The notes under the pieces: model-generated
Told to the model about the DNA's origin: nothing
What the model saw: the letters and a program-made list of their open reading frames with translations, nothing else
Databases searched by the model: none
DNA from: Mycolicibacterium porcinum
GTDB taxonomy: Bacteria > Actinomycetota > Actinomycetes > Mycobacteriales > Mycobacteriaceae
Direction: 5' to 3'
Length of the DNA stretch: 64,000 nt
Assembly (NCBI GenBank): GCA_002086835.1
Contig: MVIG01000009.1
Span: 229,799 to 293,798, forward strand
Made by a program: the position numbers and the translations under genes
Part shown: in pieces, positions 1-64,000 of the stretch
How the letters are laid out: every line of letters begins with the position of its first letter
How positions within the stretch are numbered: the stretch's first letter is position 1

Positions 1-114
1 GCGTGGCCCGAACAAGAAAGCCACGCCGGCGGCCAAGAGCAGCCCTGAACCGACCACACACACGGCTCGCAGGACGATCGACCAGCTCGGCGTGTGCAGG
101 GATTCGTCCGGCAT
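1..114 (-). CDS. 5' end of a membrane protein gene, cut by the window edge
   Basis: Only the first 38 codons are present. The ATG at 114-112 follows a good ribosome binding site (GAGGAG, 5 nt before the start). The peptide begins MPDESLHTPSW and runs into a hydrophobic stretch at about residues 13-36 (VLRAVCVVGSGLLLAAG then VAFLF), which looks like one transmembrane helix or signal anchor. The product cannot be named from this fragment. The TetR-type operator at 148-163 sits just upstream, so the gene is probably in the same regulon as the P450 gene it diverges from. Confidence 0.6.
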   Translation of the reverse strand, partial: MPDESLHTPSWSIVLRAVCVVGSGLLLAAGVAFLFGPR

Positions 115-147
115 TGGTACCTCCTCGGTTGGGCGCAATGATAACCC

Positions 148-163
148 GACCGACGCGTCGGAC
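148..163. promoter_or_regulatory. TetR-type operator copy 1
   Basis: GACCGACGCGTCGGAC, one mismatch from the perfect palindrome. It lies 34 bp before the start of the leftward membrane protein gene. The rest of 115-507 shows no gene, only this site and the next one. Confidence 0.75.
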
Positions 164-308
164 GGAAGCGTTTTGCGTCGAGTGACCGGAGTGGCGAGAG
201 CGTTAGGCGGGGGCGGCCCCCAACTGGGTCGGTGGAACGCGGGCCGCCTCGTATGCCACTCCTTGACCGTCCAAAGGGGGTGTTGTTAGCATCACAATCG
301 TAGAATTC

Positions 309-324
309 GACCGACGCGACGGTC
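309..324. promoter_or_regulatory. TetR-type operator copy 2
   Basis: GACCGACGCGACGGTC, about 185 bp before the first P450 gene at 508. It is embedded in AT-richer sequence, as expected for a promoter. Confidence 0.75.
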
Positions 325-507
325 GAGTTCTGAGGCTGAAGCTAACCGAAATGTAGGTGCAGGCGGTGGCTACATCTCGAAGGCGGGCGCAGATTGGCGG
401 AGTCGAGTCAACCTCGTACCGCTCGCGAGTCGACCGCGCTGAGCCGTGGCGTGTCCCACGGCGCAGGAGCCGCGGAGTATGGAAACGATGAGAAGGATGG
501 ACCGATT

Positions 508-1920
508 ATGACGCTCACTCAGCCGCAAGGGGCGCCGAAGCCGCCGGCAACGGCGGGAATCCCGATCGTCGGCACTGTCTCCCAGCTGATGAGTGATCCG
601 TTGGGCTTCATGAAAGGCATGGATGCGGTCGCGCCGATCGTGCGGGTGCGACTGGGGGCGCGCGATGTGTACTTCGTGAACCACCCCGATCTGATCAAAG
701 AGGTGTTGGTCACCCGCGAGAAGGAGTTCTCCAAGGCCGGGATGGGCAAACAACGCCTGGATCCACTGGCCGGAGATGGACTGTCGCAGATCGAAGGGCC
801 GGAATGGAGTCGTGCCCGCAAGATGATGCGGCCGGGATTCACACAGCGGTCGTTGGCCAAGATGTCGGAGAAGATGGTGTTCGCCATCGCCGACCACCTC
901 GATTCTTGGGAACCCAAGCTTGCCGCCGGCGAGTCGATCAACCTCAGTTCGGAATTGGCCGAACTGACGATGTCGGTCCTCACCTCCACCATCTTCGGTC
1001 ACTCTCTGACGCTAGAAGATCGCAAAACGCTGGACCGTGACTTCGCGGCCGCGAATCGATGGGTCAACTGGCGGCTGTGGACACCAGGTTTTCCGGAGTG
1101 GGCGCCGCTGCCTGGTAAGCGCAAGGGCATTGCGGCAATGGCGCGTATCGACCGCGTCCTGGCGAAGCTGACAGACCATCGTCGCCAACATCCCGAACGC
1201 TACGACGACTTACTTTCGATGCTGGTCAATGCCGAGTCCGAGGACGATGGCTCGGTGTTCGACGCCAAGCAGATCCGCGATCATGCCATGAATCTCCTAT
1301 TCGCCGGCCACGAGACCACTGCGATCACAAGCACCTGGGCCTTGGCGCTGATGCAGCAGCATCCGTACTGGGAAGAGCGCGCCATCCGTGAGGTCGACGA
1401 AGTGTTGCAAGGCCGCACGCCGTCGTTCGAAGACTGGCAACGGCTGCCGGTGATCAAGGCGTGTTGGGAAGAGGCCATGCGAATGTATCCGCCCGCCTTC
1501 ATCAACGGCAGAACCGCTGTCGCCGATTGTGAACTCGGGGGCTATTCGGTTCCGAAGGGCACCATGGTGATGCTCAATGTCGTTGGCACCCACTATCATC
1601 CTGAATTCTGGGATAAGCCGGAGGAATTCAATCCTGACCGATTCCTCGACGATCGCGACAAGTCGCGCCACATGTGTGCCTACTATCCGTTCGGAGTTGG
1701 CTCGCGCATGTGCATCGGCAAGTACATGGGAACTGTTGAAGCGGTGCTGGCGATCTCGATGATCTATCAGCGTTATCGGCTGGTCCTTGACGCAGGTGCG
1801 GACATCGCACCCAAGATCAAGATGAGCATCCAGTTCCAGGACGGCCCGCGGATGCGGATAGAGCCTCGGGCAGCCTCGAGTGCGACGGCATCGGTGCAAG
1901 CCCCCGTTCCCGCGGTTTGA
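508..1920 (+). CDS. Cytochrome P450 (first of three)
   Basis: A 470-residue P450, longer than the usual 400-430 residues of soluble actinobacterial P450s. The I-helix oxygen-binding motif is FAGHETTAITSTW, the K-helix ExxR is in WEEAMRMYPP, and the heme loop is FGVGSRMCIGKYM with the cysteine ligand. I chose the ATG at 508 because the preceding in-frame residues look non-coding and AAGGA lies upstream. An SDR follows after 10 bp and a 3Fe-4S ferredoxin after that, so the three probably form an oxygenation operon: hydroxylation, alcohol oxidation and electron supply. The substrate is unknown. The upstream TetR-type operator ties it to the cluster regulon. Confidence 0.93.
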   Translation: MTLTQPQGAPKPPATAGIPIVGTVSQLMSDPLGFMKGMDAVAPIVRVRLGARDVYFVNHPDLIKEVLVTREKEFSKAGMGKQRLDPLAGDGLSQIEGPEWSRARKMMRPGFTQRSLAKMSEKMVFAIADHLDSWEPKLAAGESINLSSELAELTMSVLTSTIFGHSLTLEDRKTLDRDFAAANRWVNWRLWTPGFPEWAPLPGKRKGIAAMARIDRVLAKLTDHRRQHPERYDDLLSMLVNAESEDDGSVFDAKQIRDHAMNLLFAGHETTAITSTWALALMQQHPYWEERAIREVDEVLQGRTPSFEDWQRLPVIKACWEEAMRMYPPAFINGRTAVADCELGGYSVPKGTMVMLNVVGTHYHPEFWDKPEEFNPDRFLDDRDKSRHMCAYYPFGVGSRMCIGKYMGTVEAVLAISMIYQRYRLVLDAGADIAPKIKMSIQFQDGPRMRIEPRAASSATASVQAPVPAV

Positions 1921-1930
1921 CCAGGAGGAC

Positions 1931-2731
1931 ATGACAGAAATGGGACGGTTCAACGGTAAAGGTGTCATCGTGAGCGGTGGTGCGTCGGGTATCGGTGAAG
2001 CCGCGGTGCGGAAATTCGTCGGGGAGGGCGCGAAAGTCGTCATCGCCGATGTCAACACCTCGCTGGGTGAGCGCTTGAGCGCCGAGCTCGGCGCCCAGGC
2101 GGAGTTCGTGCGACTCGACGTCGCGGATCCGCAGGCGTGGTCCGGTGCGGTGGATGCCGTCGTCGCGCATGCCGGCGGATTGAACGTGCTGGTGAACTCT
2201 GCGGGCATACAAATCGGGGGAGTGATCGACGAGGTGACCGACGAGGATTGGCAGCGGGTGATGGGCGTCAATCTCAACGGCACCTTCTTCGGATGCCGGG
2301 CCGCGTTTCCGGAGATCCGTCGCGCCGGTGGCGCTATCGTCAACATCTCCTCCAGCGGTGTCCTTCAGGGCTATCAGCAGTACCCGGCCTACTCTGCGGC
2401 GAAAGCCGGTGTCATCGCGTTGACGCAATCCATTGCCGCCTATTGTCGCAATGGCGGCTACCCGGTCCGATGCAACGCGATCTTGCCCGGCGGCATCGAG
2501 ACGCCCATGGTGCATGACGCAATCCGTCGAGAATTCGGGCTGGATCCAACGTCAGAGATGGCGGCACCCATGCTCGCGGCGCTCGGCCGGCCATCGCAGG
2601 TCGCCGACACCGTCGCCTATCTGGCCTCCGATGAAGCTTCATTCGTCAATGGACAGTCCTTGCTGGTCGACGGTGCGTCCACTTTCACCGTTCCCGCAGC
2701 ATCGCTGACTCAGTCCGTCTCAGCTGAGTAG
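1931..2731 (+). CDS. SDR family NAD(P)-dependent oxidoreductase
   Basis: A 266-residue classical short-chain dehydrogenase. The nucleotide-binding motif GGASGIG is near residue 17, NSAG lies mid-protein, the catalytic serine is in NISSSG, and the YxxxK motif is in YSAAKAG. The strong AGGAGG at 1923-1928 is very close to the ATG at 1931, and the in-frame ATG at 1940 is an equally possible start. It is co-transcribed with the upstream P450 and the downstream ferredoxin. The likely role is oxidation of a hydroxyl made by the P450, or a 3-hydroxyacyl-CoA step; this is inferred from position. Confidence 0.92.
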   Translation: MTEMGRFNGKGVIVSGGASGIGEAAVRKFVGEGAKVVIADVNTSLGERLSAELGAQAEFVRLDVADPQAWSGAVDAVVAHAGGLNVLVNSAGIQIGGVIDEVTDEDWQRVMGVNLNGTFFGCRAAFPEIRRAGGAIVNISSSGVLQGYQQYPAYSAAKAGVIALTQSIAAYCRNGGYPVRCNAILPGGIETPMVHDAIRREFGLDPTSEMAAPMLAALGRPSQVADTVAYLASDEASFVNGQSLLVDGASTFTVPAASLTQSVSAE

Positions 2732-2743
2732 CTAGGAGAAGCA

Positions 2744-2968
2744 GTGTCTGATTTGCGATCCATCGATGCACCCGGAAACCACGTCACTGTGGACAGGTCC
2801 AAGTGCATCGGAAGTGGCAACTGCGTGATGTGGGCAGCCGCGACATTCGATCTTGATGACGACGAGTTGGTGATTTTGCAGCCCGACTCGGACGACTCTC
2901 CGGAGTCCATCGTCGAAGCTGCGCAGAACTGTCCGGTAGGCGCCATCACCGCCGAGGCGCGTGACTAG
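2744..2968 (+). CDS. Small [3Fe-4S] ferredoxin
   Basis: A 74-residue ferredoxin with a GTG start 6 nt after AGGAG. The cluster ligands are in CIGSGNC (C-x5-C, the spacing of 3Fe-4S proteins) and NCPVGAI. Small ferredoxins of this kind donate electrons to actinobacterial P450s. It ends the P450-SDR-ferredoxin operon, and no reductase is encoded with it. Candidate reductases are at 10016-11263 and 41280-42911. The gene ends just before a long inverted repeat. Confidence 0.92.
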   Translation: MSDLRSIDAPGNHVTVDRSKCIGSGNCVMWAAATFDLDDDELVILQPDSDDSPESIVEAAQNCPVGAITAEARD

Positions 2969-2989
2969 TCGTGGTGTCGCGCAGCCATT

Positions 2990-3048
2990 CACGCTCGTAA
3001 CGCTGTGGCGGTTTCCGGCGAACCTTCCGCCGTAGCGTTACGAGCGTG
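2990..3048. repeat. Long inverted repeat between convergent operons
   Basis: Arms of 22 bp (2990-3011 and 3027-3048) pair at 20 of 22 positions around a 15-nt loop. There is no T tract on either strand. It lies just after the ferredoxin stop and before the terminator of the opposing operon. It could be a terminator for the rightward operon, an mRNA-stabilising hairpin or a dispersed palindromic repeat. Confidence 0.6.
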
Positions 3049-3067
3049 AGGGGCGGTCATCGTGGAT

Positions 3068-3105
3068 AAAAACGTGCCCACCTGGTCACCGACCAGGTGG
3101 GCACG
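3068..3105 (-). terminator. Intrinsic terminator of the leftward operon
   Basis: A perfect 15-bp stem (3073-3087 with 3091-3105) and a 3-nt loop are followed, on the minus strand, by TTTTT (AAAAA at 3068-3072 on the plus strand). It lies just after the stop of the SnoaL-like gene ending at 3116. This is a textbook rho-independent terminator. Confidence 0.9.
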
Positions 3106-3115
3106 GAACTGACGT

Positions 3116-3505
3116 CTAGCGCCACGCTCGATAGAATTCGGGTTCCGGATACTCCCAGTACTCGACGAGCTTGCCGCCGTCAATCCGGTACACCTGGGCG
3201 AGAACGTAACTGAATGTCTCACCATCACGTTCGAGCCGATGGCGCACTATGGCAACACCGAGACGGTCGTTGGCGACGATGTCGATCAGTTCGTCCCGGT
3301 AGGTGCCGCCACTGATCTCCATGAACTTCTGGTACATGCGCAGGCCCTCGTCGGCGCCGCGCCAGTCACCGCTGATCTGGGTCTCCCCTGGCTCGTGCCA
3401 CACGATTTCAGGATCCACCAATTCCTTGTAGACGGTGTCGTCGCCGGCGATAAAGGAATCGTAGAGTCGGCGTAAAGCCACTTCGTTGGCGTGAGGCGAT
3501 GTCAA
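3116..3505 (-). CDS. SnoaL-like (NTF2 fold) small protein
   Basis: About 129 residues from a TTG at 3505, chosen because AAGGA lies 8 nt upstream; another TTG at 3550 would add 15 residues. Features such as ALRRLYDSFIAGD, IVWHEPG and LVEYWEY are typical of the SnoaL/NTF2-like cone fold, which includes ketosteroid-isomerase-like enzymes, dehydratases and hydrolases. It is last in a leftward operon with the barrel protein (3560-4105) and the APH-type kinase (4137-5180), and a strong terminator follows. An isomerase or dehydratase role on a CoA or cyclic intermediate is plausible but not shown. Confidence 0.75.
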   Translation of the reverse strand: MTSPHANEVALRRLYDSFIAGDDTVYKELVDPEIVWHEPGETQISGDWRGADEGLRMYQKFMEISGGTYRDELIDIVANDRLGVAIVRHRLERDGETFSYVLAQVYRIDGGKLVEYWEYPEPEFYRAWR

Positions 3506-3559
3506 TTCAGAAATCCTTCCCTCGGGATTTGGATGCAGGCATTGATACAAGTGGTGGTG

Positions 3560-4105
3560 CTACCGCGATGTGAGAGGTGAGTCCAGCAGATAGGTTTCCT
3601 CGTTGTGGGACACCGCGCCGCCGGCGTCGATGCGCCGGAAGTTCATGGTTTGAAACATCGTTCCTGTTGCCCCGGCGAACTCGCCTGCACCACCGATGAT
3701 GACGCCGCGGCCCTGCGGGCCCGGGCCGCTGGTCGCGACGAATGGGGCTTCACCCTCCCACGGTTCGCCAGTTTCATGCACAGTGGAAAACAGTTCCACC
3801 AGTTTGGGATTCGCGTAGTCCTTCACCTGGTAGGAAGCGAGGACGCCGCGCGCTGGCAGTGTGATTGTGAAAGCGACATGCAACTTGTCGCCTTCGGTCC
3901 ATTCCAGTTCGCTGCCGATGCCGATCTCGCGGCCCTCGGCATCGCGGATCTTGGTCAGCACGACGACCTGATTGCTCAACGGGGTGTCAGCGAGGTTCTC
4001 GATTCCCGCGGGGAAAATCGGTTGAGCCACAGAGCCGTCGTGGGTGATGGCAATGACGTCGTGGGGAGTGCTCCAGTAGAAACGCTCGACGATGGGTTCG
4101 CTCAT
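3560..4105 (-). CDS. Uncharacterised protein, possible allene-oxide-cyclase-like barrel
   Basis: A 181-residue protein with no signal peptide. The C-terminal half is rich in alternating beta-strand patterns and glycines (GRGVIIGGAGEFAGATG), which resembles the barrel of allene oxide cyclase and dirigent-like proteins. I recognise the style, not a firm family. It lies between an APH-type kinase gene and a SnoaL-like gene in one operon, so it probably acts on a pathway intermediate. A binding or cyclising role is a guess. Confidence 0.65.
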   Translation of the reverse strand: MSEPIVERFYWSTPHDVIAITHDGSVAQPIFPAGIENLADTPLSNQVVVLTKIRDAEGREIGIGSELEWTEGDKLHVAFTITLPARGVLASYQVKDYANPKLVELFSTVHETGEPWEGEAPFVATSGPGPQGRGVIIGGAGEFAGATGTMFQTMNFRRIDAGGAVSHNEETYLLDSPLTSR

Positions 4106-4136
4106 GCGCGGTGGTTCCTTTCAGTCGGGAGAGATA

Positions 4137-5180
4137 TCAGTTAGTCAGCAGATCAAGTGACCGATGGTCGGCGACGGCAGCCCCGCACCGCTGGCCGGCG
4201 GCCACACAAACTTCTTCGGGTTGGAACATCGGCGTGGTAAGACACCACAGCAGGCCGAAGTATGCGGCTCGCCGATATTCGAGCCACGCGTCGTCAAAAT
4301 CAATGACAGGGCCGCCCGCGGCCGCCAGATACTGCAGATAACGAGCGAGCAGTGCGCGTTCGTGGTTGCGTCGGTCTTCGATCGCCAGTGCCGTGCTGAG
4401 GAAGTAGGCCACGTCGTGGGACCAACGGCCGGCCATTGCGCCTTGCCAGTCCAGGAAGCCCGACGTGCCATCAGCGAGGAAATAGAGATTGGCTACGTGA
4501 GAATCGCCGTGCAGCAGGCATCGGGGTGATTCCAGATCCAGCTCCACGAGTCGGTCGAAGGCGTCGCGCGCCTTCACTCTCTCGATCAGGTCACCGGTGA
4601 GGTAGTCGAACCGGGCCGTTGGCGCACAGGTGTCCCAGTTCTCTTTTGAGAAAAGAAACTCTGAGACATTCGCAGAATTGTGCACGCCCAACCATGGGTT
4701 GGCGTCAAGTATCGGAGCGCTCCAGGACGACGCGTGCAGCGAGGCGAATGAATGCAGAACTCGTTCAGCCTGCTCGATTTTCATGGTTTGCAGCGGTGAT
4801 CCGAAGGTTGCGCCGGCCGCCGCGAGATCCTCGAGCAGTATCGTGCCGGTGGCGTCCGCGCCGGCGTCGGCGAAAAAGCAGCGGGGGTGGACGCCACCGA
4901 CGTGCGGCAGCACCTCCGCGTAGACGCGGGCTTCATGACGGTAGTAAAAGGCGAGCATGGCGCTGTGAGCCTCATAGCCGCCTTTGAGCAGCATTTTGGC
5001 TGGCAAGGTGGTGGAATCGGCGTAGTCGAGGTCGAGGAACGCCTTGGTGGTAGTGCCGTGAATGATCTTCGACTGACGCACCTTGGCGACTTCGACGCCG
5101 AGAACCTCGCTCAGCCATGCGGCATCGATGTCATCGACTGATGGGATTGCACTCGTACTGGATTGAGCAGAGGGATTCAT
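4137..5180 (-). CDS. APH/ecdysteroid-kinase-like phosphotransferase
   Basis: A 347-residue member of the aminoglycoside phosphotransferase superfamily, EcKinase-like subgroup. The catalytic loop is LLHGDSHVANLY and the metal-binding motif is GFLDWQGAM. An upstream in-frame ATG at 5192 is possible, but 5180 follows a GGAACGG. Relatives phosphorylate hydroxyls on small molecules or acyl-CoAs. In a catabolic cluster a hydroxylated intermediate is likelier than an antibiotic as substrate. It is first gene of a three-gene operon driven from the operator at 5266-5281. Confidence 0.85.
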   Translation of the reverse strand: MNPSAQSSTSAIPSVDDIDAAWLSEVLGVEVAKVRQSKIIHGTTTKAFLDLDYADSTTLPAKMLLKGGYEAHSAMLAFYYRHEARVYAEVLPHVGGVHPRCFFADAGADATGTILLEDLAAAGATFGSPLQTMKIEQAERVLHSFASLHASSWSAPILDANPWLGVHNSANVSEFLFSKENWDTCAPTARFDYLTGDLIERVKARDAFDRLVELDLESPRCLLHGDSHVANLYFLADGTSGFLDWQGAMAGRWSHDVAYFLSTALAIEDRRNHERALLARYLQYLAAAGGPVIDFDDAWLEYRRAAYFGLLWCLTTPMFQPEEVCVAAGQRCGAAVADHRSLDLLTN

Positions 5181-5265
5181 GAGCCGTTCCATTCGGGTGT
5201 GATCTGGCTACAAGTGCTGCGTTGCGGTGTGGTGGCTCACATCGCAGCTGCGGACCACAATATAC

Positions 5266-5281
5266 GACCGTCCAGACGGTC
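5266..5281. promoter_or_regulatory. TetR-type operator copy 3
   Basis: GACCGTCCAGACGGTC, 85 bp upstream of the leftward kinase operon. The outer half-sites are conserved and the centre differs. Confidence 0.75.
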
Positions 5282-5314
5282 GGTAGTTCTGTTTCGGAAT
5301 CGGCTGGTCTTCCC

Positions 5315-5797
5315 CTACTCGGCCGCTGACTCCGGCCGCAAGACAGCGAGAATTCCGGGCGGAAACTTTTCGGTGCCGTGGGCGAACATGCGCCGGTGTG
5401 TGATTCGCCAGGAGTCACCGTCGCGACGCCACTGGTCGAGGTAGCGGCCGAACACGACGGGTTGCACTGGCGGATTGGTCACGTCATGCCAGGCGTAGAC
5501 GTAGCTGAGCGATTCGGCGTGGTGCGGATCGGTGAAAGTGACCGATACGTTCGAAATATGGTGGCTGGTGGCCCGCACCCCCGCCAGTTGCGTGCGAATC
5601 CATGTGACGACTGCGGCGGACGAGCGCAGAGTGTCCTCGTCTCGTTGGCCGTATTCAGCGACGCAGTCTGGGGCGAATATGTCGGACACGGCGTCGAAAC
5701 TCCCTTCGTCGATCAGCCGCGCGTAGAGATGTAGTGCGTCGGTGATCGCGGCCCTGCTGGTCAGCAGTTCAATCTGCGCGGCGAGGTCATTGGGCAC
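5315..5797 (-). CDS. SnoaL-like (NTF2 fold) protein
   Basis: 160 residues from a GTG at 5797 with AGGAGAA 5 nt upstream. Motifs such as ALHLYARLIDEG, VSDIFAPDCVAEY and SWRITHRRMF place it in the SnoaL_4/NTF2-like group, which includes scytalone-dehydratase-like and ring-hydroxylase small-subunit-like folds. No active site can be assigned. It diverges from the P450 at 6005, and the operator at 5900-5915 lies between them. A paralogue is encoded at 29050-29604. Confidence 0.82.
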   Translation of the reverse strand: MPNDLAAQIELLTSRAAITDALHLYARLIDEGSFDAVSDIFAPDCVAEYGQRDEDTLRSSAAVVTWIRTQLAGVRATSHHISNVSVTFTDPHHAESLSYVYAWHDVTNPPVQPVVFGRYLDQWRRDGDSWRITHRRMFAHGTEKFPPGILAVLRPESAAE

Positions 5798-5899
5798 GGA
5801 ACTTCTCCTAAGGTGCGTTTTCGGGTTGCGGGCCGCTGTTTGCCGTCGGCCAATCGTGCCTTGACCCACAGTCGGTGGTGTTCTACCGTCACAATATTC

Positions 5900-5915
5900 G
5901 ACCGACGAGGCGGTC
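5900..5915. promoter_or_regulatory. TetR-type operator copy 4
   Basis: GACCGACGAGGCGGTC in the divergent region between the SnoaL-like gene (start 5797) and the P450 (start 6005). A GTTAAT directly after the site could be a -10 element for the rightward promoter. Confidence 0.75.
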
Positions 5916-6004
5916 GTGTTAATTTCAGGGCAGATAACGATCGACGTATCGAGGCGACGCTTCGCCGGTGCCCGATCGCCACTTAGAGACAAGAAGGGCA
6001 GCCG

Positions 6005-7306
6005 ATGACCATGACCGGGCATGAGGACACGCCAGCCGAGACTCCCAGTGTCGAGGTCGACACCTCCGACGATGCGATCGGACGTGCCTACCGCGCGTTT
6101 GATATGGCGCTGAACCAGGGAGTTGCCGATGGTCACGCAATGATGTCCAAGCTGGCTTCGAACGGCAAGGTCTTGCGTGGGAGGGGTAACGACATCGGAG
6201 GCTGGACTCTCCCGACGATCTTCAAGTTACCCGACGAGATGGAGATCTCGATGGTGTTCTCCTATGACGCCGTCACGCAGTGCCTGCGCGATGCAGAGAC
6301 TTTCAAACACAAGATGTATCCCGATGTGGGTGGCGAGACTTTCCTGCATATGGATGGCCCTGACCATCGCCGATACCGTCTGCTACTGGGCGAAGTGTTC
6401 AGCCCGGGAGCATGCAAGCGGTGGAGCGAAAAGCTCATCGAACCGCTGGTTACAAAGATGGCGTCGGACTTGACTGCCAAAGATGAGCGGAAGGCCGATC
6501 TGCGCAAGGAATTCTGCGATCTCATGCCGTCGTATGTGTTTGGCGCCATCATGGGTGTTCCCGAGGAAGATTACGACAAGCTCAAGGCGTGGGCGTACTA
6601 CGTGATTGCGGCACCGGTTGACGAGAATTCGGCGCAACAAGCGATGCTGCTTGGCCAGTATTTGGCATCGTTAGTGGCCGAGCGTCGGGCCCTGGGCGAA
6701 GACGAACTGGCGAACCGCGCCGATCTGGTCAGTGCCATGATCCGGGCCAATCATCCAGATCACGGTCAATTGACAGACGACGAAATAGTCAGCGCACTGT
6801 TCATTCTGACCGCGGCAGGAAACGAGACCACGGGGCGTGGGTTGACCACGACCTTGTTCTACCTGCTCTCGACGCCAGGGGCCATCGGCGAGGTGAATGA
6901 AAACCGGTCTTTGCTCGTTGCGGCGCAGGAAGAGGCGATGCGTCTCTCGCCGGCCGGTGGCAGCTTCGAGTTGCGTCTCGCCGTCGCCGACGCCGAGTTG
7001 GAGGGCGAGCACATCAGTGAAGGCACCGGGGTGATCACGAACCTGTACACCGCCAATCGGGATCCAGCGCGGTGGGACCGGCCCGACGAATATGACTTGC
7101 ACCGCAAGCGGGCTCAGACGGTCGCGTTCGGCTACGGGCCCCACATGTGCCTCGGCATGCACCTTGCCAGGACTGAGATGACGGCCGGACTGAACGCGTT
7201 GCTGGACAAATTGCCCAACCTCCGATTCGACCCCGACCAGACGCAGCCGCGCATCGAGGGTATGTGGTTCACCGGGGTGCACTCGCTGCCCGTGGTGTGG
7301 GACTGA
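6005..7306 (+). CDS. Cytochrome P450 (second of three)
   Basis: A 433-residue soluble P450 of typical actinobacterial length. The I-helix motif is LTAAGNETTGRG, ExxR is in AAQEEAMRLSP, and the heme-binding loop is FGYGPHMCLGMHLA. It is transcribed alone, divergently from the SnoaL-like gene, and its 3' end faces the leftward operon ending at 7389. Electron partners must come from elsewhere in the cluster. The substrate is unknown; the style resembles mycobacterial P450s acting on terpenoid or sterol-like compounds. Confidence 0.95.
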   Translation: MTMTGHEDTPAETPSVEVDTSDDAIGRAYRAFDMALNQGVADGHAMMSKLASNGKVLRGRGNDIGGWTLPTIFKLPDEMEISMVFSYDAVTQCLRDAETFKHKMYPDVGGETFLHMDGPDHRRYRLLLGEVFSPGACKRWSEKLIEPLVTKMASDLTAKDERKADLRKEFCDLMPSYVFGAIMGVPEEDYDKLKAWAYYVIAAPVDENSAQQAMLLGQYLASLVAERRALGEDELANRADLVSAMIRANHPDHGQLTDDEIVSALFILTAAGNETTGRGLTTTLFYLLSTPGAIGEVNENRSLLVAAQEEAMRLSPAGGSFELRLAVADAELEGEHISEGTGVITNLYTANRDPARWDRPDEYDLHRKRAQTVAFGYGPHMCLGMHLARTEMTAGLNALLDKLPNLRFDPDQTQPRIEGMWFTGVHSLPVVWD

Positions 7307-7388
7307 TTCAGGGCTGACGCTTCGCCACCTCGACGCTGCGGTGGCGAAGCGTTTCACCCACCGGACTGGCGCTGGGGGTCACCGTTGG

Positions 7389-7757
7389 TCAGCCCTCGGA
7401 AGCGGGAGTGTACTCGGTGGCGTCGGCGCGGGTTTGCTCACCGGGCTGCAAATGGTTTACCAGGGTGCGGAGGCGAGGTTCGCGCAGCGTGCCGACATAG
7501 CCCGCGAGCCATTGGCAGATCGCGGCCGTGAGTCCGGGTGATAGCGGAATGCCCAGGCACACGGCCTTATTGAGCAGTTCCTCGATCGCCGTGAAGGTGT
7601 CGTCGGCACCGATTCTGAGGTAGATCTGGTTGCGGGCGGGCTTGCTCAATCGGGGAGTTACGGCCCCCGCGAGGTCCCAGGCCACTTGCGCCTGCGTGAG
7701 CCTGGCTCGCGCTTGGGAAGCGGAGGGACCTTCGGACAGAGAGGACGTCGACGACAT
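7389..7757 (-). CDS. Hypothetical protein, about 122 residues
   Basis: I do not recognise the family. The start is uncertain: ATG at 7757, with GTG at 7763 and further upstream as options. The protein is mostly helical by composition, with no signal peptide or membrane segment. It contains a stretch like LAGYVGTLREPRLRTLVNHL near the C-terminus. It follows the SDR stop (7775) closely, so it is probably the last gene of the FdR-thiolase-SDR operon. Confidence 0.55.
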   Translation of the reverse strand: MSSTSSLSEGPSASQARARLTQAQVAWDLAGAVTPRLSKPARNQIYLRIGADDTFTAIEELLNKAVCLGIPLSPGLTAAICQWLAGYVGTLREPRLRTLVNHLQPGEQTRADATEYTPASEG

Positions 7758-7774
7758 GGGCACGGTGCAGGTAG

Positions 7775-8509
7775 TCACGGTCGGCGCGGATCGGAGTTGC
7801 GCCGCGCGATGACGATGTTGCCGACTGCAGCGTTGGCAGACAGGTGCGTCAGTGCTACGGCAAGCTCGGCCACGTCGGCGGTGGTGATCATTCCGGTGCG
7901 CGGTTCGTCGAGCCAGGCGGTCATGTCGGTGTCGACGAAACCGGGCGAGAGTGCGGTGGCGGTGACGCCGTGTTCGCCCTCCTCCAGTGTCACGGTGTCG
8001 CACAGAGAGATCAACGCTGACTTGCTGGCGCCGTAGGCGGCCAACCCCGCTTCAGGATGGACACCGGCGATCGAAGCCAGGGCGACGACCTTCGCTCCCC
8101 GTTCGGGAGCTGTCGAGGCTGACTTACGAAGCAACGGAAGCAGATCCTGCAGCAGCATGTAGGCCGAACGGACGTTGAGGTTGAACGTCAAGTCGTAGTT
8201 CTTCATGGTGCTTTCGGTGATGGGCGCGTAGTGGCCCAGTCCGGCGTTGAGGATCAGCACGTCCAAGCGATCGAAGGTATCGAGATGTTCAGTGGCTACC
8301 CGCCGCACGCCGGCTTCGTCGGAGAGATCGGCGGCGATTTCGCGCACCTGGACGCCGAATTCGGCACGGATCTGATCGGCGAACGACGACAGCCCGGGAG
8401 CGCGGCGCGCGACAAGGGCCAGATCGTATCCTTCTCCGGCGAGCCGTCGGGCGATTTCGGCGCCGATGCCGCGAGATGCTCCCGTGATGAGTGCGCAGCG
8501 TTCGCTCAT
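7775..8509 (-). CDS. SDR family oxidoreductase
   Basis: A 244-residue classical SDR: TGASRGIG near the N-terminus, LNAGLG, and the YxxxK motif in YGASKSA. The ATG at 8509 lies one base from the stop of the thiolase-family gene (8511), so translation is probably coupled. It belongs to the leftward operon controlled by the operator at 11279. Its role is probably a hydroxy/keto interconversion in the pathway. Confidence 0.92.
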   Translation of the reverse strand: MSERCALITGASRGIGAEIARRLAGEGYDLALVARRAPGLSSFADQIRAEFGVQVREIAADLSDEAGVRRVATEHLDTFDRLDVLILNAGLGHYAPITESTMKNYDLTFNLNVRSAYMLLQDLLPLLRKSASTAPERGAKVVALASIAGVHPEAGLAAYGASKSALISLCDTVTLEEGEHGVTATALSPGFVDTDMTAWLDEPRTGMITTADVAELAVALTHLSANAAVGNIVIARRNSDPRRP

Positions 8510-8510
8510 G

Positions 8511-10019
8511 TCAATCGATCTCGATTCCGTTGTCCTGTAACTGTATTGATCGGCCGATGTATTCTTCGGCCTCAAGGGCCTGCAGCAAATCGGCACTGGC
8601 GGTATTGCCCCAGCATCGTCGTTCGTCGGGGGTGATGCCGATGAGCACCGCGGCCGCGGGCGTCCCGTCGTCGTCGCGGTGGGCGACGGTATAGGACTCC
8701 AATCGCGCGGGTCCGCGGTAGCCGGGTGCCGGCACCCGCTTGGGGCTCGCATCGACTTCGTCTTGCACACTGGTCCAACGGAATCCATCTCGCGGCGGCC
8801 GCGTCGAATACAGGGCCAGCGCGTGTTTGGTGAGGAACATTCCGTTGGCTGTCGACAAGCCGATCGTCCCCGGATCATGCCGCAACGAGTCAACCAGCGA
8901 CGCCACTGCGTGGGTGACGTAATTGTTGCCCGGCCCCCCGCCGAAGGTGAGGCCGCCGGTCACAGTGAGTGCCATGGCGGCGTCGTCCAGTGGCAGTCCC
9001 AATTCGCCTGCGGCAATCTGGACGGCCGAAGGGAAGCACGAATACAGGTCGGCGTAACGGATATCGCTCGGATGCACGCCAGCCAGCGCGAATGCCACCT
9101 GGCCATTCGCGGCGATGGCCACCGAGCGGTGCAGGTCTTGGCGTTCGCTGACAAACCAGTGTTCGTTGCCTTCGGCGGCGGCGAGCGGGAATACCCACTG
9201 GTCAGTCGAGATGCCAAGTGCCCGTGCTGTACCCGCGGAGGTCACGATGATTGATGCGGACATGTCGACGAAGATGTTGGAGGTGAGCAGCTTCGTGTAG
9301 GGGTAGCGCACCATCCGGTTGGACGTCGAAGGCGTGATGATCTGCTCGGGTGCCGGTGCCACGCGGGTCCATGCGTGCTCATTGCCCTCGGCGACAACGG
9401 CGAACCGGTGCCACAGTTGTCCGAGATGATTCGTGTGGTCGGTGAGCGATCGCGCCGCCGCAGCGCGTATCGCGTTCTCGAAGATCGCGTAGAAGTCCAA
9501 CGGAATCGAGGCACCGCTCTGGCGTTCTAACGCCAGAGACGGCTCACCGTCGAGTAATTCATTCGGATAACCGGACCGTTGGCGTGGGGTCCACGCTAAC
9601 GTGGTCCCGGTGGCCTTGGCCAGGCGACGGCTTCGGAAGGCTTCGGCACCGCTGATGATCACCGCATCGTGCTCTCCGGCCGCTATCGCCCGCGCCGCCC
9701 GTGAGATCAGCACCTGGGGCTGCTCGCCTCCGATCGACGAATTGAACTTGTGTCGCGGTGCGATGCCGAGTTTCTCGGCCACGACTGCGGCTGGATCGTC
9801 GTAGGACCAGCTGGTCATCGCCACGGTCCACAAGCCCGTGACAGCATGTAGGAGGCGTCCGGCGCTTCCGGCACCGGCATCGGCCGCTGCTCGCCGTATG
9901 GTCTCGGCCATCATGGCGGCCGGTTCGGGCGAATCGGCGGGATTGGCGGGGTGCCGCGTCCATTGGCCGACGCCGACGACGACCGGGGCGTTGTCGGGTA
10001 CGCGTTGCTGTTGGCTCAT
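8511..10019 (-). CDS. Thiolase-superfamily (Ltp-like) protein
   Basis: A 502-residue thiolase-fold protein annotated in similar genomes as acetyl-CoA acetyltransferase. The region where thiolases carry the nucleophilic cysteine reads FNSSIGGEQPQ, with no cysteine. This resembles SCP-x/Ltp-type proteins more than true degradative thiolases. Later motifs (ADLYSCFPSAVQ, GGLTFGGGPGNNY) are typical of the Ltp-like group. The ATG overlaps the stop of the upstream ferredoxin reductase (4 bp, ATGA type). A retro-aldol or scaffold role is possible, but there is no DUF35 partner next to it. Confidence 0.85.
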   Translation of the reverse strand: MSQQQRVPDNAPVVVGVGQWTRHPANPADSPEPAAMMAETIRRAAADAGAGSAGRLLHAVTGLWTVAMTSWSYDDPAAVVAEKLGIAPRHKFNSSIGGEQPQVLISRAARAIAAGEHDAVIISGAEAFRSRRLAKATGTTLAWTPRQRSGYPNELLDGEPSLALERQSGASIPLDFYAIFENAIRAAAARSLTDHTNHLGQLWHRFAVVAEGNEHAWTRVAPAPEQIITPSTSNRMVRYPYTKLLTSNIFVDMSASIIVTSAGTARALGISTDQWVFPLAAAEGNEHWFVSERQDLHRSVAIAANGQVAFALAGVHPSDIRYADLYSCFPSAVQIAAGELGLPLDDAAMALTVTGGLTFGGGPGNNYVTHAVASLVDSLRHDPGTIGLSTANGMFLTKHALALYSTRPPRDGFRWTSVQDEVDASPKRVPAPGYRGPARLESYTVAHRDDDGTPAAAVLIGITPDERRCWGNTASADLLQALEAEEYIGRSIQLQDNGIEID

Positions 10020-11263
10020 GCGAAAACTCCGGCGCGGGTTACGGCCTCATCCCAGCTGACGTTCCCTTGCTCGAGAAGTCGTCGGTAGGTCAGTAACGGC
10101 TTGACCATATTGACGCTGAGTGCGGCGCACAGCCGGCCACCTTTGCGGTACAGCGCGAGAAATTTGCGGTCGGACAATGACCCCGCGGCGACAACCACCT
10201 CGTCGTGCCCGGCGGTGGAACCGTAGATCTGAATCTTGCGGTCGAACTGGTCAGACCACACCCATGGCACCGGGGCGAATCCAGGCGCTGGCCTGGGCTC
10301 GCCGAGCAAGGTGGCAGCCGCGTGCTCGGGCTGCCGTCCGGCGTTGTCGTAGTGTTCAATTCGGCGAAATTCTCCTGTGCGGGCGTTCGGCCACTTCGCG
10401 ACGTCTCCCACAGCCACGACTCCGGGCGCGGCCTGTAGATCGGCGTCGCACACCACACCGTCATCGACGGTCAAACCTGATCCTGACAACCATTCGGTGT
10501 TGGGCAGGGCCCCAACGGCTACGACCGCGACATCACACGGCAAAAAAGATCCGTCTGAAAGCTCGAGCGCGGAGATTCCACCGTCAGCGCCGGTGGTCCA
10601 GCCGGTAACGGTGACGCCGAGGCGGACGTCGACGCCGTGGTCACGGTAGTGCTGTCCGAGGCACTCACCCACCGCTGAGCCGACTACGCGGACCAACGGC
10701 GCGGCCAGCGGCTCGATGATCGTGGCCTCAAGACCACGTTGGCGACAACTCGACGCCACTTCGGCACCGATGAATCCTCCGCCGACGATGGCGACCCGCT
10801 GTGGGCCGGCGTCCAGATCCGCGCCCAGTGCCAGGGCATCGTCCAAAGTGCGGACCACATGCACCCGATTGACGTCGCATAAGGGGAGTCGACGAGCCCT
10901 GGCGCCCGTGGCAATCACCAAGCGCTCGAACGCCATCCGTTCACCGTCGCTGAGAGTTAGCGTTCGCGAGGATAGGCACAGCGCGGTAGCGCGAGCGGAC
11001 GCTCTGACTTCGGCGTCCAGGTCCGCAACATCCAACGTGATCTGGTCGGGCAGCCACTGGCCAGTGAGGATCTGCTTGGACAACGGCGGACGATCGTAGC
11101 CCGCACGCGCCTCGTCCCCGATGACCACCAACTCGCCGTCATAGCCGAGCCGACGGAGCGACTGCGCAGTTTTCAGCCCCGCCATACCTGCACCGACGAC
11201 AACCGTCGCCAAGGACCTCAGCGAGGGCGTCCCGTCTGGGCTGGGTAACACGTCAGCAGACAC
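10016..11263 (-). CDS. FAD-dependent ferredoxin/rubredoxin-type reductase
   Basis: A 415-residue pyridine-nucleotide-disulfide oxidoreductase. The FAD Rossmann motif VVVGAGMAGLKTAQ is near residue 20, the NAD(P) motif IVGGGFIGAE mid-protein, and GVVAVGDVAKW towards the C-terminus. The overall pattern fits ferredoxin reductases serving P450 and Rieske systems. The GTG start at 11263 is the first gene of a leftward operon (reductase, thiolase-like, SDR, hypothetical). It is the best candidate for delivering electrons to the small ferredoxins at 2744 and 11746, which feed the P450s or the Rieske oxygenase. Confidence 0.93.
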   Translation of the reverse strand: MSADVLPSPDGTPSLRSLATVVVGAGMAGLKTAQSLRRLGYDGELVVIGDEARAGYDRPPLSKQILTGQWLPDQITLDVADLDAEVRASARATALCLSSRTLTLSDGERMAFERLVIATGARARRLPLCDVNRVHVVRTLDDALALGADLDAGPQRVAIVGGGFIGAEVASSCRQRGLEATIIEPLAAPLVRVVGSAVGECLGQHYRDHGVDVRLGVTVTGWTTGADGGISALELSDGSFLPCDVAVVAVGALPNTEWLSGSGLTVDDGVVCDADLQAAPGVVAVGDVAKWPNARTGEFRRIEHYDNAGRQPEHAAATLLGEPRPAPGFAPVPWVWSDQFDRKIQIYGSTAGHDEVVVAAGSLSDRKFLALYRKGGRLCAALSVNMVKPLLTYRRLLEQGNVSWDEAVTRAGVFA

Positions 11264-11278
11264 GGCGCTACAATAACA

Positions 11279-11294
11279 GACCGTCGCGTCGGTC
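11279..11294. promoter_or_regulatory. TetR-type operator copy 5
   Basis: GACCGTCGCGTCGGTC, 15 bp upstream of the leftward reductase start. A second copy lies 70 bp away, so each divergent promoter has its own site. Confidence 0.8.
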
Positions 11295-11348
11295 GGAATA
11301 TGTTCGGGCGTTGACTCCGGCGACTGGCGGTGAATACGCTGAGGGACC

Positions 11349-11364
11349 GACCGACACGTCGGTC
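11349..11364. promoter_or_regulatory. TetR-type operator copy 6, with -10 element
   Basis: GACCGACACGTCGGTC before the rightward operon. It is followed at once by GTTAAAT, a likely -10, which would place the operator over the -35/spacer region. Confidence 0.8.
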
Positions 11365-11393
11365 GTTAAATGGATTGGGTGAATGGAGACGAC

Positions 11394-11717
11394 GTGGCGC
11401 ACATCGTGGTGATCTCACGGATACAGGTCAAGCACGGCCAACGTGAGGCCGCACTGGAGGCATTGCGTGAGGAGATCGAAGCCTCGCATCATGAGGACGG
11501 CGTCGTGAAGTTCGCCCTGCACGAAGATCCCGAAGATGCGTTGAAACTCCTGATGGTGGAGGTGTACCGCGCAGAGGAAGACATCGACAGTCATTACAAG
11601 CAGCCGTACTTTTTGGAACTCGTCAATCGCATGGGCGAGCTGTTCGACGGCCTCCCGACGGCAGACCGCTTTGTCGGCTTGCCATTCGGTGACCCGGCGA
11701 AGGGGCAGTTGGCGTGA
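11394..11717 (+). CDS. Antibiotic biosynthesis monooxygenase (ABM) family protein
   Basis: 107 residues from a GTG at 11394 with GGAG 5-6 nt upstream. An upstream in-frame ATG at 11370 overlaps the probable -10 element and was not used. The sequence (IVVISRIQVKHGQREA, VVKFALHEDPED, YFLELVNRMGEL) fits the dimeric ferredoxin-like ABM fold, which includes cofactor-free monooxygenases and quinol-type oxidases. It is first gene of a seven-gene operon running to 16910. Confidence 0.85.
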   Translation: MAHIVVISRIQVKHGQREAALEALREEIEASHHEDGVVKFALHEDPEDALKLLMVEVYRAEEDIDSHYKQPYFLELVNRMGELFDGLPTADRFVGLPFGDPAKGQLA

Positions 11718-11745
11718 GTGAGTGCCACCCCGGGGAGGGGGATTC

Positions 11746-11934
11746 ATGAGGGTGGTCCTGGATCGTGACCTATGCCAGGCCAATGGCGTGTGCATGGCAC
11801 TGGCGCCCGCGGTTTTCGAGCTCGATGACGATCTGGAACTGCGCATCCTCGTCGACGTGGTTCCAGAAGATGCCGAGGATGACACCCGTGAAGCGGCCAC
11901 CCAGTGTCCCCGGTCTGCGTTGACGATCCAATGA
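11746..11934 (+). CDS. Small ferredoxin (P450/Rieske type)
   Basis: 62 residues. The ATG at 11746 follows GGGGAGGGG. Ligand motifs CQANGVC (C-x5-C) and QCPRSAL indicate a 3Fe-4S type cluster, like the ferredoxin at 2744. The stop overlaps the start of the acyl-CoA dehydrogenase gene by 4 bp. Its likely role is electron transfer from the FAD reductase at 10016-11263, encoded divergently nearby. Confidence 0.9.
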   Translation: MRVVLDRDLCQANGVCMALAPAVFELDDDLELRILVDVVPEDAEDDTREAATQCPRSALTIQ

Positions 11935-13172
11935 GCCCAAAAGTCGATTCCCCCGCAGCGCCCGATGCCGATGAGTTCGATGCCGAAGTCCGGCGGTGGA
12001 TCGCCGGACAGGGGTACCAGCCTCGCCCCACTGCGACGCTGGCTTCAATATGGGGCGAGGGCTCTGACGATGTTTCGGTGTTCGACGACGTCAGCGACGC
12101 TGAACTCGCCGAACGACTGGCCGCGGTAGCGGCGTGGCAGCGCGCCAAGTTCGACGCCGGCTATGTCGGATTCGCCGACCCCCAATCCGGATCGACGCAG
12201 TTGCCGCAGCGCTACCAGCGCAGGTTCAGTGAACTCGAAGCCGAATACGACCTGCCCGACGCCGGCGAATTACCTGTGGTGTCGATAGCCTTGATAGCTC
12301 CGACGATCTCCGTCCTCGGCAGTGCCGATCAGCGCGAGCGCTTCCTGCGTCCGTTGTTGCGGATGGACGAATTGGCCTGTCAGTTGTTCAGCGAACCCGA
12401 CGCGGGTTCTGACCTGGCGGGCATTCGCACCAAGGCAGTACGCCGCGGTGAGGACTGGTTGCTCACCGGCCGCAAGGTCTGGACTTCTGGTGCCCGCTTC
12501 GCGCAATGGGGGCTGGCCATCGCCAGAAGCGAAGCCGGCAGCACCCGGCACAACGGGTTGACCGCATTTCTCGTGCCGCTGGATGCGCCGGGCGTCACGA
12601 TTCGGCCCATCCGGCAAATTACCGGTGGCTCAAGCTTCAACGAGGTGTTCCTGGACGACGTCGAGGTGCCGGACTCACTGCGACTCGGCGACATCGGTGG
12701 CGGTTGGGCTGTCGCGATGACCGTGTTGGCGTTTGAACGGGATCACTCGACTGGCGGAAGCCACAGCGTCGGAGGCCAATTCGGCGATGTACTGGCTGCG
12801 GCCCGGCATTTCGGAGTCTCGACCGATCCGGTCATCCGCGATGCACTCGCCGACCTGTACATCCACGCGCAGATCGAGCACATGACCAACCGACGCGCCG
12901 CGGCCAAGGCCCTCCAGGGTGTGCCCCCGGGCGCCGAGGGTTCGATCAGCAAGCTGCTGTGGACACAGAACATGAGCCGCGTGAGTGACGTGATCACCAG
13001 AATCCTCGGCTCGCGGCTCGTCGCAGACACCGGCGAATGGGGAACCTTTGCCTGGACGGCGCATGTACTCGGCGCGCCTGGTTACCGCATCGCCGGCGGT
13101 ACGGACGAAATCCAGCGCAACATCTTGGCCGAGCGGGTGCTGGGGCTTCCACGCGAACCCCGGCCGACGTGA
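11931..13172 (+). CDS. Acyl-CoA dehydrogenase family protein
   Basis: A 413-residue flavoprotein of the FadE type. The flavin-binding motif CQLFSEPDAGSDLAG, WLLTGRKVWTSGA and the C-terminal GTDEIQRNILAERVLG are diagnostic. It starts in a 4-bp overlap with the ferredoxin gene. A second, shorter dehydrogenase (14826-15950) lies in the same operon. In actinobacterial sterol catabolism such adjacent pairs form heterotetramers that oxidise bulky acyl-CoAs, so these two may be partners; this is an inference from gene order. Confidence 0.94.
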   Translation: MSPKVDSPAAPDADEFDAEVRRWIAGQGYQPRPTATLASIWGEGSDDVSVFDDVSDAELAERLAAVAAWQRAKFDAGYVGFADPQSGSTQLPQRYQRRFSELEAEYDLPDAGELPVVSIALIAPTISVLGSADQRERFLRPLLRMDELACQLFSEPDAGSDLAGIRTKAVRRGEDWLLTGRKVWTSGARFAQWGLAIARSEAGSTRHNGLTAFLVPLDAPGVTIRPIRQITGGSSFNEVFLDDVEVPDSLRLGDIGGGWAVAMTVLAFERDHSTGGSHSVGGQFGDVLAAARHFGVSTDPVIRDALADLYIHAQIEHMTNRRAAAKALQGVPPGAEGSISKLLWTQNMSRVSDVITRILGSRLVADTGEWGTFAWTAHVLGAPGYRIAGGTDEIQRNILAERVLGLPREPRPT

Positions 13173-13198
13173 TCGGCCCAGCGAGAGAAGGCACGAGA

Positions 13199-13624
13199 AT
13201 GATTCCGTCCCAAACCATCGTTGCCGGTGAGCACATCGAGGAGACCCGAGACGGCGTCTCATTGATCGCTGCGCGATGTCGCCGATGTGCGGCAATGGTG
13301 TTCCCCGCCCAACTCAGCTGTCCCCGTTGCACCGCTTCGGACATGACTGCGGAATCTCTGCCCTCGCACGGGACGCTGTGGTCTTACACCATCCAGCGTT
13401 TCGCCCCCAAGGCGCCATTCGACGGTGCCGGCCAGACTGAATTTCGGCCCTACGGAGTGGGATACGTCGCTTTTGCCGACAGCGTCATCGTCGAGGGTCG
13501 GCTCACCGAGCACGAACCTGAACGCCTTCGGATAGGTCAATCCATGAAAGTGGTGGTGGCGCCCTACACGACCACCGACGACGGCTCCGAACTTGTCACG
13601 TACGCATTCGCACCGAATGAATGA
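13199..13624 (+). CDS. DUF35 / OB-fold zinc-ribbon protein (Ltp partner)
   Basis: 141 residues. The ATG at 13199 follows AGAAGG. The N-terminal zinc ribbon has CRRC and CPRC motifs, followed by an OB fold (TLWSYTIQRFAPKAPF). DUF35 proteins pair with thiolase-fold Ltp proteins, for example Ltp2 with ChsH2 in cholesterol side-chain degradation, to give retro-aldolases. The Ltp-like gene follows directly (13662), so this is probably such a pair. Confidence 0.9.
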   Translation: MIPSQTIVAGEHIEETRDGVSLIAARCRRCAAMVFPAQLSCPRCTASDMTAESLPSHGTLWSYTIQRFAPKAPFDGAGQTEFRPYGVGYVAFADSVIVEGRLTEHEPERLRIGQSMKVVVAPYTTTDDGSELVTYAFAPNE

Positions 13625-13661
13625 CCATACGGCGGAGAATTCGCCCACCACGGGAGGACAT

Positions 13662-14816
13662 ATGGACAGCGGCGACGGGGTAGCCATCGTCGGCATCGGT
13701 ATGCATCGCTTCGGGCGCACCGAGGGCGTCAGCGGTCGCCAGCAGGGCGCGGTTGCTGTCCGGGCGGCTCTGGCTGACGCCGGAATCAGCTGGGAGAACG
13801 TCCAAGTCGCCGCGGGCGGCAGCATGTCGGCCGGGGCTGCGGACACCTTGGTCTCTGACCTCGGGCTGACCGGGCTGACCTTCATCAACGTCACCAATGG
13901 ATGCGCCACCGGCGGCAGCGCGTTGACCGTGGCCGCGGACGCCATCACCAGTGGATCAGCTGACATCGCCATGGCCATCGGTTTCGACAAGCACGATCGG
14001 GGTGCGTTCAACGCCGACCCGGCCGACTGGGGGTTGGAACCGTGGTACGGCCGAATCGGCCTGATGCTCACCACCCAGTTCTTTGCGCTCAAGACGCAGC
14101 GCTACCTGTACGAGCACGACCTGGACGCATCGCTTTTGTCTCAACTGGCCGCCCGGGCCTTCCGCAACGGCTCACTCAACGACATGGCCTGGCGGCGTAA
14201 ACCGTTGTCCGCAGAGGACATCGCCGGCTCGGCGATGATCAGTGACCCACTGACCCAATACATGTTGTGTTCACCCGGAGAGGGCGGTGTGGCTCTGGTG
14301 TTGTGCCGGGCCAACCTTGCTCGCCGGTACACCGACAGGCCGATCTATCTGCGTGCCGTGGCCACCCGCACACGCCGTTACGGCTCGTTCGAAGTCTTCA
14401 GCCCTTGGTTGTCACCACAACGTGGGCCCGGGCCCACCGAAGATGCCGCCCGAGCAGCGTTCGAACAGGCCGGAGTCGACCCCCGTGAGGTCGCGGTGGC
14501 ACAGCTACAAGACACCGACGCAGGCTCTGAGCTGATCCACATGGCCGAGACCGGACTGTGCGAACACGGCCGGCAAGCCGAACTCATCGCGAGCGGACGC
14601 ACTGAACTGGATGGGACGCTGCCCGTCAACACCGATGGAGGGTGCCTGGCCATGGGCGAACCGATCGGAGCATCAGGCCTTCGCCAGGTATACGAAACGG
14701 TGCTGCAACTGCGCGGTGATGCGGGGCAGCGACAGGTACGCGGTCAACCGGCAGTCGGATTCACCCACGTGTACGGCGCCCCCGGTGTCAGCGCCTGCAC
14801 CGTCCTGACCCGCTGA
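13662..14816 (+). CDS. Thiolase-superfamily (Ltp-like) protein, paired with DUF35
   Basis: 384 residues from the ATG at 13662, which has GGGAGG upstream; an in-frame ATG at 13617 overlapping the DUF35 stop region is a second option. FINVTNGCATGGSAL contains a cysteine at about the position of the thiolase nucleophile, unlike the other two thiolase-like proteins in this window. The C-terminal part has VNTDGGCLAMGEPIGASGLRQ. With the DUF35 protein just upstream it likely forms a C-C cleaving complex: a thiolytic or retro-aldol step releasing a short acyl-CoA. Confidence 0.88.
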   Translation: MDSGDGVAIVGIGMHRFGRTEGVSGRQQGAVAVRAALADAGISWENVQVAAGGSMSAGAADTLVSDLGLTGLTFINVTNGCATGGSALTVAADAITSGSADIAMAIGFDKHDRGAFNADPADWGLEPWYGRIGLMLTTQFFALKTQRYLYEHDLDASLLSQLAARAFRNGSLNDMAWRRKPLSAEDIAGSAMISDPLTQYMLCSPGEGGVALVLCRANLARRYTDRPIYLRAVATRTRRYGSFEVFSPWLSPQRGPGPTEDAARAAFEQAGVDPREVAVAQLQDTDAGSELIHMAETGLCEHGRQAELIASGRTELDGTLPVNTDGGCLAMGEPIGASGLRQVYETVLQLRGDAGQRQVRGQPAVGFTHVYGAPGVSACTVLTR

Positions 14817-14825
14817 GAGGAACAC

Positions 14826-15950
14826 ATGACCACCACGACCGACGCTGAAGACGTCGACCAGCTCAGATCGGTACTTCGCGAATTCTTGGCTGCGCGAGCA
14901 TCTTCGGAACGCGTTCGCACAATCGCTGAGTCGCCCGAGCCGTTCGATGCCGACCTGTGGCAGCAGATGGTGGAGGAGCTCGGCCTACCAGGTCTGGCCG
15001 TGCCGGAGGAGTGCGGCGGGGGAGGATTCGACGGGACGGTGCAGCTGGCGGTCTTCGAAGAACTCGGGGCCTCGTTGGCGTGCGTGCCCTACCTGTCCAC
15101 TGTCGGGCTGGCGATCCCCGCGCTACTGGCCAGCCCGGCGAACGCGATTCGCAACGATCTGCTGGCCGGACTGGCGAGCGGGGAGAAGACCGCCACCGTG
15201 GCGCTCACACCCACCGATGGTGCCCCGTCCGCATACACGCACGGTGTGACCGCACGGGCGGATGACCAGACAGGCGATGCTGTTCACCTGGACGGCCGCA
15301 AAGGGTTCGTGGTCGACGGTGACTCCGCGGATCTGATCCTGGTGCCGGCCCGTGCCGGTGACGACGTGTGCCTCTACGTTGTGGAACGAGAAGCGGCAGG
15401 ACTTGCGCGTACGCCGATGCGTACCCTCGATTTGACCCGACCGATGTCCATGCTGGAGTTCGCGTCGACGCCGGCGCGCCGGGTCAGCGACACCGACGCC
15501 ACGGTCATCGTCGACGCCGCACTGGATGTCGCCAATGCCATGGTCGCCGCGGAACAGCTCGGTGGTGCGCAGCGCTGCCTGGACATGGCGGTGCAGTACG
15601 CGGCGATCCGTGAGCAGTTCGGCAGGCCCATCGGCAGTTTCCAGGCAATCAAGCACAAGTGCGCTGACATGTTGGTCGCGGTGGAATCCGCGCGGTCGGC
15701 CGTCGACCACCTTGCCCAAGTGTTGCGCGGCGACACCGCTCGGCTCTCGACATCGGCACCGCTGGCCAAGGCATACTGTTCGGACGCATATGTTTTCGTT
15801 GCCGGTGAGAACGTCCAGGTACACGGGGGCATCGGATTCACCTGGGAACATGATGCCCACATGTATCTCCGGCGTGCGCATAGTAGTGCAATATTGAACG
15901 GCGACAGTTCCTTCCAGCGTGGCGTGCTGGCAGACCGGCTCGGTTTCTGA
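14826..15950 (+). CDS. Acyl-CoA dehydrogenase family protein (possible second subunit)
   Basis: A 374-residue FadE-type protein starting at an ATG preceded by GAGAGGAA. It shows VPEECGGGGFDG near the N-terminus, and QYAAIREQFGRPIGSFQAIK and VQVHGGIGFTWEHD towards the C-terminus. The typical SEP flavin motif is not obvious. It lies in the same operon as the 413-residue dehydrogenase, as in FadE heterotetramers where one chain carries the catalytic base and the other completes the FAD site. Confidence 0.92.
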   Translation: MTTTTDAEDVDQLRSVLREFLAARASSERVRTIAESPEPFDADLWQQMVEELGLPGLAVPEECGGGGFDGTVQLAVFEELGASLACVPYLSTVGLAIPALLASPANAIRNDLLAGLASGEKTATVALTPTDGAPSAYTHGVTARADDQTGDAVHLDGRKGFVVDGDSADLILVPARAGDDVCLYVVEREAAGLARTPMRTLDLTRPMSMLEFASTPARRVSDTDATVIVDAALDVANAMVAAEQLGGAQRCLDMAVQYAAIREQFGRPIGSFQAIKHKCADMLVAVESARSAVDHLAQVLRGDTARLSTSAPLAKAYCSDAYVFVAGENVQVHGGIGFTWEHDAHMYLRRAHSSAILNGDSSFQRGVLADRLGF

Positions 15951-15953
15951 GCG

Positions 15954-16910
15954 ATGCCCCAGCCCGCATCCCGGCCGTTCGCGCGGGGATCGGTATCTCT
16001 GGGCTTACACCCGGAATCGGCTCTTCCGGCGGATCGGCAGATTGAAACTCTGCGGTGCCAAGCTGTCCAGGCAGAGCAGGCGGGCTTCGACGGTGTGACC
16101 CTTAGCGAGCACCACAACGGTTTTCCCGGATACCTGCCGCAGCCGTTGCTCGCCTGCTCCTGGATACTGGAGGCGACCCGCAGCGTGTGGTCGGGCCCGG
16201 CGCCGACCGTGTTGACTGTGCGGGCCGCCAGGTTGTTCGCCGAAGAGCTGGCGTGGACCGCCGCGCGTTTTCCAGGGCGGCTCGGCGCAGTGTTCGCCCC
16301 GGGCTATGCGCGGACTGACTTTGAATTTCTGGAGGTGCCGTTCGATGACCGCGGGCAGCGGTTCGAACGGAAACTCATCACCTTGACTGCTCTGCTCGGG
16401 CTGGGCGGCAGCGCCCAACCCTCCGACGATGCCGCACTCGCCGCCTGGCCGAACTGCGATGCACCTCTGCTGGTAGCCGTCAACAGCGGAACCGGCGTCC
16501 GCCGGGCAGCCGCGCTGGGTCTCGGCATGATGTTTCCGGGTGGTGAAGATCCAGCGCGCCTTGGCCAGTTCGCCAGGCGTTACCGGGAACTGGGTGGTAC
16601 GGGCCCGATCGTCTGGACCCGCAGCGTGTGGCTCGGGGAACCACCGGCCGCGGCAATCGAGGAGTGGGGTCGCCGGTACCAGTCAGCGGCCGCAATGGGC
16701 ATGCGGCAGCGATCCGGATTCAGTGCCGCACTGCTCGCTGGGCATCACGAGGATGTGGCGAGGTGCTTGGCTGAGGAACAGCGCATCGTATCCGCCGACG
16801 CGGTGAATATTCGGGTGCACCTGCCCGGGGTAGTGCCCGAACAGATCGGCGAGATGATCGGGCGCATCGGCGAAGACGTCCTCCCGCGGTTGATCACCCG
16901 CGGCTGGTAG
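15954..16910 (+). CDS. LLM-class (luciferase-like) flavin oxidoreductase
   Basis: A 318-residue protein of the bacterial luciferase-like fold, with QAEQAGFDGVTLSEHHNG and GRLGAVFAPGYARTDFEF. Family members use reduced flavin (FMNH2 or F420) for monooxygenation or hydride transfer, and F420-dependent members are common in mycobacteria. It starts 3 bp after the dehydrogenase stop and ends the seven-gene operon. Possible roles are a Baeyer-Villiger-like oxygenation or a reduction in the pathway. Confidence 0.88.
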   Translation: MPQPASRPFARGSVSLGLHPESALPADRQIETLRCQAVQAEQAGFDGVTLSEHHNGFPGYLPQPLLACSWILEATRSVWSGPAPTVLTVRAARLFAEELAWTAARFPGRLGAVFAPGYARTDFEFLEVPFDDRGQRFERKLITLTALLGLGGSAQPSDDAALAAWPNCDAPLLVAVNSGTGVRRAAALGLGMMFPGGEDPARLGQFARRYRELGGTGPIVWTRSVWLGEPPAAAIEEWGRRYQSAAAMGMRQRSGFSAALLAGHHEDVARCLAEEQRIVSADAVNIRVHLPGVVPEQIGEMIGRIGEDVLPRLITRGW

Positions 16911-16922
16911 GTCGCCCGGTCG

Positions 16923-17756
16923 TCAGGCGTGCATTCCGGCGATCGAGTTCGATATCGCCCGGCGTACCCGTTGTGGAGCCATTTGCACTGCGAGGGCAAT
17001 CGCCCTGTGGTGTAGTCCGTGAACGACCTGAGGCCTGCCCGCCATGACCGCGTTGTACGCCTGCCTTGCAACCCTCTCCGGACTCATGATCACCGCTCGG
17101 TATAGCCAATCGCGACTCTCGTCGGCGACGCCGGATTGCGCAAGTGGCGTATCGGTGAATCCGGGAACGCTGACGGTGCATCGGATCCCGAACTCTTTCA
17201 GCTCGGCGTCGATTGATTCTCTGAAGCGCTGCAGAAGCGCCTTCTCCCCGCCGTAGAGCGTGCTCATCGGCGTTCCAGTGAACATGCCTGCGATGGATGA
17301 CACGGTGATGATTCGGCCCCAGCCCTCGCGAACCATGGCGGGAACCAGGCGGTGTGTCATCTCGACCGGGGCAAGCGCCATCACACGCAGATGTCGTTCG
17401 TGCTCTTCCCAGTCGAGTTCGTCGAATCGGCCGGTCAGGGTGTAACCGGCGTTGTTGACCAGAAAGTCGACGTGCTGACCGCTATCGGTCAACTCCGCGA
17501 CGATCCGGCCAGGAGTCGCCGGGTCGGCGAGATCGGCGACAATGGGCCGGGCCTGTACGGCGAAGCGGCCGGCAAGTTGGTCGGCGAGTTCGACGAGGTG
17601 TTGTTTTCGCCGTGCCAGCAGGAGAACATCGAAACCCTCGGCGGCCAGGACTTCGGAGAGCGACCGGCCGATGCCACTTGAGGCGCCGCAGACCAGTGCC
17701 GTGCGGCCGAAACCAACTCTTCGGCCGTGAGTGTCGCCCCTGGCTACTTGTGGCAT
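16923..17756 (-). CDS. SDR family oxidoreductase
   Basis: 277 residues. CGASSGIG near the N-terminus, NNAGYT, and an active-site pair in TLYGGEKALL (Y-x3-K). The ATG at 17756 or a GTG two codons upstream may be used. It is the last gene of the leftward operon Rieske - CoA transferase - acyl-CoA dehydrogenase - SDR and converges on the LLM gene. A 77-bp gap with no other feature separates it from the dehydrogenase gene. Confidence 0.9.
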   Translation of the reverse strand: MPQVARGDTHGRRVGFGRTALVCGASSGIGRSLSEVLAAEGFDVLLLARRKQHLVELADQLAGRFAVQARPIVADLADPATPGRIVAELTDSGQHVDFLVNNAGYTLTGRFDELDWEEHERHLRVMALAPVEMTHRLVPAMVREGWGRIITVSSIAGMFTGTPMSTLYGGEKALLQRFRESIDAELKEFGIRCTVSVPGFTDTPLAQSGVADESRDWLYRAVIMSPERVARQAYNAVMAGRPQVVHGLHHRAIALAVQMAPQRVRRAISNSIAGMHA

Positions 17757-17833
17757 GCCCACCCATCACTTGCGGCGTAGTCCGTGCTCACCTTGGCCTC
17801 GTGTTCGGTCAATCCGTGCAACTCACCCAAAGT

Positions 17834-19150
17834 TCAAACCTCGACCGCTACAGCGTCACGGTTCTCGTTCGCAGCCAGAACATGGGCGTACTTTGAGCGC
17901 GCAGCCTCCTCTAGGCGTGGGAGGTGCTGGGTGGGGAACAAGTCGTCGGTGCCTTCGAATTGGCGCAGCACCTGGCGCGCCAAAGTGCTCTTGTGGACCT
18001 CGGTGGCCCCGTCGACCAACCCCATCTGGAACGAGTTCATGATCATCTGCCCGAACGGCATCTCTTCCGACGCACCGAGGGAGCCGTGAATCTGTAGTGC
18101 GCGAGCCGCGACATCGTGCAGGACAGCAGGCATTGCGGCCTTGACCGCTGAGATGTCGCCGCGGACCTTGCGGTAGTCGTTGTACTTGTCAATCTTCCAC
18201 GCGGTTTGCAGTACCAGGAGGCGGAACTGCTCGATCTGGACCCAGGAGTCGGCGATCATGTGCTCGACGGCCTGTTTGCGGGACAGCTGGCTGCCATCGG
18301 TGAACCGCGAAAGCGCACGCTCGCAGAGCATTTCAAATGCATAGCGGACAAGACCCACCGTGCGCATGGCGTGGTGGATGCGGCCACCACCCAACCGGGT
18401 CTGCGCCACCACGAAGCCGTCGCCGCGCCCACCGAGAATGTGATCCGCCCGAATACGCGCGTCCTCGTAGCGGATGTAGGCGTGGGTGCCTTCTGACTCA
18501 TGGAATCCCGCCATGCCGACATTGCGAACGATGTTGACACCTGGTGTCTGCGCGGGCACGACGAACATCGACATTCGCTTGTGCGGTTCGGCGTCCGGAT
18601 CGGTGACTGCGAGCAGGATGAGGAAATCCGCGAAGCGTGCGTGCGAGGTGAACCATTTCTCCCCGTTGATCACCCATTCGTCACCGTCGAGGACTGCCGC
18701 ACAGGTGAATTGGGTCGGATCGGAACCGCCACGAGGTTCGGTCATCGAGAAGGCCGACACCACGTCATTGGCCAACAAGGGTTGCAGGTAACGCTTCTTC
18801 AACTCATCGGTGCCGTAGTGGGCGAGAATCTCCGCATTTCCGGAATCGGGGGCATGGCAGCCGAAGACAATCGGCGCCCACGGGCTTCGGCCGAGCACCT
18901 CGTTCAGAAGGGCCAGCTTCAGCTGGCCGTACCCCGGACCGCCGAGTTCGGGGCCCAGGTGACACGCCCACAGCCCCTCACTTCGGACCCGCTGCTGCAG
19001 CGGCGGAATGAGCGCTTGTCGCAACGGATCGGCCATATCGAAGCCGTGCTCAAGGACGTGGTCGAGTGGCTGTACCTCGGTGCGGACAAAGCCTTCGGCC
19101 CAGTCCAGCTTGGCTTGGAAGTCGATGTCGGTCTCGAATCCCCATGACAT
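17834..19150 (-). CDS. Acyl-CoA dehydrogenase, ACAD10/11-like
   Basis: 438 residues with an ATG preceded by GAGGAGG. The N-terminus FETDIDFQAKLDWAEGFV, SMTEPRGGSDPTQF and the C-terminal DGATEVHKSTLARQVL resemble the ACAD10/11 group. In levulinate catabolism a protein of this type (LvaC) works with an APH-type hydroxyacyl-CoA kinase (LvaA) to move or remove a hydroxyl group. A matching APH-type kinase is encoded at 24997-26088 in the same regulon. Functional pairing is inferred. Confidence 0.92.
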   Translation of the reverse strand: MSWGFETDIDFQAKLDWAEGFVRTEVQPLDHVLEHGFDMADPLRQALIPPLQQRVRSEGLWACHLGPELGGPGYGQLKLALLNEVLGRSPWAPIVFGCHAPDSGNAEILAHYGTDELKKRYLQPLLANDVVSAFSMTEPRGGSDPTQFTCAAVLDGDEWVINGEKWFTSHARFADFLILLAVTDPDAEPHKRMSMFVVPAQTPGVNIVRNVGMAGFHESEGTHAYIRYEDARIRADHILGGRGDGFVVAQTRLGGGRIHHAMRTVGLVRYAFEMLCERALSRFTDGSQLSRKQAVEHMIADSWVQIEQFRLLVLQTAWKIDKYNDYRKVRGDISAVKAAMPAVLHDVAARALQIHGSLGASEEMPFGQMIMNSFQMGLVDGATEVHKSTLARQVLRQFEGTDDLFPTQHLPRLEEAARSKYAHVLAANENRDAVAVEV

Positions 19151-19161
19151 GATGTGCCTCC

Positions 19162-20325
19162 TCAAACGTCCGCGGCGGTGGGTTGGTGTCCGATGACTCC
19201 TTCGCGGGCAAGAGCATCGATAGCGTCGGCGCCGAGCCGGGTCACAGTGCCTAGCTCCTCCGGTGTCATCGGCACACACCCCGATTGGGCGGGGGGTCTA
19301 CTTCCGCTGTAGCGGACCGGATGGGTAACCGCGAAACCGTCAGGCAACGGGTGAATGGCGTTGCGGTGCCGGAAATGTGGGTCAGCGCGCACGTCCTCGA
19401 CGGACTGCAGTGGCGACAGTGGAATGCCATTGGCGCCGGAATACCCGAGCAATGCTGACGAATCGCACTGTGCGATCTGCTCGGTGAGGCGACCGCTGAG
19501 AAATCGACGGTTCCGCATGCGGCCGGTGTGGCAGTCATAGGGGTGCGTGGCCAATTCAGGAGTACCAAGCGCGCTGCACAGCGAGACCCAGAATTCGTCT
19601 TCGACAGCACCCACTGCGATCCATTTGCCGTCACGGCAGCGGTAGATGCCGTAGCCAGGAGCAAGGCTGCCGATGTCTTCGTCGTGTAAGGCCTCGCCGG
19701 TCATCGGCCGGCCCCAGCCGACGGCTGACAACGCCAGGGATGCTTCGGTGAGTGAGACGTCGAGATGAACGTTGTCGCCGCGGGCATCGGCCAGCGACGC
19801 GCAAATGGCGGTTGCCGCGTACATGGCGCCGCCCAGGTCAGCGGCAGCGAAGGGGCCGGCATGCGGAGTATCTCCGACAGCCAGTTGGACGGCGAACGCC
19901 CCCGCTACGGCGTTGTAGTTGAGGTCATGGCCGGAATCCAGGGCGCGGGGCCCGTCCTGACCGTATCCCGACAGCGAGCAATACATGACTTTCGGCGAGA
20001 GCGAGACGATGTCGGTGAAACCGAGGCCGAGGCGTTCCATTACGCCCGGCCGAAACCCTTCCACCACCACGTCCACGTCGGTGAGCAGTCGCCGACACAC
20101 GTCGAGCCCTCGTGGGTCCTTCAAGTCAAGGGCCACGGTCCTCTTCCCGGAGTTGAGGCTGTCATACAGGCCAGGCATGAAGTTGCGCACCGGGTCACCG
20201 GTGACCGGTTCCACCTTGATGACCTCGGCGCCGAGTTCGGCGAGGATCTTCGTGCAGTGCGACCCTGGCACGTAGAGGGAGAAGTCGACGACCGTGCGGC
20301 CACGAAGTGGAGACGCGATGGTCAC
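19162..20325 (-). CDS. CaiB/BaiF family (family III) CoA transferase
   Basis: 387 residues. The GTG at 20325 overlaps the Rieske stop by 4 bp. Diagnostic features are VVDFSLYVPGSHCTKILAE, AEVIKVEPVTGDPVRN, LDLKDPRGLDV and the aspartate in AAADLGGAMYAAT, the position of the catalytic Asp in family III transferases. It probably moves CoA from one pathway acid to another, which saves ATP compared with the ligases. Genes of this family sit in bile-acid and carnitine clusters. Confidence 0.94.
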   Translation of the reverse strand: MTIASPLRGRTVVDFSLYVPGSHCTKILAELGAEVIKVEPVTGDPVRNFMPGLYDSLNSGKRTVALDLKDPRGLDVCRRLLTDVDVVVEGFRPGVMERLGLGFTDIVSLSPKVMYCSLSGYGQDGPRALDSGHDLNYNAVAGAFAVQLAVGDTPHAGPFAAADLGGAMYAATAICASLADARGDNVHLDVSLTEASLALSAVGWGRPMTGEALHDEDIGSLAPGYGIYRCRDGKWIAVGAVEDEFWVSLCSALGTPELATHPYDCHTGRMRNRRFLSGRLTEQIAQCDSSALLGYSGANGIPLSPLQSVEDVRADPHFRHRNAIHPLPDGFAVTHPVRYSGSRPPAQSGCVPMTPEELGTVTRLGADAIDALAREGVIGHQPTAADV

Positions 20326-21341
20326 CCGGCCTGCTCGGTCTCGGGATAGAAGCGCGCGCACCAGTCTCGCACCGACTTGACGAGGAGCCCCTCGGGTTTG
20401 GTGTAGGCGGCCTTGTCCAGGTACTTCATGTTGTTCCAGATTGGCATGTCGCGGTCGGCCTGCTTGATCTGTTCTTGGACCCGCTTCAAGGCCTTACCTT
20501 TTGGTCGGTCGCCCTCCTCGTCAGGGTCTTGGACCGTGAGCACCGTGATGAACAGGTCGGAGTGCTCAAGGTCAGTCGGGGTCTGCGTCTGTAGCAGCAC
20601 CGCATTGTCGAGCAGCTTGCCGAACTCGACCATCACCGTTCCGACGCCGAACAACCAAGTGCGGCCGACGCTTTCGATAGGGCCATCAGGGGTAAGCCAA
20701 GTGCTCTTCTTGCCATGCCCAATGATCGTCTTATGGCGCACCTCCATGGTTTCGCCGAGATCGTTGAGTTCCAAAACGTCGATTTTCCCGGTGTTCTTGT
20801 GCACCCACCGCAGGTGATCGAGGTCGGTGACGTTCTCGGTGACGTATTGAGGCCTGGCATGGACGTTGTCCCACTTGTAAACACAATCGGGAAACACCGG
20901 CAGGAACGCTTGGTCGTTGCGCCGCTCGGTCGGCGGTTCACACGAAGGCGGTCGGCGCGTCTCGTCATGCCAAATCCAGATGATGCCGTTCGTTTCGGCT
21001 GTTTCCCACACGCGGATACTGCGGCCGCTGGGCCGGTCCTGCGACGGAACGTCGAGGTTGATGCCGTCGGGAGCCCATTTCCATCCGTGAAACGGGCAGA
21101 CGACGTCACAGCCCTCGACCCACCCGCCGTGACCGATGTGGGCACCCATATGCGGGCAGTGTGCGGCCATCACGACGGCGCGACCGTCCTCGGTGCGGTA
21201 AACGATCAGGTCTCGTCCGAAGTAATGAATCGGCTTGACAGTCTTGGGCTCGACCTCGTCACTCCACGCCACCTGAAACCATCCGGTGGGATAGGTCTCG
21301 TGCGGAAAGGTGTCGTCGAGCACCTCATACTCTCGCGGCAT
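20322..21341 (-). CDS. Rieske oxygenase, KshA-like
   Basis: A 339-residue terminal oxygenase. The Rieske 2Fe-2S ligands are C62/H64 in HCPHMGAH and C82/H85 in VCPFHGW. The mononuclear iron motif is in ENVTDLDHLRWVH. Sequence style and length match 3-ketosteroid 9-alpha-hydroxylase oxygenase subunits (KshA), so a polycyclic substrate is likely. No KshB-type reductase is adjacent, and the FAD reductases elsewhere may serve. It is first gene of the leftward operon under the operator at 21381. Confidence 0.93.
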   Translation of the reverse strand: MPREYEVLDDTFPHETYPTGWFQVAWSDEVEPKTVKPIHYFGRDLIVYRTEDGRAVVMAAHCPHMGAHIGHGGWVEGCDVVCPFHGWKWAPDGINLDVPSQDRPSGRSIRVWETAETNGIIWIWHDETRRPPSCEPPTERRNDQAFLPVFPDCVYKWDNVHARPQYVTENVTDLDHLRWVHKNTGKIDVLELNDLGETMEVRHKTIIGHGKKSTWLTPDGPIESVGRTWLFGVGTVMVEFGKLLDNAVLLQTQTPTDLEHSDLFITVLTVQDPDEEGDRPKGKALKRVQEQIKQADRDMPIWNNMKYLDKAAYTKPEGLLVKSVRDWCARFYPETEQAG

Positions 21342-21380
21342 CAGACATCCTCGTGTTCGGGTGCGGTGGCGGGTAAATCC

Positions 21381-21396
21381 GACCGTCGCGTCGGTC
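21381..21396. promoter_or_regulatory. TetR-type operator copy 7
   Basis: GACCGTCGCGTCGGTC, 40 bp before the leftward Rieske operon. Confidence 0.8.
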
Positions 21397-21545
21397 TATT
21401 GCATCACCGGCCGGGGGACGCTGTCAACGGCGGTGGCGTACTTCTGTGTCACACCGACGCGTCTGCGATACCTGCGGTCAACTGGCTGGATCTGGATCGC
21501 AAGGTAGGCCATGAGATGGACGCGATGCCTTGGTAAAGTAAAGTC

Positions 21546-21561
21546 GACCGACGGGACGGTT
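21546..21561. promoter_or_regulatory. TetR-type operator copy 8
   Basis: GACCGACGGGACGGTT, 41 bp before the rightward enoyl-CoA hydratase genes. This is one of the weaker copies. Confidence 0.7.
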
Positions 21562-21601
21562 TGCTTTTGTTTGTCGGCAACGGCGCATCGATGGAGGTCA
21601 G

Positions 21602-22402
21602 GTGGGCATTACTCCTAGTCAGCACGGCGACGCCCTGGTCGAATGCCGCGCGGGAATCACGATCATCACCCTGAATCGTCCCGCAGCGCGCAACGCGGTC
21701 AACCGCGAAGTGAGTGTGATCGTGGGCGACGCGTTGCAAAGAGCGCAGGAGGATGTCTCGGTCCGGGCAGTGGTCCTCACCGGTGCCGGCGCCGAGTCGT
21801 TCTGCGCGGGAGCCGACCTCAAGGCAGCGGCTCGCGGCGAGGCGATCGACCACCCTGATCACCCTGAATGGGGATTCGCCGGCTTTACCCGGCACTTCAT
21901 CGACAAGCCCGTGATCGCCGCGGTGAACGGTGCCGCGCTGGGTGGCGGCACCGAACTCATACTTGCCAGTGACCTGGTGGTCGCCGCCGAGAGTGCCCGT
22001 TTCGGATTGCCGGAGGTGAAGCACGGTCTCATGGCCGGTGCCGGCGGCGCGTTCCGGATCACCGAGCAATTGCCTCGCAAGATTGCCTTGGAGATGCTGC
22101 TGACCGGTGAACCGATGAGCGCGGATGTCGCGGCCCGGTGGGGGTTGATCAACCATGTCGTGGCCCAGACCGCGGTATTGGACACCGCGGTCGCGCTGGC
22201 AGAACGTATTTCAGCCAACGCTCCGCTGGCGGTGCAGGCAAGCAAGCGCGTCGCGTCCAATGCCGATGGGGACGGCCCTCCGAACCGCGAACAGTGGCGA
22301 CGATCCTGGCGTGAATTCAAGAAGGTCCTGGCCTCCGACGATGCGAAAGAAGGTCCACGGGCGTTCGCCGAGAAGCGCCTCCCCACATGGACATCCCGGT
22401 GA
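21602..22402 (+). CDS. Enoyl-CoA hydratase/isomerase family protein
   Basis: A 266-residue crotonase-fold enzyme with a GTG start after GGAGG. Oxyanion-hole segments are AGADLKAAARG and AVNGAALGGGTEL, and GLPEVKHGLMAGAGG carries a glutamate at the usual catalytic position. It overlaps the next crotonase gene by 16 bp. It is likely to hydrate a 2-enoyl-CoA intermediate of the pathway. Confidence 0.93.
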   Translation: MGITPSQHGDALVECRAGITIITLNRPAARNAVNREVSVIVGDALQRAQEDVSVRAVVLTGAGAESFCAGADLKAAARGEAIDHPDHPEWGFAGFTRHFIDKPVIAAVNGAALGGGTELILASDLVVAAESARFGLPEVKHGLMAGAGGAFRITEQLPRKIALEMLLTGEPMSADVAARWGLINHVVAQTAVLDTAVALAERISANAPLAVQASKRVASNADGDGPPNREQWRRSWREFKKVLASDDAKEGPRAFAEKRLPTWTSR

Positions 22403-23208
22403 CCGCACTCGACGTTACGCGCGACGCGGCCGTGGCCCATGTGACGTTCTCTGCGCCCCCCATGAACATCGTCACCACTGACGTTTTCGTTGAGCTGAGG
22501 GACGTGTGGAAGGCGCTCGACAAAGACCCGGCGGTTCGGGTGGTGGTGTTCCGCAGTGGTGACCCGGACTTCTTTCTGGCCCATGTTGACATCAACATGA
22601 TCTTGGAGGCGCCGGACGATGGCCGTATGCCCATGCAGGTCAATCCCTTTCAACGGTTATGCGCAGATGTCCACTTCAGCTCGACGGTGTCCATCGCCGA
22701 AATCGCGGGCCGCGTCGGCGGGGGTGGTAGTGAGTTTTGTGCGAGCTGCGATATGAGGTTCGGCGCGCTCGGGCGCACAGTCGTCAACCAGATGGAGGTT
22801 GCGCTGGGCATCCTTCCCGGTGGTGGAGGTACGCAGTGGATTCCTCGACTGATCGGACATGGCCGCGCGCTGGAGATGATTCTGGGCGCCGAGGATATCG
22901 ATGCGGAAACCGCCGAGCGCTGGGGATATCTGAACCGTGCGCTGCCGGCTGACCGGCTTTCGGCGTTCGTGTCCGAGGTTGCCGGGCGCATCGCAGGGTT
23001 CCCGCCCGAAGCCGTGGCGCTGGCAAAGCGATCGGTCGGCAATGCGTTCACCATGCCAATCCTCGACGGCCTGAAACAGGAATCCGCATTGTTCGCCGAG
23101 GCGATACGTTCGCCGCGCGCACGCGCTGCGTTGCAAGGGTTTCTGGCAGCGGGCGGACAGACCCGCGATGCCGAACTGAACATTGTCGAGCTACTGCGGA
23201 ACCTCTAG
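22387..23208 (+). CDS. Enoyl-CoA hydratase/isomerase family protein
   Basis: A 273-residue crotonase-fold protein. The second oxyanion segment is AGRVGGGGSEFCAS, followed by EVALGILPGGGGTQWIPRLI. The first usual segment reads SGDPDFFLAHVDI, different from the canonical A-G-A-D, so the reaction may be isomerisation or hydrolysis rather than hydration. It is co-transcribed with the preceding hydratase and converges on the CoA ligase gene. Confidence 0.9.
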   Translation: MDIPVTALDVTRDAAVAHVTFSAPPMNIVTTDVFVELRDVWKALDKDPAVRVVVFRSGDPDFFLAHVDINMILEAPDDGRMPMQVNPFQRLCADVHFSSTVSIAEIAGRVGGGGSEFCASCDMRFGALGRTVVNQMEVALGILPGGGGTQWIPRLIGHGRALEMILGAEDIDAETAERWGYLNRALPADRLSAFVSEVAGRIAGFPPEAVALAKRSVGNAFTMPILDGLKQESALFAEAIRSPRARAALQGFLAAGGQTRDAELNIVELLRNL

Positions 23209-23218
23209 GCGGTCTGGC

Positions 23219-24808
23219 TCACCCGCCGACCGACACCGCTGATTCGGTGTTGTCTTCCGGCGACGTGGTGGGTGAGAAAAGGGCGCGAACACGATCACGG
23301 TCGACTTTGTTGGCCGGGGTCACCGGCAGCGCATCCACAATCCGGACTTCGTGTATGCCGCCGGGCACCCCTTCGAACTGTTGGACAGCAAGTTCGGCGA
23401 CGGTGTTCATCGCCTCGGCTCTGACAGTGACCGCGGCGCATACCCGATTACCCAATTCAGGGTCCGGAGTGCCGACGACGGCCGCGCGGACGACATCAGG
23501 GTGGCGGGTCAATGCTTGTTCGACGAGATGCGGATAGATCGTCGTCCCCGCGGACTTGAAGACGAACTTCGCTCTGTCGAGCACGTGCACGTAGCCCTGT
23601 TCGTCCAGATAACCGATGTCACCGGTGCGTACCCATCCATTCTCGATCGTCTTGCGGGTGGCCTCCTCCATATCCAGATAACCGACCATGCACCCGGGAC
23701 TGGAGATGACGAGTTCCCCGGGGGAGCCGACCGGAAGCCGGCCGCTGTCGCCCCAGACATCGATCTGGACACCCACCAGGGGTCGGCCCGCGGCCGAGAG
23801 GCGCTCAGGTCGGTCGGGATCGTGATCCTCGGGATGCAGGAATGCCGCGGTCAGCGTTTCCGTCTGCCCGTACGCGCCGACGAAGATCTTGCCGAAGACT
23901 TCCGTGACGACACGTAAACGTGCCGCGCTCATCGGCTCACCACCGTAGAAGACCAGTTCGAGGGTCTTGTCGAGGCCACCGGTGTCCTCGCGCTGAGCCA
24001 GCTCGTAAATGTCCGACGTGGTGAGGAACACCGCCTTCGCGCGGTGTTTGGCAGCCGCCGCAATGACTTTCCGAGACGAATAGTGAGCCACCGTGACCAC
24101 GGTGCCCCCGAGCAGCAGGGTTGGGACGAACAGGAACTGGAGAATGAGTTGGTGAGTTACCGGCACGATGGTCACGGGCGTCGCCGGGTACCGCAGCGTG
24201 GCCATCACCATGAGGGCGTGCACGCCGGCGCCATACGCCGGGATCAGCACCGGCTTTGGCTTACCGGTGGATCCGCTGGTGAACATGATTCCGCACTGCG
24301 TTCCCGGAGTACGCGGGACGACCGGCTGCGCGGACACTGCGGCCTCGCGGGCACTGAGATCGAGTACCTCGGTTGCGGGCGCGCCCTCGGTGCCGACCCA
24401 AGCGATCCGCCCGGACAGCGCTGCTGCGAGGTCATCGAAGCGTTCACCCGAGGTCGCGTCGTCGACGACCAGAAACCGCGCACCGGTACTCTCGACCCGG
24501 TCGCCGATGACGTCAACCGGCAGGTACGGCGGCAGTTCGGTAGTCCAGAGTCCGGCGACCTGGCACGCGATGTACAGCGCGGCAAAGTCCGTTGTCATTC
24601 CCTTGGTGCCCAAGCCAATGCCGTCACCCGGCTGAAGTCCGGCAGCGTCGAATACAGCCAACAGGCGCCCCACTTTGTCACGCAGTGCGGCATACGACAC
24701 CTGGCGGTCGCCGTCGATGAGCGCCGTGCGCTCGCCGTGTCGAGAGAGGGCCTGCGCGAACAACGTTCCGAGCGTGGGAAGCCCCGCTTCTGGGGTTGGC
24801 TCCGGCAT
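23219..24808 (-). CDS. AMP-forming acyl-CoA ligase (FadD-like)
   Basis: 529 residues. The ATG follows AGGAG. The P-loop-like motif is MFTSGSTGKPKPV, the aspartate motif is GWVRTGDIGYLDEQGYV, and the C-terminal catalytic lysine is in LPVTPANKVDRDR. All key residues are present, so it should be active. It diverges from the APH kinase at 24997 around the perfect operator at 24895. It probably activates a carboxylic acid of the pathway. Confidence 0.93.
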   Translation of the reverse strand: MPEPTPEAGLPTLGTLFAQALSRHGERTALIDGDRQVSYAALRDKVGRLLAVFDAAGLQPGDGIGLGTKGMTTDFAALYIACQVAGLWTTELPPYLPVDVIGDRVESTGARFLVVDDATSGERFDDLAAALSGRIAWVGTEGAPATEVLDLSAREAAVSAQPVVPRTPGTQCGIMFTSGSTGKPKPVLIPAYGAGVHALMVMATLRYPATPVTIVPVTHQLILQFLFVPTLLLGGTVVTVAHYSSRKVIAAAAKHRAKAVFLTTSDIYELAQREDTGGLDKTLELVFYGGEPMSAARLRVVTEVFGKIFVGAYGQTETLTAAFLHPEDHDPDRPERLSAAGRPLVGVQIDVWGDSGRLPVGSPGELVISSPGCMVGYLDMEEATRKTIENGWVRTGDIGYLDEQGYVHVLDRAKFVFKSAGTTIYPHLVEQALTRHPDVVRAAVVGTPDPELGNRVCAAVTVRAEAMNTVAELAVQQFEGVPGGIHEVRIVDALPVTPANKVDRDRVRALFSPTTSPEDNTESAVSVGG

Positions 24809-24894
24809 TGCATCTCCTCTTGCGATGATCATCGATTCCACTTGTACTGATCGTCTTGACCGCACCGTAGCGTGTTGCTAGCGTCACAGTAGCC

Positions 24895-24910
24895 GACCGA
24901 CGCGTCGGTC
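24895..24910. promoter_or_regulatory. TetR-type operator copy 9 (perfect palindrome)
   Basis: GACCGACGCGTCGGTC, followed by GTAAATAACT, which may hold a -10. It is the only copy between the divergent ligase and kinase genes. Confidence 0.85.
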
Positions 24911-24996
24911 GTAAATAACTCTCGAAAAAGTTGGACCGGTCACGCGCGGCGAGTGACGTCAGATTTCCAACGTGGCGGAAGGACGGCCAGGCTGAG

Positions 24997-26088
24997 ATGT
25001 CGGTGCCCGAAGAACTCACGGAACAGGCCGCCGCAGTGGCCCGGTGGATGCGTGGCAACGGCGTCGGGATCGCGGCCCCGCTGCAGATGGAGGCGATAAC
25101 CGGCGGTCAATCGAACCTGACGTATCGGCTGAAGGCCGACGACGGACGTGCCTTCGTGTTACGGCGTCCGCCATTGGGGCAGGTCTTGGAGACTGCGCAC
25201 AGCATGACTCGGGAATGGCGGTTCTTGAGTGCCCTCCATCCGACGAATGTACCAGTGCCGCAACCGATTGCACTATGTGAGGATCCGTCCGTCATCGGAG
25301 CCGGGTTCTATGTCATGGAATTCGTGGAAGGGGCGGTGCTGCACACGGCTCAGGACGCGGCGGCTCTCGATGAGAATGCCAGGCGTGCGGTGACCACAGA
25401 TCTGGCTGTGGCGCTGGCTCGCCTCCACACCGTCGACGTCGCCGCATGTGGGCTGTCGGACATCGGCCGCGGTGAGGACTACGTCGCCCGTCAACTCCGA
25501 CGCTGGCAAGGACAATGGGACAAGACCCGCTCGCTGGCCAACCTCGAGGTGGCGGCGATCGACGAAGGCCATCGCGTCCTGTCGGCCGCGATTCCGGAGC
25601 AACGGTCCACCAGCATCGTGCACGGCGACTATCGGTTGGGTAACACCGTGGCCGGCCCCGATGGGTCGGTCAAAGCGATTTTGGACTGGGAGTTGGCCAC
25701 CATCGGAGATCCCAGAGCCGACCTCGGGTGGTTGTTGCTCAGCTGGGAGGAGCCAGGCCCCGAGCGGGTCAGCAACCCTACTGGCACCGCCCCATCTACG
25801 CTCGACGGCTTCGGCACCAGGGCAGACTTTGTCACGGCTTACCTCGACGAGGGCGGACGCATCAGTGCGGACGAGTTGGGTTACTTCGTGGCCTTCGCCG
25901 CATGGCGGTGGGCCTGCATCTCGGCCGGGGTCTATTCCCGGTACCGGGCCGGCGCGATGGGGCAGCAGAGCGCCGACCTTCCGGCCATCTTGCGTGCCGT
26001 CACCGAGCACGCGGAGTACGCAGTGGCGCTGCTAGAAAAACGTGCCAGCGTCACGGGTTCGGCTGCCCGTTCAGCCAGCACGTCCTAA
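24997..26088 (+). CDS. APH-type kinase, ACAD10/LvaA-like
   Basis: 363 residues. The catalytic loop is SIVHGDYRLGNTVAGP and the metal site is AILDWELATIGDPRADLG. The form is that of the ACAD10 N-terminal kinase domain and of LvaA, which phosphorylate 4-hydroxyacyl-CoAs. The start at 24997 is preferred over an in-frame ATG at 24931. An aldehyde dehydrogenase follows after 27 bp. The regulon also encodes an ACAD10/11-like dehydrogenase (17834-19150), the usual partner. Confidence 0.9.
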   Translation: MSVPEELTEQAAAVARWMRGNGVGIAAPLQMEAITGGQSNLTYRLKADDGRAFVLRRPPLGQVLETAHSMTREWRFLSALHPTNVPVPQPIALCEDPSVIGAGFYVMEFVEGAVLHTAQDAAALDENARRAVTTDLAVALARLHTVDVAACGLSDIGRGEDYVARQLRRWQGQWDKTRSLANLEVAAIDEGHRVLSAAIPEQRSTSIVHGDYRLGNTVAGPDGSVKAILDWELATIGDPRADLGWLLLSWEEPGPERVSNPTGTAPSTLDGFGTRADFVTAYLDEGGRISADELGYFVAFAAWRWACISAGVYSRYRAGAMGQQSADLPAILRAVTEHAEYAVALLEKRASVTGSAARSASTS

Positions 26089-26115
26089 CTCAACGACTCG
26101 CGTCTAGGAGGCGTC

Positions 26116-27558
26116 ATGACCAAGCGGATATATGACTCGATTTTCGTCGGCGGCGAATGGGTCGCCCCACAAACGAGTGACACCTTGAGCGTGGTGGCGC
26201 CGGCCACTGAAGAGGTGATCGGTCAGACGCCGATCTGTGGCGCAGAGGATATCGACCGTGCCGTGGCCGCAGCCGATGCTGCGCGCGGATGGGCGCAGCT
26301 GAGCGCGGCGGAGCGGGCTGAGATCATGAACCGCTTCGCAGATGAGATTGACCGGATCGCAACGGATCTCGACACTCAGGTGTCCACCGAGATGGGTATG
26401 CCCATCACGTTGTCCAGAATGGCCAACGCAGTTGTGGCATCGACGCTGGTGCGGTACTACGCAGAACTCGCCCGCAACCTCGACTGGGAAGCATCCCGTC
26501 CTGGGATGCTGGGTACCACGATGGTCCGTCGGGAGCCCGTCGGAGTAGTCGGAATCATCGTTCCGTGGAACTTTCCGGTGAGCCTGTTGTTCATGAAGTT
26601 GCCGGCAGCGTTGGCCGCTGGATGTACCACAGTGATCAAGCCGTCCCCCGAAACGGTGTTGAGCGCCAACATGATCGCAGAAGCTGCCGCGGCAGCTGGC
26701 GTGCCCGCCGGTGTCATCAACGTCGTTCCGGGCGGCGCCGACGCCGGTGAGGCCTTGGTGGAACACCGCGGTGTGCAGAAGATCGCGTTCACCGGTTCGA
26801 CCGGGGTCGGTCGCGCGATCGCTGCTCGGTGCGGAGACCTACTCAAACCGGTCACGCTGGAATTGGGCGGAAAGTCTGCCGGGATTATCTGCGACGACGC
26901 CGACTTGTTCGCGTCCGTAGAGCAGTTCGTTGCGTCAACACTGGTCAACACTGGCCAGGCATGTTATGCGAGCACACGTGTGTTGGCACCGCGGAGTCGA
27001 TATGCCGAGCTCGTGGATGCCATCACGGCAATCGTCAGCTCGTTGCAGGTGGGAGACCCTTTGCAGGAGGCCACGCATATGGGCCCCTTGGTCACCGGTC
27101 GCCAGCGCGAGCGCGTCGAGAACTACATTGCTTCGGGTCGCGCTTCTGGGGCACGGGTGACCACGGGCGGCTCCCGTCCCGCCGACCTGTCCCGGGGGTG
27201 GTTCATCGAGCCGACGGTGTTCGCCGACGTCGACAATTCGATGCCCATCGCCCGAGAAGAGATCTTCGGACCGGTGCTGTCGGTCATCCCGTATGGCGAC
27301 ATCGACGAGGCAGTCGCCATCGCCAACGACAGCGAGTTCGGGCTGGCCGGCACGGTATGGACCAGCGATGAACAGCGCGGCCTGGACATCGCCCGGCGAA
27401 TTCAGACCGGAACCTTCGGCATCAACGGTTACCTGATGGACCTTTGGGCGCCCTTCGGTGGAGTGAAGAACAGTGGCCTGGGCCGCGAATTGGGCCCAGA
27501 GGGAATGGAGGCCTACCTCCGCACCAAGTCCATCTATCGGACGGGAACTCAGCAATGA
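26116..27558 (+). CDS. Aldehyde dehydrogenase
   Basis: A 480-residue NAD(P)-dependent aldehyde dehydrogenase with TAGGAGG before the ATG. PWNFPVSLLFMKLPAAL, the glutamate in LELGGKSAG and the catalytic cysteine in NTGQACYAS are all present. It probably oxidises an aldehyde made by P450 or alcohol dehydrogenase steps to an acid for CoA activation. A second copy of the family is at 29601-31055. Confidence 0.95.
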   Translation: MTKRIYDSIFVGGEWVAPQTSDTLSVVAPATEEVIGQTPICGAEDIDRAVAAADAARGWAQLSAAERAEIMNRFADEIDRIATDLDTQVSTEMGMPITLSRMANAVVASTLVRYYAELARNLDWEASRPGMLGTTMVRREPVGVVGIIVPWNFPVSLLFMKLPAALAAGCTTVIKPSPETVLSANMIAEAAAAAGVPAGVINVVPGGADAGEALVEHRGVQKIAFTGSTGVGRAIAARCGDLLKPVTLELGGKSAGIICDDADLFASVEQFVASTLVNTGQACYASTRVLAPRSRYAELVDAITAIVSSLQVGDPLQEATHMGPLVTGRQRERVENYIASGRASGARVTTGGSRPADLSRGWFIEPTVFADVDNSMPIAREEIFGPVLSVIPYGDIDEAVAIANDSEFGLAGTVWTSDEQRGLDIARRIQTGTFGINGYLMDLWAPFGGVKNSGLGRELGPEGMEAYLRTKSIYRTGTQQ

Positions 27559-27724
27559 AACCCCAGCCCACAGAGTCACCGACCAGTCCTCCCATCTCGC
27601 GGCGATGCTCCGCGACCGGGCTGGCGGCCACCTGTGCAGCGGTACGGCGGCACCGACCACGAGGCCTACCCACCTGCGCCGTGCGGTAATTGACACCGCT
27701 GAATCCGCGCCAGTAGCGTCAAAA

Positions 27725-27740
27725 GACCGTCACGTCGGTC
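27725..27740. promoter_or_regulatory. TetR-type operator copy 10
   Basis: GACCGTCACGTCGGTC, 54 bp before the third P450 gene, in a 236-bp intergenic region. Confidence 0.8.
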
Positions 27741-27794
27741 GGCATTTGCGGTTCTAGACATTCCCATCGCCGCCCATCTAGGAGGACCTCACCC

Positions 27795-29033
27795 ATGCGT
27801 CAGATCGATGACCTGCCCCGGCTCGACTATTTCGACCGTGACGTCGCTGCGGACCCTGACGCAGCTGCGTTGAAAATCGCTGAAACCGACTGGATCGCCC
27901 GAACGCCGTTCGGCGTGGCAGTGCTCCGCTACAACGAATGTTTCCGCTTCCTTCGGGACCAGCGCCTGAGCGCGCCGCCGGACTTCGGAATGAGCGAGCA
28001 CGGCGTCAAACAAGGCGTCGCGCAGAAGGCCATGTCCAACAGCCTGATGGTGTTGCACGGGGAAGAGCATCGCCGGCTCCGCAGCCTCATCATGCCGGCA
28101 TTGAGCCGGGAGAACGCGGACCGATTTCGTCCGTCCATTCGCCAGTTCCTCACCGAGTTGATCGACAACATCGAGGGTCGTGGCCACGCCGATCTGGTGG
28201 CCGAAATCGCCGTTCCGTTACCGCCTCGTGTGATGTGTGTGTGGCTCGGATTTCCCGAATCGGCAGCCGCTCAGATGAGCGAGTGGGCAGACGTCCTGGG
28301 CATGGTGATGAGCATCGATGTCCGCAAACACCTCGCTCAGATCGAAGCGACGATGAACGAGGTCACCGATTATGTCCTCGCGCGGATCGAACAATTGCGC
28401 GGCAACGAAGGTGACGACACCCTGTCGATTCTGATCAGAGCCGAGGAAGAGGGTGACAGACTCTCCAACCAGGAGATGGTCAACCTGGTTCTGCTGTCGA
28501 TCGTTGCCGGTTCTGACACCACCCGGCTGCAACTTGCCAACGCCCTGTGGTTGTTTGCGCATCATCCCGATCAGTGGGCGGCGTTGGCACAGGATCCCAC
28601 GCTGGTGTCCGCCGCCGTTGAAGAGATCTTGCGGTTCCGGCCGGTGACGTTCAAATCGCTGCGTTACACGCGAGAGGATATCGAGTACAACGACGTCCTC
28701 CTGCCGAAAGGCCTGTTTGTCGAGGTCATCAACCCTGGTGCCCATTTCGATCACTCGGTGTATGCGAATCCCTACGAGTTCGACATTCGGCGATTCGGCG
28801 AGAAGCGAATCCGCCCACAGTTGACGTTCGGTGCTGGACCGCACCAATGTGCGGGTCAATTCTTGGCCCGCGCCGAACTCGAGGAGGCACTGACGTTGCT
28901 TTCTCAACGACTGCCCAACCTGCGGATTGATGACACAGATCAGCAAGGGGTGCAATGGAAACCGCCGTTCGGCGCGGTACAAGGACCGACCCGCCTGCCG
29001 ATGCGGTGGGCCACCAGCGCCGTGACTGTATGA
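27795..29033 (+). CDS. Cytochrome P450 (third of three)
   Basis: 412 residues; the ATG follows GGAGG. The I-helix motif is IVAGSDTTRLQLA and ExxR is in AAVEEILRFRP. The heme loop FGAGPHQCAGQFLA has alanine after the cysteine where leucine, isoleucine or glycine is common, which is tolerated in many P450s. It is first of a three-gene operon with a SnoaL-like protein and an aldehyde dehydrogenase, which suggests hydroxylation and then oxidation of a side chain or ring carbon. Confidence 0.95.
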   Translation: MRQIDDLPRLDYFDRDVAADPDAAALKIAETDWIARTPFGVAVLRYNECFRFLRDQRLSAPPDFGMSEHGVKQGVAQKAMSNSLMVLHGEEHRRLRSLIMPALSRENADRFRPSIRQFLTELIDNIEGRGHADLVAEIAVPLPPRVMCVWLGFPESAAAQMSEWADVLGMVMSIDVRKHLAQIEATMNEVTDYVLARIEQLRGNEGDDTLSILIRAEEEGDRLSNQEMVNLVLLSIVAGSDTTRLQLANALWLFAHHPDQWAALAQDPTLVSAAVEEILRFRPVTFKSLRYTREDIEYNDVLLPKGLFVEVINPGAHFDHSVYANPYEFDIRRFGEKRIRPQLTFGAGPHQCAGQFLARAELEEALTLLSQRLPNLRIDDTDQQGVQWKPPFGAVQGPTRLPMRWATSAVTV

Positions 29034-29049
29034 GGGTAGGAGCTTACCG

Positions 29050-29604
29050 ATGACCGCGTTGAACGAATCAGAACTCACCGCGAACGATCTTCTGGCTCGC
29101 CTTGAGCGGCTGGAGGCCGAGCGCGATGTGCGACATGCGCTCAATGACTACTTCTATCTCCTCGATGCCGGTCGGGTCGAAGACTTGCTCGATGTCTACA
29201 GCAGAGAGGTGGACTGGTCGGCGAGCAACATCCCGTTTGGATCAGGTCGGCGACTTGCGCTGACCGGACGTGCTCAGGTCAGGCCGGTCGTTGAAAGCCT
29301 TGGGTATGGAGGCTTTCGGCACCACGGTGTCAATGCGGACATCTACGTCGATGATGCGGCCACGTCCGCGTGGACGACCAGTTACATGCTGGTGGTTTCG
29401 CGCTCGACCGAAGTGCCCGGTACCACGCTGCTGTTGGGCGGTTTGTACGAAGGAACCTGGACTCGCGACTCGGATCGCTGGCGTATCGGCGCCTGGCATA
29501 TCAGCCATCAGTGGATGGTAGATGGTGTCGGCAGTGAAAAGTTCTTTGACGGACTACGTGAGGGTACGCGTTGGGACGGGCTTAGACGAGAAGAGGATTC
29601 ATGA
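29050..29604 (+). CDS. SnoaL-like (NTF2 fold) protein
   Basis: 184 residues of the same broad family as 5315-5797: RHALNDYFYLLDAG, LLDVYSREVDWSA, DRWRIGAWHISHQWM. Its stop overlaps the start of the aldehyde dehydrogenase gene by 4 bp. No catalytic residues can be assigned with confidence. Dehydratase, isomerase or binding roles are all known in the fold. Confidence 0.87.
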   Translation: MTALNESELTANDLLARLERLEAERDVRHALNDYFYLLDAGRVEDLLDVYSREVDWSASNIPFGSGRRLALTGRAQVRPVVESLGYGGFRHHGVNADIYVDDAATSAWTTSYMLVVSRSTEVPGTTLLLGGLYEGTWTRDSDRWRIGAWHISHQWMVDGVGSEKFFDGLREGTRWDGLRREEDS

Positions 29605-31055
29605 CCATCGCGCCGACCACACCACCTGTCGGACTGCTTGTCGGCGAAGACTGGCGCAGTACCGCCAGCGGCGGAACTCGCGAGCACGTCAACGCAGCGA
29701 CCGGCACCGTACAAGCCGAAATAACGTTGGCCGGGCCGGATGAAGTTGACGAGGCGGTACGCGCCGCCCGCGGCGCATTTGCGGACTGGCGGCGTTGGCA
29801 TCCCACCGAACGGCGTCGGGTGTTGCAGCGCCTGGTGGAGTCGATGACGGCGCACCGTAAAGAATTCATCGCGTTATCCGCACAGGAGTGCGGAATCCCC
29901 GTCCAGGTCGGTCAGGCCATCGTGCAGATGGGAATCGACTGGGCCGACAGCGCCGCCACGTGGGCCGACAAAGTAGCGGGCGAGGTGATCCCTTCGGCCG
30001 CGAATGTCTTTGATTACACGTTGGCCGAACCGTACGGGGTGGTCGCGGTCATCCTCACGTGGAACGGACCGGCCGCGTCTATGGGCATATCTGTGATGCC
30101 GGCATTGGCAGCGGGCTGTTGTGTCGTGGTCAAGCCGTCTGAGTTGGCCCCGTTCAGTGCCTTGCTGTTCGCTCGATTGGCGCGGGAAGCAGGGGTACCC
30201 GCTGGTGTCATCAACGTGGTCACCGGTGATGCACAGGCGGGGGCCGCGCTGGTCGCGCACCCGGGAGTGGACAAGGTCAGTTTCACCGGAGGAATAGCGA
30301 CCGCGCAGGCTATTTCGGCAGCCTGCTCACGTCGACTCACACCTTTGCTTTTGGAACTCGGTGGCAAGTCGGCCAACATCGTCTTCGACGACGCCGACCG
30401 CAAGAAAGCGCTCAAGTCCGCACTGGGAATCATCGTGCTCTCCGGTCAAGGTTGCATCGTGCCGTCACGGCTGCTCGTTCAGGACTCGATTTACGACGAA
30501 TTCGTCGAGCAGGTTACCGGCGCACTGAGCCAAATCCGGGTGGGCGATCCTTTCGATCCCAAATCGGTCATGGGACCGGTCATTTCAGACGCCGCATGTG
30601 ACCGGATCCTCGGATTCGTGGACCGGGCACGTAACAGCCAAGCCGGCCAGCTACTGCTGGGCGGCGACAGGTTGGGCGGCGAGCTGAGCGATGGTTATTA
30701 CCTCCCGCCGACGGTTTTCGGTGATGTCGACAATGCCAGCGAGTTGGCACAAGAAGAGATTTTTGGTCCGGTGTTGGCGATCATGCGGTTCACCGACGAG
30801 GAACACGCTGTTGCCATGGCCAACGACACGCAGTTCGGTCTGGCCGGGTTCGTGCACACGACCGACATGTCGCGCGCAGTCCGTGTCTCGGCGGCGCTCG
30901 ACGTCGGCAACGTCGGCGTCAACGGCGGAGGGGCGATGGGCGGCCCTGAAGCTCCTTTTGGTGGGGTAAAGCAAAGCGGATACGGCAGGGAAGGCGGCAA
31001 AGGTGCGCTGCTGGAGTTTCTTCGGATCAAGAACGTGATGGTCGATCTGGACTGA
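29601..31055 (+). CDS. Aldehyde dehydrogenase
   Basis: 484 residues. LTWNGPAASMGISVMPAL is at the cofactor entrance, the glutamate is in LELGGKSANIV, and the nucleophilic cysteine is in LSGQGCIVPSR. It is translationally coupled to the SnoaL-like gene and ends the operon that begins with the third P450. Its role is oxidation of an aldehyde in the pathway, likely a different intermediate from that of 26116-27558. Confidence 0.95.
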   Translation: MTIAPTTPPVGLLVGEDWRSTASGGTREHVNAATGTVQAEITLAGPDEVDEAVRAARGAFADWRRWHPTERRRVLQRLVESMTAHRKEFIALSAQECGIPVQVGQAIVQMGIDWADSAATWADKVAGEVIPSAANVFDYTLAEPYGVVAVILTWNGPAASMGISVMPALAAGCCVVVKPSELAPFSALLFARLAREAGVPAGVINVVTGDAQAGAALVAHPGVDKVSFTGGIATAQAISAACSRRLTPLLLELGGKSANIVFDDADRKKALKSALGIIVLSGQGCIVPSRLLVQDSIYDEFVEQVTGALSQIRVGDPFDPKSVMGPVISDAACDRILGFVDRARNSQAGQLLLGGDRLGGELSDGYYLPPTVFGDVDNASELAQEEIFGPVLAIMRFTDEEHAVAMANDTQFGLAGFVHTTDMSRAVRVSAALDVGNVGVNGGGAMGGPEAPFGGVKQSGYGREGGKGALLEFLRIKNVMVDLD

Positions 31056-31147
31056 GCGCCGACGACGCTATCTAGCGCGGCGTCCTGGCCGCGGCGCCAG
31101 GCGCGACTAGTGCAAATGACCTGTGCATTCGACCACATTATAAAGAC

Positions 31148-31163
31148 GACCGACGCGACGGTC
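31148..31163. promoter_or_regulatory. TetR-type operator copy 11, with -10 element
   Basis: GACCGACGCGACGGTC followed by GTGTAAATTC, a likely -10, 48 bp before the Ltp-like gene. Confidence 0.8.
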
Positions 31164-31211
31164 GTGTAAATTCGGGATTGTCGGGGGAACGGAGCCAAGG
31201 GTCGTGACGAG

Positions 31212-32363
31212 ATGAGTGCACAGAAAACGCTGGCGATCGTTGGGATCGGTGCGACACGCCCCGCGTGGTCGCATGAGAGCTCGGTGAGCAAGTTGGTGGT
31301 TGAGGCTGCGCTGGCAGCGTGTGATGACGCCGGCATATCGCCGGGAAGTCTCGACGGTGTGCTGAGCGAGGCCTACAGCACCCCGCACATCATGCCCGGG
31401 CTGCACGCGGCGCTCAATCTAAAACCTGATGTGTTCACCGCAAACATCGGACTTGTCGGATCCGGCGCGGTGGCTACGATCGCGCTTGCCCATGCTGCGG
31501 CAAATACCGGCCAAGGTTCGACGTTTCTATGCGTCTATGGTCTCAATCTCAGCGATGTCGGCGGACCGGGAACCCACCATTCCTCCGACCCGTACAAGGC
31601 CAACATGGAGATGCCGTTCGGCTTCTTCCCTCAGCCGGTGTACATGGCAGCGATGGCGAAACGCTACTGCGCGGAATACGGCGTCGACGAGGAGTTGATC
31701 TCGTCGGTGCCGCTGTCCACGAGGGCATGGGCGGCGCTGAATCCGTCGGCGTTGTGTCATGAGCCTCTCACCGCAGAGGAATACGCACGCTCGCCCATGA
31801 TTGCTGATCCCCTGCGCAAGTTGGACTGCTGTCTGATCAGTGACGGTGCGTGCGCATTCGTCGTCACAACCAAGGACCGGGCTGTGAACATGGCACACCG
31901 TCCGGTCGATGTGCTGTCGTTATCCCGGGCCGTGGAACCGATTCCGTCGCAGGAATACCTCGGCGTGCGCAGCGATCACATGAACCTGCCCTCGCGGTTG
32001 TCGGGCCCCAATGCGCTCAAACGTGCGGGCTTGACCGTGAATGACGTCGACTTGGCCTACCTCTACGACTGCTTCAGTATCATCCCGGTTCTGCAGCTGG
32101 AGGACATCGGATTCTGTGGTGCCGGAAAAGGGCTGGAATTCTTCGCTTCTGGAGCAACGGCACCGGGGGGGTCGCTACCGGTGAATACCCATGGTGGCTT
32201 GTTGTCGCACTCCTACGTGCCTGGCATCAACATGGTGATCGAAGCGGTCACCCAGTTGCGCGGCGAAGCAGAAGCTGCACGCCAACAATCGGATGTGGAG
32301 ACGGCTCTCGTCGCGGCGTGGGCGGATACCGAACACACCACAGTGCTGCTAGGTAGGGGCTGA
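31212..32363 (+). CDS. Thiolase-superfamily (Ltp2-like) protein, paired with DUF35
   Basis: 383 residues. NIGLVGSGAVATIALAHAA replaces the cysteine-containing thiolase motif, and LAYLYDCFSIIPVLQLED with GGSLPVNTHGGLLSHSY matches the Ltp2 type. In the cholesterol pathway Ltp2 with a DUF35 partner is a retro-aldolase that cuts the side chain after hydration. The DUF35 gene starts in the stop codon of this one (1-bp overlap), which strongly suggests a complex. Confidence 0.92.
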   Translation: MSAQKTLAIVGIGATRPAWSHESSVSKLVVEAALAACDDAGISPGSLDGVLSEAYSTPHIMPGLHAALNLKPDVFTANIGLVGSGAVATIALAHAAANTGQGSTFLCVYGLNLSDVGGPGTHHSSDPYKANMEMPFGFFPQPVYMAAMAKRYCAEYGVDEELISSVPLSTRAWAALNPSALCHEPLTAEEYARSPMIADPLRKLDCCLISDGACAFVVTTKDRAVNMAHRPVDVLSLSRAVEPIPSQEYLGVRSDHMNLPSRLSGPNALKRAGLTVNDVDLAYLYDCFSIIPVLQLEDIGFCGAGKGLEFFASGATAPGGSLPVNTHGGLLSHSYVPGINMVIEAVTQLRGEAEAARQQSDVETALVAAWADTEHTTVLLGRG

Positions 32364-32800
32364 TGCGCGCGATCTCCGACTTGCTGCCCGACGTCGACTG
32401 GAAGCCCATGCGGGAATTCTGGACGGCGTGCGCACACCACGAACTGCGGTTTCCCCAATGCGTACGGTGCGGTCGGTTCCAGTGGTATCCGCGCGATTTC
32501 TGCGGCGGCTGCATGGGTGAGGAATTCTGTTGGGCGGCAATCGAACCCATCGGTTATGTGTATAGCTTCACGGTGGTCCGCCGAGCGTTCCTGCCCGGCT
32601 CCCGAGATCGGGTTCCGTTCACGGTGTTGCAGGTGCAGTTCGATGAGGCACCAGGAGTGACGCTGCTGACCAATCTCGCTGAGGAGAACCAGGCGTCGCG
32701 GGTCCGTGTGGGAGCGAAGGTGCGAGTGGCGTTCACTGAAGTCGGCGATCCAGGCCGTGATGTGGCCGTCACGATGCCATACGTGCGGATTATCGAATAG
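32363..32800 (+). CDS. DUF35 / OB-fold zinc-ribbon protein (Ltp partner)
   Basis: 145 residues. The zinc ribbon has CVRCGRFQWYPRDF and CGGC, then an OB fold with GYVYSFTVVRRAF. It overlaps the Ltp2-like gene by one base (TGATG). By analogy with ChsH2 and Ltp2 it stabilises the partner and completes the retro-aldolase. It is the second such pair in the window (see 13199-14816). Confidence 0.92.
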   Translation: MRAISDLLPDVDWKPMREFWTACAHHELRFPQCVRCGRFQWYPRDFCGGCMGEEFCWAAIEPIGYVYSFTVVRRAFLPGSRDRVPFTVLQVQFDEAPGVTLLTNLAEENQASRVRVGAKVRVAFTEVGDPGRDVAVTMPYVRIIE

Positions 32801-32870
32801 TCTTGAACTGAAGTGGATTTCGTCCGCGAGTCTCGGCAGCGGTGGATATGACAGACGATGCGTCGCGCAT

Positions 32871-33698
32871 CTACTCGGCAGCAGCGGGCTCCGCCCAATA
32901 CTCATTGGTCATGGCCGGCAGCGGCATTTTGCAGGTGGCGCCGCCGTCCACAGGCATCGTGATACCGGTGATGACCTTCGCTTCCTGTGATGCCAAGAAC
33001 AAGGCCGCATTAGCGATGTCGGCTGGCTCACCCAATCCGGTCAACTGTAAAGACAGCAGTGCATCTCGATACGTCGGATCGGCCAGCAAGGCGTCGGTTC
33101 GACCAGGGATCGGTACAGCTCCCGGGACAATGCAGTTGGCACGGATCTTGTCAGCGGCACCTTCGACTGCGGCGGATCGGGTGAGTGCGAGCATTGCCGA
33201 TTTGGCTGCGCTGTAGGCGGCTGTACCGTTGTTCCCCAGAAGGGCGCCGATCGAGGAGATGTTGACCACCGCGCCGCCACCGCTTTTCGCCATCTCGGTC
33301 ATCGCGTATTTGCAAGCCCAGAACGGGCCGTAGAGTGTCGCGACGATCGTGGTGTTCCACCCCTCGGTAGACACGCCTACGATCGTGCCGTCGATCGCGC
33401 CGGGGCCGACGGTCCACTCAGTAGGTGCGGCATTGTTGACGAGTATTGTCAGCTTTCCGTATGTGCTAACGGCAGTACTCATCGCCGCTCGAACGTCGTC
33501 TTCGCGGGACTGATCCATACACACGAACACAGCCTCGCCGCCGTGCCGGCGAATCGACGTCTCTACCTCACGCCCGAGCGTCGCTGTGCGACCGGTGAGC
33601 ACCACCTTGGCACCCTCTGTAGCGAATCGCTCGGCAATCGCTTTTTCCATGCCTTTGGTCGAACCTGTTACCACGGCAACTTCGCCGGCTAGCCTCAT
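32871..33698 (-). CDS. SDR family oxidoreductase with altered cofactor motif
   Basis: 275 residues from an ATG preceded by GGAAGG. The N-terminal motif reads TGSTKGMEKAI, where the third glycine of GxxxGxG is replaced by glutamate. The rest is standard: NNAAPT, NISSIGA and the YxxxK motif in YSAAKSA. The substitution may weaken cofactor binding or reflect a sequence variant. It has its own operator upstream (33797). Confidence 0.9.
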   Translation of the reverse strand: MRLAGEVAVVTGSTKGMEKAIAERFATEGAKVVLTGRTATLGREVETSIRRHGGEAVFVCMDQSREDDVRAAMSTAVSTYGKLTILVNNAAPTEWTVGPGAIDGTIVGVSTEGWNTTIVATLYGPFWACKYAMTEMAKSGGGAVVNISSIGALLGNNGTAAYSAAKSAMLALTRSAAVEGAADKIRANCIVPGAVPIPGRTDALLADPTYRDALLSLQLTGLGEPADIANAALFLASQEAKVITGITMPVDGGATCKMPLPAMTNEYWAEPAAAE

Positions 33699-33796
33699 CT
33701 GATTGCCTTCCATCGACGCGACCGGATCGGCCACTCTCATGGCATGTGGTGGTCATCGCATGCCGCTGCCGGGGAGTGGGCCAAGAAAATTAATGC

Positions 33797-33812
33797 GACC
33801 GCCTAGTCGGTC
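33797..33812. promoter_or_regulatory. TetR-type operator copy 12
   Basis: GACCGCCTAGTCGGTC inside an AT-rich palindromic context, with TTAAT on the left and ATTAA on the right. It is 99 bp before the leftward SDR gene. Confidence 0.75.
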
Positions 33813-33879
33813 GTATTAATCAACCGTAGGGTCGGCGCTGTCGGCAGGTCAAGGGCATCGTTGCATGTTCAGTGGGTTG

Positions 33880-35445
33880 TCAGGCCGAGCCGGGGTAGTT
33901 GCCGCCGCCGAATCGGTCGTCCAACGCTTGGTGGTCCGTGGCGCCCGAGGCAGTCTTTGGCAGTGCGTCGATGAAGTGCACGTGACGAGGTGCCTTGTAG
34001 CGGGCCAGCTTGTCTTGCGTGTGAGCAATCAATGTGTCTGCATCGACAACGCTGCCCCGACGTAGCACGACGACTGCGGTGACGATCTGACCCCAGGTCT
34101 TGTCGGCCACGCCGACCAAGGCCGCTGATGCCACGGCGGGATGCGCTTCGAGGCAGGATTCGACTTCGGCCGGATAGACGTTCTCGCCGCCGGATTTGAT
34201 CATCCGGCGATTCGGCCCGAGAAAGGTGATGACGCCGTCCTCGTCTCGCCGACCCAAATCGGTGGTGTTCCACCATCTTCCGACTCTGCGTTCTGCGTTG
34301 GCCTGCGGGCGATTCCAATATCCCAAAGTGACTGTTGGTCCTGCGGCGAGTATTTCACCGGTCTCGCCGACGGATACATCGCGACCGCTGTGGTCGACGA
34401 TACGCACCCTCGCAACCGGAGACGGTCTGCCTTGGATCGGGCCACCGAGTCGCGACCCGGGGAGCGGAAGAAGGACAGGGCCACCGGTTTCGGTCTGGCC
34501 GTAGCCTGCAACCATCGTGCCGGGCTTGGTCATGTCACGCCAGCCTCGCACCCGTACTGCCGATCGAAATCTGGTCAAATCGAAACGGCGTTCCGCGTTG
34601 AACTCCGCGATCTGTATCGCGGTCTGCGGCATGACCGCTCCGGTGGTGGCATCGTTGTCGACGATGGCGTGGCAGATTTCCTCGGCGCCCGGCCGGGGAA
34701 CGAACACGTTGGTGCATCCACAGACAAGAGCAGACAGTAGCGACACCCAGCCGAGTACGTGAAACAGCGGGGTAGCTACGAGGTTGATGTCGTCGGCTGT
34801 CAATTCGAGCACCGAAATATGGGTGAGCCCTTGCAGATACATGCCCTCTTCGGTGAGCAACGCCGCCCCCGGACGGCCGGAGAATGCCGCGGTGTATAAC
34901 GCCAGGGCCGCCGAAGCCGGGGTTGGCGTTGCTTCCTGAGGCGCGGCGTCGCCACGGGCAAGCGCCGCGCGTACCTCGACTTCGTAGCCATCGTCGGCGT
35001 CGACGGCGAGCCATGCGGTCGTCGACGACGACATGTGCTGGTCGCGTAGTGCGGTCAGACGGTCGTCCCCCGGCACTTTCTGCCATACGACGAGATCGGG
35101 ATCCCAATCTGACAAAGTGAATTCGAGCTCTTCAGGTGACTGGCGCCAGTTCGCGGGGCACAAGGTGGCGCCCAATCGGCAACAGGCGATGAGCAATTCG
35201 ACGACATGGTGACTGTTGGCGCCGAGCCAGAGCACCCGTCCGTGAGCGCCCACGCCGCGCGCGGCGACCAAGGCGGCCACTGCATCGATCCGATCGACGA
35301 ACTGGGCGTAGGTCCACCGTTCGTCACCAGTTACGACCGCGAGTTTGTGGGGTTCACCGTCCCGATGCTGTAGCAACCGGTCGTAGAGCCCAATATGTGA
35401 GGTTTGCACGGATTCCACCACGGGGGAGAAGGAAAAGGTGGCCAC
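33880..35445 (-). CDS. AMP-binding acyl-CoA ligase homologue with degenerate active site
   Basis: 521 residues from a GTG at 35445 with GGAGG 8-9 nt upstream. The overall ANL fold is clear: GYGQTETGGPV, the aspartate in TTDLGRRDEDGV, and RMIKSGGENVYPAEVE. Two hallmarks are changed. The P-loop-like motif reads YTAAFSGRPGAALL, with no lysine, instead of YTSGTTGxPKG. The C-terminal motif reads LPKTASGATDHQ, where the catalytic lysine after SG is an alanine. It may be inactive as a ligase, or act only as a binding or regulatory homologue. It diverges from the TetR gene. Confidence 0.88.
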   Translation of the reverse strand: MATFSFSPVVESVQTSHIGLYDRLLQHRDGEPHKLAVVTGDERWTYAQFVDRIDAVAALVAARGVGAHGRVLWLGANSHHVVELLIACCRLGATLCPANWRQSPEELEFTLSDWDPDLVVWQKVPGDDRLTALRDQHMSSSTTAWLAVDADDGYEVEVRAALARGDAAPQEATPTPASAALALYTAAFSGRPGAALLTEEGMYLQGLTHISVLELTADDINLVATPLFHVLGWVSLLSALVCGCTNVFVPRPGAEEICHAIVDNDATTGAVMPQTAIQIAEFNAERRFDLTRFRSAVRVRGWRDMTKPGTMVAGYGQTETGGPVLLPLPGSRLGGPIQGRPSPVARVRIVDHSGRDVSVGETGEILAAGPTVTLGYWNRPQANAERRVGRWWNTTDLGRRDEDGVITFLGPNRRMIKSGGENVYPAEVESCLEAHPAVASAALVGVADKTWGQIVTAVVVLRRGSVVDADTLIAHTQDKLARYKAPRHVHFIDALPKTASGATDHQALDDRFGGGNYPGSA

Positions 35446-35499
35446 CGAGGGCCCCTCCAGCGACACGACAGACGGTAGGCTTTGCCGCGATCAAAAGTC

Positions 35500-35515
35500 A
35501 ACCGACAAGACGGTC
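35500..35515. promoter_or_regulatory. TetR-type operator copy 13, at the regulator promoter
   Basis: AACCGACAAGACGGTC, followed by TATTAT, a likely -10 for the TetR gene. One base of the outer half-site and the centre differ from consensus. It lies between the divergent ligase homologue and the TetR gene, so autoregulation is likely. Confidence 0.72.
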
Positions 35516-35586
35516 TATTATCGACGGAACGGTTCTCCGCGGGGCGTGTACGCGGTGGGCGTACTACGACAAGTGATGGGGCGAAG

Positions 35587-36270
35587 ATGGCGCGGAAGCC
35601 GGGTGTGACTGCTGCCGGTGTGCAGCGTCGTGCGCAGATACTCCAGAAGGCCGAGGAACTGATCGCACGCGGCGGGTTCCACGAAATGACGATGGATTCG
35701 ATCGCCGAGGCGCTGGATGTGTCCAAGTCTGGTCTCTACCACTACTTCAGGCAGAAGGACGACCTTCTGTTCGCGATTCGCACGGAAACGCTCGCAGGCT
35801 TAATCGCCAAGCAGCGAGAACGCATGCAGAGCGGGCGCCCCTACGTTGACCTGGTACAAGAGATGGTCCAGGAGGGACTGCGCCTGGTGAGTGATTCGCC
35901 GGCCAAGTACCGGGCGATCTTCGAGTTGAAGATGAAGTCTTCTACCGAGCGGGAAGCCCAGATCCGTGAGCTCGAGCGCGAGTACTTCCACATGATGGTT
36001 GCCACGGTGCAGGGGGCGATCGACGAGGGCAGTCTGCGGCCGGTCGATCCGCGACTGGTTACGCAAGCGATCCTGAGCATGGCAAACCACGCCCAGTACT
36101 GGTTCCAGCCCTCCGGCCGTTTGTCGCATCGCGCAGTGGCCGACGCGTTCTGGGACATGCTCTTTACTGGAATCTCCGTCGACGGGCATCGAGGTTCTGT
36201 GGACAGCGCCAAGATACCCCGGGCCGCAAAGGTGGAGTTTTCCCTCGCGAGCGAACCGGCTGCGCCTTAA
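35587..36270 (+). CDS. TetR/AcrR family regulator, probable master repressor of the cluster
   Basis: 227 residues. The N-terminal helix-turn-helix runs through FHEMTMDSIAEALDVSKSG to LYHYFRQKDDLL, followed by an all-helical ligand domain. It is the only regulator gene in the 43-kb catabolic region. The palindromic 16-bp site found before its own gene and before nearly every operon is the size and symmetry expected for a TetR dimer. It probably represses in the absence of a pathway metabolite, perhaps an acyl-CoA as for KstR proteins. The link to the site is inferred. Confidence 0.93.
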   Translation: MARKPGVTAAGVQRRAQILQKAEELIARGGFHEMTMDSIAEALDVSKSGLYHYFRQKDDLLFAIRTETLAGLIAKQRERMQSGRPYVDLVQEMVQEGLRLVSDSPAKYRAIFELKMKSSTEREAQIRELEREYFHMMVATVQGAIDEGSLRPVDPRLVTQAILSMANHAQYWFQPSGRLSHRAVADAFWDMLFTGISVDGHRGSVDSAKIPRAAKVEFSLASEPAAP

Positions 36271-36333
36271 GGGCCCGGGTCACGCCGATTCGGGCTTGAT
36301 TTGCAGCGGTGCCGCCGCTACGTTGCAACTACC

Positions 36334-36349
36334 GACCGTCGCGTCGGTC
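36334..36349. promoter_or_regulatory. TetR-type operator copy 14
   Basis: GACCGTCGCGTCGGTC, 25 bp before the molybdopterin oxidoreductase start and 63 bp after the TetR stop, so that gene probably has its own promoter. Confidence 0.8.
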
Positions 36350-36373
36350 GTATCGCCAACGTCGGAGGCGTCC

Positions 36374-38596
36374 ATGGAAGTCGAAAAACCCACCTTCTGT
36401 CGCATCTGTGAGCCGATGTGCGGGCTCATCGCCACAGTGCGTGATGGACACCTGACTGGTGTCCGAGGTGACCGCGACAACCCGTACTCACAAGGCTTCG
36501 CCTGCAGTAAGAGTTCGGCTATGGTCGAGATCACTCACGATCCCGACCGACTGCTGACGCCGATGCGACGACGCGGGGCGCCTGGGTCCTTCGAGCCGGT
36601 GACCTGGGATGAGGCGCTAGGGGACATCAGCGCTCGACTGCAGCACATCGTGGCCGAACATGGGCCGCACGCTTACGCCTCCTTCTTTGGCAATCCTCCG
36701 GTCTTTCACCACGGCAGCCTCTTGGCCCTGCAGGGATTTCAAGCCGCAATCGGGTCGCCGTGGAAATATGGCGTCAACGGTGAGGACGGCGCCTCCCACA
36801 TGGTCGCCAACGCCCTCTTGTACGGCTCGACGGCGATCGGCACAGTACCCGATCTGTGGCGCACACATTTCGCCTTGATCATCGGTGCAAATCCGTTTGT
36901 CTCACGGGGATCGACTGTCAGCGAGCCACAGCTTCGACAAGCCCTCAGAGGCATCGTCGAGCGTGGCGGACGAGTCGTGGTCGTCGATCCCCGCCGCACC
37001 GAAACCGCTCGCAACTTTGAACACCTCGCGATCCGTCCGGGGACTGACGCTTGGTTACTGGCCGCAATGCTGAACACGATGATCGCCGAGGGCCTCGTGG
37101 ATCGGGCGGCGATCACGGAACACACCGCAGGATTCGAGGTGCTCGCCAGCCACATTGAAGGCTTCAGCGCAGACCTGGCCGCCGAGCACTGTGGCATCGC
37201 CGCCAATGTGATTCGCGACCTGGCCCGAGACTTCGCCGAGGCTCCATCAGGAGTCGTCTACGGTCGCACTGGCACGTGCACCCAGCTGTTCGGCACACTG
37301 AACAATTTTCTGCAGCAGACTATCAACGTGGTCACTGGCAACCTCGAACGTGAGGGGGGCGCCAACTTCGGCTGGGGCCCTATCGATTTCGCGAAGTTCG
37401 CGAGCTCAGCGGGACTATCTTCCTTCGGTACGAACAGAAGCCGCACCACCGGTCTACCCGATGTGGCTGGAATGCTGCCTTCTCAAGCGCTCGTGCCTGA
37501 CATCAAGGTTCCGGGGCCAGGTCAAATTCGTGCATTGCTTACCTTCGGCGCCAACCCCGTACTAAGCAGTGGACGCGGTGGCACCGAACTCGAAGGTGCG
37601 CTCGAGACCCTCGATCTGCACTTTTCCTGCGATCTCTATGTCAACGAGACCAATCGATTCGCCCACTACATCCTGCCGGTGCCGACCTTCTACGAACGCG
37701 ACGACGCCCCGTTTGCATTGATGGGCAATATGTTACGGCCCAGCCTGTTCGCCACCGAAGCTGTGCAAGTCCGGATAGGGGACACCCGCACAGAATTCGA
37801 GATTCTGAACGAGATTGCGCGCCGAATGGGCCGAGGCGGCGCGTACGCGGCCGCTCCGCTGCGCTGGCTGGCCAGAGTAGGTATCAACGTCTCGCCACGG
37901 ACCATGGTCGATGCGCTCATCCGGACAAGTCCGGTCGGTGACTGGTTCGGCCTCCGCCGTACCGGACTGTCGTGGAAAAAGCTGCTGACCAAACACCCGC
38001 ACGGCACCGTCATCAAAGGCTGCCTCCCCGTTGGAAGGGTCGCAGCGCACATCCGACACGACGACCAAAAAATCCATCTGGCAACTACCGAAGTACTCGA
38101 CGAACTACATCGCCTACACCACGTAGAAGACCGGTCTGACCTTCCGATGCGCGCTATAGGCATGCGGGAGTTGCGGTCTCAAAACACTTGGATGCACAAC
38201 GCCGAGCGGCTGATGCCCTCCGACCGCCGCCACGTCGGACATATTCACCCCGACGACGCGTCGAGAATCGGGATCGGCGAAGGCGATTTGGCCTGCATAG
38301 TCTCCGACGGCGGTGAGATCTCCATACCGATACACCTCAGCGAGGACCTGCAACCGGGAACGGTAGCCATTCCACATGGCTGGGGGCACAACGGCGGTTG
38401 GCAACGCGCCAACGCCGCCGGCGGGGTCAACTCCAATCAGCTGACCGCCAAGGACCCGAACCGCACTGAACCGCTGAGCGGGATGTCCGTGCTCAACGGA
38501 ATTCCCGTGCGTGTGGAACGTGTTCGTGAGTCGATGCAGCTTCGCCGGGATGTGGTTGATGGGCCGGGTCCACAAGTCGACACACGTGGTGATTGA
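36374..38596 (+). CDS. Molybdopterin-dependent oxidoreductase (DMSO reductase family)
   Basis: 740 residues from an ATG preceded by CGGAGG. The N-terminal 4Fe-4S site is CRICEPMCG with a further cysteine in GFACSKS. Then come the molybdopterin domains (GANPFVSRGSTVSEP, GRTGTCTQLFGTLNNF) and the C-terminal molydopterin-dinucleotide-binding domain (HPDDASRIGIGEGD). There is no twin-arginine signal, so it is cytoplasmic. The family includes formate dehydrogenases, hydratases and hydroxylases using water. In this regulon it may hydroxylate, hydrate or dehydrogenate an intermediate; the substrate is unknown. Confidence 0.92.
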   Translation: MEVEKPTFCRICEPMCGLIATVRDGHLTGVRGDRDNPYSQGFACSKSSAMVEITHDPDRLLTPMRRRGAPGSFEPVTWDEALGDISARLQHIVAEHGPHAYASFFGNPPVFHHGSLLALQGFQAAIGSPWKYGVNGEDGASHMVANALLYGSTAIGTVPDLWRTHFALIIGANPFVSRGSTVSEPQLRQALRGIVERGGRVVVVDPRRTETARNFEHLAIRPGTDAWLLAAMLNTMIAEGLVDRAAITEHTAGFEVLASHIEGFSADLAAEHCGIAANVIRDLARDFAEAPSGVVYGRTGTCTQLFGTLNNFLQQTINVVTGNLEREGGANFGWGPIDFAKFASSAGLSSFGTNRSRTTGLPDVAGMLPSQALVPDIKVPGPGQIRALLTFGANPVLSSGRGGTELEGALETLDLHFSCDLYVNETNRFAHYILPVPTFYERDDAPFALMGNMLRPSLFATEAVQVRIGDTRTEFEILNEIARRMGRGGAYAAAPLRWLARVGINVSPRTMVDALIRTSPVGDWFGLRRTGLSWKKLLTKHPHGTVIKGCLPVGRVAAHIRHDDQKIHLATTEVLDELHRLHHVEDRSDLPMRAIGMRELRSQNTWMHNAERLMPSDRRHVGHIHPDDASRIGIGEGDLACIVSDGGEISIPIHLSEDLQPGTVAIPHGWGHNGGWQRANAAGGVNSNQLTAKDPNRTEPLSGMSVLNGIPVRVERVRESMQLRRDVVDGPGPQVDTRGD

Positions 38597-38627
38597 CCAC
38601 CTATAGCACCGCTGGTAATTTCAATAC

Positions 38628-38643
38628 GACCGACGCGTCGGTC
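38628..38643. promoter_or_regulatory. TetR-type operator copy 15 (perfect palindrome)
   Basis: GACCGACGCGTCGGTC followed by GATAAATGATA, a likely -10, 39 bp before the FadD19-like ligase operon. Confidence 0.85.
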
Positions 38644-38682
38644 GATAAATGATACGGATCGCCGAAATTAGGGGCCGAGGCC

Positions 38683-40314
38683 ATGGAGTTGCAGTTCGCG
38701 ACAATCTGGGAAGCGATCGCCGAGGCGGTTCCAGACCAGATTGCCGTCGTGTATGGGAGCCGCCGCATCGCCTGGGGTGAGTACGAACGGCGAGCCGCCC
38801 AGCTGGCCAGTGCGCTCAGCGAGCGTGGTCTCGGCACCGGGTCGAAGATCGGGCTGTTGCTCTACAACTGCAATGAATACGTCGAGGCTCAATTTGCCGG
38901 CTTCAAGCTGCGAGCGGTCCCCGTCAACGTCAACTATCGCTATCTCGATCAGGAGTTGAGCTACGTCATCGACAACTCGGATTCGGAAGCAGTGGTGTAT
39001 CACTCGTCGCTGAGTGACCGCGTCGCAGGGATCCGCGACCATCTTCCCCGTGTCAAGCTCTGGGTCGAAGTGGATGACGGGGGCCCGCACCTCGACGGTT
39101 CAATCGGCTACGAGGATCTTCTGGCTGCGTTCAATCCGGCCCCTCCGTCGCCGCGCAGCGGAAATGACATCTACATGTTGTACACCGGAGGCACCACCGG
39201 AAACCCCAAAGGCGTTCTTTACCAACAAGAATCATTCATCCAGCAGTACCTGCGCCAGGTGCCCGCACTTATGGGTCGCACGCCGTGCAAATCCGGTGAA
39301 GAAGCTGTCGATCTTGCCAGGACGCTGGCCGGCGAAGACGCGCAACCCAGTTCAATGCCTGTATGCCCGCTGATGCACGGCAGCGGCCAATGGGCCGGCG
39401 TTTTCGCCCCGCACCTGTTCGGCGGCAAAACAGTGTTGCTGACTTCGCGCAGTTTGGATCCAGTAGAGATTTGGGACACGGCCGAACGAGAGTCAGTGTC
39501 GTCTATGGTGATTGTTGGCGATGCTTTCGCCAGACCGCTGCTGCGTCATCTCGCGGAAAGCGAACGCGTATACGACCTGACGGCGCTCAATCAGCTCTAC
39601 TCGTCGGGAGCGATGCTGTCGGCCGACATCAAAGACCGGCTCTTGGACCACATTCGGCACATGGCGATTGTCGACACCATCGGCGGCAGTGAGGGAGCTC
39701 TCGGAGCAGAGGTGACAAAGCGTGGCGGTTCGGTGGAAACCGCAGCATTTCAACTTTTTCCCTCGACCAAAGTTTTCACCAATGACGGCGTCGAGGTGAC
39801 ACCGGGGTCGGGTGAAGTCGGGTACTTGGCCGCCAGCGGCTCCATCCCGTACGGCTACTACAAGGATCCCGACAAGTCCGCAGCAACATTCCGAGAAATC
39901 AATGGCGTGCGGTACTCCTTCCTCGGCGACATGGCGACCGTGCGAGCCGACGGCTCCATCCACCTCATCGGCCGCGGCAACACCTGCATCAACACCGGAG
40001 GCGAGAAGGTATACCCCGAGGAAGTCGAGGAAGCAGCCAAGACCCACCCTGCGATCGAAGACTGCCTGGTGTTCGGCATCCCCGACGAACGATTCGGCCA
40101 ACGCGTCGCTGCTGTCGCCGAGCGGGCACCTGGCACTGAGACCGACGCAGCGGAGATCATCGAACACATCCGTGCACAGCTCGCGGGGTATAAAGCCCCT
40201 CGCGACATCCTGTTCGTGGCCCAGGTTCCCAGGACACCCACCGGCAAGGCCGACTACCCAGCGGCACGTGACATGTACGCCGACCGCACCGCACATCTCA
40301 CCGACGCACGATGA
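38683..40314 (+). CDS. Acyl-CoA synthetase, FadD19/FadD17-like
   Basis: 543 residues. The P-loop-like motif MLYTGGTTGNPKGV, the motif INTGGEKVYPEEVEEA and the catalytic lysine in VPRTPTGKADY are intact. TGGTTG instead of TSGTTG is typical of FadD19 and its relatives, which activate C24-type sterol side chains, so a steroid or other bulky acid is the likely substrate. It starts an operon with an SDR and a ferredoxin-NADP reductase. Confidence 0.94.
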   Translation: MELQFATIWEAIAEAVPDQIAVVYGSRRIAWGEYERRAAQLASALSERGLGTGSKIGLLLYNCNEYVEAQFAGFKLRAVPVNVNYRYLDQELSYVIDNSDSEAVVYHSSLSDRVAGIRDHLPRVKLWVEVDDGGPHLDGSIGYEDLLAAFNPAPPSPRSGNDIYMLYTGGTTGNPKGVLYQQESFIQQYLRQVPALMGRTPCKSGEEAVDLARTLAGEDAQPSSMPVCPLMHGSGQWAGVFAPHLFGGKTVLLTSRSLDPVEIWDTAERESVSSMVIVGDAFARPLLRHLAESERVYDLTALNQLYSSGAMLSADIKDRLLDHIRHMAIVDTIGGSEGALGAEVTKRGGSVETAAFQLFPSTKVFTNDGVEVTPGSGEVGYLAASGSIPYGYYKDPDKSAATFREINGVRYSFLGDMATVRADGSIHLIGRGNTCINTGGEKVYPEEVEEAAKTHPAIEDCLVFGIPDERFGQRVAAVAERAPGTETDAAEIIEHIRAQLAGYKAPRDILFVAQVPRTPTGKADYPAARDMYADRTAHLTDAR

Positions 40315-41240
40315 ACCACGCAGGGCACTGGTCTGCCGCGCAAATACCGGACCAGTCCGGCCGGATAGTCGTCATTACCGGAGCGAACTGCGGAATCGGC
40401 TACGAGACTGCCGCAGCGCTGGCAGGCAAAGGTGCGCACACCGTGCTTGTGGTGCGCAACATGGCACAAGGGGCCACCGCGATCGACCGGATCCGCGCTC
40501 AGCACCCTAGCGCTGACCTCGCGCTACAGGAGCTCGATCTAGCGTCGATGTCTTCGATTCATGCCGCGGCACGTGAATTGCGGTCGAAATACCCGGCCGT
40601 CGACCTGCTGATCAACAATGCCGGCCTCGTCTCCTTTACGCGACAAACCACCCGTGACGGATTCGAGCAGCACTTCGGCATCTGTCATCTCGGGCACTTT
40701 GCCTTTACCGGACTCATGATGGACCGACTGCTGGCCACGCCGAAATCGCGCGTCGTGACCGTCAGCAGTCTCGGCCACCGAATGTCAGGCGCAGCAATTG
40801 CGTTTGATGATCTGAATTGGCAAAGCCGACCGTACAAGTGGATGCAGGCCTACGGTCAAGCCAAGCTGGCCAATCTTCTGTTCACGTACGAACTCCAGCG
40901 CCGGCTTGCCTCTGTCGGCGGCGTCGCCACCATTGCGACCGCAGCCCATCCCGGCACCTCGAAAACGAACCTGGTGCGAAACGGCGCGACGTGGGTGAAT
41001 GTGCAGAACAAGCTGCTCGGCTTTTTGCATCAAAGCCCAGAAATGGGCGCACTGCCCACGCTCCGCGCAGCAGCCGACCCGGCGGCACTGGGTGGCCAGT
41101 TCTTCGGCCCAAACCGCTTTGGCCAGCAGCGTGGCCATCCATGTGTGGTGCGCTCCAGCGCAGCCTCCTACGACCGACAGCTGCAACGTCGGCTCTGGGA
41201 GGTTTCCCAGGACCTCACCGACGTGCGCTACCCCGTCTGA
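40311..41240 (+). CDS. SDR family oxidoreductase (retinol/protochlorophyllide-type)
   Basis: 309 residues, starting in a 4-bp overlap with the ligase gene. TGANCGIGYETAAAL binds the cofactor, NNAGLVSF and YGQAKLANLLFTYEL (Y-x3-K) form the active site. The length and the AKLANLL motif are typical of the retinol dehydrogenase-like subgroup that acts on bulky hydrophobic alcohols or ketones. Confidence 0.93.
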   Translation: MNHAGHWSAAQIPDQSGRIVVITGANCGIGYETAAALAGKGAHTVLVVRNMAQGATAIDRIRAQHPSADLALQELDLASMSSIHAAARELRSKYPAVDLLINNAGLVSFTRQTTRDGFEQHFGICHLGHFAFTGLMMDRLLATPKSRVVTVSSLGHRMSGAAIAFDDLNWQSRPYKWMQAYGQAKLANLLFTYELQRRLASVGGVATIATAAHPGTSKTNLVRNGATWVNVQNKLLGFLHQSPEMGALPTLRAAADPAALGGQFFGPNRFGQQRGHPCVVRSSAASYDRQLQRRLWEVSQDLTDVRYPV

Positions 41241-41279
41241 AGTCCTAGCGATGAAGATCTTTGAAGGGCAATCCCGACC

Positions 41280-42911
41280 ATGACTTACGTGATCACCCAA
41301 AACTGCTGCAAGGATGCCAGCTGCGTCTCGGTCTGCCCGGTGGACTGCATACGCCCGGACCGTGAGGTTCAAGGCTCCGGTCTGCAGATGCTGTACATCG
41401 ATCCTGACACCTGCGTCGATTGCGGGGCATGCGAGGTCGAGTGTCCCGTGGATGCCATCTACTACGAAGATGATCTACCGCAGCACTTGGAGCGCTACCG
41501 CGACATCAACGCCGATTACTTCGGTCGACATCCGCTGGATGCCAAGCCGTCGTTGAATACTCGCGAGCGTGCACGCGTCGAGCCTGGAGCGTTGCGGGTC
41601 GCTGTGGTGGGATCCGGCCCTGCAGCCTGCTACACCGTCGCAGCGTTGCTGGACATCGAAGGAGTGGAAGTCGACGTCTTTGAGCGGCTACCGACCCCCT
41701 TTGGTCTCGTCAGGGCCGGCGTGGCACCGGACCATCAGCGAACCAAGTCGATCACGGAAATGTTCGGAACTGCGTTGGGCAACCCCCGTCTGCGCTGCTA
41801 CTTCAACGTCGAAATCGGCGCGGACATCACCCACGAGGAACTCGTCGCTCACCACCACGCTGTCATTTACGGTGTTGGTGCGTCGAAGAGTCGGGACCTC
41901 GCGGTGCCTGGCGAGGATCTTGCCGGCAGTGTCGCTGCGGCGGAATTTGTCGCCTGGTACAACGGTCATCCCGACAATGCTGACGCCGCATTCGATCTGT
42001 CCGGTGACCGTGCCGTCATCGTCGGCAACGGCAACGTCGCGCTCGACATCGCACGCGTGTTACTCAGCGGGCCGGACGCATTGCAAGGCACAGACATCGC
42101 CCAGCATGCGCTCGATGCCTTGGCTACCAGCACAATCGAGGAGGTCGTCATCCTCGGTCGGCGCGGGCCGAGGCATGCCGCGTTCTCGGCAGCAGAACTG
42201 CTCGGCCTAGGTCATCTCCCCGGCATCGACGTGATCATGGACGGCGACGATTTCGAGGTAGCTCCCGACGATGACGACGAAACCGCGCTCAAACTGCAGG
42301 TAGCTCGTGAATACTACGAGCGGCCAACGACACCGGGCAACAAGCGTATCGTCTTCCGATTCATGACCTCACCGGTCGAAATCATCGGAGACGGAAGGGT
42401 GGAAGCGGTTCGGGTCGTCCCCAATTCTTTCGATCAGTCAGGACAGCTCGCTAGTGGTGACGAAAGTAAATACGAGACGATCGAGACGGGTCTTGTCATG
42501 CGGTCGATCGGATACTTGGGGGCGCCAGTTGCAGGCGTTCCATTCGACGCGGCCACCGGTCGAATCCCCAACGCCAACGGCCGCGTTCTGGACTCACAAG
42601 ACAACATCGTCGGTGGTGTGTACGTCACGGGCTGGATCAAGCGCGGACCGCGTGGCGTGATCGGCACAAACCGCGCGTGCGCCCACGAAACTGCTGCCGG
42701 GCTGTGGGAGGACTTCAGTACCGGCAAGCTCTCGAGAAGCACTGAGAGTCGGGACAGTATCGATCGCCTAGTCGCGCAACGGAATATCCGTCGTGTGGAC
42801 TGGACAGGCTGGCGCGCGATCGACGCCGCCGAACGTGAGCGCGGTGCAAGCGCAGGCCGACCACGGCTCAAAATTGTCCAGCGGGACCAGATGTTGAACA
42901 TCATCGAATAG
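41280..42911 (+). CDS. Ferredoxin-NADP reductase fused to an N-terminal ferredoxin domain (FprB-like)
   Basis: 543 residues. The N-terminal ferredoxin domain shows CCKDASCVSVCPVDCIRP and CVDCGACEVECPVDA, ligands for one or two Fe-S clusters. The adrenodoxin-reductase-like part follows, with VVGSGPAACYTVAALLD for FAD and VIVGNGNVALDIARVL for NADP, and ends with VTGWIKRGPRGVIGTN. It can move electrons from NADPH to ferredoxins and so to the P450s or the Rieske oxygenase. It is the last gene of the catabolic region; the mobile island begins after it. Confidence 0.94.
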   Translation: MTYVITQNCCKDASCVSVCPVDCIRPDREVQGSGLQMLYIDPDTCVDCGACEVECPVDAIYYEDDLPQHLERYRDINADYFGRHPLDAKPSLNTRERARVEPGALRVAVVGSGPAACYTVAALLDIEGVEVDVFERLPTPFGLVRAGVAPDHQRTKSITEMFGTALGNPRLRCYFNVEIGADITHEELVAHHHAVIYGVGASKSRDLAVPGEDLAGSVAAAEFVAWYNGHPDNADAAFDLSGDRAVIVGNGNVALDIARVLLSGPDALQGTDIAQHALDALATSTIEEVVILGRRGPRHAAFSAAELLGLGHLPGIDVIMDGDDFEVAPDDDDETALKLQVAREYYERPTTPGNKRIVFRFMTSPVEIIGDGRVEAVRVVPNSFDQSGQLASGDESKYETIETGLVMRSIGYLGAPVAGVPFDAATGRIPNANGRVLDSQDNIVGGVYVTGWIKRGPRGVIGTNRACAHETAAGLWEDFSTGKLSRSTESRDSIDRLVAQRNIRRVDWTGWRAIDAAERERGASAGRPRLKIVQRDQMLNIIE

Positions 42912-43219
42912 CGCAAGGGCCGGCGTCAGCGGTGTTGCGGCCATGTAGTCAACGAGGGACGGCGCCTGTCCAAAACGTTGGAAGGATTCTTGATGTCTGA
43001 GGCTGCCTGTCCGGGACCTGTGCAGTGGATCGGTGCAAGGATCTATGCGTAGGCTCCGGCGGTCGACAGGCCTTCGGGGGCGTGTCTGGTTCGACGTTTC
43101 GCGGCCGGCGTCCGCCATGCGGGGAAGTCATGCGCTCGCACGACTAGGCCCCGCTCCCAATCTGTGCAGCGTTGGCATCTCTTGTTCACTGTCATCCCTT
43201 GCGATGCTGTATCGCTAAT

Positions 43220-43237
43220 AGCAGTGCTAGCACTGCT
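43220..43237. promoter_or_regulatory. 18-bp perfect palindrome upstream of tnsA
   Basis: AGCAGTGCTAGCACTGCT is identical to its reverse complement. It lies 190 bp before tnsA and next to the ACTAGTAG motif at 43243. It could be an operator for the tns operon or part of the transposon end. Confidence 0.55.
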
Positions 43238-43242
43238 AGCGT

Positions 43243-43251
43243 TACTAGTAG
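43243..43251. promoter_or_regulatory. ACTAGTAG motif, tnsA upstream copy
   Basis: TACTAGTAG, the same core as the sites at 50176, 50205, 55045 and 55504. It is a candidate binding site for the element's XRE regulator. Confidence 0.45.
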
Positions 43252-43426
43252 TGCTTGGCCCGCTGCGTGGGTTCATCGGACATGCAATCCGAGCGGAAAA
43301 TAACTGCGCGCTGTGGCGTTAGTGATCAGTTATGATTGTTCTGACTTCTGGTTGTTCACAGCATATTTCGGGTATTGCGCGTGATGCCGGCTAGTGCAAA
43401 ACTGGTGTTACCTGTGGAGTGTGCTT

Positions 43427-44167
43427 ATGTCCTGCAAACTTGAGGTCGACGTCGGTTCCGCGGTGCTGTCTTACCGGCCCGCGGCAGGTGAACAGGAATC
43501 TGTAACCGTCGGCAGGGCTGAGCTTCGCGTTCTGTATTCAGCTGCACCGTGGCGTACGTTCCGGTGGTATAAGGGCCAGCGTCACTATTCGGGATGGTAT
43601 TGGGCAGTCACGGAGCGTGACCTTGTGATCCACGAATCACGTTTGGAATTAGCCGCATTGATGACGGCAGACTACGCGAAATCTGTTCGTCGTATCGTCG
43701 CTCAGCCCTTCATGCTTGAGGTCAATCTGAACGGGAAGACTCATCGGCACATTCCCGACTACCTGTTCCAAACCGATGACGGGCCGGTTGTGCTGGACGT
43801 GACCCGCAGGGAGCGGCTGGAGAACCCAAAGGCACAGCTACTTTTCGAGTGGACGGCTGAGGTGATGCGCATGTTTGGCTGGACCTATGGGGTCTACACG
43901 GAACCAGATCCGATGCAGTTGATGAATGTCCGATTCCTTACGGGATATCGGCGAAACTGGCTGATCAACCGCGAGATCTATCAGTGCATGCACAACTCTG
44001 TTGATGAGTTGGTCGGTCTGTCGTTCGGTCAGGCTGAGCAACGGTTTGCCGAGTACCCAGGACCACTCGTACGTAGCACCTTGTTCCATATGTTGTGGCG
44101 ACACGAACTTGACGTGGACATCGGTAAACGATTGAGTCACAACATGATTCTGCAGAAGCCATCATGA
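43427..44167 (+). CDS. tnsA: TnsA-like endonuclease subunit of the Tn7-like transposase
   Basis: 246 residues from an ATG with GGAG 8 nt upstream. The pattern of a PD-(D/E)xK nuclease is visible: E74 in SRLELAALM, QPFMLEV, D111 in HIPDYLF, then VVLDVTRRER. The usual (E/Q)xK is replaced here by D-V-T-R. TnsA cuts the 5' ends of the element, with TnsB cutting the 3' ends, so that transposition is cut-and-paste. It starts the tnsA-orf-tnsB-tnsC operon and its stop overlaps the next small ORF by 4 bp. Confidence 0.87.
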   Translation: MSCKLEVDVGSAVLSYRPAAGEQESVTVGRAELRVLYSAAPWRTFRWYKGQRHYSGWYWAVTERDLVIHESRLELAALMTADYAKSVRRIVAQPFMLEVNLNGKTHRHIPDYLFQTDDGPVVLDVTRRERLENPKAQLLFEWTAEVMRMFGWTYGVYTEPDPMQLMNVRFLTGYRRNWLINREIYQCMHNSVDELVGLSFGQAEQRFAEYPGPLVRSTLFHMLWRHELDVDIGKRLSHNMILQKPS

Positions 44168-44310
44168 ATATTACAGCGAGGCAGCAAGTTCCATCTGCAC
44201 TTTCAGCCTGGGATGTGATCGATCGAGGCAAGATTCGCGTCGGCGGGCGCACGTGCAGTCTCGATTGGTGTCTCGGCGCGTCCTGTGGGTTCTTGGAGAG
44301 CTCCCAATGA
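44164..44310 (+). CDS. 48-residue ORF between tnsA and tnsB
   Basis: An uninterrupted 48-codon frame beginning MNITARQQVPSALSAWDV and ending CGFLESSQ. Its ATG overlaps the tnsA stop (ATGA at 44164-44167) and its stop overlaps the tnsB ATG (ATGA at 44307-44310), so all three genes are arranged for coupled translation. It has three cysteines and no membrane segment. I do not recognise it. It could be a small accessory protein of the transposase or a leader that couples tnsB to tnsA translation. Confidence 0.6.
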   Translation: MNITARQQVPSALSAWDVIDRGKIRVGGRTCSLDWCLGASCGFLESSQ

Positions 44311-46445
44311 CATCGGGCAGACGTCGGATCGGAGTTGGTCAGAAGTTTAGCCGCGACGACGAAATGTTCAAGATCGTCGAAGTGCGCGCTCGCGTCGGCG
44401 CGGTCGAAGCAATGGCCGTGAATCTGCGTGACGCCGATCAAGCGATACATATCTCATTCCACGAAGTCATGTATTCGCCACGGTGTCGACTTCTCAGTGA
44501 CGGTATAGAAGTCGAGTCCGAGGCAGTTGACGACCCGGTCGAGTTGCGGTGGTCGGCTGCCACAGAGGTGATGCGGCGCGAGGCACGCGTGAAAGCGGCG
44601 CACATTCGTGAGCTGCGAACGGGCTATCAGTCCGGCAGTGCCGAGGTTGCGTTGCCCGGTGAACCGCGGGCAAGTTACCGGCCAGAGCGTCCCATAGGGC
44701 AGCGAGTCGCAGCGAAAGCACGTGAGCTTGGTAGGGGCCGACGCACCCTCTATGCCTGGATGGAAAAGTACGACAAGAATGGTGAAGCGGGGCTGATCTC
44801 CAAACGCGACGTCGCTCCTGGATTGGGGAGCCGGCAGGACCAACGTTGGTGGGACACCGCGCGGGAAGTCAAGGCCGAGTACGTCGAAAAGTCCAAACCA
44901 ACAAAATCTTTGGTGATCGCGCACACGTCGGCACGGGTAGAGGCCCGCTTTGGCGGTGAGGTCCAGCTGCCCTCTTATGCAACAGCCGACCGGATCATGA
45001 ACTGCTTGGAGAGCACGGAACCATTGTTTGGGGGATCGACCAAGCTCGTCCGCGACATCGCAGGCCGACCGTCGGGCGTGTACGGAAAGTTGTTACCCAC
45101 CAGGCCGGGTGAGTACCTGCTGATGGATACGACGCGTCTCGATGTGTATGCCATGGACCCGCAGACGCTCAAGTGGGTTGGCCTGGATCTCACCGTCGCC
45201 ATGGACTGGTACAGCCGATGTATCGTCGGGCTGCTGCTGACACCCACCACACGTTCGATCGATGCTGCAGCTGTTCTGTATGAGACGTTCCACCCGAAGG
45301 TCGCCGAGGATGACTGGCCGGAAGGGGCGCTATGGCCTCCGCATGGTGTGCCCCGGCACGTCATGATTGAGAAAGAGCATCTCGATGTAGCGGGACTGTT
45401 CGCGGCGACGCCGGCCATCGTTCCTGACACCCTCGTGATCGATCACGGGAAGATATATGCCGGCAAGCATCTGCATGGTGTGTGTCAATCGATGGGGATA
45501 TCGATTGCGCCGGCACGGCTTGGAGTGGGCCGCGACAAAGGACCCGTGGAGAGGTTCTTCCGCACTGTTCGCACTGGATTCCTTCAGGAACTCCCCGGTT
45601 ACAAAGGGCCCGACATCTACTCCCGCGGCATCAACCCGGAGAAGGACGCCTTCTACTTCGTCGACGAGATGGAATCTCGCCTACGGGAGTGGGTCGCGAC
45701 GACATACCACCATGATCCACACCAGGGAGTCGGTGAACCGGGCCTGTGGTCGATGGAATTCTCGCCCGCGCAGATGTTCGAACACGGTGTGGCACGGGCT
45801 GGATATCTGGAAGCTCCCCGAAGCCCGTCACTGGCCTACGAGTTTCTGCCTGTCGAGTGGCGCACGATCCAGCCCGCAGGCATCCAAAACAACAACCGCC
45901 TCTACTCCGGTCCCGTCCTCGAGGGCTACCACCCCGGTGAGAAGAGCCCGTATAGACACAAGAAGGGCCAATGGCCTATTCACGTCAACCCTGACGATGT
46001 CAGAACCGTGTACTTCTTCGACTCCAAGTCCACACGTCAGTGGCTTCCACTCGAATGGAACCTCACCAAGGCACTGATAATGCCGATGGCCGAGGACGGT
46101 TTGAAATTCGCTCGTGGCATGGTTCTCTCCGAGTACGGGAAGATGGATGACGAGCTCTCGCTCGCGGCCCTACTTGAGCGACGTCAGTTAGGCCAGGCGT
46201 ACACGTTAGAGGAACGCAAAGTGGCGCTGCGCTATTCGCGTGCACAGTCATCCATGGCTGCCGACTTGGAGAAAGCCGACCGGGCACGTGAGCAACTCGC
46301 ACAGGCCAAAGCAGCGTTGACCGCCACTGCCGACCCGGCAGCAGAAGCCTTCACGGATGCACTCGATGAGGAGGAGGAACTCTATTGCGGTGACGATTTC
46401 GATGACATTGATCGAGGCGATCTCCGTCTTCTGGAGGAGCTGTGA
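44307..46445 (+). CDS. tnsB: TnsB-like DDE transposase of the Tn7-like element
   Basis: 712 residues; TTGGAGAG precedes the ATG at 44307. An N-terminal helix-turn-helix region (LGRGRRTLYAWMEKYDKNGE) precedes the catalytic core with D274 (EYLLMDTTRLD), D379 (TLVIDHGKIY) and E415 (RDKGPVERFFRT), the DDE triad of retroviral integrase-like transposases. The C-terminal tail ends in an acidic stretch (DEEEELYCGDDFDDIDRGD) that may contact TnsC. The last 85 residues are repeated in the pseudogene downstream. Confidence 0.94.
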   Translation: MTSGRRRIGVGQKFSRDDEMFKIVEVRARVGAVEAMAVNLRDADQAIHISFHEVMYSPRCRLLSDGIEVESEAVDDPVELRWSAATEVMRREARVKAAHIRELRTGYQSGSAEVALPGEPRASYRPERPIGQRVAAKARELGRGRRTLYAWMEKYDKNGEAGLISKRDVAPGLGSRQDQRWWDTAREVKAEYVEKSKPTKSLVIAHTSARVEARFGGEVQLPSYATADRIMNCLESTEPLFGGSTKLVRDIAGRPSGVYGKLLPTRPGEYLLMDTTRLDVYAMDPQTLKWVGLDLTVAMDWYSRCIVGLLLTPTTRSIDAAAVLYETFHPKVAEDDWPEGALWPPHGVPRHVMIEKEHLDVAGLFAATPAIVPDTLVIDHGKIYAGKHLHGVCQSMGISIAPARLGVGRDKGPVERFFRTVRTGFLQELPGYKGPDIYSRGINPEKDAFYFVDEMESRLREWVATTYHHDPHQGVGEPGLWSMEFSPAQMFEHGVARAGYLEAPRSPSLAYEFLPVEWRTIQPAGIQNNNRLYSGPVLEGYHPGEKSPYRHKKGQWPIHVNPDDVRTVYFFDSKSTRQWLPLEWNLTKALIMPMAEDGLKFARGMVLSEYGKMDDELSLAALLERRQLGQAYTLEERKVALRYSRAQSSMAADLEKADRAREQLAQAKAALTATADPAAEAFTDALDEEEELYCGDDFDDIDRGDLRLLEEL

Positions 46446-46841
46446 ATTCGGCCAGCCAACTTGACTGCCATCAAGGGCAGCGACGGTGCGCGGTGGCCGT
46501 TGTTGCGTATCGCGATGCCCGGCAACATCGACCTGAAGACATTTCACGAAGCCCTGTGTCACTGCCACGCCCACCCGACAAGGCTAGGTCAGGCGTGCAG
46601 GTTGGAGGAACGCAGAGCGGCGCTGCGTTATTCGCGTGCACATTCATCCATGGTTGCTGATCTGGAGAAAGCTGACCGGGCACGTGTGCAACTCTCACAG
46701 GTCACAGCGGCGCTGACCGCCATCGCCGCCCCGGCAGCGGAAGCCTCAGGAAGGGAACTCGATGGGAAGGGAGACGTCTATGGCGGTGATGATTTCGATG
46801 ACATTGGCAAGGGAGGCATCCGGTATTTGGAGGAGCTATGA
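46442..46841 (+). pseudogene. Decayed tnsC/tnsB chimera from a tandem duplication
   Basis: Just after tnsB the DNA resembles the start of tnsC (a GTG in a 4-bp overlap, then AATTCGGCCAGCCAACTTGAC against AATCAGATCGGCCAATCTGAC). It then jumps to a piece matching TnsC residues 135-168 (ARWPLLRIAMPGN, FHEALCHCHAHPTRL). It fuses to a second copy of the TnsB tail from about residue 628 (LEERRAALRYSRAHSSM to GIRYLEEL). The frame from 46461 is open to 46841 and its stop overlaps the tnsC ATG, so a 126-residue product may still be made and couple tnsC translation. It is a relic of duplication and deletion, not a functional ATPase, since both Walker motifs are missing. Confidence 0.8.
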
Positions 46842-47926
46842 ATCAGATCGGCCAATCTGACAGCTATCTGGACAATCTCACGTTCGCGCGTAAGGAGGGG
46901 TGGCGTAACTTCGTCGAGCGCACTGACCTGACCAGGCCGGAGGCGTTGACCAAGCGTCAGATTCGGAATATGAGCGAGGCGGCAACCAAAGAATACCGTC
47001 GTCAGCGAAGCACCTGGCACAACAATATGGGTCCATTCCGGACACCGCAGTTGGAAGCGTTGCACGAGGATCTTCAAGTGGTACTCGAGGCGAACCTCAC
47101 GAAGCGCGATTACGAAACGAAGGATATCGCCGCGGTCAGCGGTCTGCCGACTGAAGGTAAATCGGTTGCAGTGCAGGAGTTTTGTCGAGAATTCCACCAA
47201 GCCGAAGTGCTCCGGCACGGGCAGTTCACTCGCAGCGGTGACGAGCGATGGCCAGTGCTGCGTATCGGGATGCGCGGGAACACCGGAATGACGGCCTTCC
47301 ACGAAGCCATGTGTTACTTCTACGCCCACCCGGCCAGGCTGCATGGCAAGGTGGATCAACTCGGCAGATACGCACTGGATCTCATCACCAGATGCGAAAC
47401 CAGAATACTCGTCGTCGACAATTTCCACTTCCTGCACTGGCAACGTGATGGCGGCACCCAGATCATCAACCATTGTAAGGACCTTGCTGATGACTTCCCG
47501 GTCACCATCATCACGATCGGCATCGGACTGGACGAGCGTGGCATTCTGATGGCTGGAACGCCGCAAGCCAATCTCGCCCAAATGGCCCACTGCACCACCA
47601 TTCTGGCGATGCCACCCTTCGAAATTGACTCACCGGCTGGGCGCCTAGACTGGTGCAACCTCCTCGGAAGCATCGAACAGCACGTCGTACTCGGCGCCAG
47701 ACGCGACGGAATGATCCTCGACCTCGCCGCCTATCTGTACTTCCGCACCGGTGGACACATCGGATCGTTGACCACCTTGGTCAGGCGTGCCTGCGCGAAA
47801 GCCATCATCAGCGGCAGAGAGACACTCAATAAGTCAATCTTTGAGTCGATCAAGATCGACACCGCATCTGAGAAGGCAAAGAAAGAGCTGGAACGCGCCT
47901 ACCGAACGCGGAAGAAGGTCACATAG
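46838..47926 (+). CDS. tnsC: TnsC/TniB-like AAA ATPase of the Tn7-like element
   Basis: 362 residues. Walker A is GLPTEGKS (102-109) and the Walker B region is RILVVDNFHFL, with asparagine where glutamate usually follows the aspartate. TnsC-type ATPases link the target-selecting TniQ/TnsD to the TnsAB transposase and form filaments on target DNA. The ATG overlaps the stop of the chimeric ORF. The gene ends the tns operon and converges on tniQ. Confidence 0.92.
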   Translation: MNQIGQSDSYLDNLTFARKEGWRNFVERTDLTRPEALTKRQIRNMSEAATKEYRRQRSTWHNNMGPFRTPQLEALHEDLQVVLEANLTKRDYETKDIAAVSGLPTEGKSVAVQEFCREFHQAEVLRHGQFTRSGDERWPVLRIGMRGNTGMTAFHEAMCYFYAHPARLHGKVDQLGRYALDLITRCETRILVVDNFHFLHWQRDGGTQIINHCKDLADDFPVTIITIGIGLDERGILMAGTPQANLAQMAHCTTILAMPPFEIDSPAGRLDWCNLLGSIEQHVVLGARRDGMILDLAAYLYFRTGGHIGSLTTLVRRACAKAIISGRETLNKSIFESIKIDTASEKAKKELERAYRTRKKVT

Positions 47927-48367
47927 AGATAGTTGGCTCGGTGGCCATCGGTGCGTCACATCTGTGGCTTGTATTGGTGGTGCAGCAATTGTGCAGCTGT
48001 CCTAATTGCCTCCGACGCCTGAGTGCCGGTGTGCTGGACACAGGGGAATGGCATATGCGTGCGCCCACTGCGGTCTTGGTGTGTAACGAGATACGCCCAC
48101 TGCGTTCCCGATGTTCGTCAAACTGCCCTTCTGTTCTGTATAGAGCGAACGGAATTCCGCGGCAGGCAGTGTGTGGCGTGCGACGACGGTGGCGCTAGGC
48201 TGATCGGGGCGGGATGACATGGTAGTCGGTGGTGCGGCGCGCTCGTTGAGGGCCTATCAAACGATGCCTGTCCTGGATTGGAGCTTCTGTGCGACGGTTC
48301 GTAGCGGGTGCTAGCCATGGTGGACGAGCTTGTTGAGGACGCCAATCTCTAAGTCACCCAAGAGTCG
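47927..48367. other. Intergenic region between convergent tnsC and tniQ1
   Basis: 441 bases with no gene, no convincing terminator hairpin and no repeat that I can see. Short open frames on both strands have no recognisable content. Confidence 0.5.
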
Positions 48368-50146
48368 TCATTGCGTTCCCTGATGGGCATTGTCAGTTTC
48401 GGGCTGCCAACGCACAGGTTCGTGGCCGATTCCCTGGTTGCTGAGGAATGCCTGCGCCGCAGCGTCGAGGGCTGCGATCACGTCCGGGGTGAACGTCGAA
48501 GGCAGATTGTTCAGTGCGGTGCTGAATCTGTAGGTGTGGATGGCGGCGGGGCTCTGGAGTCCAGGGGAACCGGTGAGGCGTTCGTAGAGCCAGCAGCGGT
48601 AGAGGCGCAGTTTGACTCCTCGACCTTGCAAGATGCCGACCTGTCCACATATCCGGCACCACAAACCATCTGGTAGAAGAGCCTCGTACGAGAGCGATCG
48701 GCGACGCTGGTAATCAATAGGGCCCGGCTGCTCGTCGAGCTGCTTAGCCAATTGCCGCAACGCGACGATGAAAGCCGGCCAGCACGGACTGGCATGAAGC
48801 ACCTGCAGGACACGAGTTACTCCTCGCGGTGAAATGGCTGAGCCCAACTGCGCGCACGCGGTAGATAGGGGAGTGTCGGTACCGGCCATCACGAGCGCTA
48901 CACTGTAGGCGCAGCGCAGGTGACTGAAACGCACACCGTCGCAACTGAAACCAGCTGCCCAGCTCGGCCACAACAGCGATGGAACAGAACAATGCCGGTG
49001 GTGTTCGACCTCGGGTTGGCGAGGCTGGGCAAGGCTTGCGCGCACTTGAGCCATAGGCCCGTCAACATGAGCCCGCGATGACACCAGCACGAAGGTGGCT
49101 GGATTGGTCATGGTCTGGCGCCGACCACTGGAGGTCGACGATCGTCGTAACCGTCCGGAGGTGCTCGCCGGAATGAACTGCACAAGACGATGCCCGGCCA
49201 TCGCTAGGGTGGTGCTGCCCAAAATGGGCATGACTAAGCATGCCGCGACAGCAGCGGTGACGGCGGACGTGGCGTTGCGGCCGAGTGACCACGGTGACGT
49301 GGTGTTGTCCGCGTAGATCCGCCAAAGGTCATGGGAAAGATGTGTCTGAAGGGCGGAGCTGCTGCCGTTGTGGAGGATGTGGTCGCCGAGCACAGTCAAG
49401 TCGGTGGCGAACATTGACGTGCATGCGGGTGAGGCGGCATAGATTCCTGTCGAGGTTTGTCCTGCGTCGACGATGTTCAGGATGGCGCGTTGGACCTGCA
49501 GGGCGGGGTCATCGGGCTGCAGCTGGATACTGCGGGCGTTGGACAGCGGGGCGTTGCAGCGCCTAGGAGTTTGACCGCCCGCCTTCGTGTTTAGGGCGCG
49601 CAGAGTGCACATACCGGGTGTGGGGACGAACTCGGCTGGTGGTGTGATGGCTCGTTGTTGGCGTCGACAGTGGGGACACTCATCGGCGAGCAGACAGTTG
49701 TGGATGGGGCAGGCAAACCCCCATCGCAGTCGCCACCACAACTGCCACCTGCCGCCGCTGTCGCTCAGACAGTGCGGGCAAAATCGTGAACGTGGCAGTA
49801 CCAGTATCTTGATGTCGGAGTGGTAATTCGTCTCTGACATAAGGGATGCCAGCGTCATCGATCGCAGCACCTCCGGGGAAGTGCCGGTGGTGTAGCTCAG
49901 CGACCTGAGCTGCAGCGGACTCGCCGTCAATGGGGGATTTCGTGAATTTGGCGGCGGATCGACACGAAAGTAGCCGACGGCAGTAAGCAGATCGGCCCAC
50001 GGCGTGTCGCAGCGTGCGGCCCAAGCTTCCAGCCAGGAGTCCAGTGACTCGCCGGGCACGGGTGCCAGGCGCAGGGGAAGGGTCCGCAGCCCAGGAACGC
50101 CTGTCCAATCGTTAGTCGGTGCCGGGTCCGAAATTTCGGTGCTCAT
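48368..50146 (-). CDS. tniQ: TniQ/TnsD family target-selection protein 1
   Basis: 592 residues with AGGAG before the ATG. The N-terminal TniQ domain (LPLRLAPVPGESLDSWLEA) is followed by a zinc-binding module: C123/C126 in RFCPHCLSD, C146/H149 in FACPIHNC and C157/C160 in ECPHC. The C-terminal two-thirds is the variable target-DNA-binding part. TniQ/TnsD proteins choose the insertion site and recruit TnsC. It diverges from the xre gene across a 75-bp region with two ACTAGTAG sites. Confidence 0.9.
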   Translation of the reverse strand: MSTEISDPAPTNDWTGVPGLRTLPLRLAPVPGESLDSWLEAWAARCDTPWADLLTAVGYFRVDPPPNSRNPPLTASPLQLRSLSYTTGTSPEVLRSMTLASLMSETNYHSDIKILVLPRSRFCPHCLSDSGGRWQLWWRLRWGFACPIHNCLLADECPHCRRQQRAITPPAEFVPTPGMCTLRALNTKAGGQTPRRCNAPLSNARSIQLQPDDPALQVQRAILNIVDAGQTSTGIYAASPACTSMFATDLTVLGDHILHNGSSSALQTHLSHDLWRIYADNTTSPWSLGRNATSAVTAAVAACLVMPILGSTTLAMAGHRLVQFIPASTSGRLRRSSTSSGRRQTMTNPATFVLVSSRAHVDGPMAQVRASLAQPRQPEVEHHRHCSVPSLLWPSWAAGFSCDGVRFSHLRCAYSVALVMAGTDTPLSTACAQLGSAISPRGVTRVLQVLHASPCWPAFIVALRQLAKQLDEQPGPIDYQRRRSLSYEALLPDGLWCRICGQVGILQGRGVKLRLYRCWLYERLTGSPGLQSPAAIHTYRFSTALNNLPSTFTPDVIAALDAAAQAFLSNQGIGHEPVRWQPETDNAHQGTQ

Positions 50147-50175
50147 GACGGCTCCTTGCGATGCTCGTCACATCC

Positions 50176-50213
50176 CACTAGTAGGTGTCATATTCAGAAT
50201 CCACTACTAGTAG
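50176..50213. promoter_or_regulatory. Paired ACTAGTAG sites between tniQ1 and xre
   Basis: CACTAGTAGG at 50176-50185 and TACTAGTAGG at 50205-50214 are direct repeats 29 bp apart. The second is within the 10-bp palindrome CTACTAGTAG. Their place between divergent genes, one an XRE regulator, suggests an operator for autoregulation and control of tniQ1. Confidence 0.55.
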
Positions 50214-50221
50214 GGCAGACA

Positions 50222-50512
50222 ATGGTGGTTTTGCGGCACTTACTAGAAGGTGTGCCGACGCGCCCCAGTCAAAACGACCCCAAGCGTGTCGCGGCATGGG
50301 AGCGACGACGACGCAAAGTGGGGACGCGGATCAGCGCGCTGCGCATCGAACGGGGCCTTACCCAGGAACAGCTGTCTTTGCTGTCGGGGGTTTCACGCAA
50401 CGTCCTCCTGGATGTAGAGCATGGCCGGCGCGGGATCCTTCATGAACGTCTCTTCGACATCGCCAAAGCTCTGGGGGTTTCGGCGGCAGACCTCGTGGAG
50501 GGCATCCGATAG
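50222..50512 (+). CDS. XRE family transcriptional regulator
   Basis: About 96 residues from an ATG at 50222; the ribosome binding site is weak, so the start is uncertain. The helix-turn-helix is clear: ISALRIERGLTQEQLSLL, SGVSRNVLLDVEHGRRG, then LFDIAKALGVSAADL. It is a single-domain Cro/C1-type protein. Its position inside the transposition module and the repeated palindromic sites in front of it suggest control of transposition gene expression. Confidence 0.85.
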   Translation: MVVLRHLLEGVPTRPSQNDPKRVAAWERRRRKVGTRISALRIERGLTQEQLSLLSGVSRNVLLDVEHGRRGILHERLFDIAKALGVSAADLVEGIR

Positions 50513-50803
50513 CCGAGCGGGTGCGGCGGCCCTTGCCAGGACCCTGTGCACACGACGTCATGGAAGAAACGTCGAAAGCCGTTTAACAGCTAACACAACT
50601 GACGGCTTCAGTCCCGAATCTCTGCTGGCTGGGCGGCATGTCTGTCCTTTCGCGGCACGCCAGATTGCTGGGTTCCTCGTCGTGCACGCGATCGGCACAC
50701 GGCCGGGCCGCTGGTGCTCGGCCCGACTGCGAGTTGCCACTGCTGCTCAAGCTCTGGCCGCCGACGCTCGGCCCGGCGATTCCCCTGTCGAGCGGGAGTA
50801 ACC
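50513..50803. other. Intergenic region before tniQ2
   Basis: 291 bases. The frame of tniQ2 is open back to 50714 but looks non-coding there. I see no operator-like repeat or hairpin. Confidence 0.4.
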
Positions 50804-52774
50804 ATGATGGCCGCCACCACGCGAACGCTTCCCCTGAGGGTTCCACCGTTGCCCAGCGAATCACTCGAATCGTGGCTGGAGACGCTTGCCCACCGTTACC
50901 GCGCGCAGTGGGGCGATCTTCTCGACGCAGTGGCCCACGTTGACAGCGCGCGTCGTGGCTACAGGCTCACCGTCTGTCCCACTGATGCCGAGGTGATGTC
51001 CATCGCGACGGCGACCGGCGCCGATCCGGACGCGGTCCGCGCGATGACACTGGCGCATTTCGCCGATCGGGCGGTCGCGATCGACGCCGCGTCCGGCCTA
51101 ACTGGCTATTTTCCCTGGGGCATCGTCACAGGATCGCGCTTCTGCCCGAAGTGTTTGGCCGACACCGAGGGCAGATGGCAACTCAGCTGGCGACTCGGCT
51201 GGTCCTTCATCTGCCTCCGGCATCGCTGCCTGCTGGTTGATCGCTGTCCAGGTTGTCACAATGTTCAGCGCCTGCTGCCACTATACGGGCGGAACATTCC
51301 CCAGCCAGGCCTGTGCGCCACCATCCTGCACCCCCCAGGCAGTCGAAAGTCTCGACGGTGCGCTACCGCACTGGCCGATATCCCGACAGCGCCCATGCGA
51401 ACCAGCCACTCCGCAGTCGTGGCCCAACACGTCATCAACGACATGATCGAGCGCAACATCGGCGACTTCGGCGTCTATCGCCATGCGCCACAGCCATGTC
51501 GGGACGTCCTCGGCGACATCCGCTCAATCGCCAGACGTCTCCTCACCGAACCTGAGCCGCGCGTACTCGAACAACTTGTTCCCTCTGACGTCCTGACCGC
51601 GCACCGCGAGGTCCGATTCTGGAAGCGAGGGCGCGGACGGGCGCCCGCAGCGCAGTATCTGGGCCGGTGTGCACCCGCTGATGCCGCCACTGCTGCGGTA
51701 GGGGTTACCGGTGCGCTGAGCATGCTTGCTGCCGACGACATCGAGTCAGCCTGCGTGCTCCTGCGCGAACTGCTCGACGAGCTCCGCGCGCAAGGAAGGG
51801 TGTCCCTCGACTGGGTCCTAGCGCGCGAGCCACTGAAAACACCTGTGTTGAAGTCGATCGAACGCTCCGCCCTGGAGCAGGGGATGGGCGCGTTGCGCGA
51901 GCCGTCGTACCGCATCGCAACCGGACCAACTCAAATCCCCAGCACGCACCGTACGACGGAGGTCGACTTGATCCATTGTGTTCCCACCCTGCTGTGGCAG
52001 GCGTGGTCGCTACTCATCGCTCCACCGCAGCTGGCGCAGAAGGTGGTTCGTCCCACGCTATCTGCTGCGATACTCCTCGTCGGGTCGAAGGATCCCCTGA
52101 GCCATCCTTTGGAAAAGCTGCGCAGCCCCCTAGCCGAGGCCAGAGCTCGGAGGGCTTTCGGGGACCTCTCACACAGCCCCTACTGGCCGAACATCCGAGC
52201 TGCGCTAGTCCGGCTGCATGACTTTGTGGCCGACAACCCGCCCCCCATCGACTACAGCCGCCGACGCATACTTGACTACCGCGACTTGCTGAATGTTGAA
52301 CAATGGCTGGATATCTGCAAGTCAAGCGGGACTCGGCTTCGGGCTGACTGCTTGACCACTGTGCAGTTCTATCTGTATGAGCGCATCAGCTGCATGCCTG
52401 GCGCGCTCGCCAATTACGAATGGTCGAACAGTATGGTCGCCGCGTACGCGCGTCAATTGCCACGCCGTCTGACTCCTGAGCTTGAGGGTGCGTTACATGC
52501 TCACGCCGAGGCGTTCCTTCGCGCACATGGTATCGACACTGAACCCGTCGACTGGCACCCTGATGTTCGGCTCGTCGACGATTTAGAGCTCCCTGGCGCC
52601 GACAGCATGCAGATCGACACCGGTGCTTTGCACCAGCTCATTCGCGAAGACGACCTGTCGCTTGCGGCATGCGCCGAGCGGCTACGATCGACGGTCCCAC
52701 ACTTGCGCTACATCCTGAGTATCGACCCAGCGCCGTGCGCCCGCCGGCGCGGTTCCACCAACTGTCCGGAATAA
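50804..52774 (+). CDS. tniQ: TniQ/TnsD family target-selection protein 2, probably frameshifted near the 3' end
   Basis: 656 residues from the ATG at 50804 with GGGAG upstream. It is paralogous to the TniQ at 48368: LPLRVPPLPSESLESWLET, then the zinc ligands in RFCPKCLAD, FICLRHRC and RCPGCHN, and a shared tail EAFLRAHGIDTEPVDWHPD. It is longer at the C-terminus. The frame stops at 52774, but another frame continues to 52884 with RSLAEAGNLSGFSDKVIS and LLHRYGMHVR, which looks like a helix-turn-helix. The original protein probably continued there, and the stop results from a frameshift around 52740-52765. Confidence 0.87.
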   Translation: MMAATTRTLPLRVPPLPSESLESWLETLAHRYRAQWGDLLDAVAHVDSARRGYRLTVCPTDAEVMSIATATGADPDAVRAMTLAHFADRAVAIDAASGLTGYFPWGIVTGSRFCPKCLADTEGRWQLSWRLGWSFICLRHRCLLVDRCPGCHNVQRLLPLYGRNIPQPGLCATILHPPGSRKSRRCATALADIPTAPMRTSHSAVVAQHVINDMIERNIGDFGVYRHAPQPCRDVLGDIRSIARRLLTEPEPRVLEQLVPSDVLTAHREVRFWKRGRGRAPAAQYLGRCAPADAATAAVGVTGALSMLAADDIESACVLLRELLDELRAQGRVSLDWVLAREPLKTPVLKSIERSALEQGMGALREPSYRIATGPTQIPSTHRTTEVDLIHCVPTLLWQAWSLLIAPPQLAQKVVRPTLSAAILLVGSKDPLSHPLEKLRSPLAEARARRAFGDLSHSPYWPNIRAALVRLHDFVADNPPPIDYSRRRILDYRDLLNVEQWLDICKSSGTRLRADCLTTVQFYLYERISCMPGALANYEWSNSMVAAYARQLPRRLTPELEGALHAHAEAFLRAHGIDTEPVDWHPDVRLVDDLELPGADSMQIDTGALHQLIREDDLSLAACAERLRSTVPHLRYILSIDPAPCARRRGSTNCPE

Positions 52775-52884
52775 GAGGACGAAGCCTCGCTGAAGCTGGG
52801 AATCTGTCAGGCTTTTCTGACAAGGTCATTTCAAAGCTGCTGCACCGCTACGGCATGCATGTACGCAGCAGTAGCGGTCGCTGA

Positions 52885-53531
52885 CCAGGGTCTAATGCCT
52901 GTCGTCAAGCGACGGGCAGCGTACTTCTGCCCCAGCAATTGGAAGGCGCGATCCGGGTGGTCGGCCCGTTCAGCCTGAGTGTCGGGGATGCGTCGATCAA
53001 TGCGTTGAGAACGACCTGGGCTTCGAGCCGTGACGGCTGCGCCCCTCGGGGCATACATGTGCCCCGCGTCCGAAGGCTAGGTAGCGGCCCCCACGAGATC
53101 GCCGCCCACGTAGTCGAAAACCCTGCTGATCAAAGCACTCAGCCACTGAGTCGTGCGCGCGGGGGATCGATGATGGCGCTGCTTTCGGAGGATCGCGGTG
53201 CCGCACTGGGCTTTCGTCCGGCTTGCTATTGGCAGTCGTCCGCTCGTACATCCCTACCCTGCCGGTGACTCACCTTCGTTACTTGGATAACGCCGTCGGC
53301 GCCATGAAGAAGGCACTGACGATGAGAATCTCGACAGAGTCTGGAATGCTCACCGAACGGTTGCATTCGACCAGTCGGACGACAGGCCAGTCTGTCAACA
53401 GCCCGGGTACATGGCGTCATCCTGATCTCGCAGTCAGCGGTCAAATCGGAGTCAGACGCAGGTCGGCATCCACGTCACTTGGCGCCGTTCTGCGGCAGTG
53501 AGCTCAGGGTTGGAGCTGACATACAGACCGC
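52885..53531. other. Gene-free region after tniQ2
   Basis: About 650 bases with several short open frames on both strands, none with recognisable content, good ribosome binding sites or matching neighbours. It may be decayed sequence. I see no clear repeat. Confidence 0.4.
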
Positions 53532-53807
53532 TCACAGCGGTTTCCCGCTGCATGTCGCGCACCAAGTGATCCGCTCGGGCTCCACGGTCCCGCACCGGCC
53601 ACAGGTGTGCGCCAGCTCCGCCAGCGTGGCCCAGACCACCATGCGGCCGGCGTCGGTATTGGCGGTGAAAACCGCCCTCGGAATTGGGGTGGCTGCGTCG
53701 ATCATCTGCACTTCGGCGGCGGGTTCCACTTCGGCGAGTTCAGCGACAAGTCTGCCAATGCAGGCCTGCCAGCCTGGGCGATCGCCGCAGATGACCGGAT
53801 CGTTCAG
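53532..53807 (-). CDS. Small cysteine-containing protein of mobile elements, start uncertain
   Basis: About 91 residues if translation begins at a CTG (53807-53805) overlapping the stop of the upstream gene; no ATG or GTG fits well, so the start is provisional. The C-terminus has a zinc-ribbon-like pattern, CGRCGTVEPERITWCATC, and the middle reads VVWATLAELAHT. It follows the 207-residue gene below and is probably co-transcribed with it. Function unknown. Confidence 0.55.
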   Translation of the reverse strand: MNDPVICGDRPGWQACIGRLVAELAEVEPAAEVQMIDAATPIPRAVFTANTDAGRMVVWATLAELAHTCGRCGTVEPERITWCATCSGKPL

Positions 53808-54427
53808 GGTCGCTCCATGATGAGCGACGCCGGCTCCGCGCGAATCCGTGCCACTACTTCGCGTTGCCGGTCCGACAGCATCTCCTCCGTGTAGCCGTCG
53901 CACGTTAGCGCCCACCAGACCGTGGCGGTCGACGGGCAGCCGGGGCAGACGCGCGGGCTGATCACGCCGAATTCCCCTTGCCGCGGTGGGTAGCCCCACC
54001 CCGCCTGGTATGCCTCATCCGGCGTGAGTACCTCCTCGGCACCGCAGACTTCGCACACATGACGGAGCGACATCACGAGCACGCCAGGGCGAAGTTCGCC
54101 GGTGCTTGGCATGAACACGTCACCGGCCGGGCGGTCGGCATAGTGCGCGGTGTCGGGTACCGGAACGACTTCGATGCCTCCTACGGTCACCGTCTCGCCG
54201 GAAAGCATCGCCGCGAGCTCATCGCGGGTGACGAGCACCATGCCTTCCGCCGCCCCGGCGTCGGCCTGCATTGCTGTCCGGCCGGAGCGTTCGACCGCAC
54301 GTATCCGGACCAAGCCACACGGGGATCCGAGGGTGCGGGCGCTGCGGGCGTCGTCCAGTTTGTCGGTGAGCGCCTGCAGGTTTCGGGTCGTGAGCTCGAC
54401 GCGGCGGGCGTCGGCGTCGTACTTCAT
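53804..54427 (-). CDS. Mobile-element-associated protein of unknown function, zinc-ribbon-like
   Basis: 207 residues from an ATG at 54427, with AAGGAGG 4 nt upstream; the adjacent ATG at 54430 is too close to it. The N-terminus begins MKYDADARRVELTTRNLQAL. A central AHYADRPAGDVFMPSTGE is followed by CEVCGAEEVLTP and VCPGCPSTATVWWAL, a pair of CxxC motifs that probably bind zinc. The pattern is familiar from mycobacterial plasmids and integrative elements. No function is known to me. Confidence 0.75.
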   Translation of the reverse strand: MKYDADARRVELTTRNLQALTDKLDDARSARTLGSPCGLVRIRAVERSGRTAMQADAGAAEGMVLVTRDELAAMLSGETVTVGGIEVVPVPDTAHYADRPAGDVFMPSTGELRPGVLVMSLRHVCEVCGAEEVLTPDEAYQAGWGYPPRQGEFGVISPRVCPGCPSTATVWWALTCDGYTEEMLSDRQREVVARIRAEPASLIMERP

Positions 54428-54736
54428 CATCCCTCCTTCGTTAGCAATAGCGGGATCGCCGCCTCGTTGATCGGGACGGTCGAGTCGTGCGCCGGGCAGG
54501 GGAGCGGTGTTGGCAGTGCGGGCGTGCTCGCGCTGGCCCGGGCTGCAACCTGCTGAGCGACTCGCTGTGAACTGCGCAAAGTAGTGGACAGATCTGAGTT
54601 CGAAGCTCACCAGTGGTGGGGGCTTACCGCGCTCACGACGCCAGCCAACATTCGATCTGGGGATCTGGGGGCGCTCGCCCGTAGACAGGGACGAGCGACG
54701 AGAGCAGCGTTCCGAGAAGGCTGCCGCGACACGCTC
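54428..54736. other. Gap with possible fragment of a minus-strand gene
   Basis: On the minus strand one frame reads ...PALPTPLPCPAHDSTVPIN then EAAIPLLLTKEG and stops at the start of the 207-residue gene. It looks protein-like but is only about 48 codons long with no good start, so it may be a short gene from a TTG or the remnant of a longer one. Confidence 0.3.
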
Positions 54737-54970
54737 CTACGAGGCGTAACTGACGTCAATGCCAGCAGCGATCATCCTCGGCCACAACCACTCTCGTAGG
54801 AACAGCTGCTGGCGTGATAACCCCACTTCGGATGCCAATTGATCCAGAAACTCCGCTTCTGGATCCAACAAGCTGACCTTGCAGTGACGGTTGCGCTGGC
54901 GGGTTTCGGACCCGCTGCGATTGCTCCGTTTCGTGGCCATAATGCCGCGTGCTTGGGAATTTGTGGTCAC
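54737..54970 (-). CDS. Small basic protein, possibly ribbon-helix-helix type
   Basis: 77 residues from a GTG at 54970 with AAGGAGG 12 nt upstream, or 67 from an ATG at 54940. A basic N-terminus (ATKRSNRSGSETRQRNRH) is followed by CKVSLLDPEAEFLDQLASE and VGLSRQQLFLREWLWP. This resembles the strand-helix-helix of Arc/MetJ-type DNA-binding proteins found in mobile elements. An ACTAGTAG site lies 75 bp upstream. The role may be regulation or DNA processing of the element. Confidence 0.6.
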   Translation of the reverse strand: MTTNSQARGIMATKRSNRSGSETRQRNRHCKVSLLDPEAEFLDQLASEVGLSRQQLFLREWLWPRMIAAGIDVSYAS

Positions 54971-55044
54971 GTGGCGGTCAGCCTCCTTGTGTCTAGGCGC
55001 TCATGTACGAAGCGGTGGGTGCCTCGGCGTCCCGATATTAGTAA

Positions 55045-55053
55045 CACTAGTAG
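55045..55053. promoter_or_regulatory. ACTAGTAG motif, copy before the small basic protein gene
   Basis: CACTAGTAG, identical over 9 bp to the site at 50176, and located 75 bp upstream of the leftward gene start at 54970. Confidence 0.45.
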
Positions 55054-55503
55054 GGGAAGATTCACATTGCTCCGTAGGGTACTTGTGACGTGCCAACGAG
55101 ACGCAGTCAAACGGATCTGGAGCGTGCTGAATTGCTGGCGCACCGCCGACAAGCCGTAGGTCAGTGCATTCGTAAATTGAGACTCGTGCGCTGGCTCGCA
55201 CAGCAGGTGCATGTTCTGGATCCGGAGTGACCCGCAACGTGTTGCACTATTGTGAACATGTTGTGCTATCGAATATTCGCTTCTTTTTGATGTCGCGCGT
55301 GTCACTGCGGTCAAAGCCTCGACAGTCTCGTGGCGAGACTTAACACTCCAACCTGGACCGCACTGGCTATGCCCGCTGGGCAGGCCCGGAAGGGCACGTG
55401 GGGGCGACTATTTGCGGCGAAACCCGCATCGTGCGCGGTCGACCCAAAGCCCCGGTGTCGACTCTTCCGAAAAGCCACTTCCGAGCCTGCACGATTAAGA
55501 GTA

Positions 55504-55512
55504 CTACTAGTG
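55504..55512. promoter_or_regulatory. ACTAGTAG motif, reverse orientation, before the gene at 55689
   Basis: CTACTAGTG, the exact reverse complement of CACTAGTAG, 177 bp upstream of the rightward HTH gene. Confidence 0.4.
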
Positions 55513-55688
55513 GGGGTGTGTCCGACGTTGCATGTGCCGGCCTATACCGTTCGCCGATGCGGGCGCTTGCGCAGGACCGACCGCCCCCAAGCGCTGGTTA
55601 GGCCCAGCCTGGCGTGCTCCGTTGGCTGCTGTTCGGTGAATAACGCCCGAGGAGTGGAAGTTCCGCGATAACAGGAGGGGAGCTGGCA

Positions 55689-56120
55689 ATGGCCACCACC
55701 ATCCAACAGATCGCACACCTTGCGCAGATCCGCCGCGCCCGTGAACGACTCGACCAAATCGAGGAGATGCGCGCCGCCGACGAGCTCTATACTCTTGGCA
55801 AGAGTCAACGAGAGATCGCCGACCTGCTCATCACCACGCAACCACGCGTGGGCCGGCTACTGCGCGGCGCTCATGCCCTCGGCGATGCCCCCACCCCAGA
55901 GGAACGCATTCTGCGCGCCACCGTCGAAGACTCGCCCCGGGATCTCCTCGTTAGGGAACTCCGCGCGTACGACTACACGTTCACCGAGTACGCCCCATCT
56001 CCCCACGAAGGTTCCGTTCCGGGAACCTGGTCCCAGGTGAGCATGGCTCATCGGCTCCGGCTGCTCAGCGACGAGGAGTACGCGAATGTCCGCGCCGCAG
56101 TCCGACCGCCGACTCTGTAA
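55689..56120 (+). CDS. Helix-turn-helix protein of mobile elements
   Basis: 143 residues; AGGAGGGG lies 8-9 nt before the ATG. The central LYTLGKSQREIADLLITTQP then RVGRLL is a homeodomain/resolvase-like helix-turn-helix. The C-terminal half (DLLVRELRAYDYTFTEYAP) has no known domain that I recognise. It precedes an Xre/MbcA-type antitoxin gene by about 100 bp, and such pairs recur on actinobacterial mobile elements. Probably a small regulator. Confidence 0.72.
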   Translation: MATTIQQIAHLAQIRRARERLDQIEEMRAADELYTLGKSQREIADLLITTQPRVGRLLRGAHALGDAPTPEERILRATVEDSPRDLLVRELRAYDYTFTEYAPSPHEGSVPGTWSQVSMAHRLRLLSDEEYANVRAAVRPPTL

Positions 56121-56221
56121 CCGGGTCCATGCTGTAGCTGCTGCCCTCCACGACGGCGTCGGCACAGTTGCCAAACGAATCTTGTCTAGTGCTGGAATCG
56201 TTAGAGAGGATTGAGTGTGTC

Positions 56222-56806
56222 ATGCCGGCAAACCCCGAGCTGGACCAACGCCTCCAAGACCGATTCGAGATCACCACCGCCCAACTCGTCGCTGCATTGA
56301 AATTGCTTCCCGCGGTGCGTCCCTGGTCCGCCTCACTCACCGAAGACGACGCCACGATCCTCGACGGCCATGACTTTCCCGAGGACAGCGACGCCTTGCT
56401 CGCCGCAGGCACCGAGACCGCCAGCCACGTCGCCCACCTCGCCGTCAGTGCATTGACAGGTGAAGAAGTGGCGGCCGGGCTGGGCATCAGCGAGACCCGA
56501 GTGCGGCATAACCGACTGGCCGGCGGACTGTGGGCCATACCCGACGGCCGGGGTTGGCTGTTCCCCAGAATGCAGTTCGAGACCGCCGCCAACGGTGGCC
56601 CGTGCCGGCAAGTCCGCGGCTTCGACCAGGTCTTCAAAGCGCTGCCCACCGGCCTTCACCCTGTCGCCATCGCGCGATTCCTCCGCACTCCACAGCCCAG
56701 CCTTTTCCATGACCGCCCGATGACTCCAGCGGAATGGCTACGCGGCGGCGGCGATATCGACCGAGCCGTCACCGCGGCCGCCAACACCGACTGGAGTACC
56801 GCGTGA
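56222..56806 (+). CDS. Xre/MbcA/ParS-type antitoxin-like protein
   Basis: About 194 residues from an ATG at 56222. A helix-turn-helix is at SALTGEEVAAGLGISETRVR. The C-terminal part LHPVAIARFLRTPQPSL, then TPAEWLRGGGDIDRAV, resembles the toxin-binding domain of antitoxins paired with RES-domain toxins. The next frame begins in a 4-bp overlap (GTGA) and carries RES-like sequence, which fits this assignment, but that toxin gene is broken. Confidence 0.65.
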   Translation: MPANPELDQRLQDRFEITTAQLVAALKLLPAVRPWSASLTEDDATILDGHDFPEDSDALLAAGTETASHVAHLAVSALTGEEVAAGLGISETRVRHNRLAGGLWAIPDGRGWLFPRMQFETAANGGPCRQVRGFDQVFKALPTGLHPVAIARFLRTPQPSLFHDRPMTPAEWLRGGGDIDRAVTAAANTDWSTA

Positions 56807-57300
56807 CAAACACGCCTTCCCGGACCGCCACCTACCGCAGACCTACGCGCAACGGGTGTCCGCGACGACTCGTACCGCATCGTCCCCATCAGCGAGTTGT
56901 GGTGGTGCGCTAGTTGCAGCACCCGCGCCAACGTCTTGGCGTGGAACGCATTCCGAGAACATACCCGCACCTGGGATCCGACCCACAACCACCACGCGCT
57001 CGTTCCCGCTCCGGTATCGAGAGCTGGTAGGGCGCCTCAGGCCCTACCCCCGCAGGCGACGCCTTCCAAGTCGCGCGCACCAATGACCGGTTCCGCGGCC
57101 AGCCGTACCTCAACACACTCAGGTTCACCCGCCCCGTCGAACTTCTCGGCCTGGCAACTGACAGCCTCAGCGCACGGCCCACCACGCACAGGCGGCGACT
57201 GTCGATGGTGCTGTCGCCAGCTCCATCACTCGCGGTTCCGCCGACGTAATCGGGCATTAGCGGCACTTTCATACCCGGGGTAGGCAGTGCCGGCGGTATG
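56803..57300 (+). pseudogene. Broken RES-domain toxin gene
   Basis: Sequence like a RES toxin can be read only by switching frames. It starts in the GTGA overlap with the antitoxin. One frame gives VRDDSYRIVPISELWWCA and ANVLAWNAFREHTRTWDP, another gives FPLRYRELVGR, a third gives DAFQVARTNDRFRGQPYLN and LRFTRPVELLGLATDSLS before a stop at about 57248. The part between LRYRE and DAFQ, where the family has its catalytic glutamate region, is missing. The toxin should be inactive while the antitoxin gene is intact. Confidence 0.55.
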
Positions 57301-57399
57301 AACACGGGGTGGGTCTGCTCCGAGCCGGATGATGTGTCGGTAGTGGCCGAACTCGAGAACCGCCTGACACTGTTTCGGTGGCGTGTCTCAGGGACCGTG

Positions 57400-58842
57400 C
57401 TACGTGTCCACGGTGAAGGCGTGCTCGTACCCTTGCGGGCCAAGGTGTTCGTACACGAGTGTCGTCGGGACGCGATTCCAGTGGTGTCCCATCAGTGCGG
57501 CTAGACCGAGCGGGCCGATAAGGAACAGATGCAGTCTCTCGGAGCTGGCGTGGTTGCGCGCGAGGTCGCGGATGGCGACGGCGAGGCTGTTGGCTGCCAC
57601 GGGTGTGGTCACGGCACTGGGACCAGTCCCCGTCGTCGGGGTGGCGGTCAGGATCGTGTCGACGGGCAACGCGTTCTGGAGTATCCATTCGGTCGCCTGA
57701 CTGGCCCCGTTGGTGGACACGTTGACGATGAGTGCGGTGTCAGTGCCGAGCCCGACGGGTTGTTCGGTCACATCGAGATCGAAAGGCTCGGTGGCAACGT
57801 CACTGGTCCACAGCTGGTCGCCTTGGCGGATGCCGACCTCGTAGCGCAGGACCCGCGGTAGTTCAGCGCCGAGCAGGAAACCGGTTGCTTGGCGCATGTG
57901 TCCGGTCACCAGAATGCGACAAGAACTTCCGAGTTGTGCTGGCACGGTGGCGATCTCAGCGGCGAGTTCAGTCCATGCATGCGGCGCGGCGGGGGCCACG
58001 CGGTGCGAGGGTTTTTCTCCGGCGATTCGGTTGACCCAGTCGATGCTGACGGCAGCTTGGTCGGCGAGGTCGTCGTGTTTGATGGTCGCTATTGACACGG
58101 TGGTCCATGGCGAGCCGGCGTGCAGACCTAGCGTGGCAACGGCGTCCTCGATGTCTGCCAGGGTGAGTCGGCGGTGCCCGGCGACGACCTGCTGGGAGAC
58201 CCACTTCGTGCACTGGTCGACAGCATTGTCGTCCGACTGCAGGCCGTTGGCGGCCATCAGCAGGGCGACGTCGTCGTGCAGGCGCTTGAGTTCATAGGCG
58301 ATATCGAAGTGGAGGTCGTCGAGCAGGGCCATCAGCGCGGCTTCGTCGGTTCCCGCGGCTGCTGCCCACGCTGTCCGCGCTTTTCCACGCGCTGACTTCG
58401 GCCCATCTTGGGCGGCGCGGGGTACCAGTCGGCTGTCACGCCCGTCGCGATCCTTGAGCAGCACATCGTTGGGATCGTGCAGGCGGTTGGTGGCCAACCG
58501 CAATTCGACCGGATCACCGTTGGCGGTAAGAATTTTGTGAGTGGCTGCCAGCTTTTTGAGGATGCCTTTGTCGTCCAGGTAGGTCAGCCCAACTGACGTG
58601 CGGTTGTCGGTGGCGTATTTGACCTGTGTGTACACGTGTGGGGGCCGTACCCGATAGCGCACGACGTCGTCGCCGTTGCCGACGCCGGGTTCTTCGACAC
58701 CAATGGCGATCGTGGGATTGGTGGTGTTCTTGGTCAGGTGGTGGTGCAGCGCTTCCATGCACGCCCGCCAGACGTGCAGCCACTGGTATTCGTCGCCGGT
58801 TATGCGGACGCCGGTGGCGCTGGGCATTTCGTTGCCGGTCAT
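57400..58842 (-). CDS. cap4: CBASS effector Cap4: DUF4297-type endonuclease fused to SAVED domain
   Basis: 480 residues from an ATG at 58842 that overlaps the cap3 stop by 4 bp. The N-terminal domain has a PD-(D/E)xK pattern: GDEYQWLHVWRACMEAL, E50/E51, D58/D59 and Q73-V-K75 in VYTQVKYA. The C-terminal SAVED domain has HLFLIGPLGLAALMGHHW and TTLVYEHLG. Cap4 proteins degrade double-stranded DNA after the SAVED domain binds the cyclic oligonucleotide made by the CD-NTase during phage infection. It is the last gene of the CBASS operon and converges on the dead RES gene. Confidence 0.9.
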   Translation of the reverse strand: MTGNEMPSATGVRITGDEYQWLHVWRACMEALHHHLTKNTTNPTIAIGVEEPGVGNGDDVVRYRVRPPHVYTQVKYATDNRTSVGLTYLDDKGILKKLAATHKILTANGDPVELRLATNRLHDPNDVLLKDRDGRDSRLVPRAAQDGPKSARGKARTAWAAAAGTDEAALMALLDDLHFDIAYELKRLHDDVALLMAANGLQSDDNAVDQCTKWVSQQVVAGHRRLTLADIEDAVATLGLHAGSPWTTVSIATIKHDDLADQAAVSIDWVNRIAGEKPSHRVAPAAPHAWTELAAEIATVPAQLGSSCRILVTGHMRQATGFLLGAELPRVLRYEVGIRQGDQLWTSDVATEPFDLDVTEQPVGLGTDTALIVNVSTNGASQATEWILQNALPVDTILTATPTTGTGPSAVTTPVAANSLAVAIRDLARNHASSERLHLFLIGPLGLAALMGHHWNRVPTTLVYEHLGPQGYEHAFTVDT

Positions 58843-59372
58843 GCAGGCTCCTGGGGGTTCGTGGTGGGGGCGTTTATTCCTGGATCGCGGTGGGTGGTGT
58901 GAGGTGTCGGCCCGGGAAGTCCGCCCGTGAGTGTGATGTTGCAGGCGCGGGGGATCAGGGTGACCATGCGTCGGGCGTCGAGGGTGTATCCGTGTTGGGT
59001 TCTGCGGAGCACGATTTGGGTGGGGTTGGGGTGGCGGGGCTTGGTTATCGAGATCCGGGCCAGCGATGCGAGGTCGGTGCGGCTGGGGCCGATGTCGTGG
59101 GGGTGGCTGTGCCAGTCGCCGAGGTATCCGAGCCGGTGATCGGTCGAGCGTGCCCTGAGCACGGCGGGGTGGTCGGCGCCGCCGGGGATGCGGTAGTGGG
59201 ATCGGCCGCGGTCGGTGGTGGGGATATCGATGGCAGTGGTAACCCATGGGTGCCCGTCAAGGTAGACGCCGATCAGGATGCCGCCCGTTTCGTCCGGGTG
59301 TGCCTGTGCGGCAGCGATTGCCATGGCGGCGCGGGCAGACTCCGTGATCCACAGTCGCGTGCTGGTGTTCAC
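58839..59372 (-). CDS. cap3: CBASS Cap3, JAB/MPN-type isopeptidase
   Basis: 177 residues. The JAMM metalloprotease motif is visible: the glutamate in DETGGILIGV, and GDWHSHPHDIGPSRTDLASL with the two histidines, serine and aspartate that hold zinc. Cap3 removes the CD-NTase from conjugates formed by Cap2. The start overlaps the cap2 stop by 4 bp and the stop overlaps the cap4 start by 4 bp. Confidence 0.92.
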   Translation of the reverse strand: MNTSTRLWITESARAAMAIAAAQAHPDETGGILIGVYLDGHPWVTTAIDIPTTDRGRSHYRIPGGADHPAVLRARSTDHRLGYLGDWHSHPHDIGPSRTDLASLARISITKPRHPNPTQIVLRRTQHGYTLDARRMVTLIPRACNITLTGGLPGPTPHTTHRDPGINAPTTNPQEPA

Positions 59373-60946
59373 TTGTACTCCGGCGCTGGTGTGTCGTCGG
59401 GATCGACGATGCCGGCGCGGTCAAATGGTGGGTTCATCGGGCTGAGCACCGTGATGCGTTCGTCCGGTCGTTGCCGCCGAGCGGTGAGCTGATCAATGGC
59501 GGCGGCAGCGGTATCGGCCGCAGCGGTGAGCACCGCGATGGGCGGGGCATTGTTCACTGGCGCAGTGCATCCAAGTTCCAGGAAACCCGCGTGAGCCGGA
59601 CAGGCAGCCTCGGTATCGGGTGGAAGTGCGACGTAGCGTGGGTCGTCGACCCGGGCCGCGATCGGGGTGTCGCCCTCGGATTGCCGCTGCACCCGCGCCA
59701 GCGCGCCGTGGTGGAAAAGGGCTCCCACGACGAGCGGGACGCCGCGGCGCCCACATACGTCAGCGAGCGCAGCGGTCAGCGGCAAGACCCCGGTGCAATC
59801 GATGACCAAATCAACTCCACTGATGGTGGCGCGCAACCGGACGGGGTCGTAGGGCAAGTCATCATGGCCGGTCACCGAGGTCCACGGGGCATGCTGCTCG
59901 ACGACGGCCCTGACAGCGACGGTTTTGGGATAACCCACGAAGTGGCGTGTGCCCACGTGGCGAACAATGTTGGTGCTGGTGAGAAAGTCACTGTCGTACA
60001 CGTAGAGGGTGCCGACGCCGCTAGCGGCAACGGCGACCGCGACATGCCCGCCGACCGATCCCGCGCCGGCGATCAGGACCGTCTTGTTGGCGAGCAGATC
60101 GGCATCGGCGCCTGCGCGCCGGCGCAGCGCCGGTACGTCGTTGGGGGTAGCCGCCAGTGCCCTCGTGCACAGGGTGTCGCCGAGGCCGGACATGCTGACC
60201 ACGATGGCGTCGTGGTCAGCATCATGGCGGGGCCAAGCCAAAACGATGAAATCGTGGCCGCCGCTTGGCTCCGGGAACGCCGTGTCGGATCGCGCGATCA
60301 GTCCACGGTCGAGGTTCCTGCGCTGGCGTCGACTCAGTGCCGCCCGCACGTCGTCGAGTGTGCGCGGAGGATCGGCTAGATGGTCGCGCAGATAAAAGGC
60401 GCCAGTCAGTACCGGTTTGCCGATGTTGCGAGGGTCGGGTGAGTTGCCGGCGCCGATGAGCAGCGATGTCCCCTGCAGGGTGCCGAATACCTCGGCGGTG
60501 TACCCGGGGGTGCCACCAGCGATCAGGTCCTGCAGGGGCAGTTCGGCTCGGTAGTCGCTGCGCTCGTCGTAGAGATAGTGCGCGTCGAGCGCGCGGTCCT
60601 CGGGGTTGAAGCCGTCCCGGGCTGCAGCGGCCCACTGGTCAAGGCGGTCCCAAAGTCCTTGTAGTGTAATGCCATCGATCTGGGCCGGGTCATCTTCGGC
60701 CCACAGGCAGATGGTGCCTTGGGAGGCGTGGCCGGTGCGCAGGCCGGGAACAACCACGTGCGCGTAGCGCAGCGGCCACCCGGAATAGAACTGGATCCGC
60801 ATACGGGTGGCGTCGGTGTGGCCGCGCAGACTCGGTCGAATTGGTCCCGTCCAGCACGGCTGATCCTGGTCGCCGTTGGCCGAGAACCCCGCGTTGACCA
60901 GGTCCGAGCAGAATCGATCAAATGCGGCGTCGTCGTAGGTGTGCAC
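59369..60946 (-). CDS. cap2: CBASS Cap2, E2-E1 fused ubiquitin-transfer-like enzyme
   Basis: 525 residues. An N-terminal E2-like domain has a candidate cysteine, C80 in GTICLWAEDD. A linker leads to a ThiF/E1 adenylation domain with AGAGSVGGHVAVAVAASG (GxGxxGG at 294-300) and a candidate E1 cysteine, C460 in LELGCTAPVNN. Cap2 conjugates the CD-NTase C-terminus to targets, which primes it for signalling. The start is a GTG at 60946, 8 bp after the CD-NTase stop. This gene with cap3 defines a type II CBASS. Confidence 0.92.
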   Translation of the reverse strand: MHTYDDAAFDRFCSDLVNAGFSANGDQDQPCWTGPIRPSLRGHTDATRMRIQFYSGWPLRYAHVVVPGLRTGHASQGTICLWAEDDPAQIDGITLQGLWDRLDQWAAAARDGFNPEDRALDAHYLYDERSDYRAELPLQDLIAGGTPGYTAEVFGTLQGTSLLIGAGNSPDPRNIGKPVLTGAFYLRDHLADPPRTLDDVRAALSRRQRRNLDRGLIARSDTAFPEPSGGHDFIVLAWPRHDADHDAIVVSMSGLGDTLCTRALAATPNDVPALRRRAGADADLLANKTVLIAGAGSVGGHVAVAVAASGVGTLYVYDSDFLTSTNIVRHVGTRHFVGYPKTVAVRAVVEQHAPWTSVTGHDDLPYDPVRLRATISGVDLVIDCTGVLPLTAALADVCGRRGVPLVVGALFHHGALARVQRQSEGDTPIAARVDDPRYVALPPDTEAACPAHAGFLELGCTAPVNNAPPIAVLTAAADTAAAAIDQLTARRQRPDERITVLSPMNPPFDRAGIVDPDDTPAPEYK

Positions 60947-60954
60947 CAGTCAGC

Positions 60955-62034
60955 TCAGCGGCGAACTTCGAGCCACGAGTCGGGTGTGGCGAAGCCACGC
61001 GGCTGATTGCTACCCAGTGCCCCCACCGCAGTGACGGCCCCGATCGGAAATCCTGCCGCATCACACCCGTCGGGCAGCGGAAGGACTTGCCCGCGGTCGT
61101 TGGTGCCCAAGATGTCGCGCCACAGCTTGGCCGCGCGGCACCGTTCCGAGTCGAGCGCTGTGCGGGCCTCGCCGGCCAGACGCTCGAACGTCTGCCCGGC
61201 CGACCTCCACTGCCACGGATCCAGGTCTGGCTTGAGTGGTGTGCCGAGCACAGGGTCGGGCAGACCGTCGGCGGCACAGTCGATCAACCTGGCACCGACA
61301 TGTTGCATCGTGGAGGTCAGAAGCTCGGCGTGAGTGGTTCCACTGACAAGCTGCTCCTTCCAGACGTAGTACGCGGCAATCTCGACAAACAGGCCTCCGG
61401 GGCGCTGGCCACCGAGATGGAAGTGACGGACCTGGCGCAGCAACCGCACGATGTGCCGGTAGGCGTTTTCCCCCCCGACCGTCGGACTCCACGAGGCCGT
61501 GGCCAGTGCATCTGTATCCGTAGCGAACTGCACGGGATTGGTCTTGATCCAGCGGCCCTCGTCGTTGTTCCACTGGTCGCGATCGCGGTTGGGGATGGCC
61601 CAGTGCTCACCCCAGGGCACGGCTGGCACCGCGTCGATGGCGAACGCGTCGTCGCTGAAATGCCCTTCGGGCTCAGGGAAGTCGATCTTGAGCGACCGTG
61701 CCTGACGCGTGATACGCCCGCCCAGATCTTCGCCCTTCACGCCGTATTCGTCGACGAGAACGCGCTCGACGGCGTTGTAGATCTTCTCCGGGCTGTGGCG
61801 CACTGATAGTCCGGTGAAGCGCAGGAAGACATCGACGTCCTTGCCCGGATACCGGGCGGTCAAGCGAGCGTAGGAGCCGATGAGCCGGGTGTCGATGCCC
61901 CACCCTTTCAGCTCGGCGTCGGCCTCGAGTAGTTCACGCACCTCGGTGTGGGCGGCGATAGCGCGGTCGCGCTTGTCCCCATGGATGCTGACATTGCGTA
62001 CCGCTTGGGCGAACTCGGTATCGAGTGTCTCCAT
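60955..62034 (-). CDS. CBASS cyclic oligonucleotide synthase (CD-NTase)
   Basis: 359 residues from the ATG at 62034, with GCAGGAGC just upstream; the frame is open further but that part looks non-coding. The nucleotidyltransferase motif is GSYARLTARYPGKDVDVFL (G53-S54, D66, D68) and the third metal aspartate is D134 in FAIDAVPAVP. It makes a cyclic di- or trinucleotide on phage infection. The association with Cap4 suggests a CdnD-like, SAVED-detected product, but the clade cannot be set by eye. First gene of the operon. Confidence 0.92.
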   Translation of the reverse strand: METLDTEFAQAVRNVSIHGDKRDRAIAAHTEVRELLEADAELKGWGIDTRLIGSYARLTARYPGKDVDVFLRFTGLSVRHSPEKIYNAVERVLVDEYGVKGEDLGGRITRQARSLKIDFPEPEGHFSDDAFAIDAVPAVPWGEHWAIPNRDRDQWNNDEGRWIKTNPVQFATDTDALATASWSPTVGGENAYRHIVRLLRQVRHFHLGGQRPGGLFVEIAAYYVWKEQLVSGTTHAELLTSTMQHVGARLIDCAADGLPDPVLGTPLKPDLDPWQWRSAGQTFERLAGEARTALDSERCRAAKLWRDILGTNDRGQVLPLPDGCDAAGFPIGAVTAVGALGSNQPRGFATPDSWLEVRR

Positions 62035-62442
62035 CGTGCTCCTGCAATAATGTTGAATTCGGCTTATCGGATGGGTTTTTGACGACGCGAGCAGACATCG
62101 GGTGTCCCACATGGTGGCCACCGAATGGCTGTGCGAGCCGACGCTGTGGCGGTCGTGCGGAATCGGGTTTCGGCTCGGCTGCATCCTGCCCATCCGCCAT
62201 TACGCTCGAATGTAAATTTTACCGCCAGGGTCCGACATCTCTGATGTTTGCGTCAATATTTTGAAGATCGGCCCGCCGCAGCGCTGTCCAGATCGGGCTC
62301 CGCTTCAATTCCGTGAATCCGCCCACGACGTCCGACACTGCGGAGAAGATGAAAGCGGCGTGATCTAGCCGCGCCGGGCCAGACTTCCCGATCCGCCATC
62401 CACGCCAACCATACGACTTCGAAGCAAAGGAACCCGTCCGCT
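62035..62442. other. Divergent promoter region between CBASS and DUF6602 gene
   Basis: 408 bases with no convincing gene. AT-rich patches occur at about 62045-62060 and 62210-62265 (TAAATTTTA, TCAATATTTTGAA), the likely promoter positions. No TetR-type or ACTAGTAG operator is present. Confidence 0.5.
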
Positions 62443-63228
62443 GTGACTGGACGCAATGAGCCGCCAGAAGAGATGCCTCAAAGCCGGTTCGATCTCGCCG
62501 AAGCGTTCCGCGCCCGTCAGCAGCAGCTGGAAAGCGATCTGGGGTTCGGTCGCACCGTGCTCGCGCACCCCGGGACCTTAGGCGACGCAACAGAACTGGA
62601 TTGGCGCGGCATGCTGGCCGACTTTTTACCTCGCCGCTACGGCGTTGCGAAGGCGTTTGTCATCGACGTCAACGGTGCCATGAGCGACCAACTCGACATA
62701 GTCGTACATGACCGCCACTATTCGCCGCTACTATTCGAGGTCGGTGGCGCTCACTTCATTCCGGCCGAGAGTGTATACGCCGTCTTCGAAATCAAACAGA
62801 CTCTCAACAAGTCGCACGTTGAATACGCGGGCGACAAGATCGCCTCGGTTCGCCGCCTGCGGCGAACGTCTGTTGGGTTCGGCACCGCGACAGGCGTCGC
62901 GGTTGCGCAAGAACCTAAACGAATCCTTGGCGGTTTGCTGGTACTCGACAGCGACTGGAGTCCGCCGCTGGGAGTCCCCTTACGAGATGCTCTAAACGCA
63001 CGCAACTCAGATCAAGCCCTCGACTTTGGGTGTGCGTTACGTGCGGGAACATTCGAAGCGCCCGATCCCACCGTCGGCGGAGAACTCTGGGTCAGTAGCG
63101 ACCCCACCACGAGCCTCATCTTCTTCGCCCTCCGACTCTTGAGTCGGCTTCGAGAGATGGCCACCGTGCCAGCCATGGACTACGCTGCCTACATTGAATC
63201 GGCGCAGCTATCAGCAAAGCGGGATTGA
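62443..63228 (+). CDS. DUF6602 family protein, possible defence-associated nuclease
   Basis: 261 residues from a GTG at 62443; an ATG at 62473 is also possible. The core reads ADFLPRRYGVAKAFVIDVNG, then SDQLDIVVHD and SVYAVFEIKQTLNKS. The D-x-D and E-I-K arrangement is like the PD-(D/E)xK fold seen in DUF6602 proteins of phage-defence islands. The gene is divergent from the CBASS operon. A role in defence is inferred from that place. Confidence 0.7.
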   Translation: MTGRNEPPEEMPQSRFDLAEAFRARQQQLESDLGFGRTVLAHPGTLGDATELDWRGMLADFLPRRYGVAKAFVIDVNGAMSDQLDIVVHDRHYSPLLFEVGGAHFIPAESVYAVFEIKQTLNKSHVEYAGDKIASVRRLRRTSVGFGTATGVAVAQEPKRILGGLLVLDSDWSPPLGVPLRDALNARNSDQALDFGCALRAGTFEAPDPTVGGELWVSSDPTTSLIFFALRLLSRLREMATVPAMDYAAYIESAQLSAKRD

Positions 63229-63634
63229 CGGCCTGGGGGCTTCTAAGACTTGACCGCAGGTGACTCGTGCTCCGTGATCATTGGTCATACGGTCTGTCTC
63301 AATAACGACGAAGCAACTTGCGGTTGCCCCTTTGCTCTTGTCTGTCGGACCGTGGCATGTGCAGTCAGGCCGGCAGCGAATTGTAGGGGTGGGCTGGGCT
63401 GACTCCTCGAGCGCGGCGGATGGTGTGAGTTTTGTTCTTGGGCCATTTTTTCGTCAACACCTCGTCGGCTCCTTCGCCGATCCGGTTCCGCGCCCGGCCC
63501 CGGGCGAACTGCCACCGCGTCCGCGCTGTGCCATCAAAGATATAGTTAGCGCTGAGGGCAGATGGCCCAGCTGGTCGACAATAGTAGTTGACAGTATTTG
63601 CACCACCGTACCGTTTTACTTGTTGCCAGCTGGA

Positions 63635-63804
63635 TGAGAGAAACGCGAATGCCATCTCAGTGAGAACGATGGACAACCGCAGGTAGGCGAGTCGCGGATT
63701 GCCGCGCAGTTTGAGAAGCGACAGGCGCGCTGTTGGTTCTCAATCTGCGCCGCAACTTCTCATGTGAAATTGCACAACTATGCAATTTGCAGCGTGAGTG
63801 AGAA
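63635..63804. repeat. Cluster of TGAGAA motifs
   Basis: TGAGAA occurs at 63661, 63712 and 63799 on the plus strand and at 63737-63742 and 63757-63762 on the minus strand, with a near copy TGAGAGAA at 63635. This is far more than expected by chance in 170 bp. It could be a set of transposase or regulator binding sites. Confidence 0.4.
63767..63788. repeat. AT-rich inverted repeat
   Basis: AAATTGCA and TGCAATTT separated by 6 bp, inside the TGAGAA cluster. Operator-like size and symmetry. Confidence 0.4.
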
Positions 63805-64000
63805 AACGTAGGGCACCTAACGTATCGGCGGTTCAGCTAAGGCGATTGAATACTGCTATTTGCCAGCGGGTTTCAGCGACGTGCTAACCGGAAGCGGGAG
63901 ACTGGGGCCTCAAGTTGCGATATTGAGGTGGGCCCTTCGTAGTGGTCCAGTTGTTGTGGGACTCTGTTGCCCGAGTGTTCGGGCAGGAAGAATCGACGAC

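Follow-up and report, generated by a model that had tools for sequence, protein, structure and literature searches.

A 16-bp palindrome repeated through a catabolic gene cluster of Mycolicibacterium porcinum is, judging from sequence, very probably the operator of the TetR-family regulator encoded at 35587-36270, which would repress essentially all of a cluster of about 54 kb until released by a ligand. A preliminary description of the window (the whole stretch of DNA analyzed, 64,000 nucleotides) had proposed a single TetR regulon over one 43-kb catabolic cluster. A single regulon is the best reading, because the full motif occurs almost only in the cluster, gathers around the TetR gene in the genomes bearing it, and is better conserved than its surroundings. 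The extent had to be revised, as a 16th site lies at an mce import operon outside the 43 kb.

A pattern scan recovered all 15 palindromes listed previously (Table 1). GACCGNCNNGNCGGTC is exact at 12 of them and has one mismatch at the other three. Allowing up to two mismatches yielded 29 matches against 11.4 +/- 3.2 expected, and at least 29 were obtained in 0 of 100 shuffles. One-mismatch matches number four (148, 21546, 35500 and 54121), the last lying outside the earlier list. With a 24-bp matrix built on the 15 sites and leave-one-out scoring, the sites scored 20.9 to 33.8, and the top other place in the 104 kb scanned scored 8.8. Shuffles and matrix scores rule out chance or base composition as the source of the sites. 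Pattern and matrix describe sites of the form GACCG..CGGTC, whose central two bases are mostly GC. The density of operators is the standout feature of the locus; the type of regulator itself is not new.

Table 1. Operator sites and predicted genes of the cluster (window coordinates; G019, M. kyogaense).
Feature	Position	Strand	Remarks
Operator site GACCGACGCGTCGGAC	148..163	.	1 mismatch; faces minus-strand gene leaving window at left; no M. kyogaense counterpart scored
Operator site	309..324	.	upstream of P450/SDR genes 394-2731; counterpart G019:59481
P450, SDR	394..2731	+	
SnoaL-like protein, protein without family, EcKL/APH-like kinase	3116..5192	-	
Operator site	5266..5281	.	upstream of minus genes 3116-5192; counterpart G019:54329
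Operator site	5900..5915	.	between divergent SnoaL_4 gene (-) and P450 6005-7306 (+); counterpart G019:53709
P450	6005..7306	+	
SDR	7775..8509	-	
Thiolase-like acetyltransferase, ferredoxin reductase	8511..11263	-	
Operator site	11279..11294	.	for minus genes 7775-11263; counterpart G019:48361
Operator site	11349..11364	.	for plus genes from 11370; counterpart G019:48292
ABM monooxygenase, acyl-CoA dehydrogenases, thiolase/lipid-transfer protein, LLM oxidoreductase	11370..16910	+	two internal gaps without site (see text)
SDR, ACAD11/LvaC-kind acyl-CoA dehydrogenase (17834-19279), CaiB-like CoA-transferase, KshA-like Rieske oxygenase	16923..21341	-	
Operator site	21381..21396	.	for minus genes 16923-21341; counterpart G019:39134
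Operator site	21546..21561	.	1 mismatch; for plus genes 21602-23208; counterpart G019:39033
Enoyl-CoA hydratases (two)	21602..23208	+	
Acyl-CoA ligase	23219..24865	-	
Operator site	24895..24910	.	between divergent acyl-CoA ligase (-) and kinase/ALDH (+); counterpart G019:35366
APH-fold kinase related to ACAD11 kinase domain	24931..26088	+	
Aldehyde dehydrogenase, P450, SnoaL-like protein, aldehyde dehydrogenase	26116..31055	+	
Operator site	27725..27740	.	upstream of P450/SnoaL/ALDH 27795-31055; no M. kyogaense counterpart though P450 kept
Operator site	31148..31163	.	upstream of thiolase-like/OB-fold pair 31212-32800; counterpart G019:29162
Thiolase/lipid-transfer protein, ChsH2-type OB-fold partner	31212..32800	+	
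SDR	32871..33740	-	
Operator site	33797..33812	.	upstream of SDR 32871-33740 (-), which has no close homologue in M. kyogaense region (best 35%)
Acyl-CoA ligase	33880..35466	-	
Operator site	35500..35515	.	1 mismatch; between divergent acyl-CoA ligase (-) and tetR (+), putative autoregulation; identical 24-mer G019:25904
TetR-family regulator, proposed repressor	35587..36270	+	likely start 35587; longest ORF from 35482
Operator site	36334..36349	.	upstream of molybdopterin oxidoreductase; counterpart G019:25077
Molybdopterin oxidoreductase	36374..38596	+	putative start
Operator site	38628..38643	.	upstream of ligase/SDR/ferredoxin-reductase genes 38683-42911; counterpart G019:22804
Acyl-CoA ligase, SDR, ferredoxin-reductase fusion	38683..42911	+	right cluster end; M. 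kyogaense similarity stops here

The sites had been described as intergenic and as preceding transcription unit starts, and both statements held. With the starts of three genes trimmed (SnoaL_4, TetR and molybdopterin oxidoreductase, the last entered at 36354, its likely ATG being 36374), our gene list places all 15 sites between genes, where intergenic DNA makes up 10.6% of the stretch; with the longest ORFs of these three genes, sites 5900, 35500 and 36334 fall inside genes. Several sites lie within ORFs that we judged spurious, e.g., 20715-21536, 21449-22156 and 24678-25058. Every site faces at least one gene start on this list. A -10-like TANNNT, reported earlier to follow several sites directly, begins at most 8 bp from the palindrome on 8 of the 17 start-facing sides, as labelled by us, versus 6.1% of intergenic positions; the canonical element is absent near the palindrome on the other 9. 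As the sites abut -10-like elements above background, their position is of the repressor type. Gaps of 187 bp before 11904 and 420 bp before 13593 contain no site and could hold promoters.

It is very unlikely that the TetR protein is instead an activator at all of the sites or a subset of them. A weak match to the mycobacterial TetR activator FasR does exist (NCBIfam, 54.6 bits versus a cut-off of 330), but the position next to -10-like elements, the site at the promoter of tetR itself, which had been recognized from the outset, and the title of KstR2, a near structural match, as a repressor all argue for repression.

In the 6.96-Mb genome of this environmental mycobacterium, GACCGWCNNGWCGGTC occurs exactly 11 times (reversed control, 3), with 10 copies within the cluster and the 11th inside an SDR gene. 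The core with at most one mismatch is fairly common (67 versus 32 for the control), and the inner 14 bp are found 28 times, 12 of them in the cluster (control, 8). Relaxed versions such as these are not uncommon, so the outermost positions are informative. A motif common all over the genome was rejected, the full motif being nearly confined to the cluster.

Of 297 genomes of the genus, three, M. porcinum counted, encode a close relative of the cluster TetR, and in all three, sites surround the TetR gene. The top two exact motif counts were those of M. porcinum (G000; 11) and M. kyogaense (G019; 9). Positional counterparts exist in M. kyogaense for 12 of the 15 sites, with cores 93% identical, compared with a mean of 72% over the alignable cluster DNA of the two species. 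The flanks of the 12 paired sites are 75% identical over aligned bases in a gapped comparison, versus 69% for shuffled flanks; an ungapped comparison gave 46% but ignores indels and was hence repeated with gaps. This conservation bears on whether the palindromes, which are numerous and intergenic, could be terminators or mobile repeats lying between genes by chance. That explanation is barely credible, and we rejected it, because every site faces a gene start, almost all exact copies belong to a single cluster, and the cores are kept at corresponding positions better than their surroundings.

The third genome, G292, keeps the TetR, the mce operon and a kinase/acyl-CoA dehydrogenase pair within 34 kb that hold four sites (scores 22.4 to 25.7), although none of the strong sites, by matrix score, is directly upstream of its TetR gene. 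Its exact motif count, five, equals that of four genomes lacking the TetR. Exact matches number 7 in G121 and 6 in G051, two further genomes without it, and therefore the motif is not tied to the cluster TetR alone; in the G121 and G051 regions, a TetR again lies among sites of the same kind.

The 16th site is at window position about -10557 (10.6 kb to the left), at the promoter of the mce import operon. Its core is identical in M. kyogaense; its matrix score is only 8.8 because the flanks differ (14.6 for the counterpart in G292). Among the operon proteins scanned in M. porcinum, one was assigned to MlaE (YrbE) and six to MlaD (Mce); in G292, a second YrbE match adjoins the first. About 2.5 kb left of this site is an ORF (C92:216089-216730), TetR-like as judged by eye, with no Pfam family at E <= 0.001. 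Such a gene might encode the true reader of the operator, the cluster TetR being merely one target, and the genome offers 22 matches to the cluster TetR at E <= 1e-5, itself counted. A reader encoded elsewhere is nonetheless improbable. Among 98 genomes, a relative of the neighboring ORF at E <= 1e-40 occurs only in G061 and in the ORF's own genome; G061 has zero exact motifs, M. kyogaense has sites without the ORF, and the G292 stretch examined contains no match to it, a distribution on which we rejected this gene. The other cluster TetR relatives in the genome are 22-40% identical to it, and the presence of a TetR among the sites of the G121 and G051 regions also counts against a reader encoded elsewhere.

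The cluster TetR, our favored reader, has the N-terminal helix-turn-helix and all-helical fold of its family. Its structure prediction (mean pLDDT 69, five sequences) is of medium confidence and was therefore used for fold rank only: PfmR came first, followed by PvrA, AibR and KstR2, ranks within one Z unit being tied. PvrA is a fatty-acid regulator, and the titles of some matched structures indicate that they contain CoA compounds. AibR, from Myxococcus, responds to isovaleryl-CoA; its likeness to the cluster TetR is by predicted fold rank, operator sequence aside. The cluster TetR scored 30 bits with the KstR model NF033703, whose cut-off is 280, and KstR and KstR2 operators, of the AAC..GTT or CAAG..CTTG type, differ from the GACCG..CGGTC sites.

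The preliminary description did not recognize the operator as that of KstR, KstR2 or another named mycobacterial regulator, but there is a resemblance to the operator of PfmR (TTHB023, PDB 3vpr; 24% identity) of Thermus thermophilus, a member of a different phylum. The measured sites of PfmR, which concern fatty-acid genes, have a similar half-site and similar spacing (PMC7022988), with CG rather than GC at the center. The PfmR-type half-site ACCGAC makes up 18 of the 30 half-sites here, the others being ACCGTC (10) and ACCGCC (2). The operators of two other Thermus TetR proteins, TTHA0973 and FadR, are unlike the M. porcinum sites in the portions compared (PMC6651687, PMC5597230). Titles and abstract starts returned by a literature search named no such operator or cluster, which is no proof of absence from print. 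A survey of mycobacterial TetR proteins gives 11 new motifs as logos, without letters in its text portion (PMC4482099), and operator letters are absent from the portion of PMC6016246 compared.

P450 similarity searches fixed no substrate class. Models for KstD, HsaC-type proteins and HsaD, which mark canonical 9,10-seco steroid degradation, were not among the NCBIfam matches listed (at most 25 per cluster protein). One half of ACAD11 is matched by kinase 24931-26088 and the other by dehydrogenase 17834-19279. The kinase matches the ACAD11 kinase domain at 3.1e-40, with the HGD catalytic motif in HGDYRLGN from residue 231; ACAD11 is second among the PDB matches of the dehydrogenase, whose LVDGATEVHK segment, matched by eye to the conserved motif, has Asp 423 of the ORF in place of the catalytic Glu. 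Asp is expected at this position, as it is found there in ACAD10/11 and LvaC (PMC12440821). The arrangement differs from LvaA/LvaC and ACAD10/ACAD11 in that each of the two genes belongs to its own operator-led unit within a larger cluster.

We infer that a TetR dimer binds each palindrome copy, which adjoins the -10 region of one promoter or of two. Bound TetR would repress the mce importer, the P450s, the KshA-like Rieske oxygenase, CoA ligases, beta-oxidation and aldol-cleavage-type enzymes, and the putative 4-hydroxyacyl-CoA kinase/dehydrogenase pair, as well as its own gene. The substrate is probably a terpenoid- or steroid-like lipid, and a metabolite of the pathway, probably an acyl-CoA thioester, would bind TetR and release it from all sites at once.

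More tentatively, the TetR with its operator, the dedicated Mce importer and the split ACAD10/11-type pair may form the conserved core of a portable catabolic control module. Such a core might recruit different oxidative enzymes in each species, one palindrome being enough to enlist a new enzyme, and might serve to degrade an undescribed polycyclic lipid via a phosphorylated 4-hydroxyacyl-CoA step. A cluster of nearly 50 predicted genes, hitherto uncharacterized, is tied here to one regulator and one operator, and therefore a single inducer screen could reveal its substrate. An Mce importer gains a probable cargo pathway distinct from the cholesterol pathway already known, and a split ACAD10/11-type pair is placed inside a large lipid pathway.

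Analyses of the window confirmed all 15 palindromes of the preliminary description (at 148, 309, 5266, 5900, 11279, 11349, 21381, 21546, 24895, 27725, 31148, 33797, 35500, 36334 and 38628). The sequence GACCGNCNNGNCGGTC is exact in 12 of them and carries one mismatch in three; a pattern search of the window found a further one-mismatch match at 54121. Allowing up to two mismatches gives 29 matches versus 11.4 expected; none of 100 shuffles yielded as many. A 24-bp matrix trained on both strands of the 15 sites, which showed conservation reaching beyond the palindrome to an A a few positions away and its T counterpart, was used to scan 104 kb (the window plus 40 kb leftward). Leave-one-out scores of the sites ranged from 20.9 to 33.8, and the top non-site scored 8.8.

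Across the 6.96-Mb source genome, GACCGWCNNGWCGGTC occurs exactly 11 times (reversed control, 3). As 10 of these copies lie within the cluster and the single outside copy within an SDR gene, the motif, judged by its exact form, is not common elsewhere. One-mismatch forms (67 genome-wide, control 32) and the inner 14 bp (28 copies, 12 of them in the cluster; control 8) are fairly frequent, indicating that the core on its own is not unique and that information also lies in the outer letters and in position.

All 15 sites are intergenic, versus 10.6% of the stretch, and each faces at least one gene start, in a gene list with starts trimmed for the SnoaL_4 gene, the TetR gene and the molybdopterin enzyme gene; with the longest ORFs of these three, three sites overlap them. 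The -10-like elements said to follow several sites were found in part: of 17 start-facing sides, 8 have a TANNNT beginning no more than 8 bp from the palindrome and 9 lack one. Among inner sides of paired sites the count is 3 of 6, and among gene-end-facing sides 1 of 6, against a background of 299 in 4,910 intergenic positions (6.1%); a further TANNNT stands left of site 148, a side unlabelled in this count. Because TANNNT is enriched beside the palindromes, many sites appear placed so that a protein bound there would obstruct RNA polymerase. Activation rather than repression by TetR is less likely, as the site positions speak against it. The plus-strand run 11370-16910 contains two siteless gaps, 187 bp before 11904 and 420 bp before 13593; we take the genes behind them to be putatively transcribed from site 11349.

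TetR relatives (E ≤ 1e-40) were found in 3 of 297 genus genomes, source included, and only in the source itself in a family-wide draw of 301 genomes. One of the three is Mycolicibacterium kyogaense NCTC 11659, where synteny across the cluster is largely kept. Of 37 ORFs queried from 394 to 42911, 31 have matches of 54-92% identity there and two short ones reach only 42-43%; ORFs 3116, 4137, 16923 and 32871 lack a close match in the region searched. The second of these, an EcKL/APH-like kinase gene, had no match in that stretch. M. kyogaense carries 12 sites scoring at least 19.2 inside 37 kb, with an mce operon alongside. Counterparts exist there for 12 of the 15 window sites, with cores 93% identical; paired flanks are 75% identical over aligned bases in gapped alignment versus 69% for shuffled flanks, and alignable cluster DNA averages 72%. 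Counterparts are lacking for site 148, for site 33797, whose SDR has no close homologue there, and for site 27725, though the downstream P450 is retained.

An mce operon encoding a YrbE/MlaE permease and six Mce/MlaD proteins also lies left of the window. A 16th site, GACCGACGCGTCGGAC, precedes this operon at 219241 of the source contig C92 (about -10557 in window coordinates). In M. kyogaense its core is unchanged and its flanks are similar; the matrix gives it a low 8.8, since those flanks are unlike the flanks of the other sites. The proposed 43-kb extent and a left edge at 148 therefore do not hold: counting the mce operon and its site, the cluster reaches from near C92:218.6k to window position 42911, about 54 kb in all. 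A ClpX-like gene lies at its left border, adjoining a gene of TetR-like appearance. It is unlikely that the sites are read instead by the TetR-like gene near this edge: a close relative of that gene occurs in only 2 of 98 genomes, the source and G061; M. kyogaense has the sites without the gene, and G061 the gene without an exact motif. A single regulon under the cluster's own TetR, with sites inside the cluster and kept across relatives, is well supported by these sequence comparisons.

The third genome, G292, encodes a TetR 77% identical to that of the source, the same mce operon (59-85%) and several accessory genes (37-77%). At 36-56% identity it also has an aldehyde dehydrogenase, an enoyl-CoA hydratase and a kinase/ACAD pair; within the 80 kb examined, most remaining cluster genes are missing or only distantly matched. 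It has four sites scoring 22.4 to 25.7 and a weaker one (14.6) that, as in the source, separates the mce permease gene from its divergent neighbor; no strong site was seen directly before its TetR gene. This gene and site content suggests a conserved core of TetR, importer and kinase/dehydrogenase pair, with other enzymes exchangeable.

Exact motif counts among the 297 genomes were 11 in the source, 9 in M. kyogaense, 7 in G121, 6 in G051, 5 each in G055, G104, G163, G228 and G292, and 0 to 4 in the other 288. Copies in G055, G104, G163 and G228 are scattered (closest pair, 12.8 kb in G104). G121 and G051 have no close relative of the source TetR and carry 5 sites within 52 and 55 kb, respectively, in a region distinct from this cluster that also holds catabolic genes (L054-L057, G121:C7; L058-L061, G051:C325). 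The motif alone is therefore no proof of a source-type TetR. That region encodes its own distant TetR (28-30% identical), with an exact site after the 3′ end of the gene and a weaker one before it, so that this kind of operator is associated with a broader group of TetRs. Variant palindromes centered on CCGACCGGTCGG also occur there.

Directly right of the cluster are Tn7-like transposition genes, without a match in the M. kyogaense stretch searched; the CBASS-like genes beyond are possibly cargo of this element.

Features in and around the cluster (window coordinates unless prefixed)
Feature	Position	Description
ClpX-like gene	L016:7205-8551	left border of cluster
EcKL/APH-like kinase	4137-5192	
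Acyl-CoA dehydrogenase-type gene	17834-19279	matches one half of ACAD11
Kinase	24931-26088	matches one half of ACAD11
Tn7-like genes	43394-52774	TnsA-like endonuclease, DDE transposase with Mu-type C terminus, TniB, two TniQ
CBASS-like defence genes	57400-62193	SMODS nucleotidyltransferase, ThiF-domain protein, SAVED-domain protein

Family matches in the cluster comprise oxidative genes (three P450s, a KshA-like Rieske oxygenase, ferredoxin reductases), CoA-related genes (CoA ligases, acyl-CoA dehydrogenases, enoyl-CoA hydratases, a CaiB-type CoA-transferase), thiolase/lipid-transfer proteins with a ChsH2-type OB partner, aldehyde dehydrogenases and SDRs. The two ACAD11-like halves lie in separate units of the predicted regulon, as a split ACAD10/11-like (LvaC/LvaA-like) pair; their homologues are adjacent in G292. 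The kinase has an HGD motif, and the dehydrogenase, with the residue placed by eye, has Asp in place of the Glu of other dehydrogenases; the same features are described for ACAD10/11 and LvaC in PMC12440821. With the Mce importer adjoining the pathway genes, our best guess, which could equally well prove wrong, is that the substrate is a terpenoid- or steroid-like lipid taken up by the cell and processed through a 4-hydroxyacyl-CoA intermediate.

In half-site and spacing the operator resembles that of PfmR, a TetR-family regulator of Thermus thermophilus, and the cluster is best read as a local, probably acyl-CoA-responsive TetR regulon of known type. It stands out for the number of its predicted operators and for the inclusion of an importer and a kinase/dehydrogenase pair.
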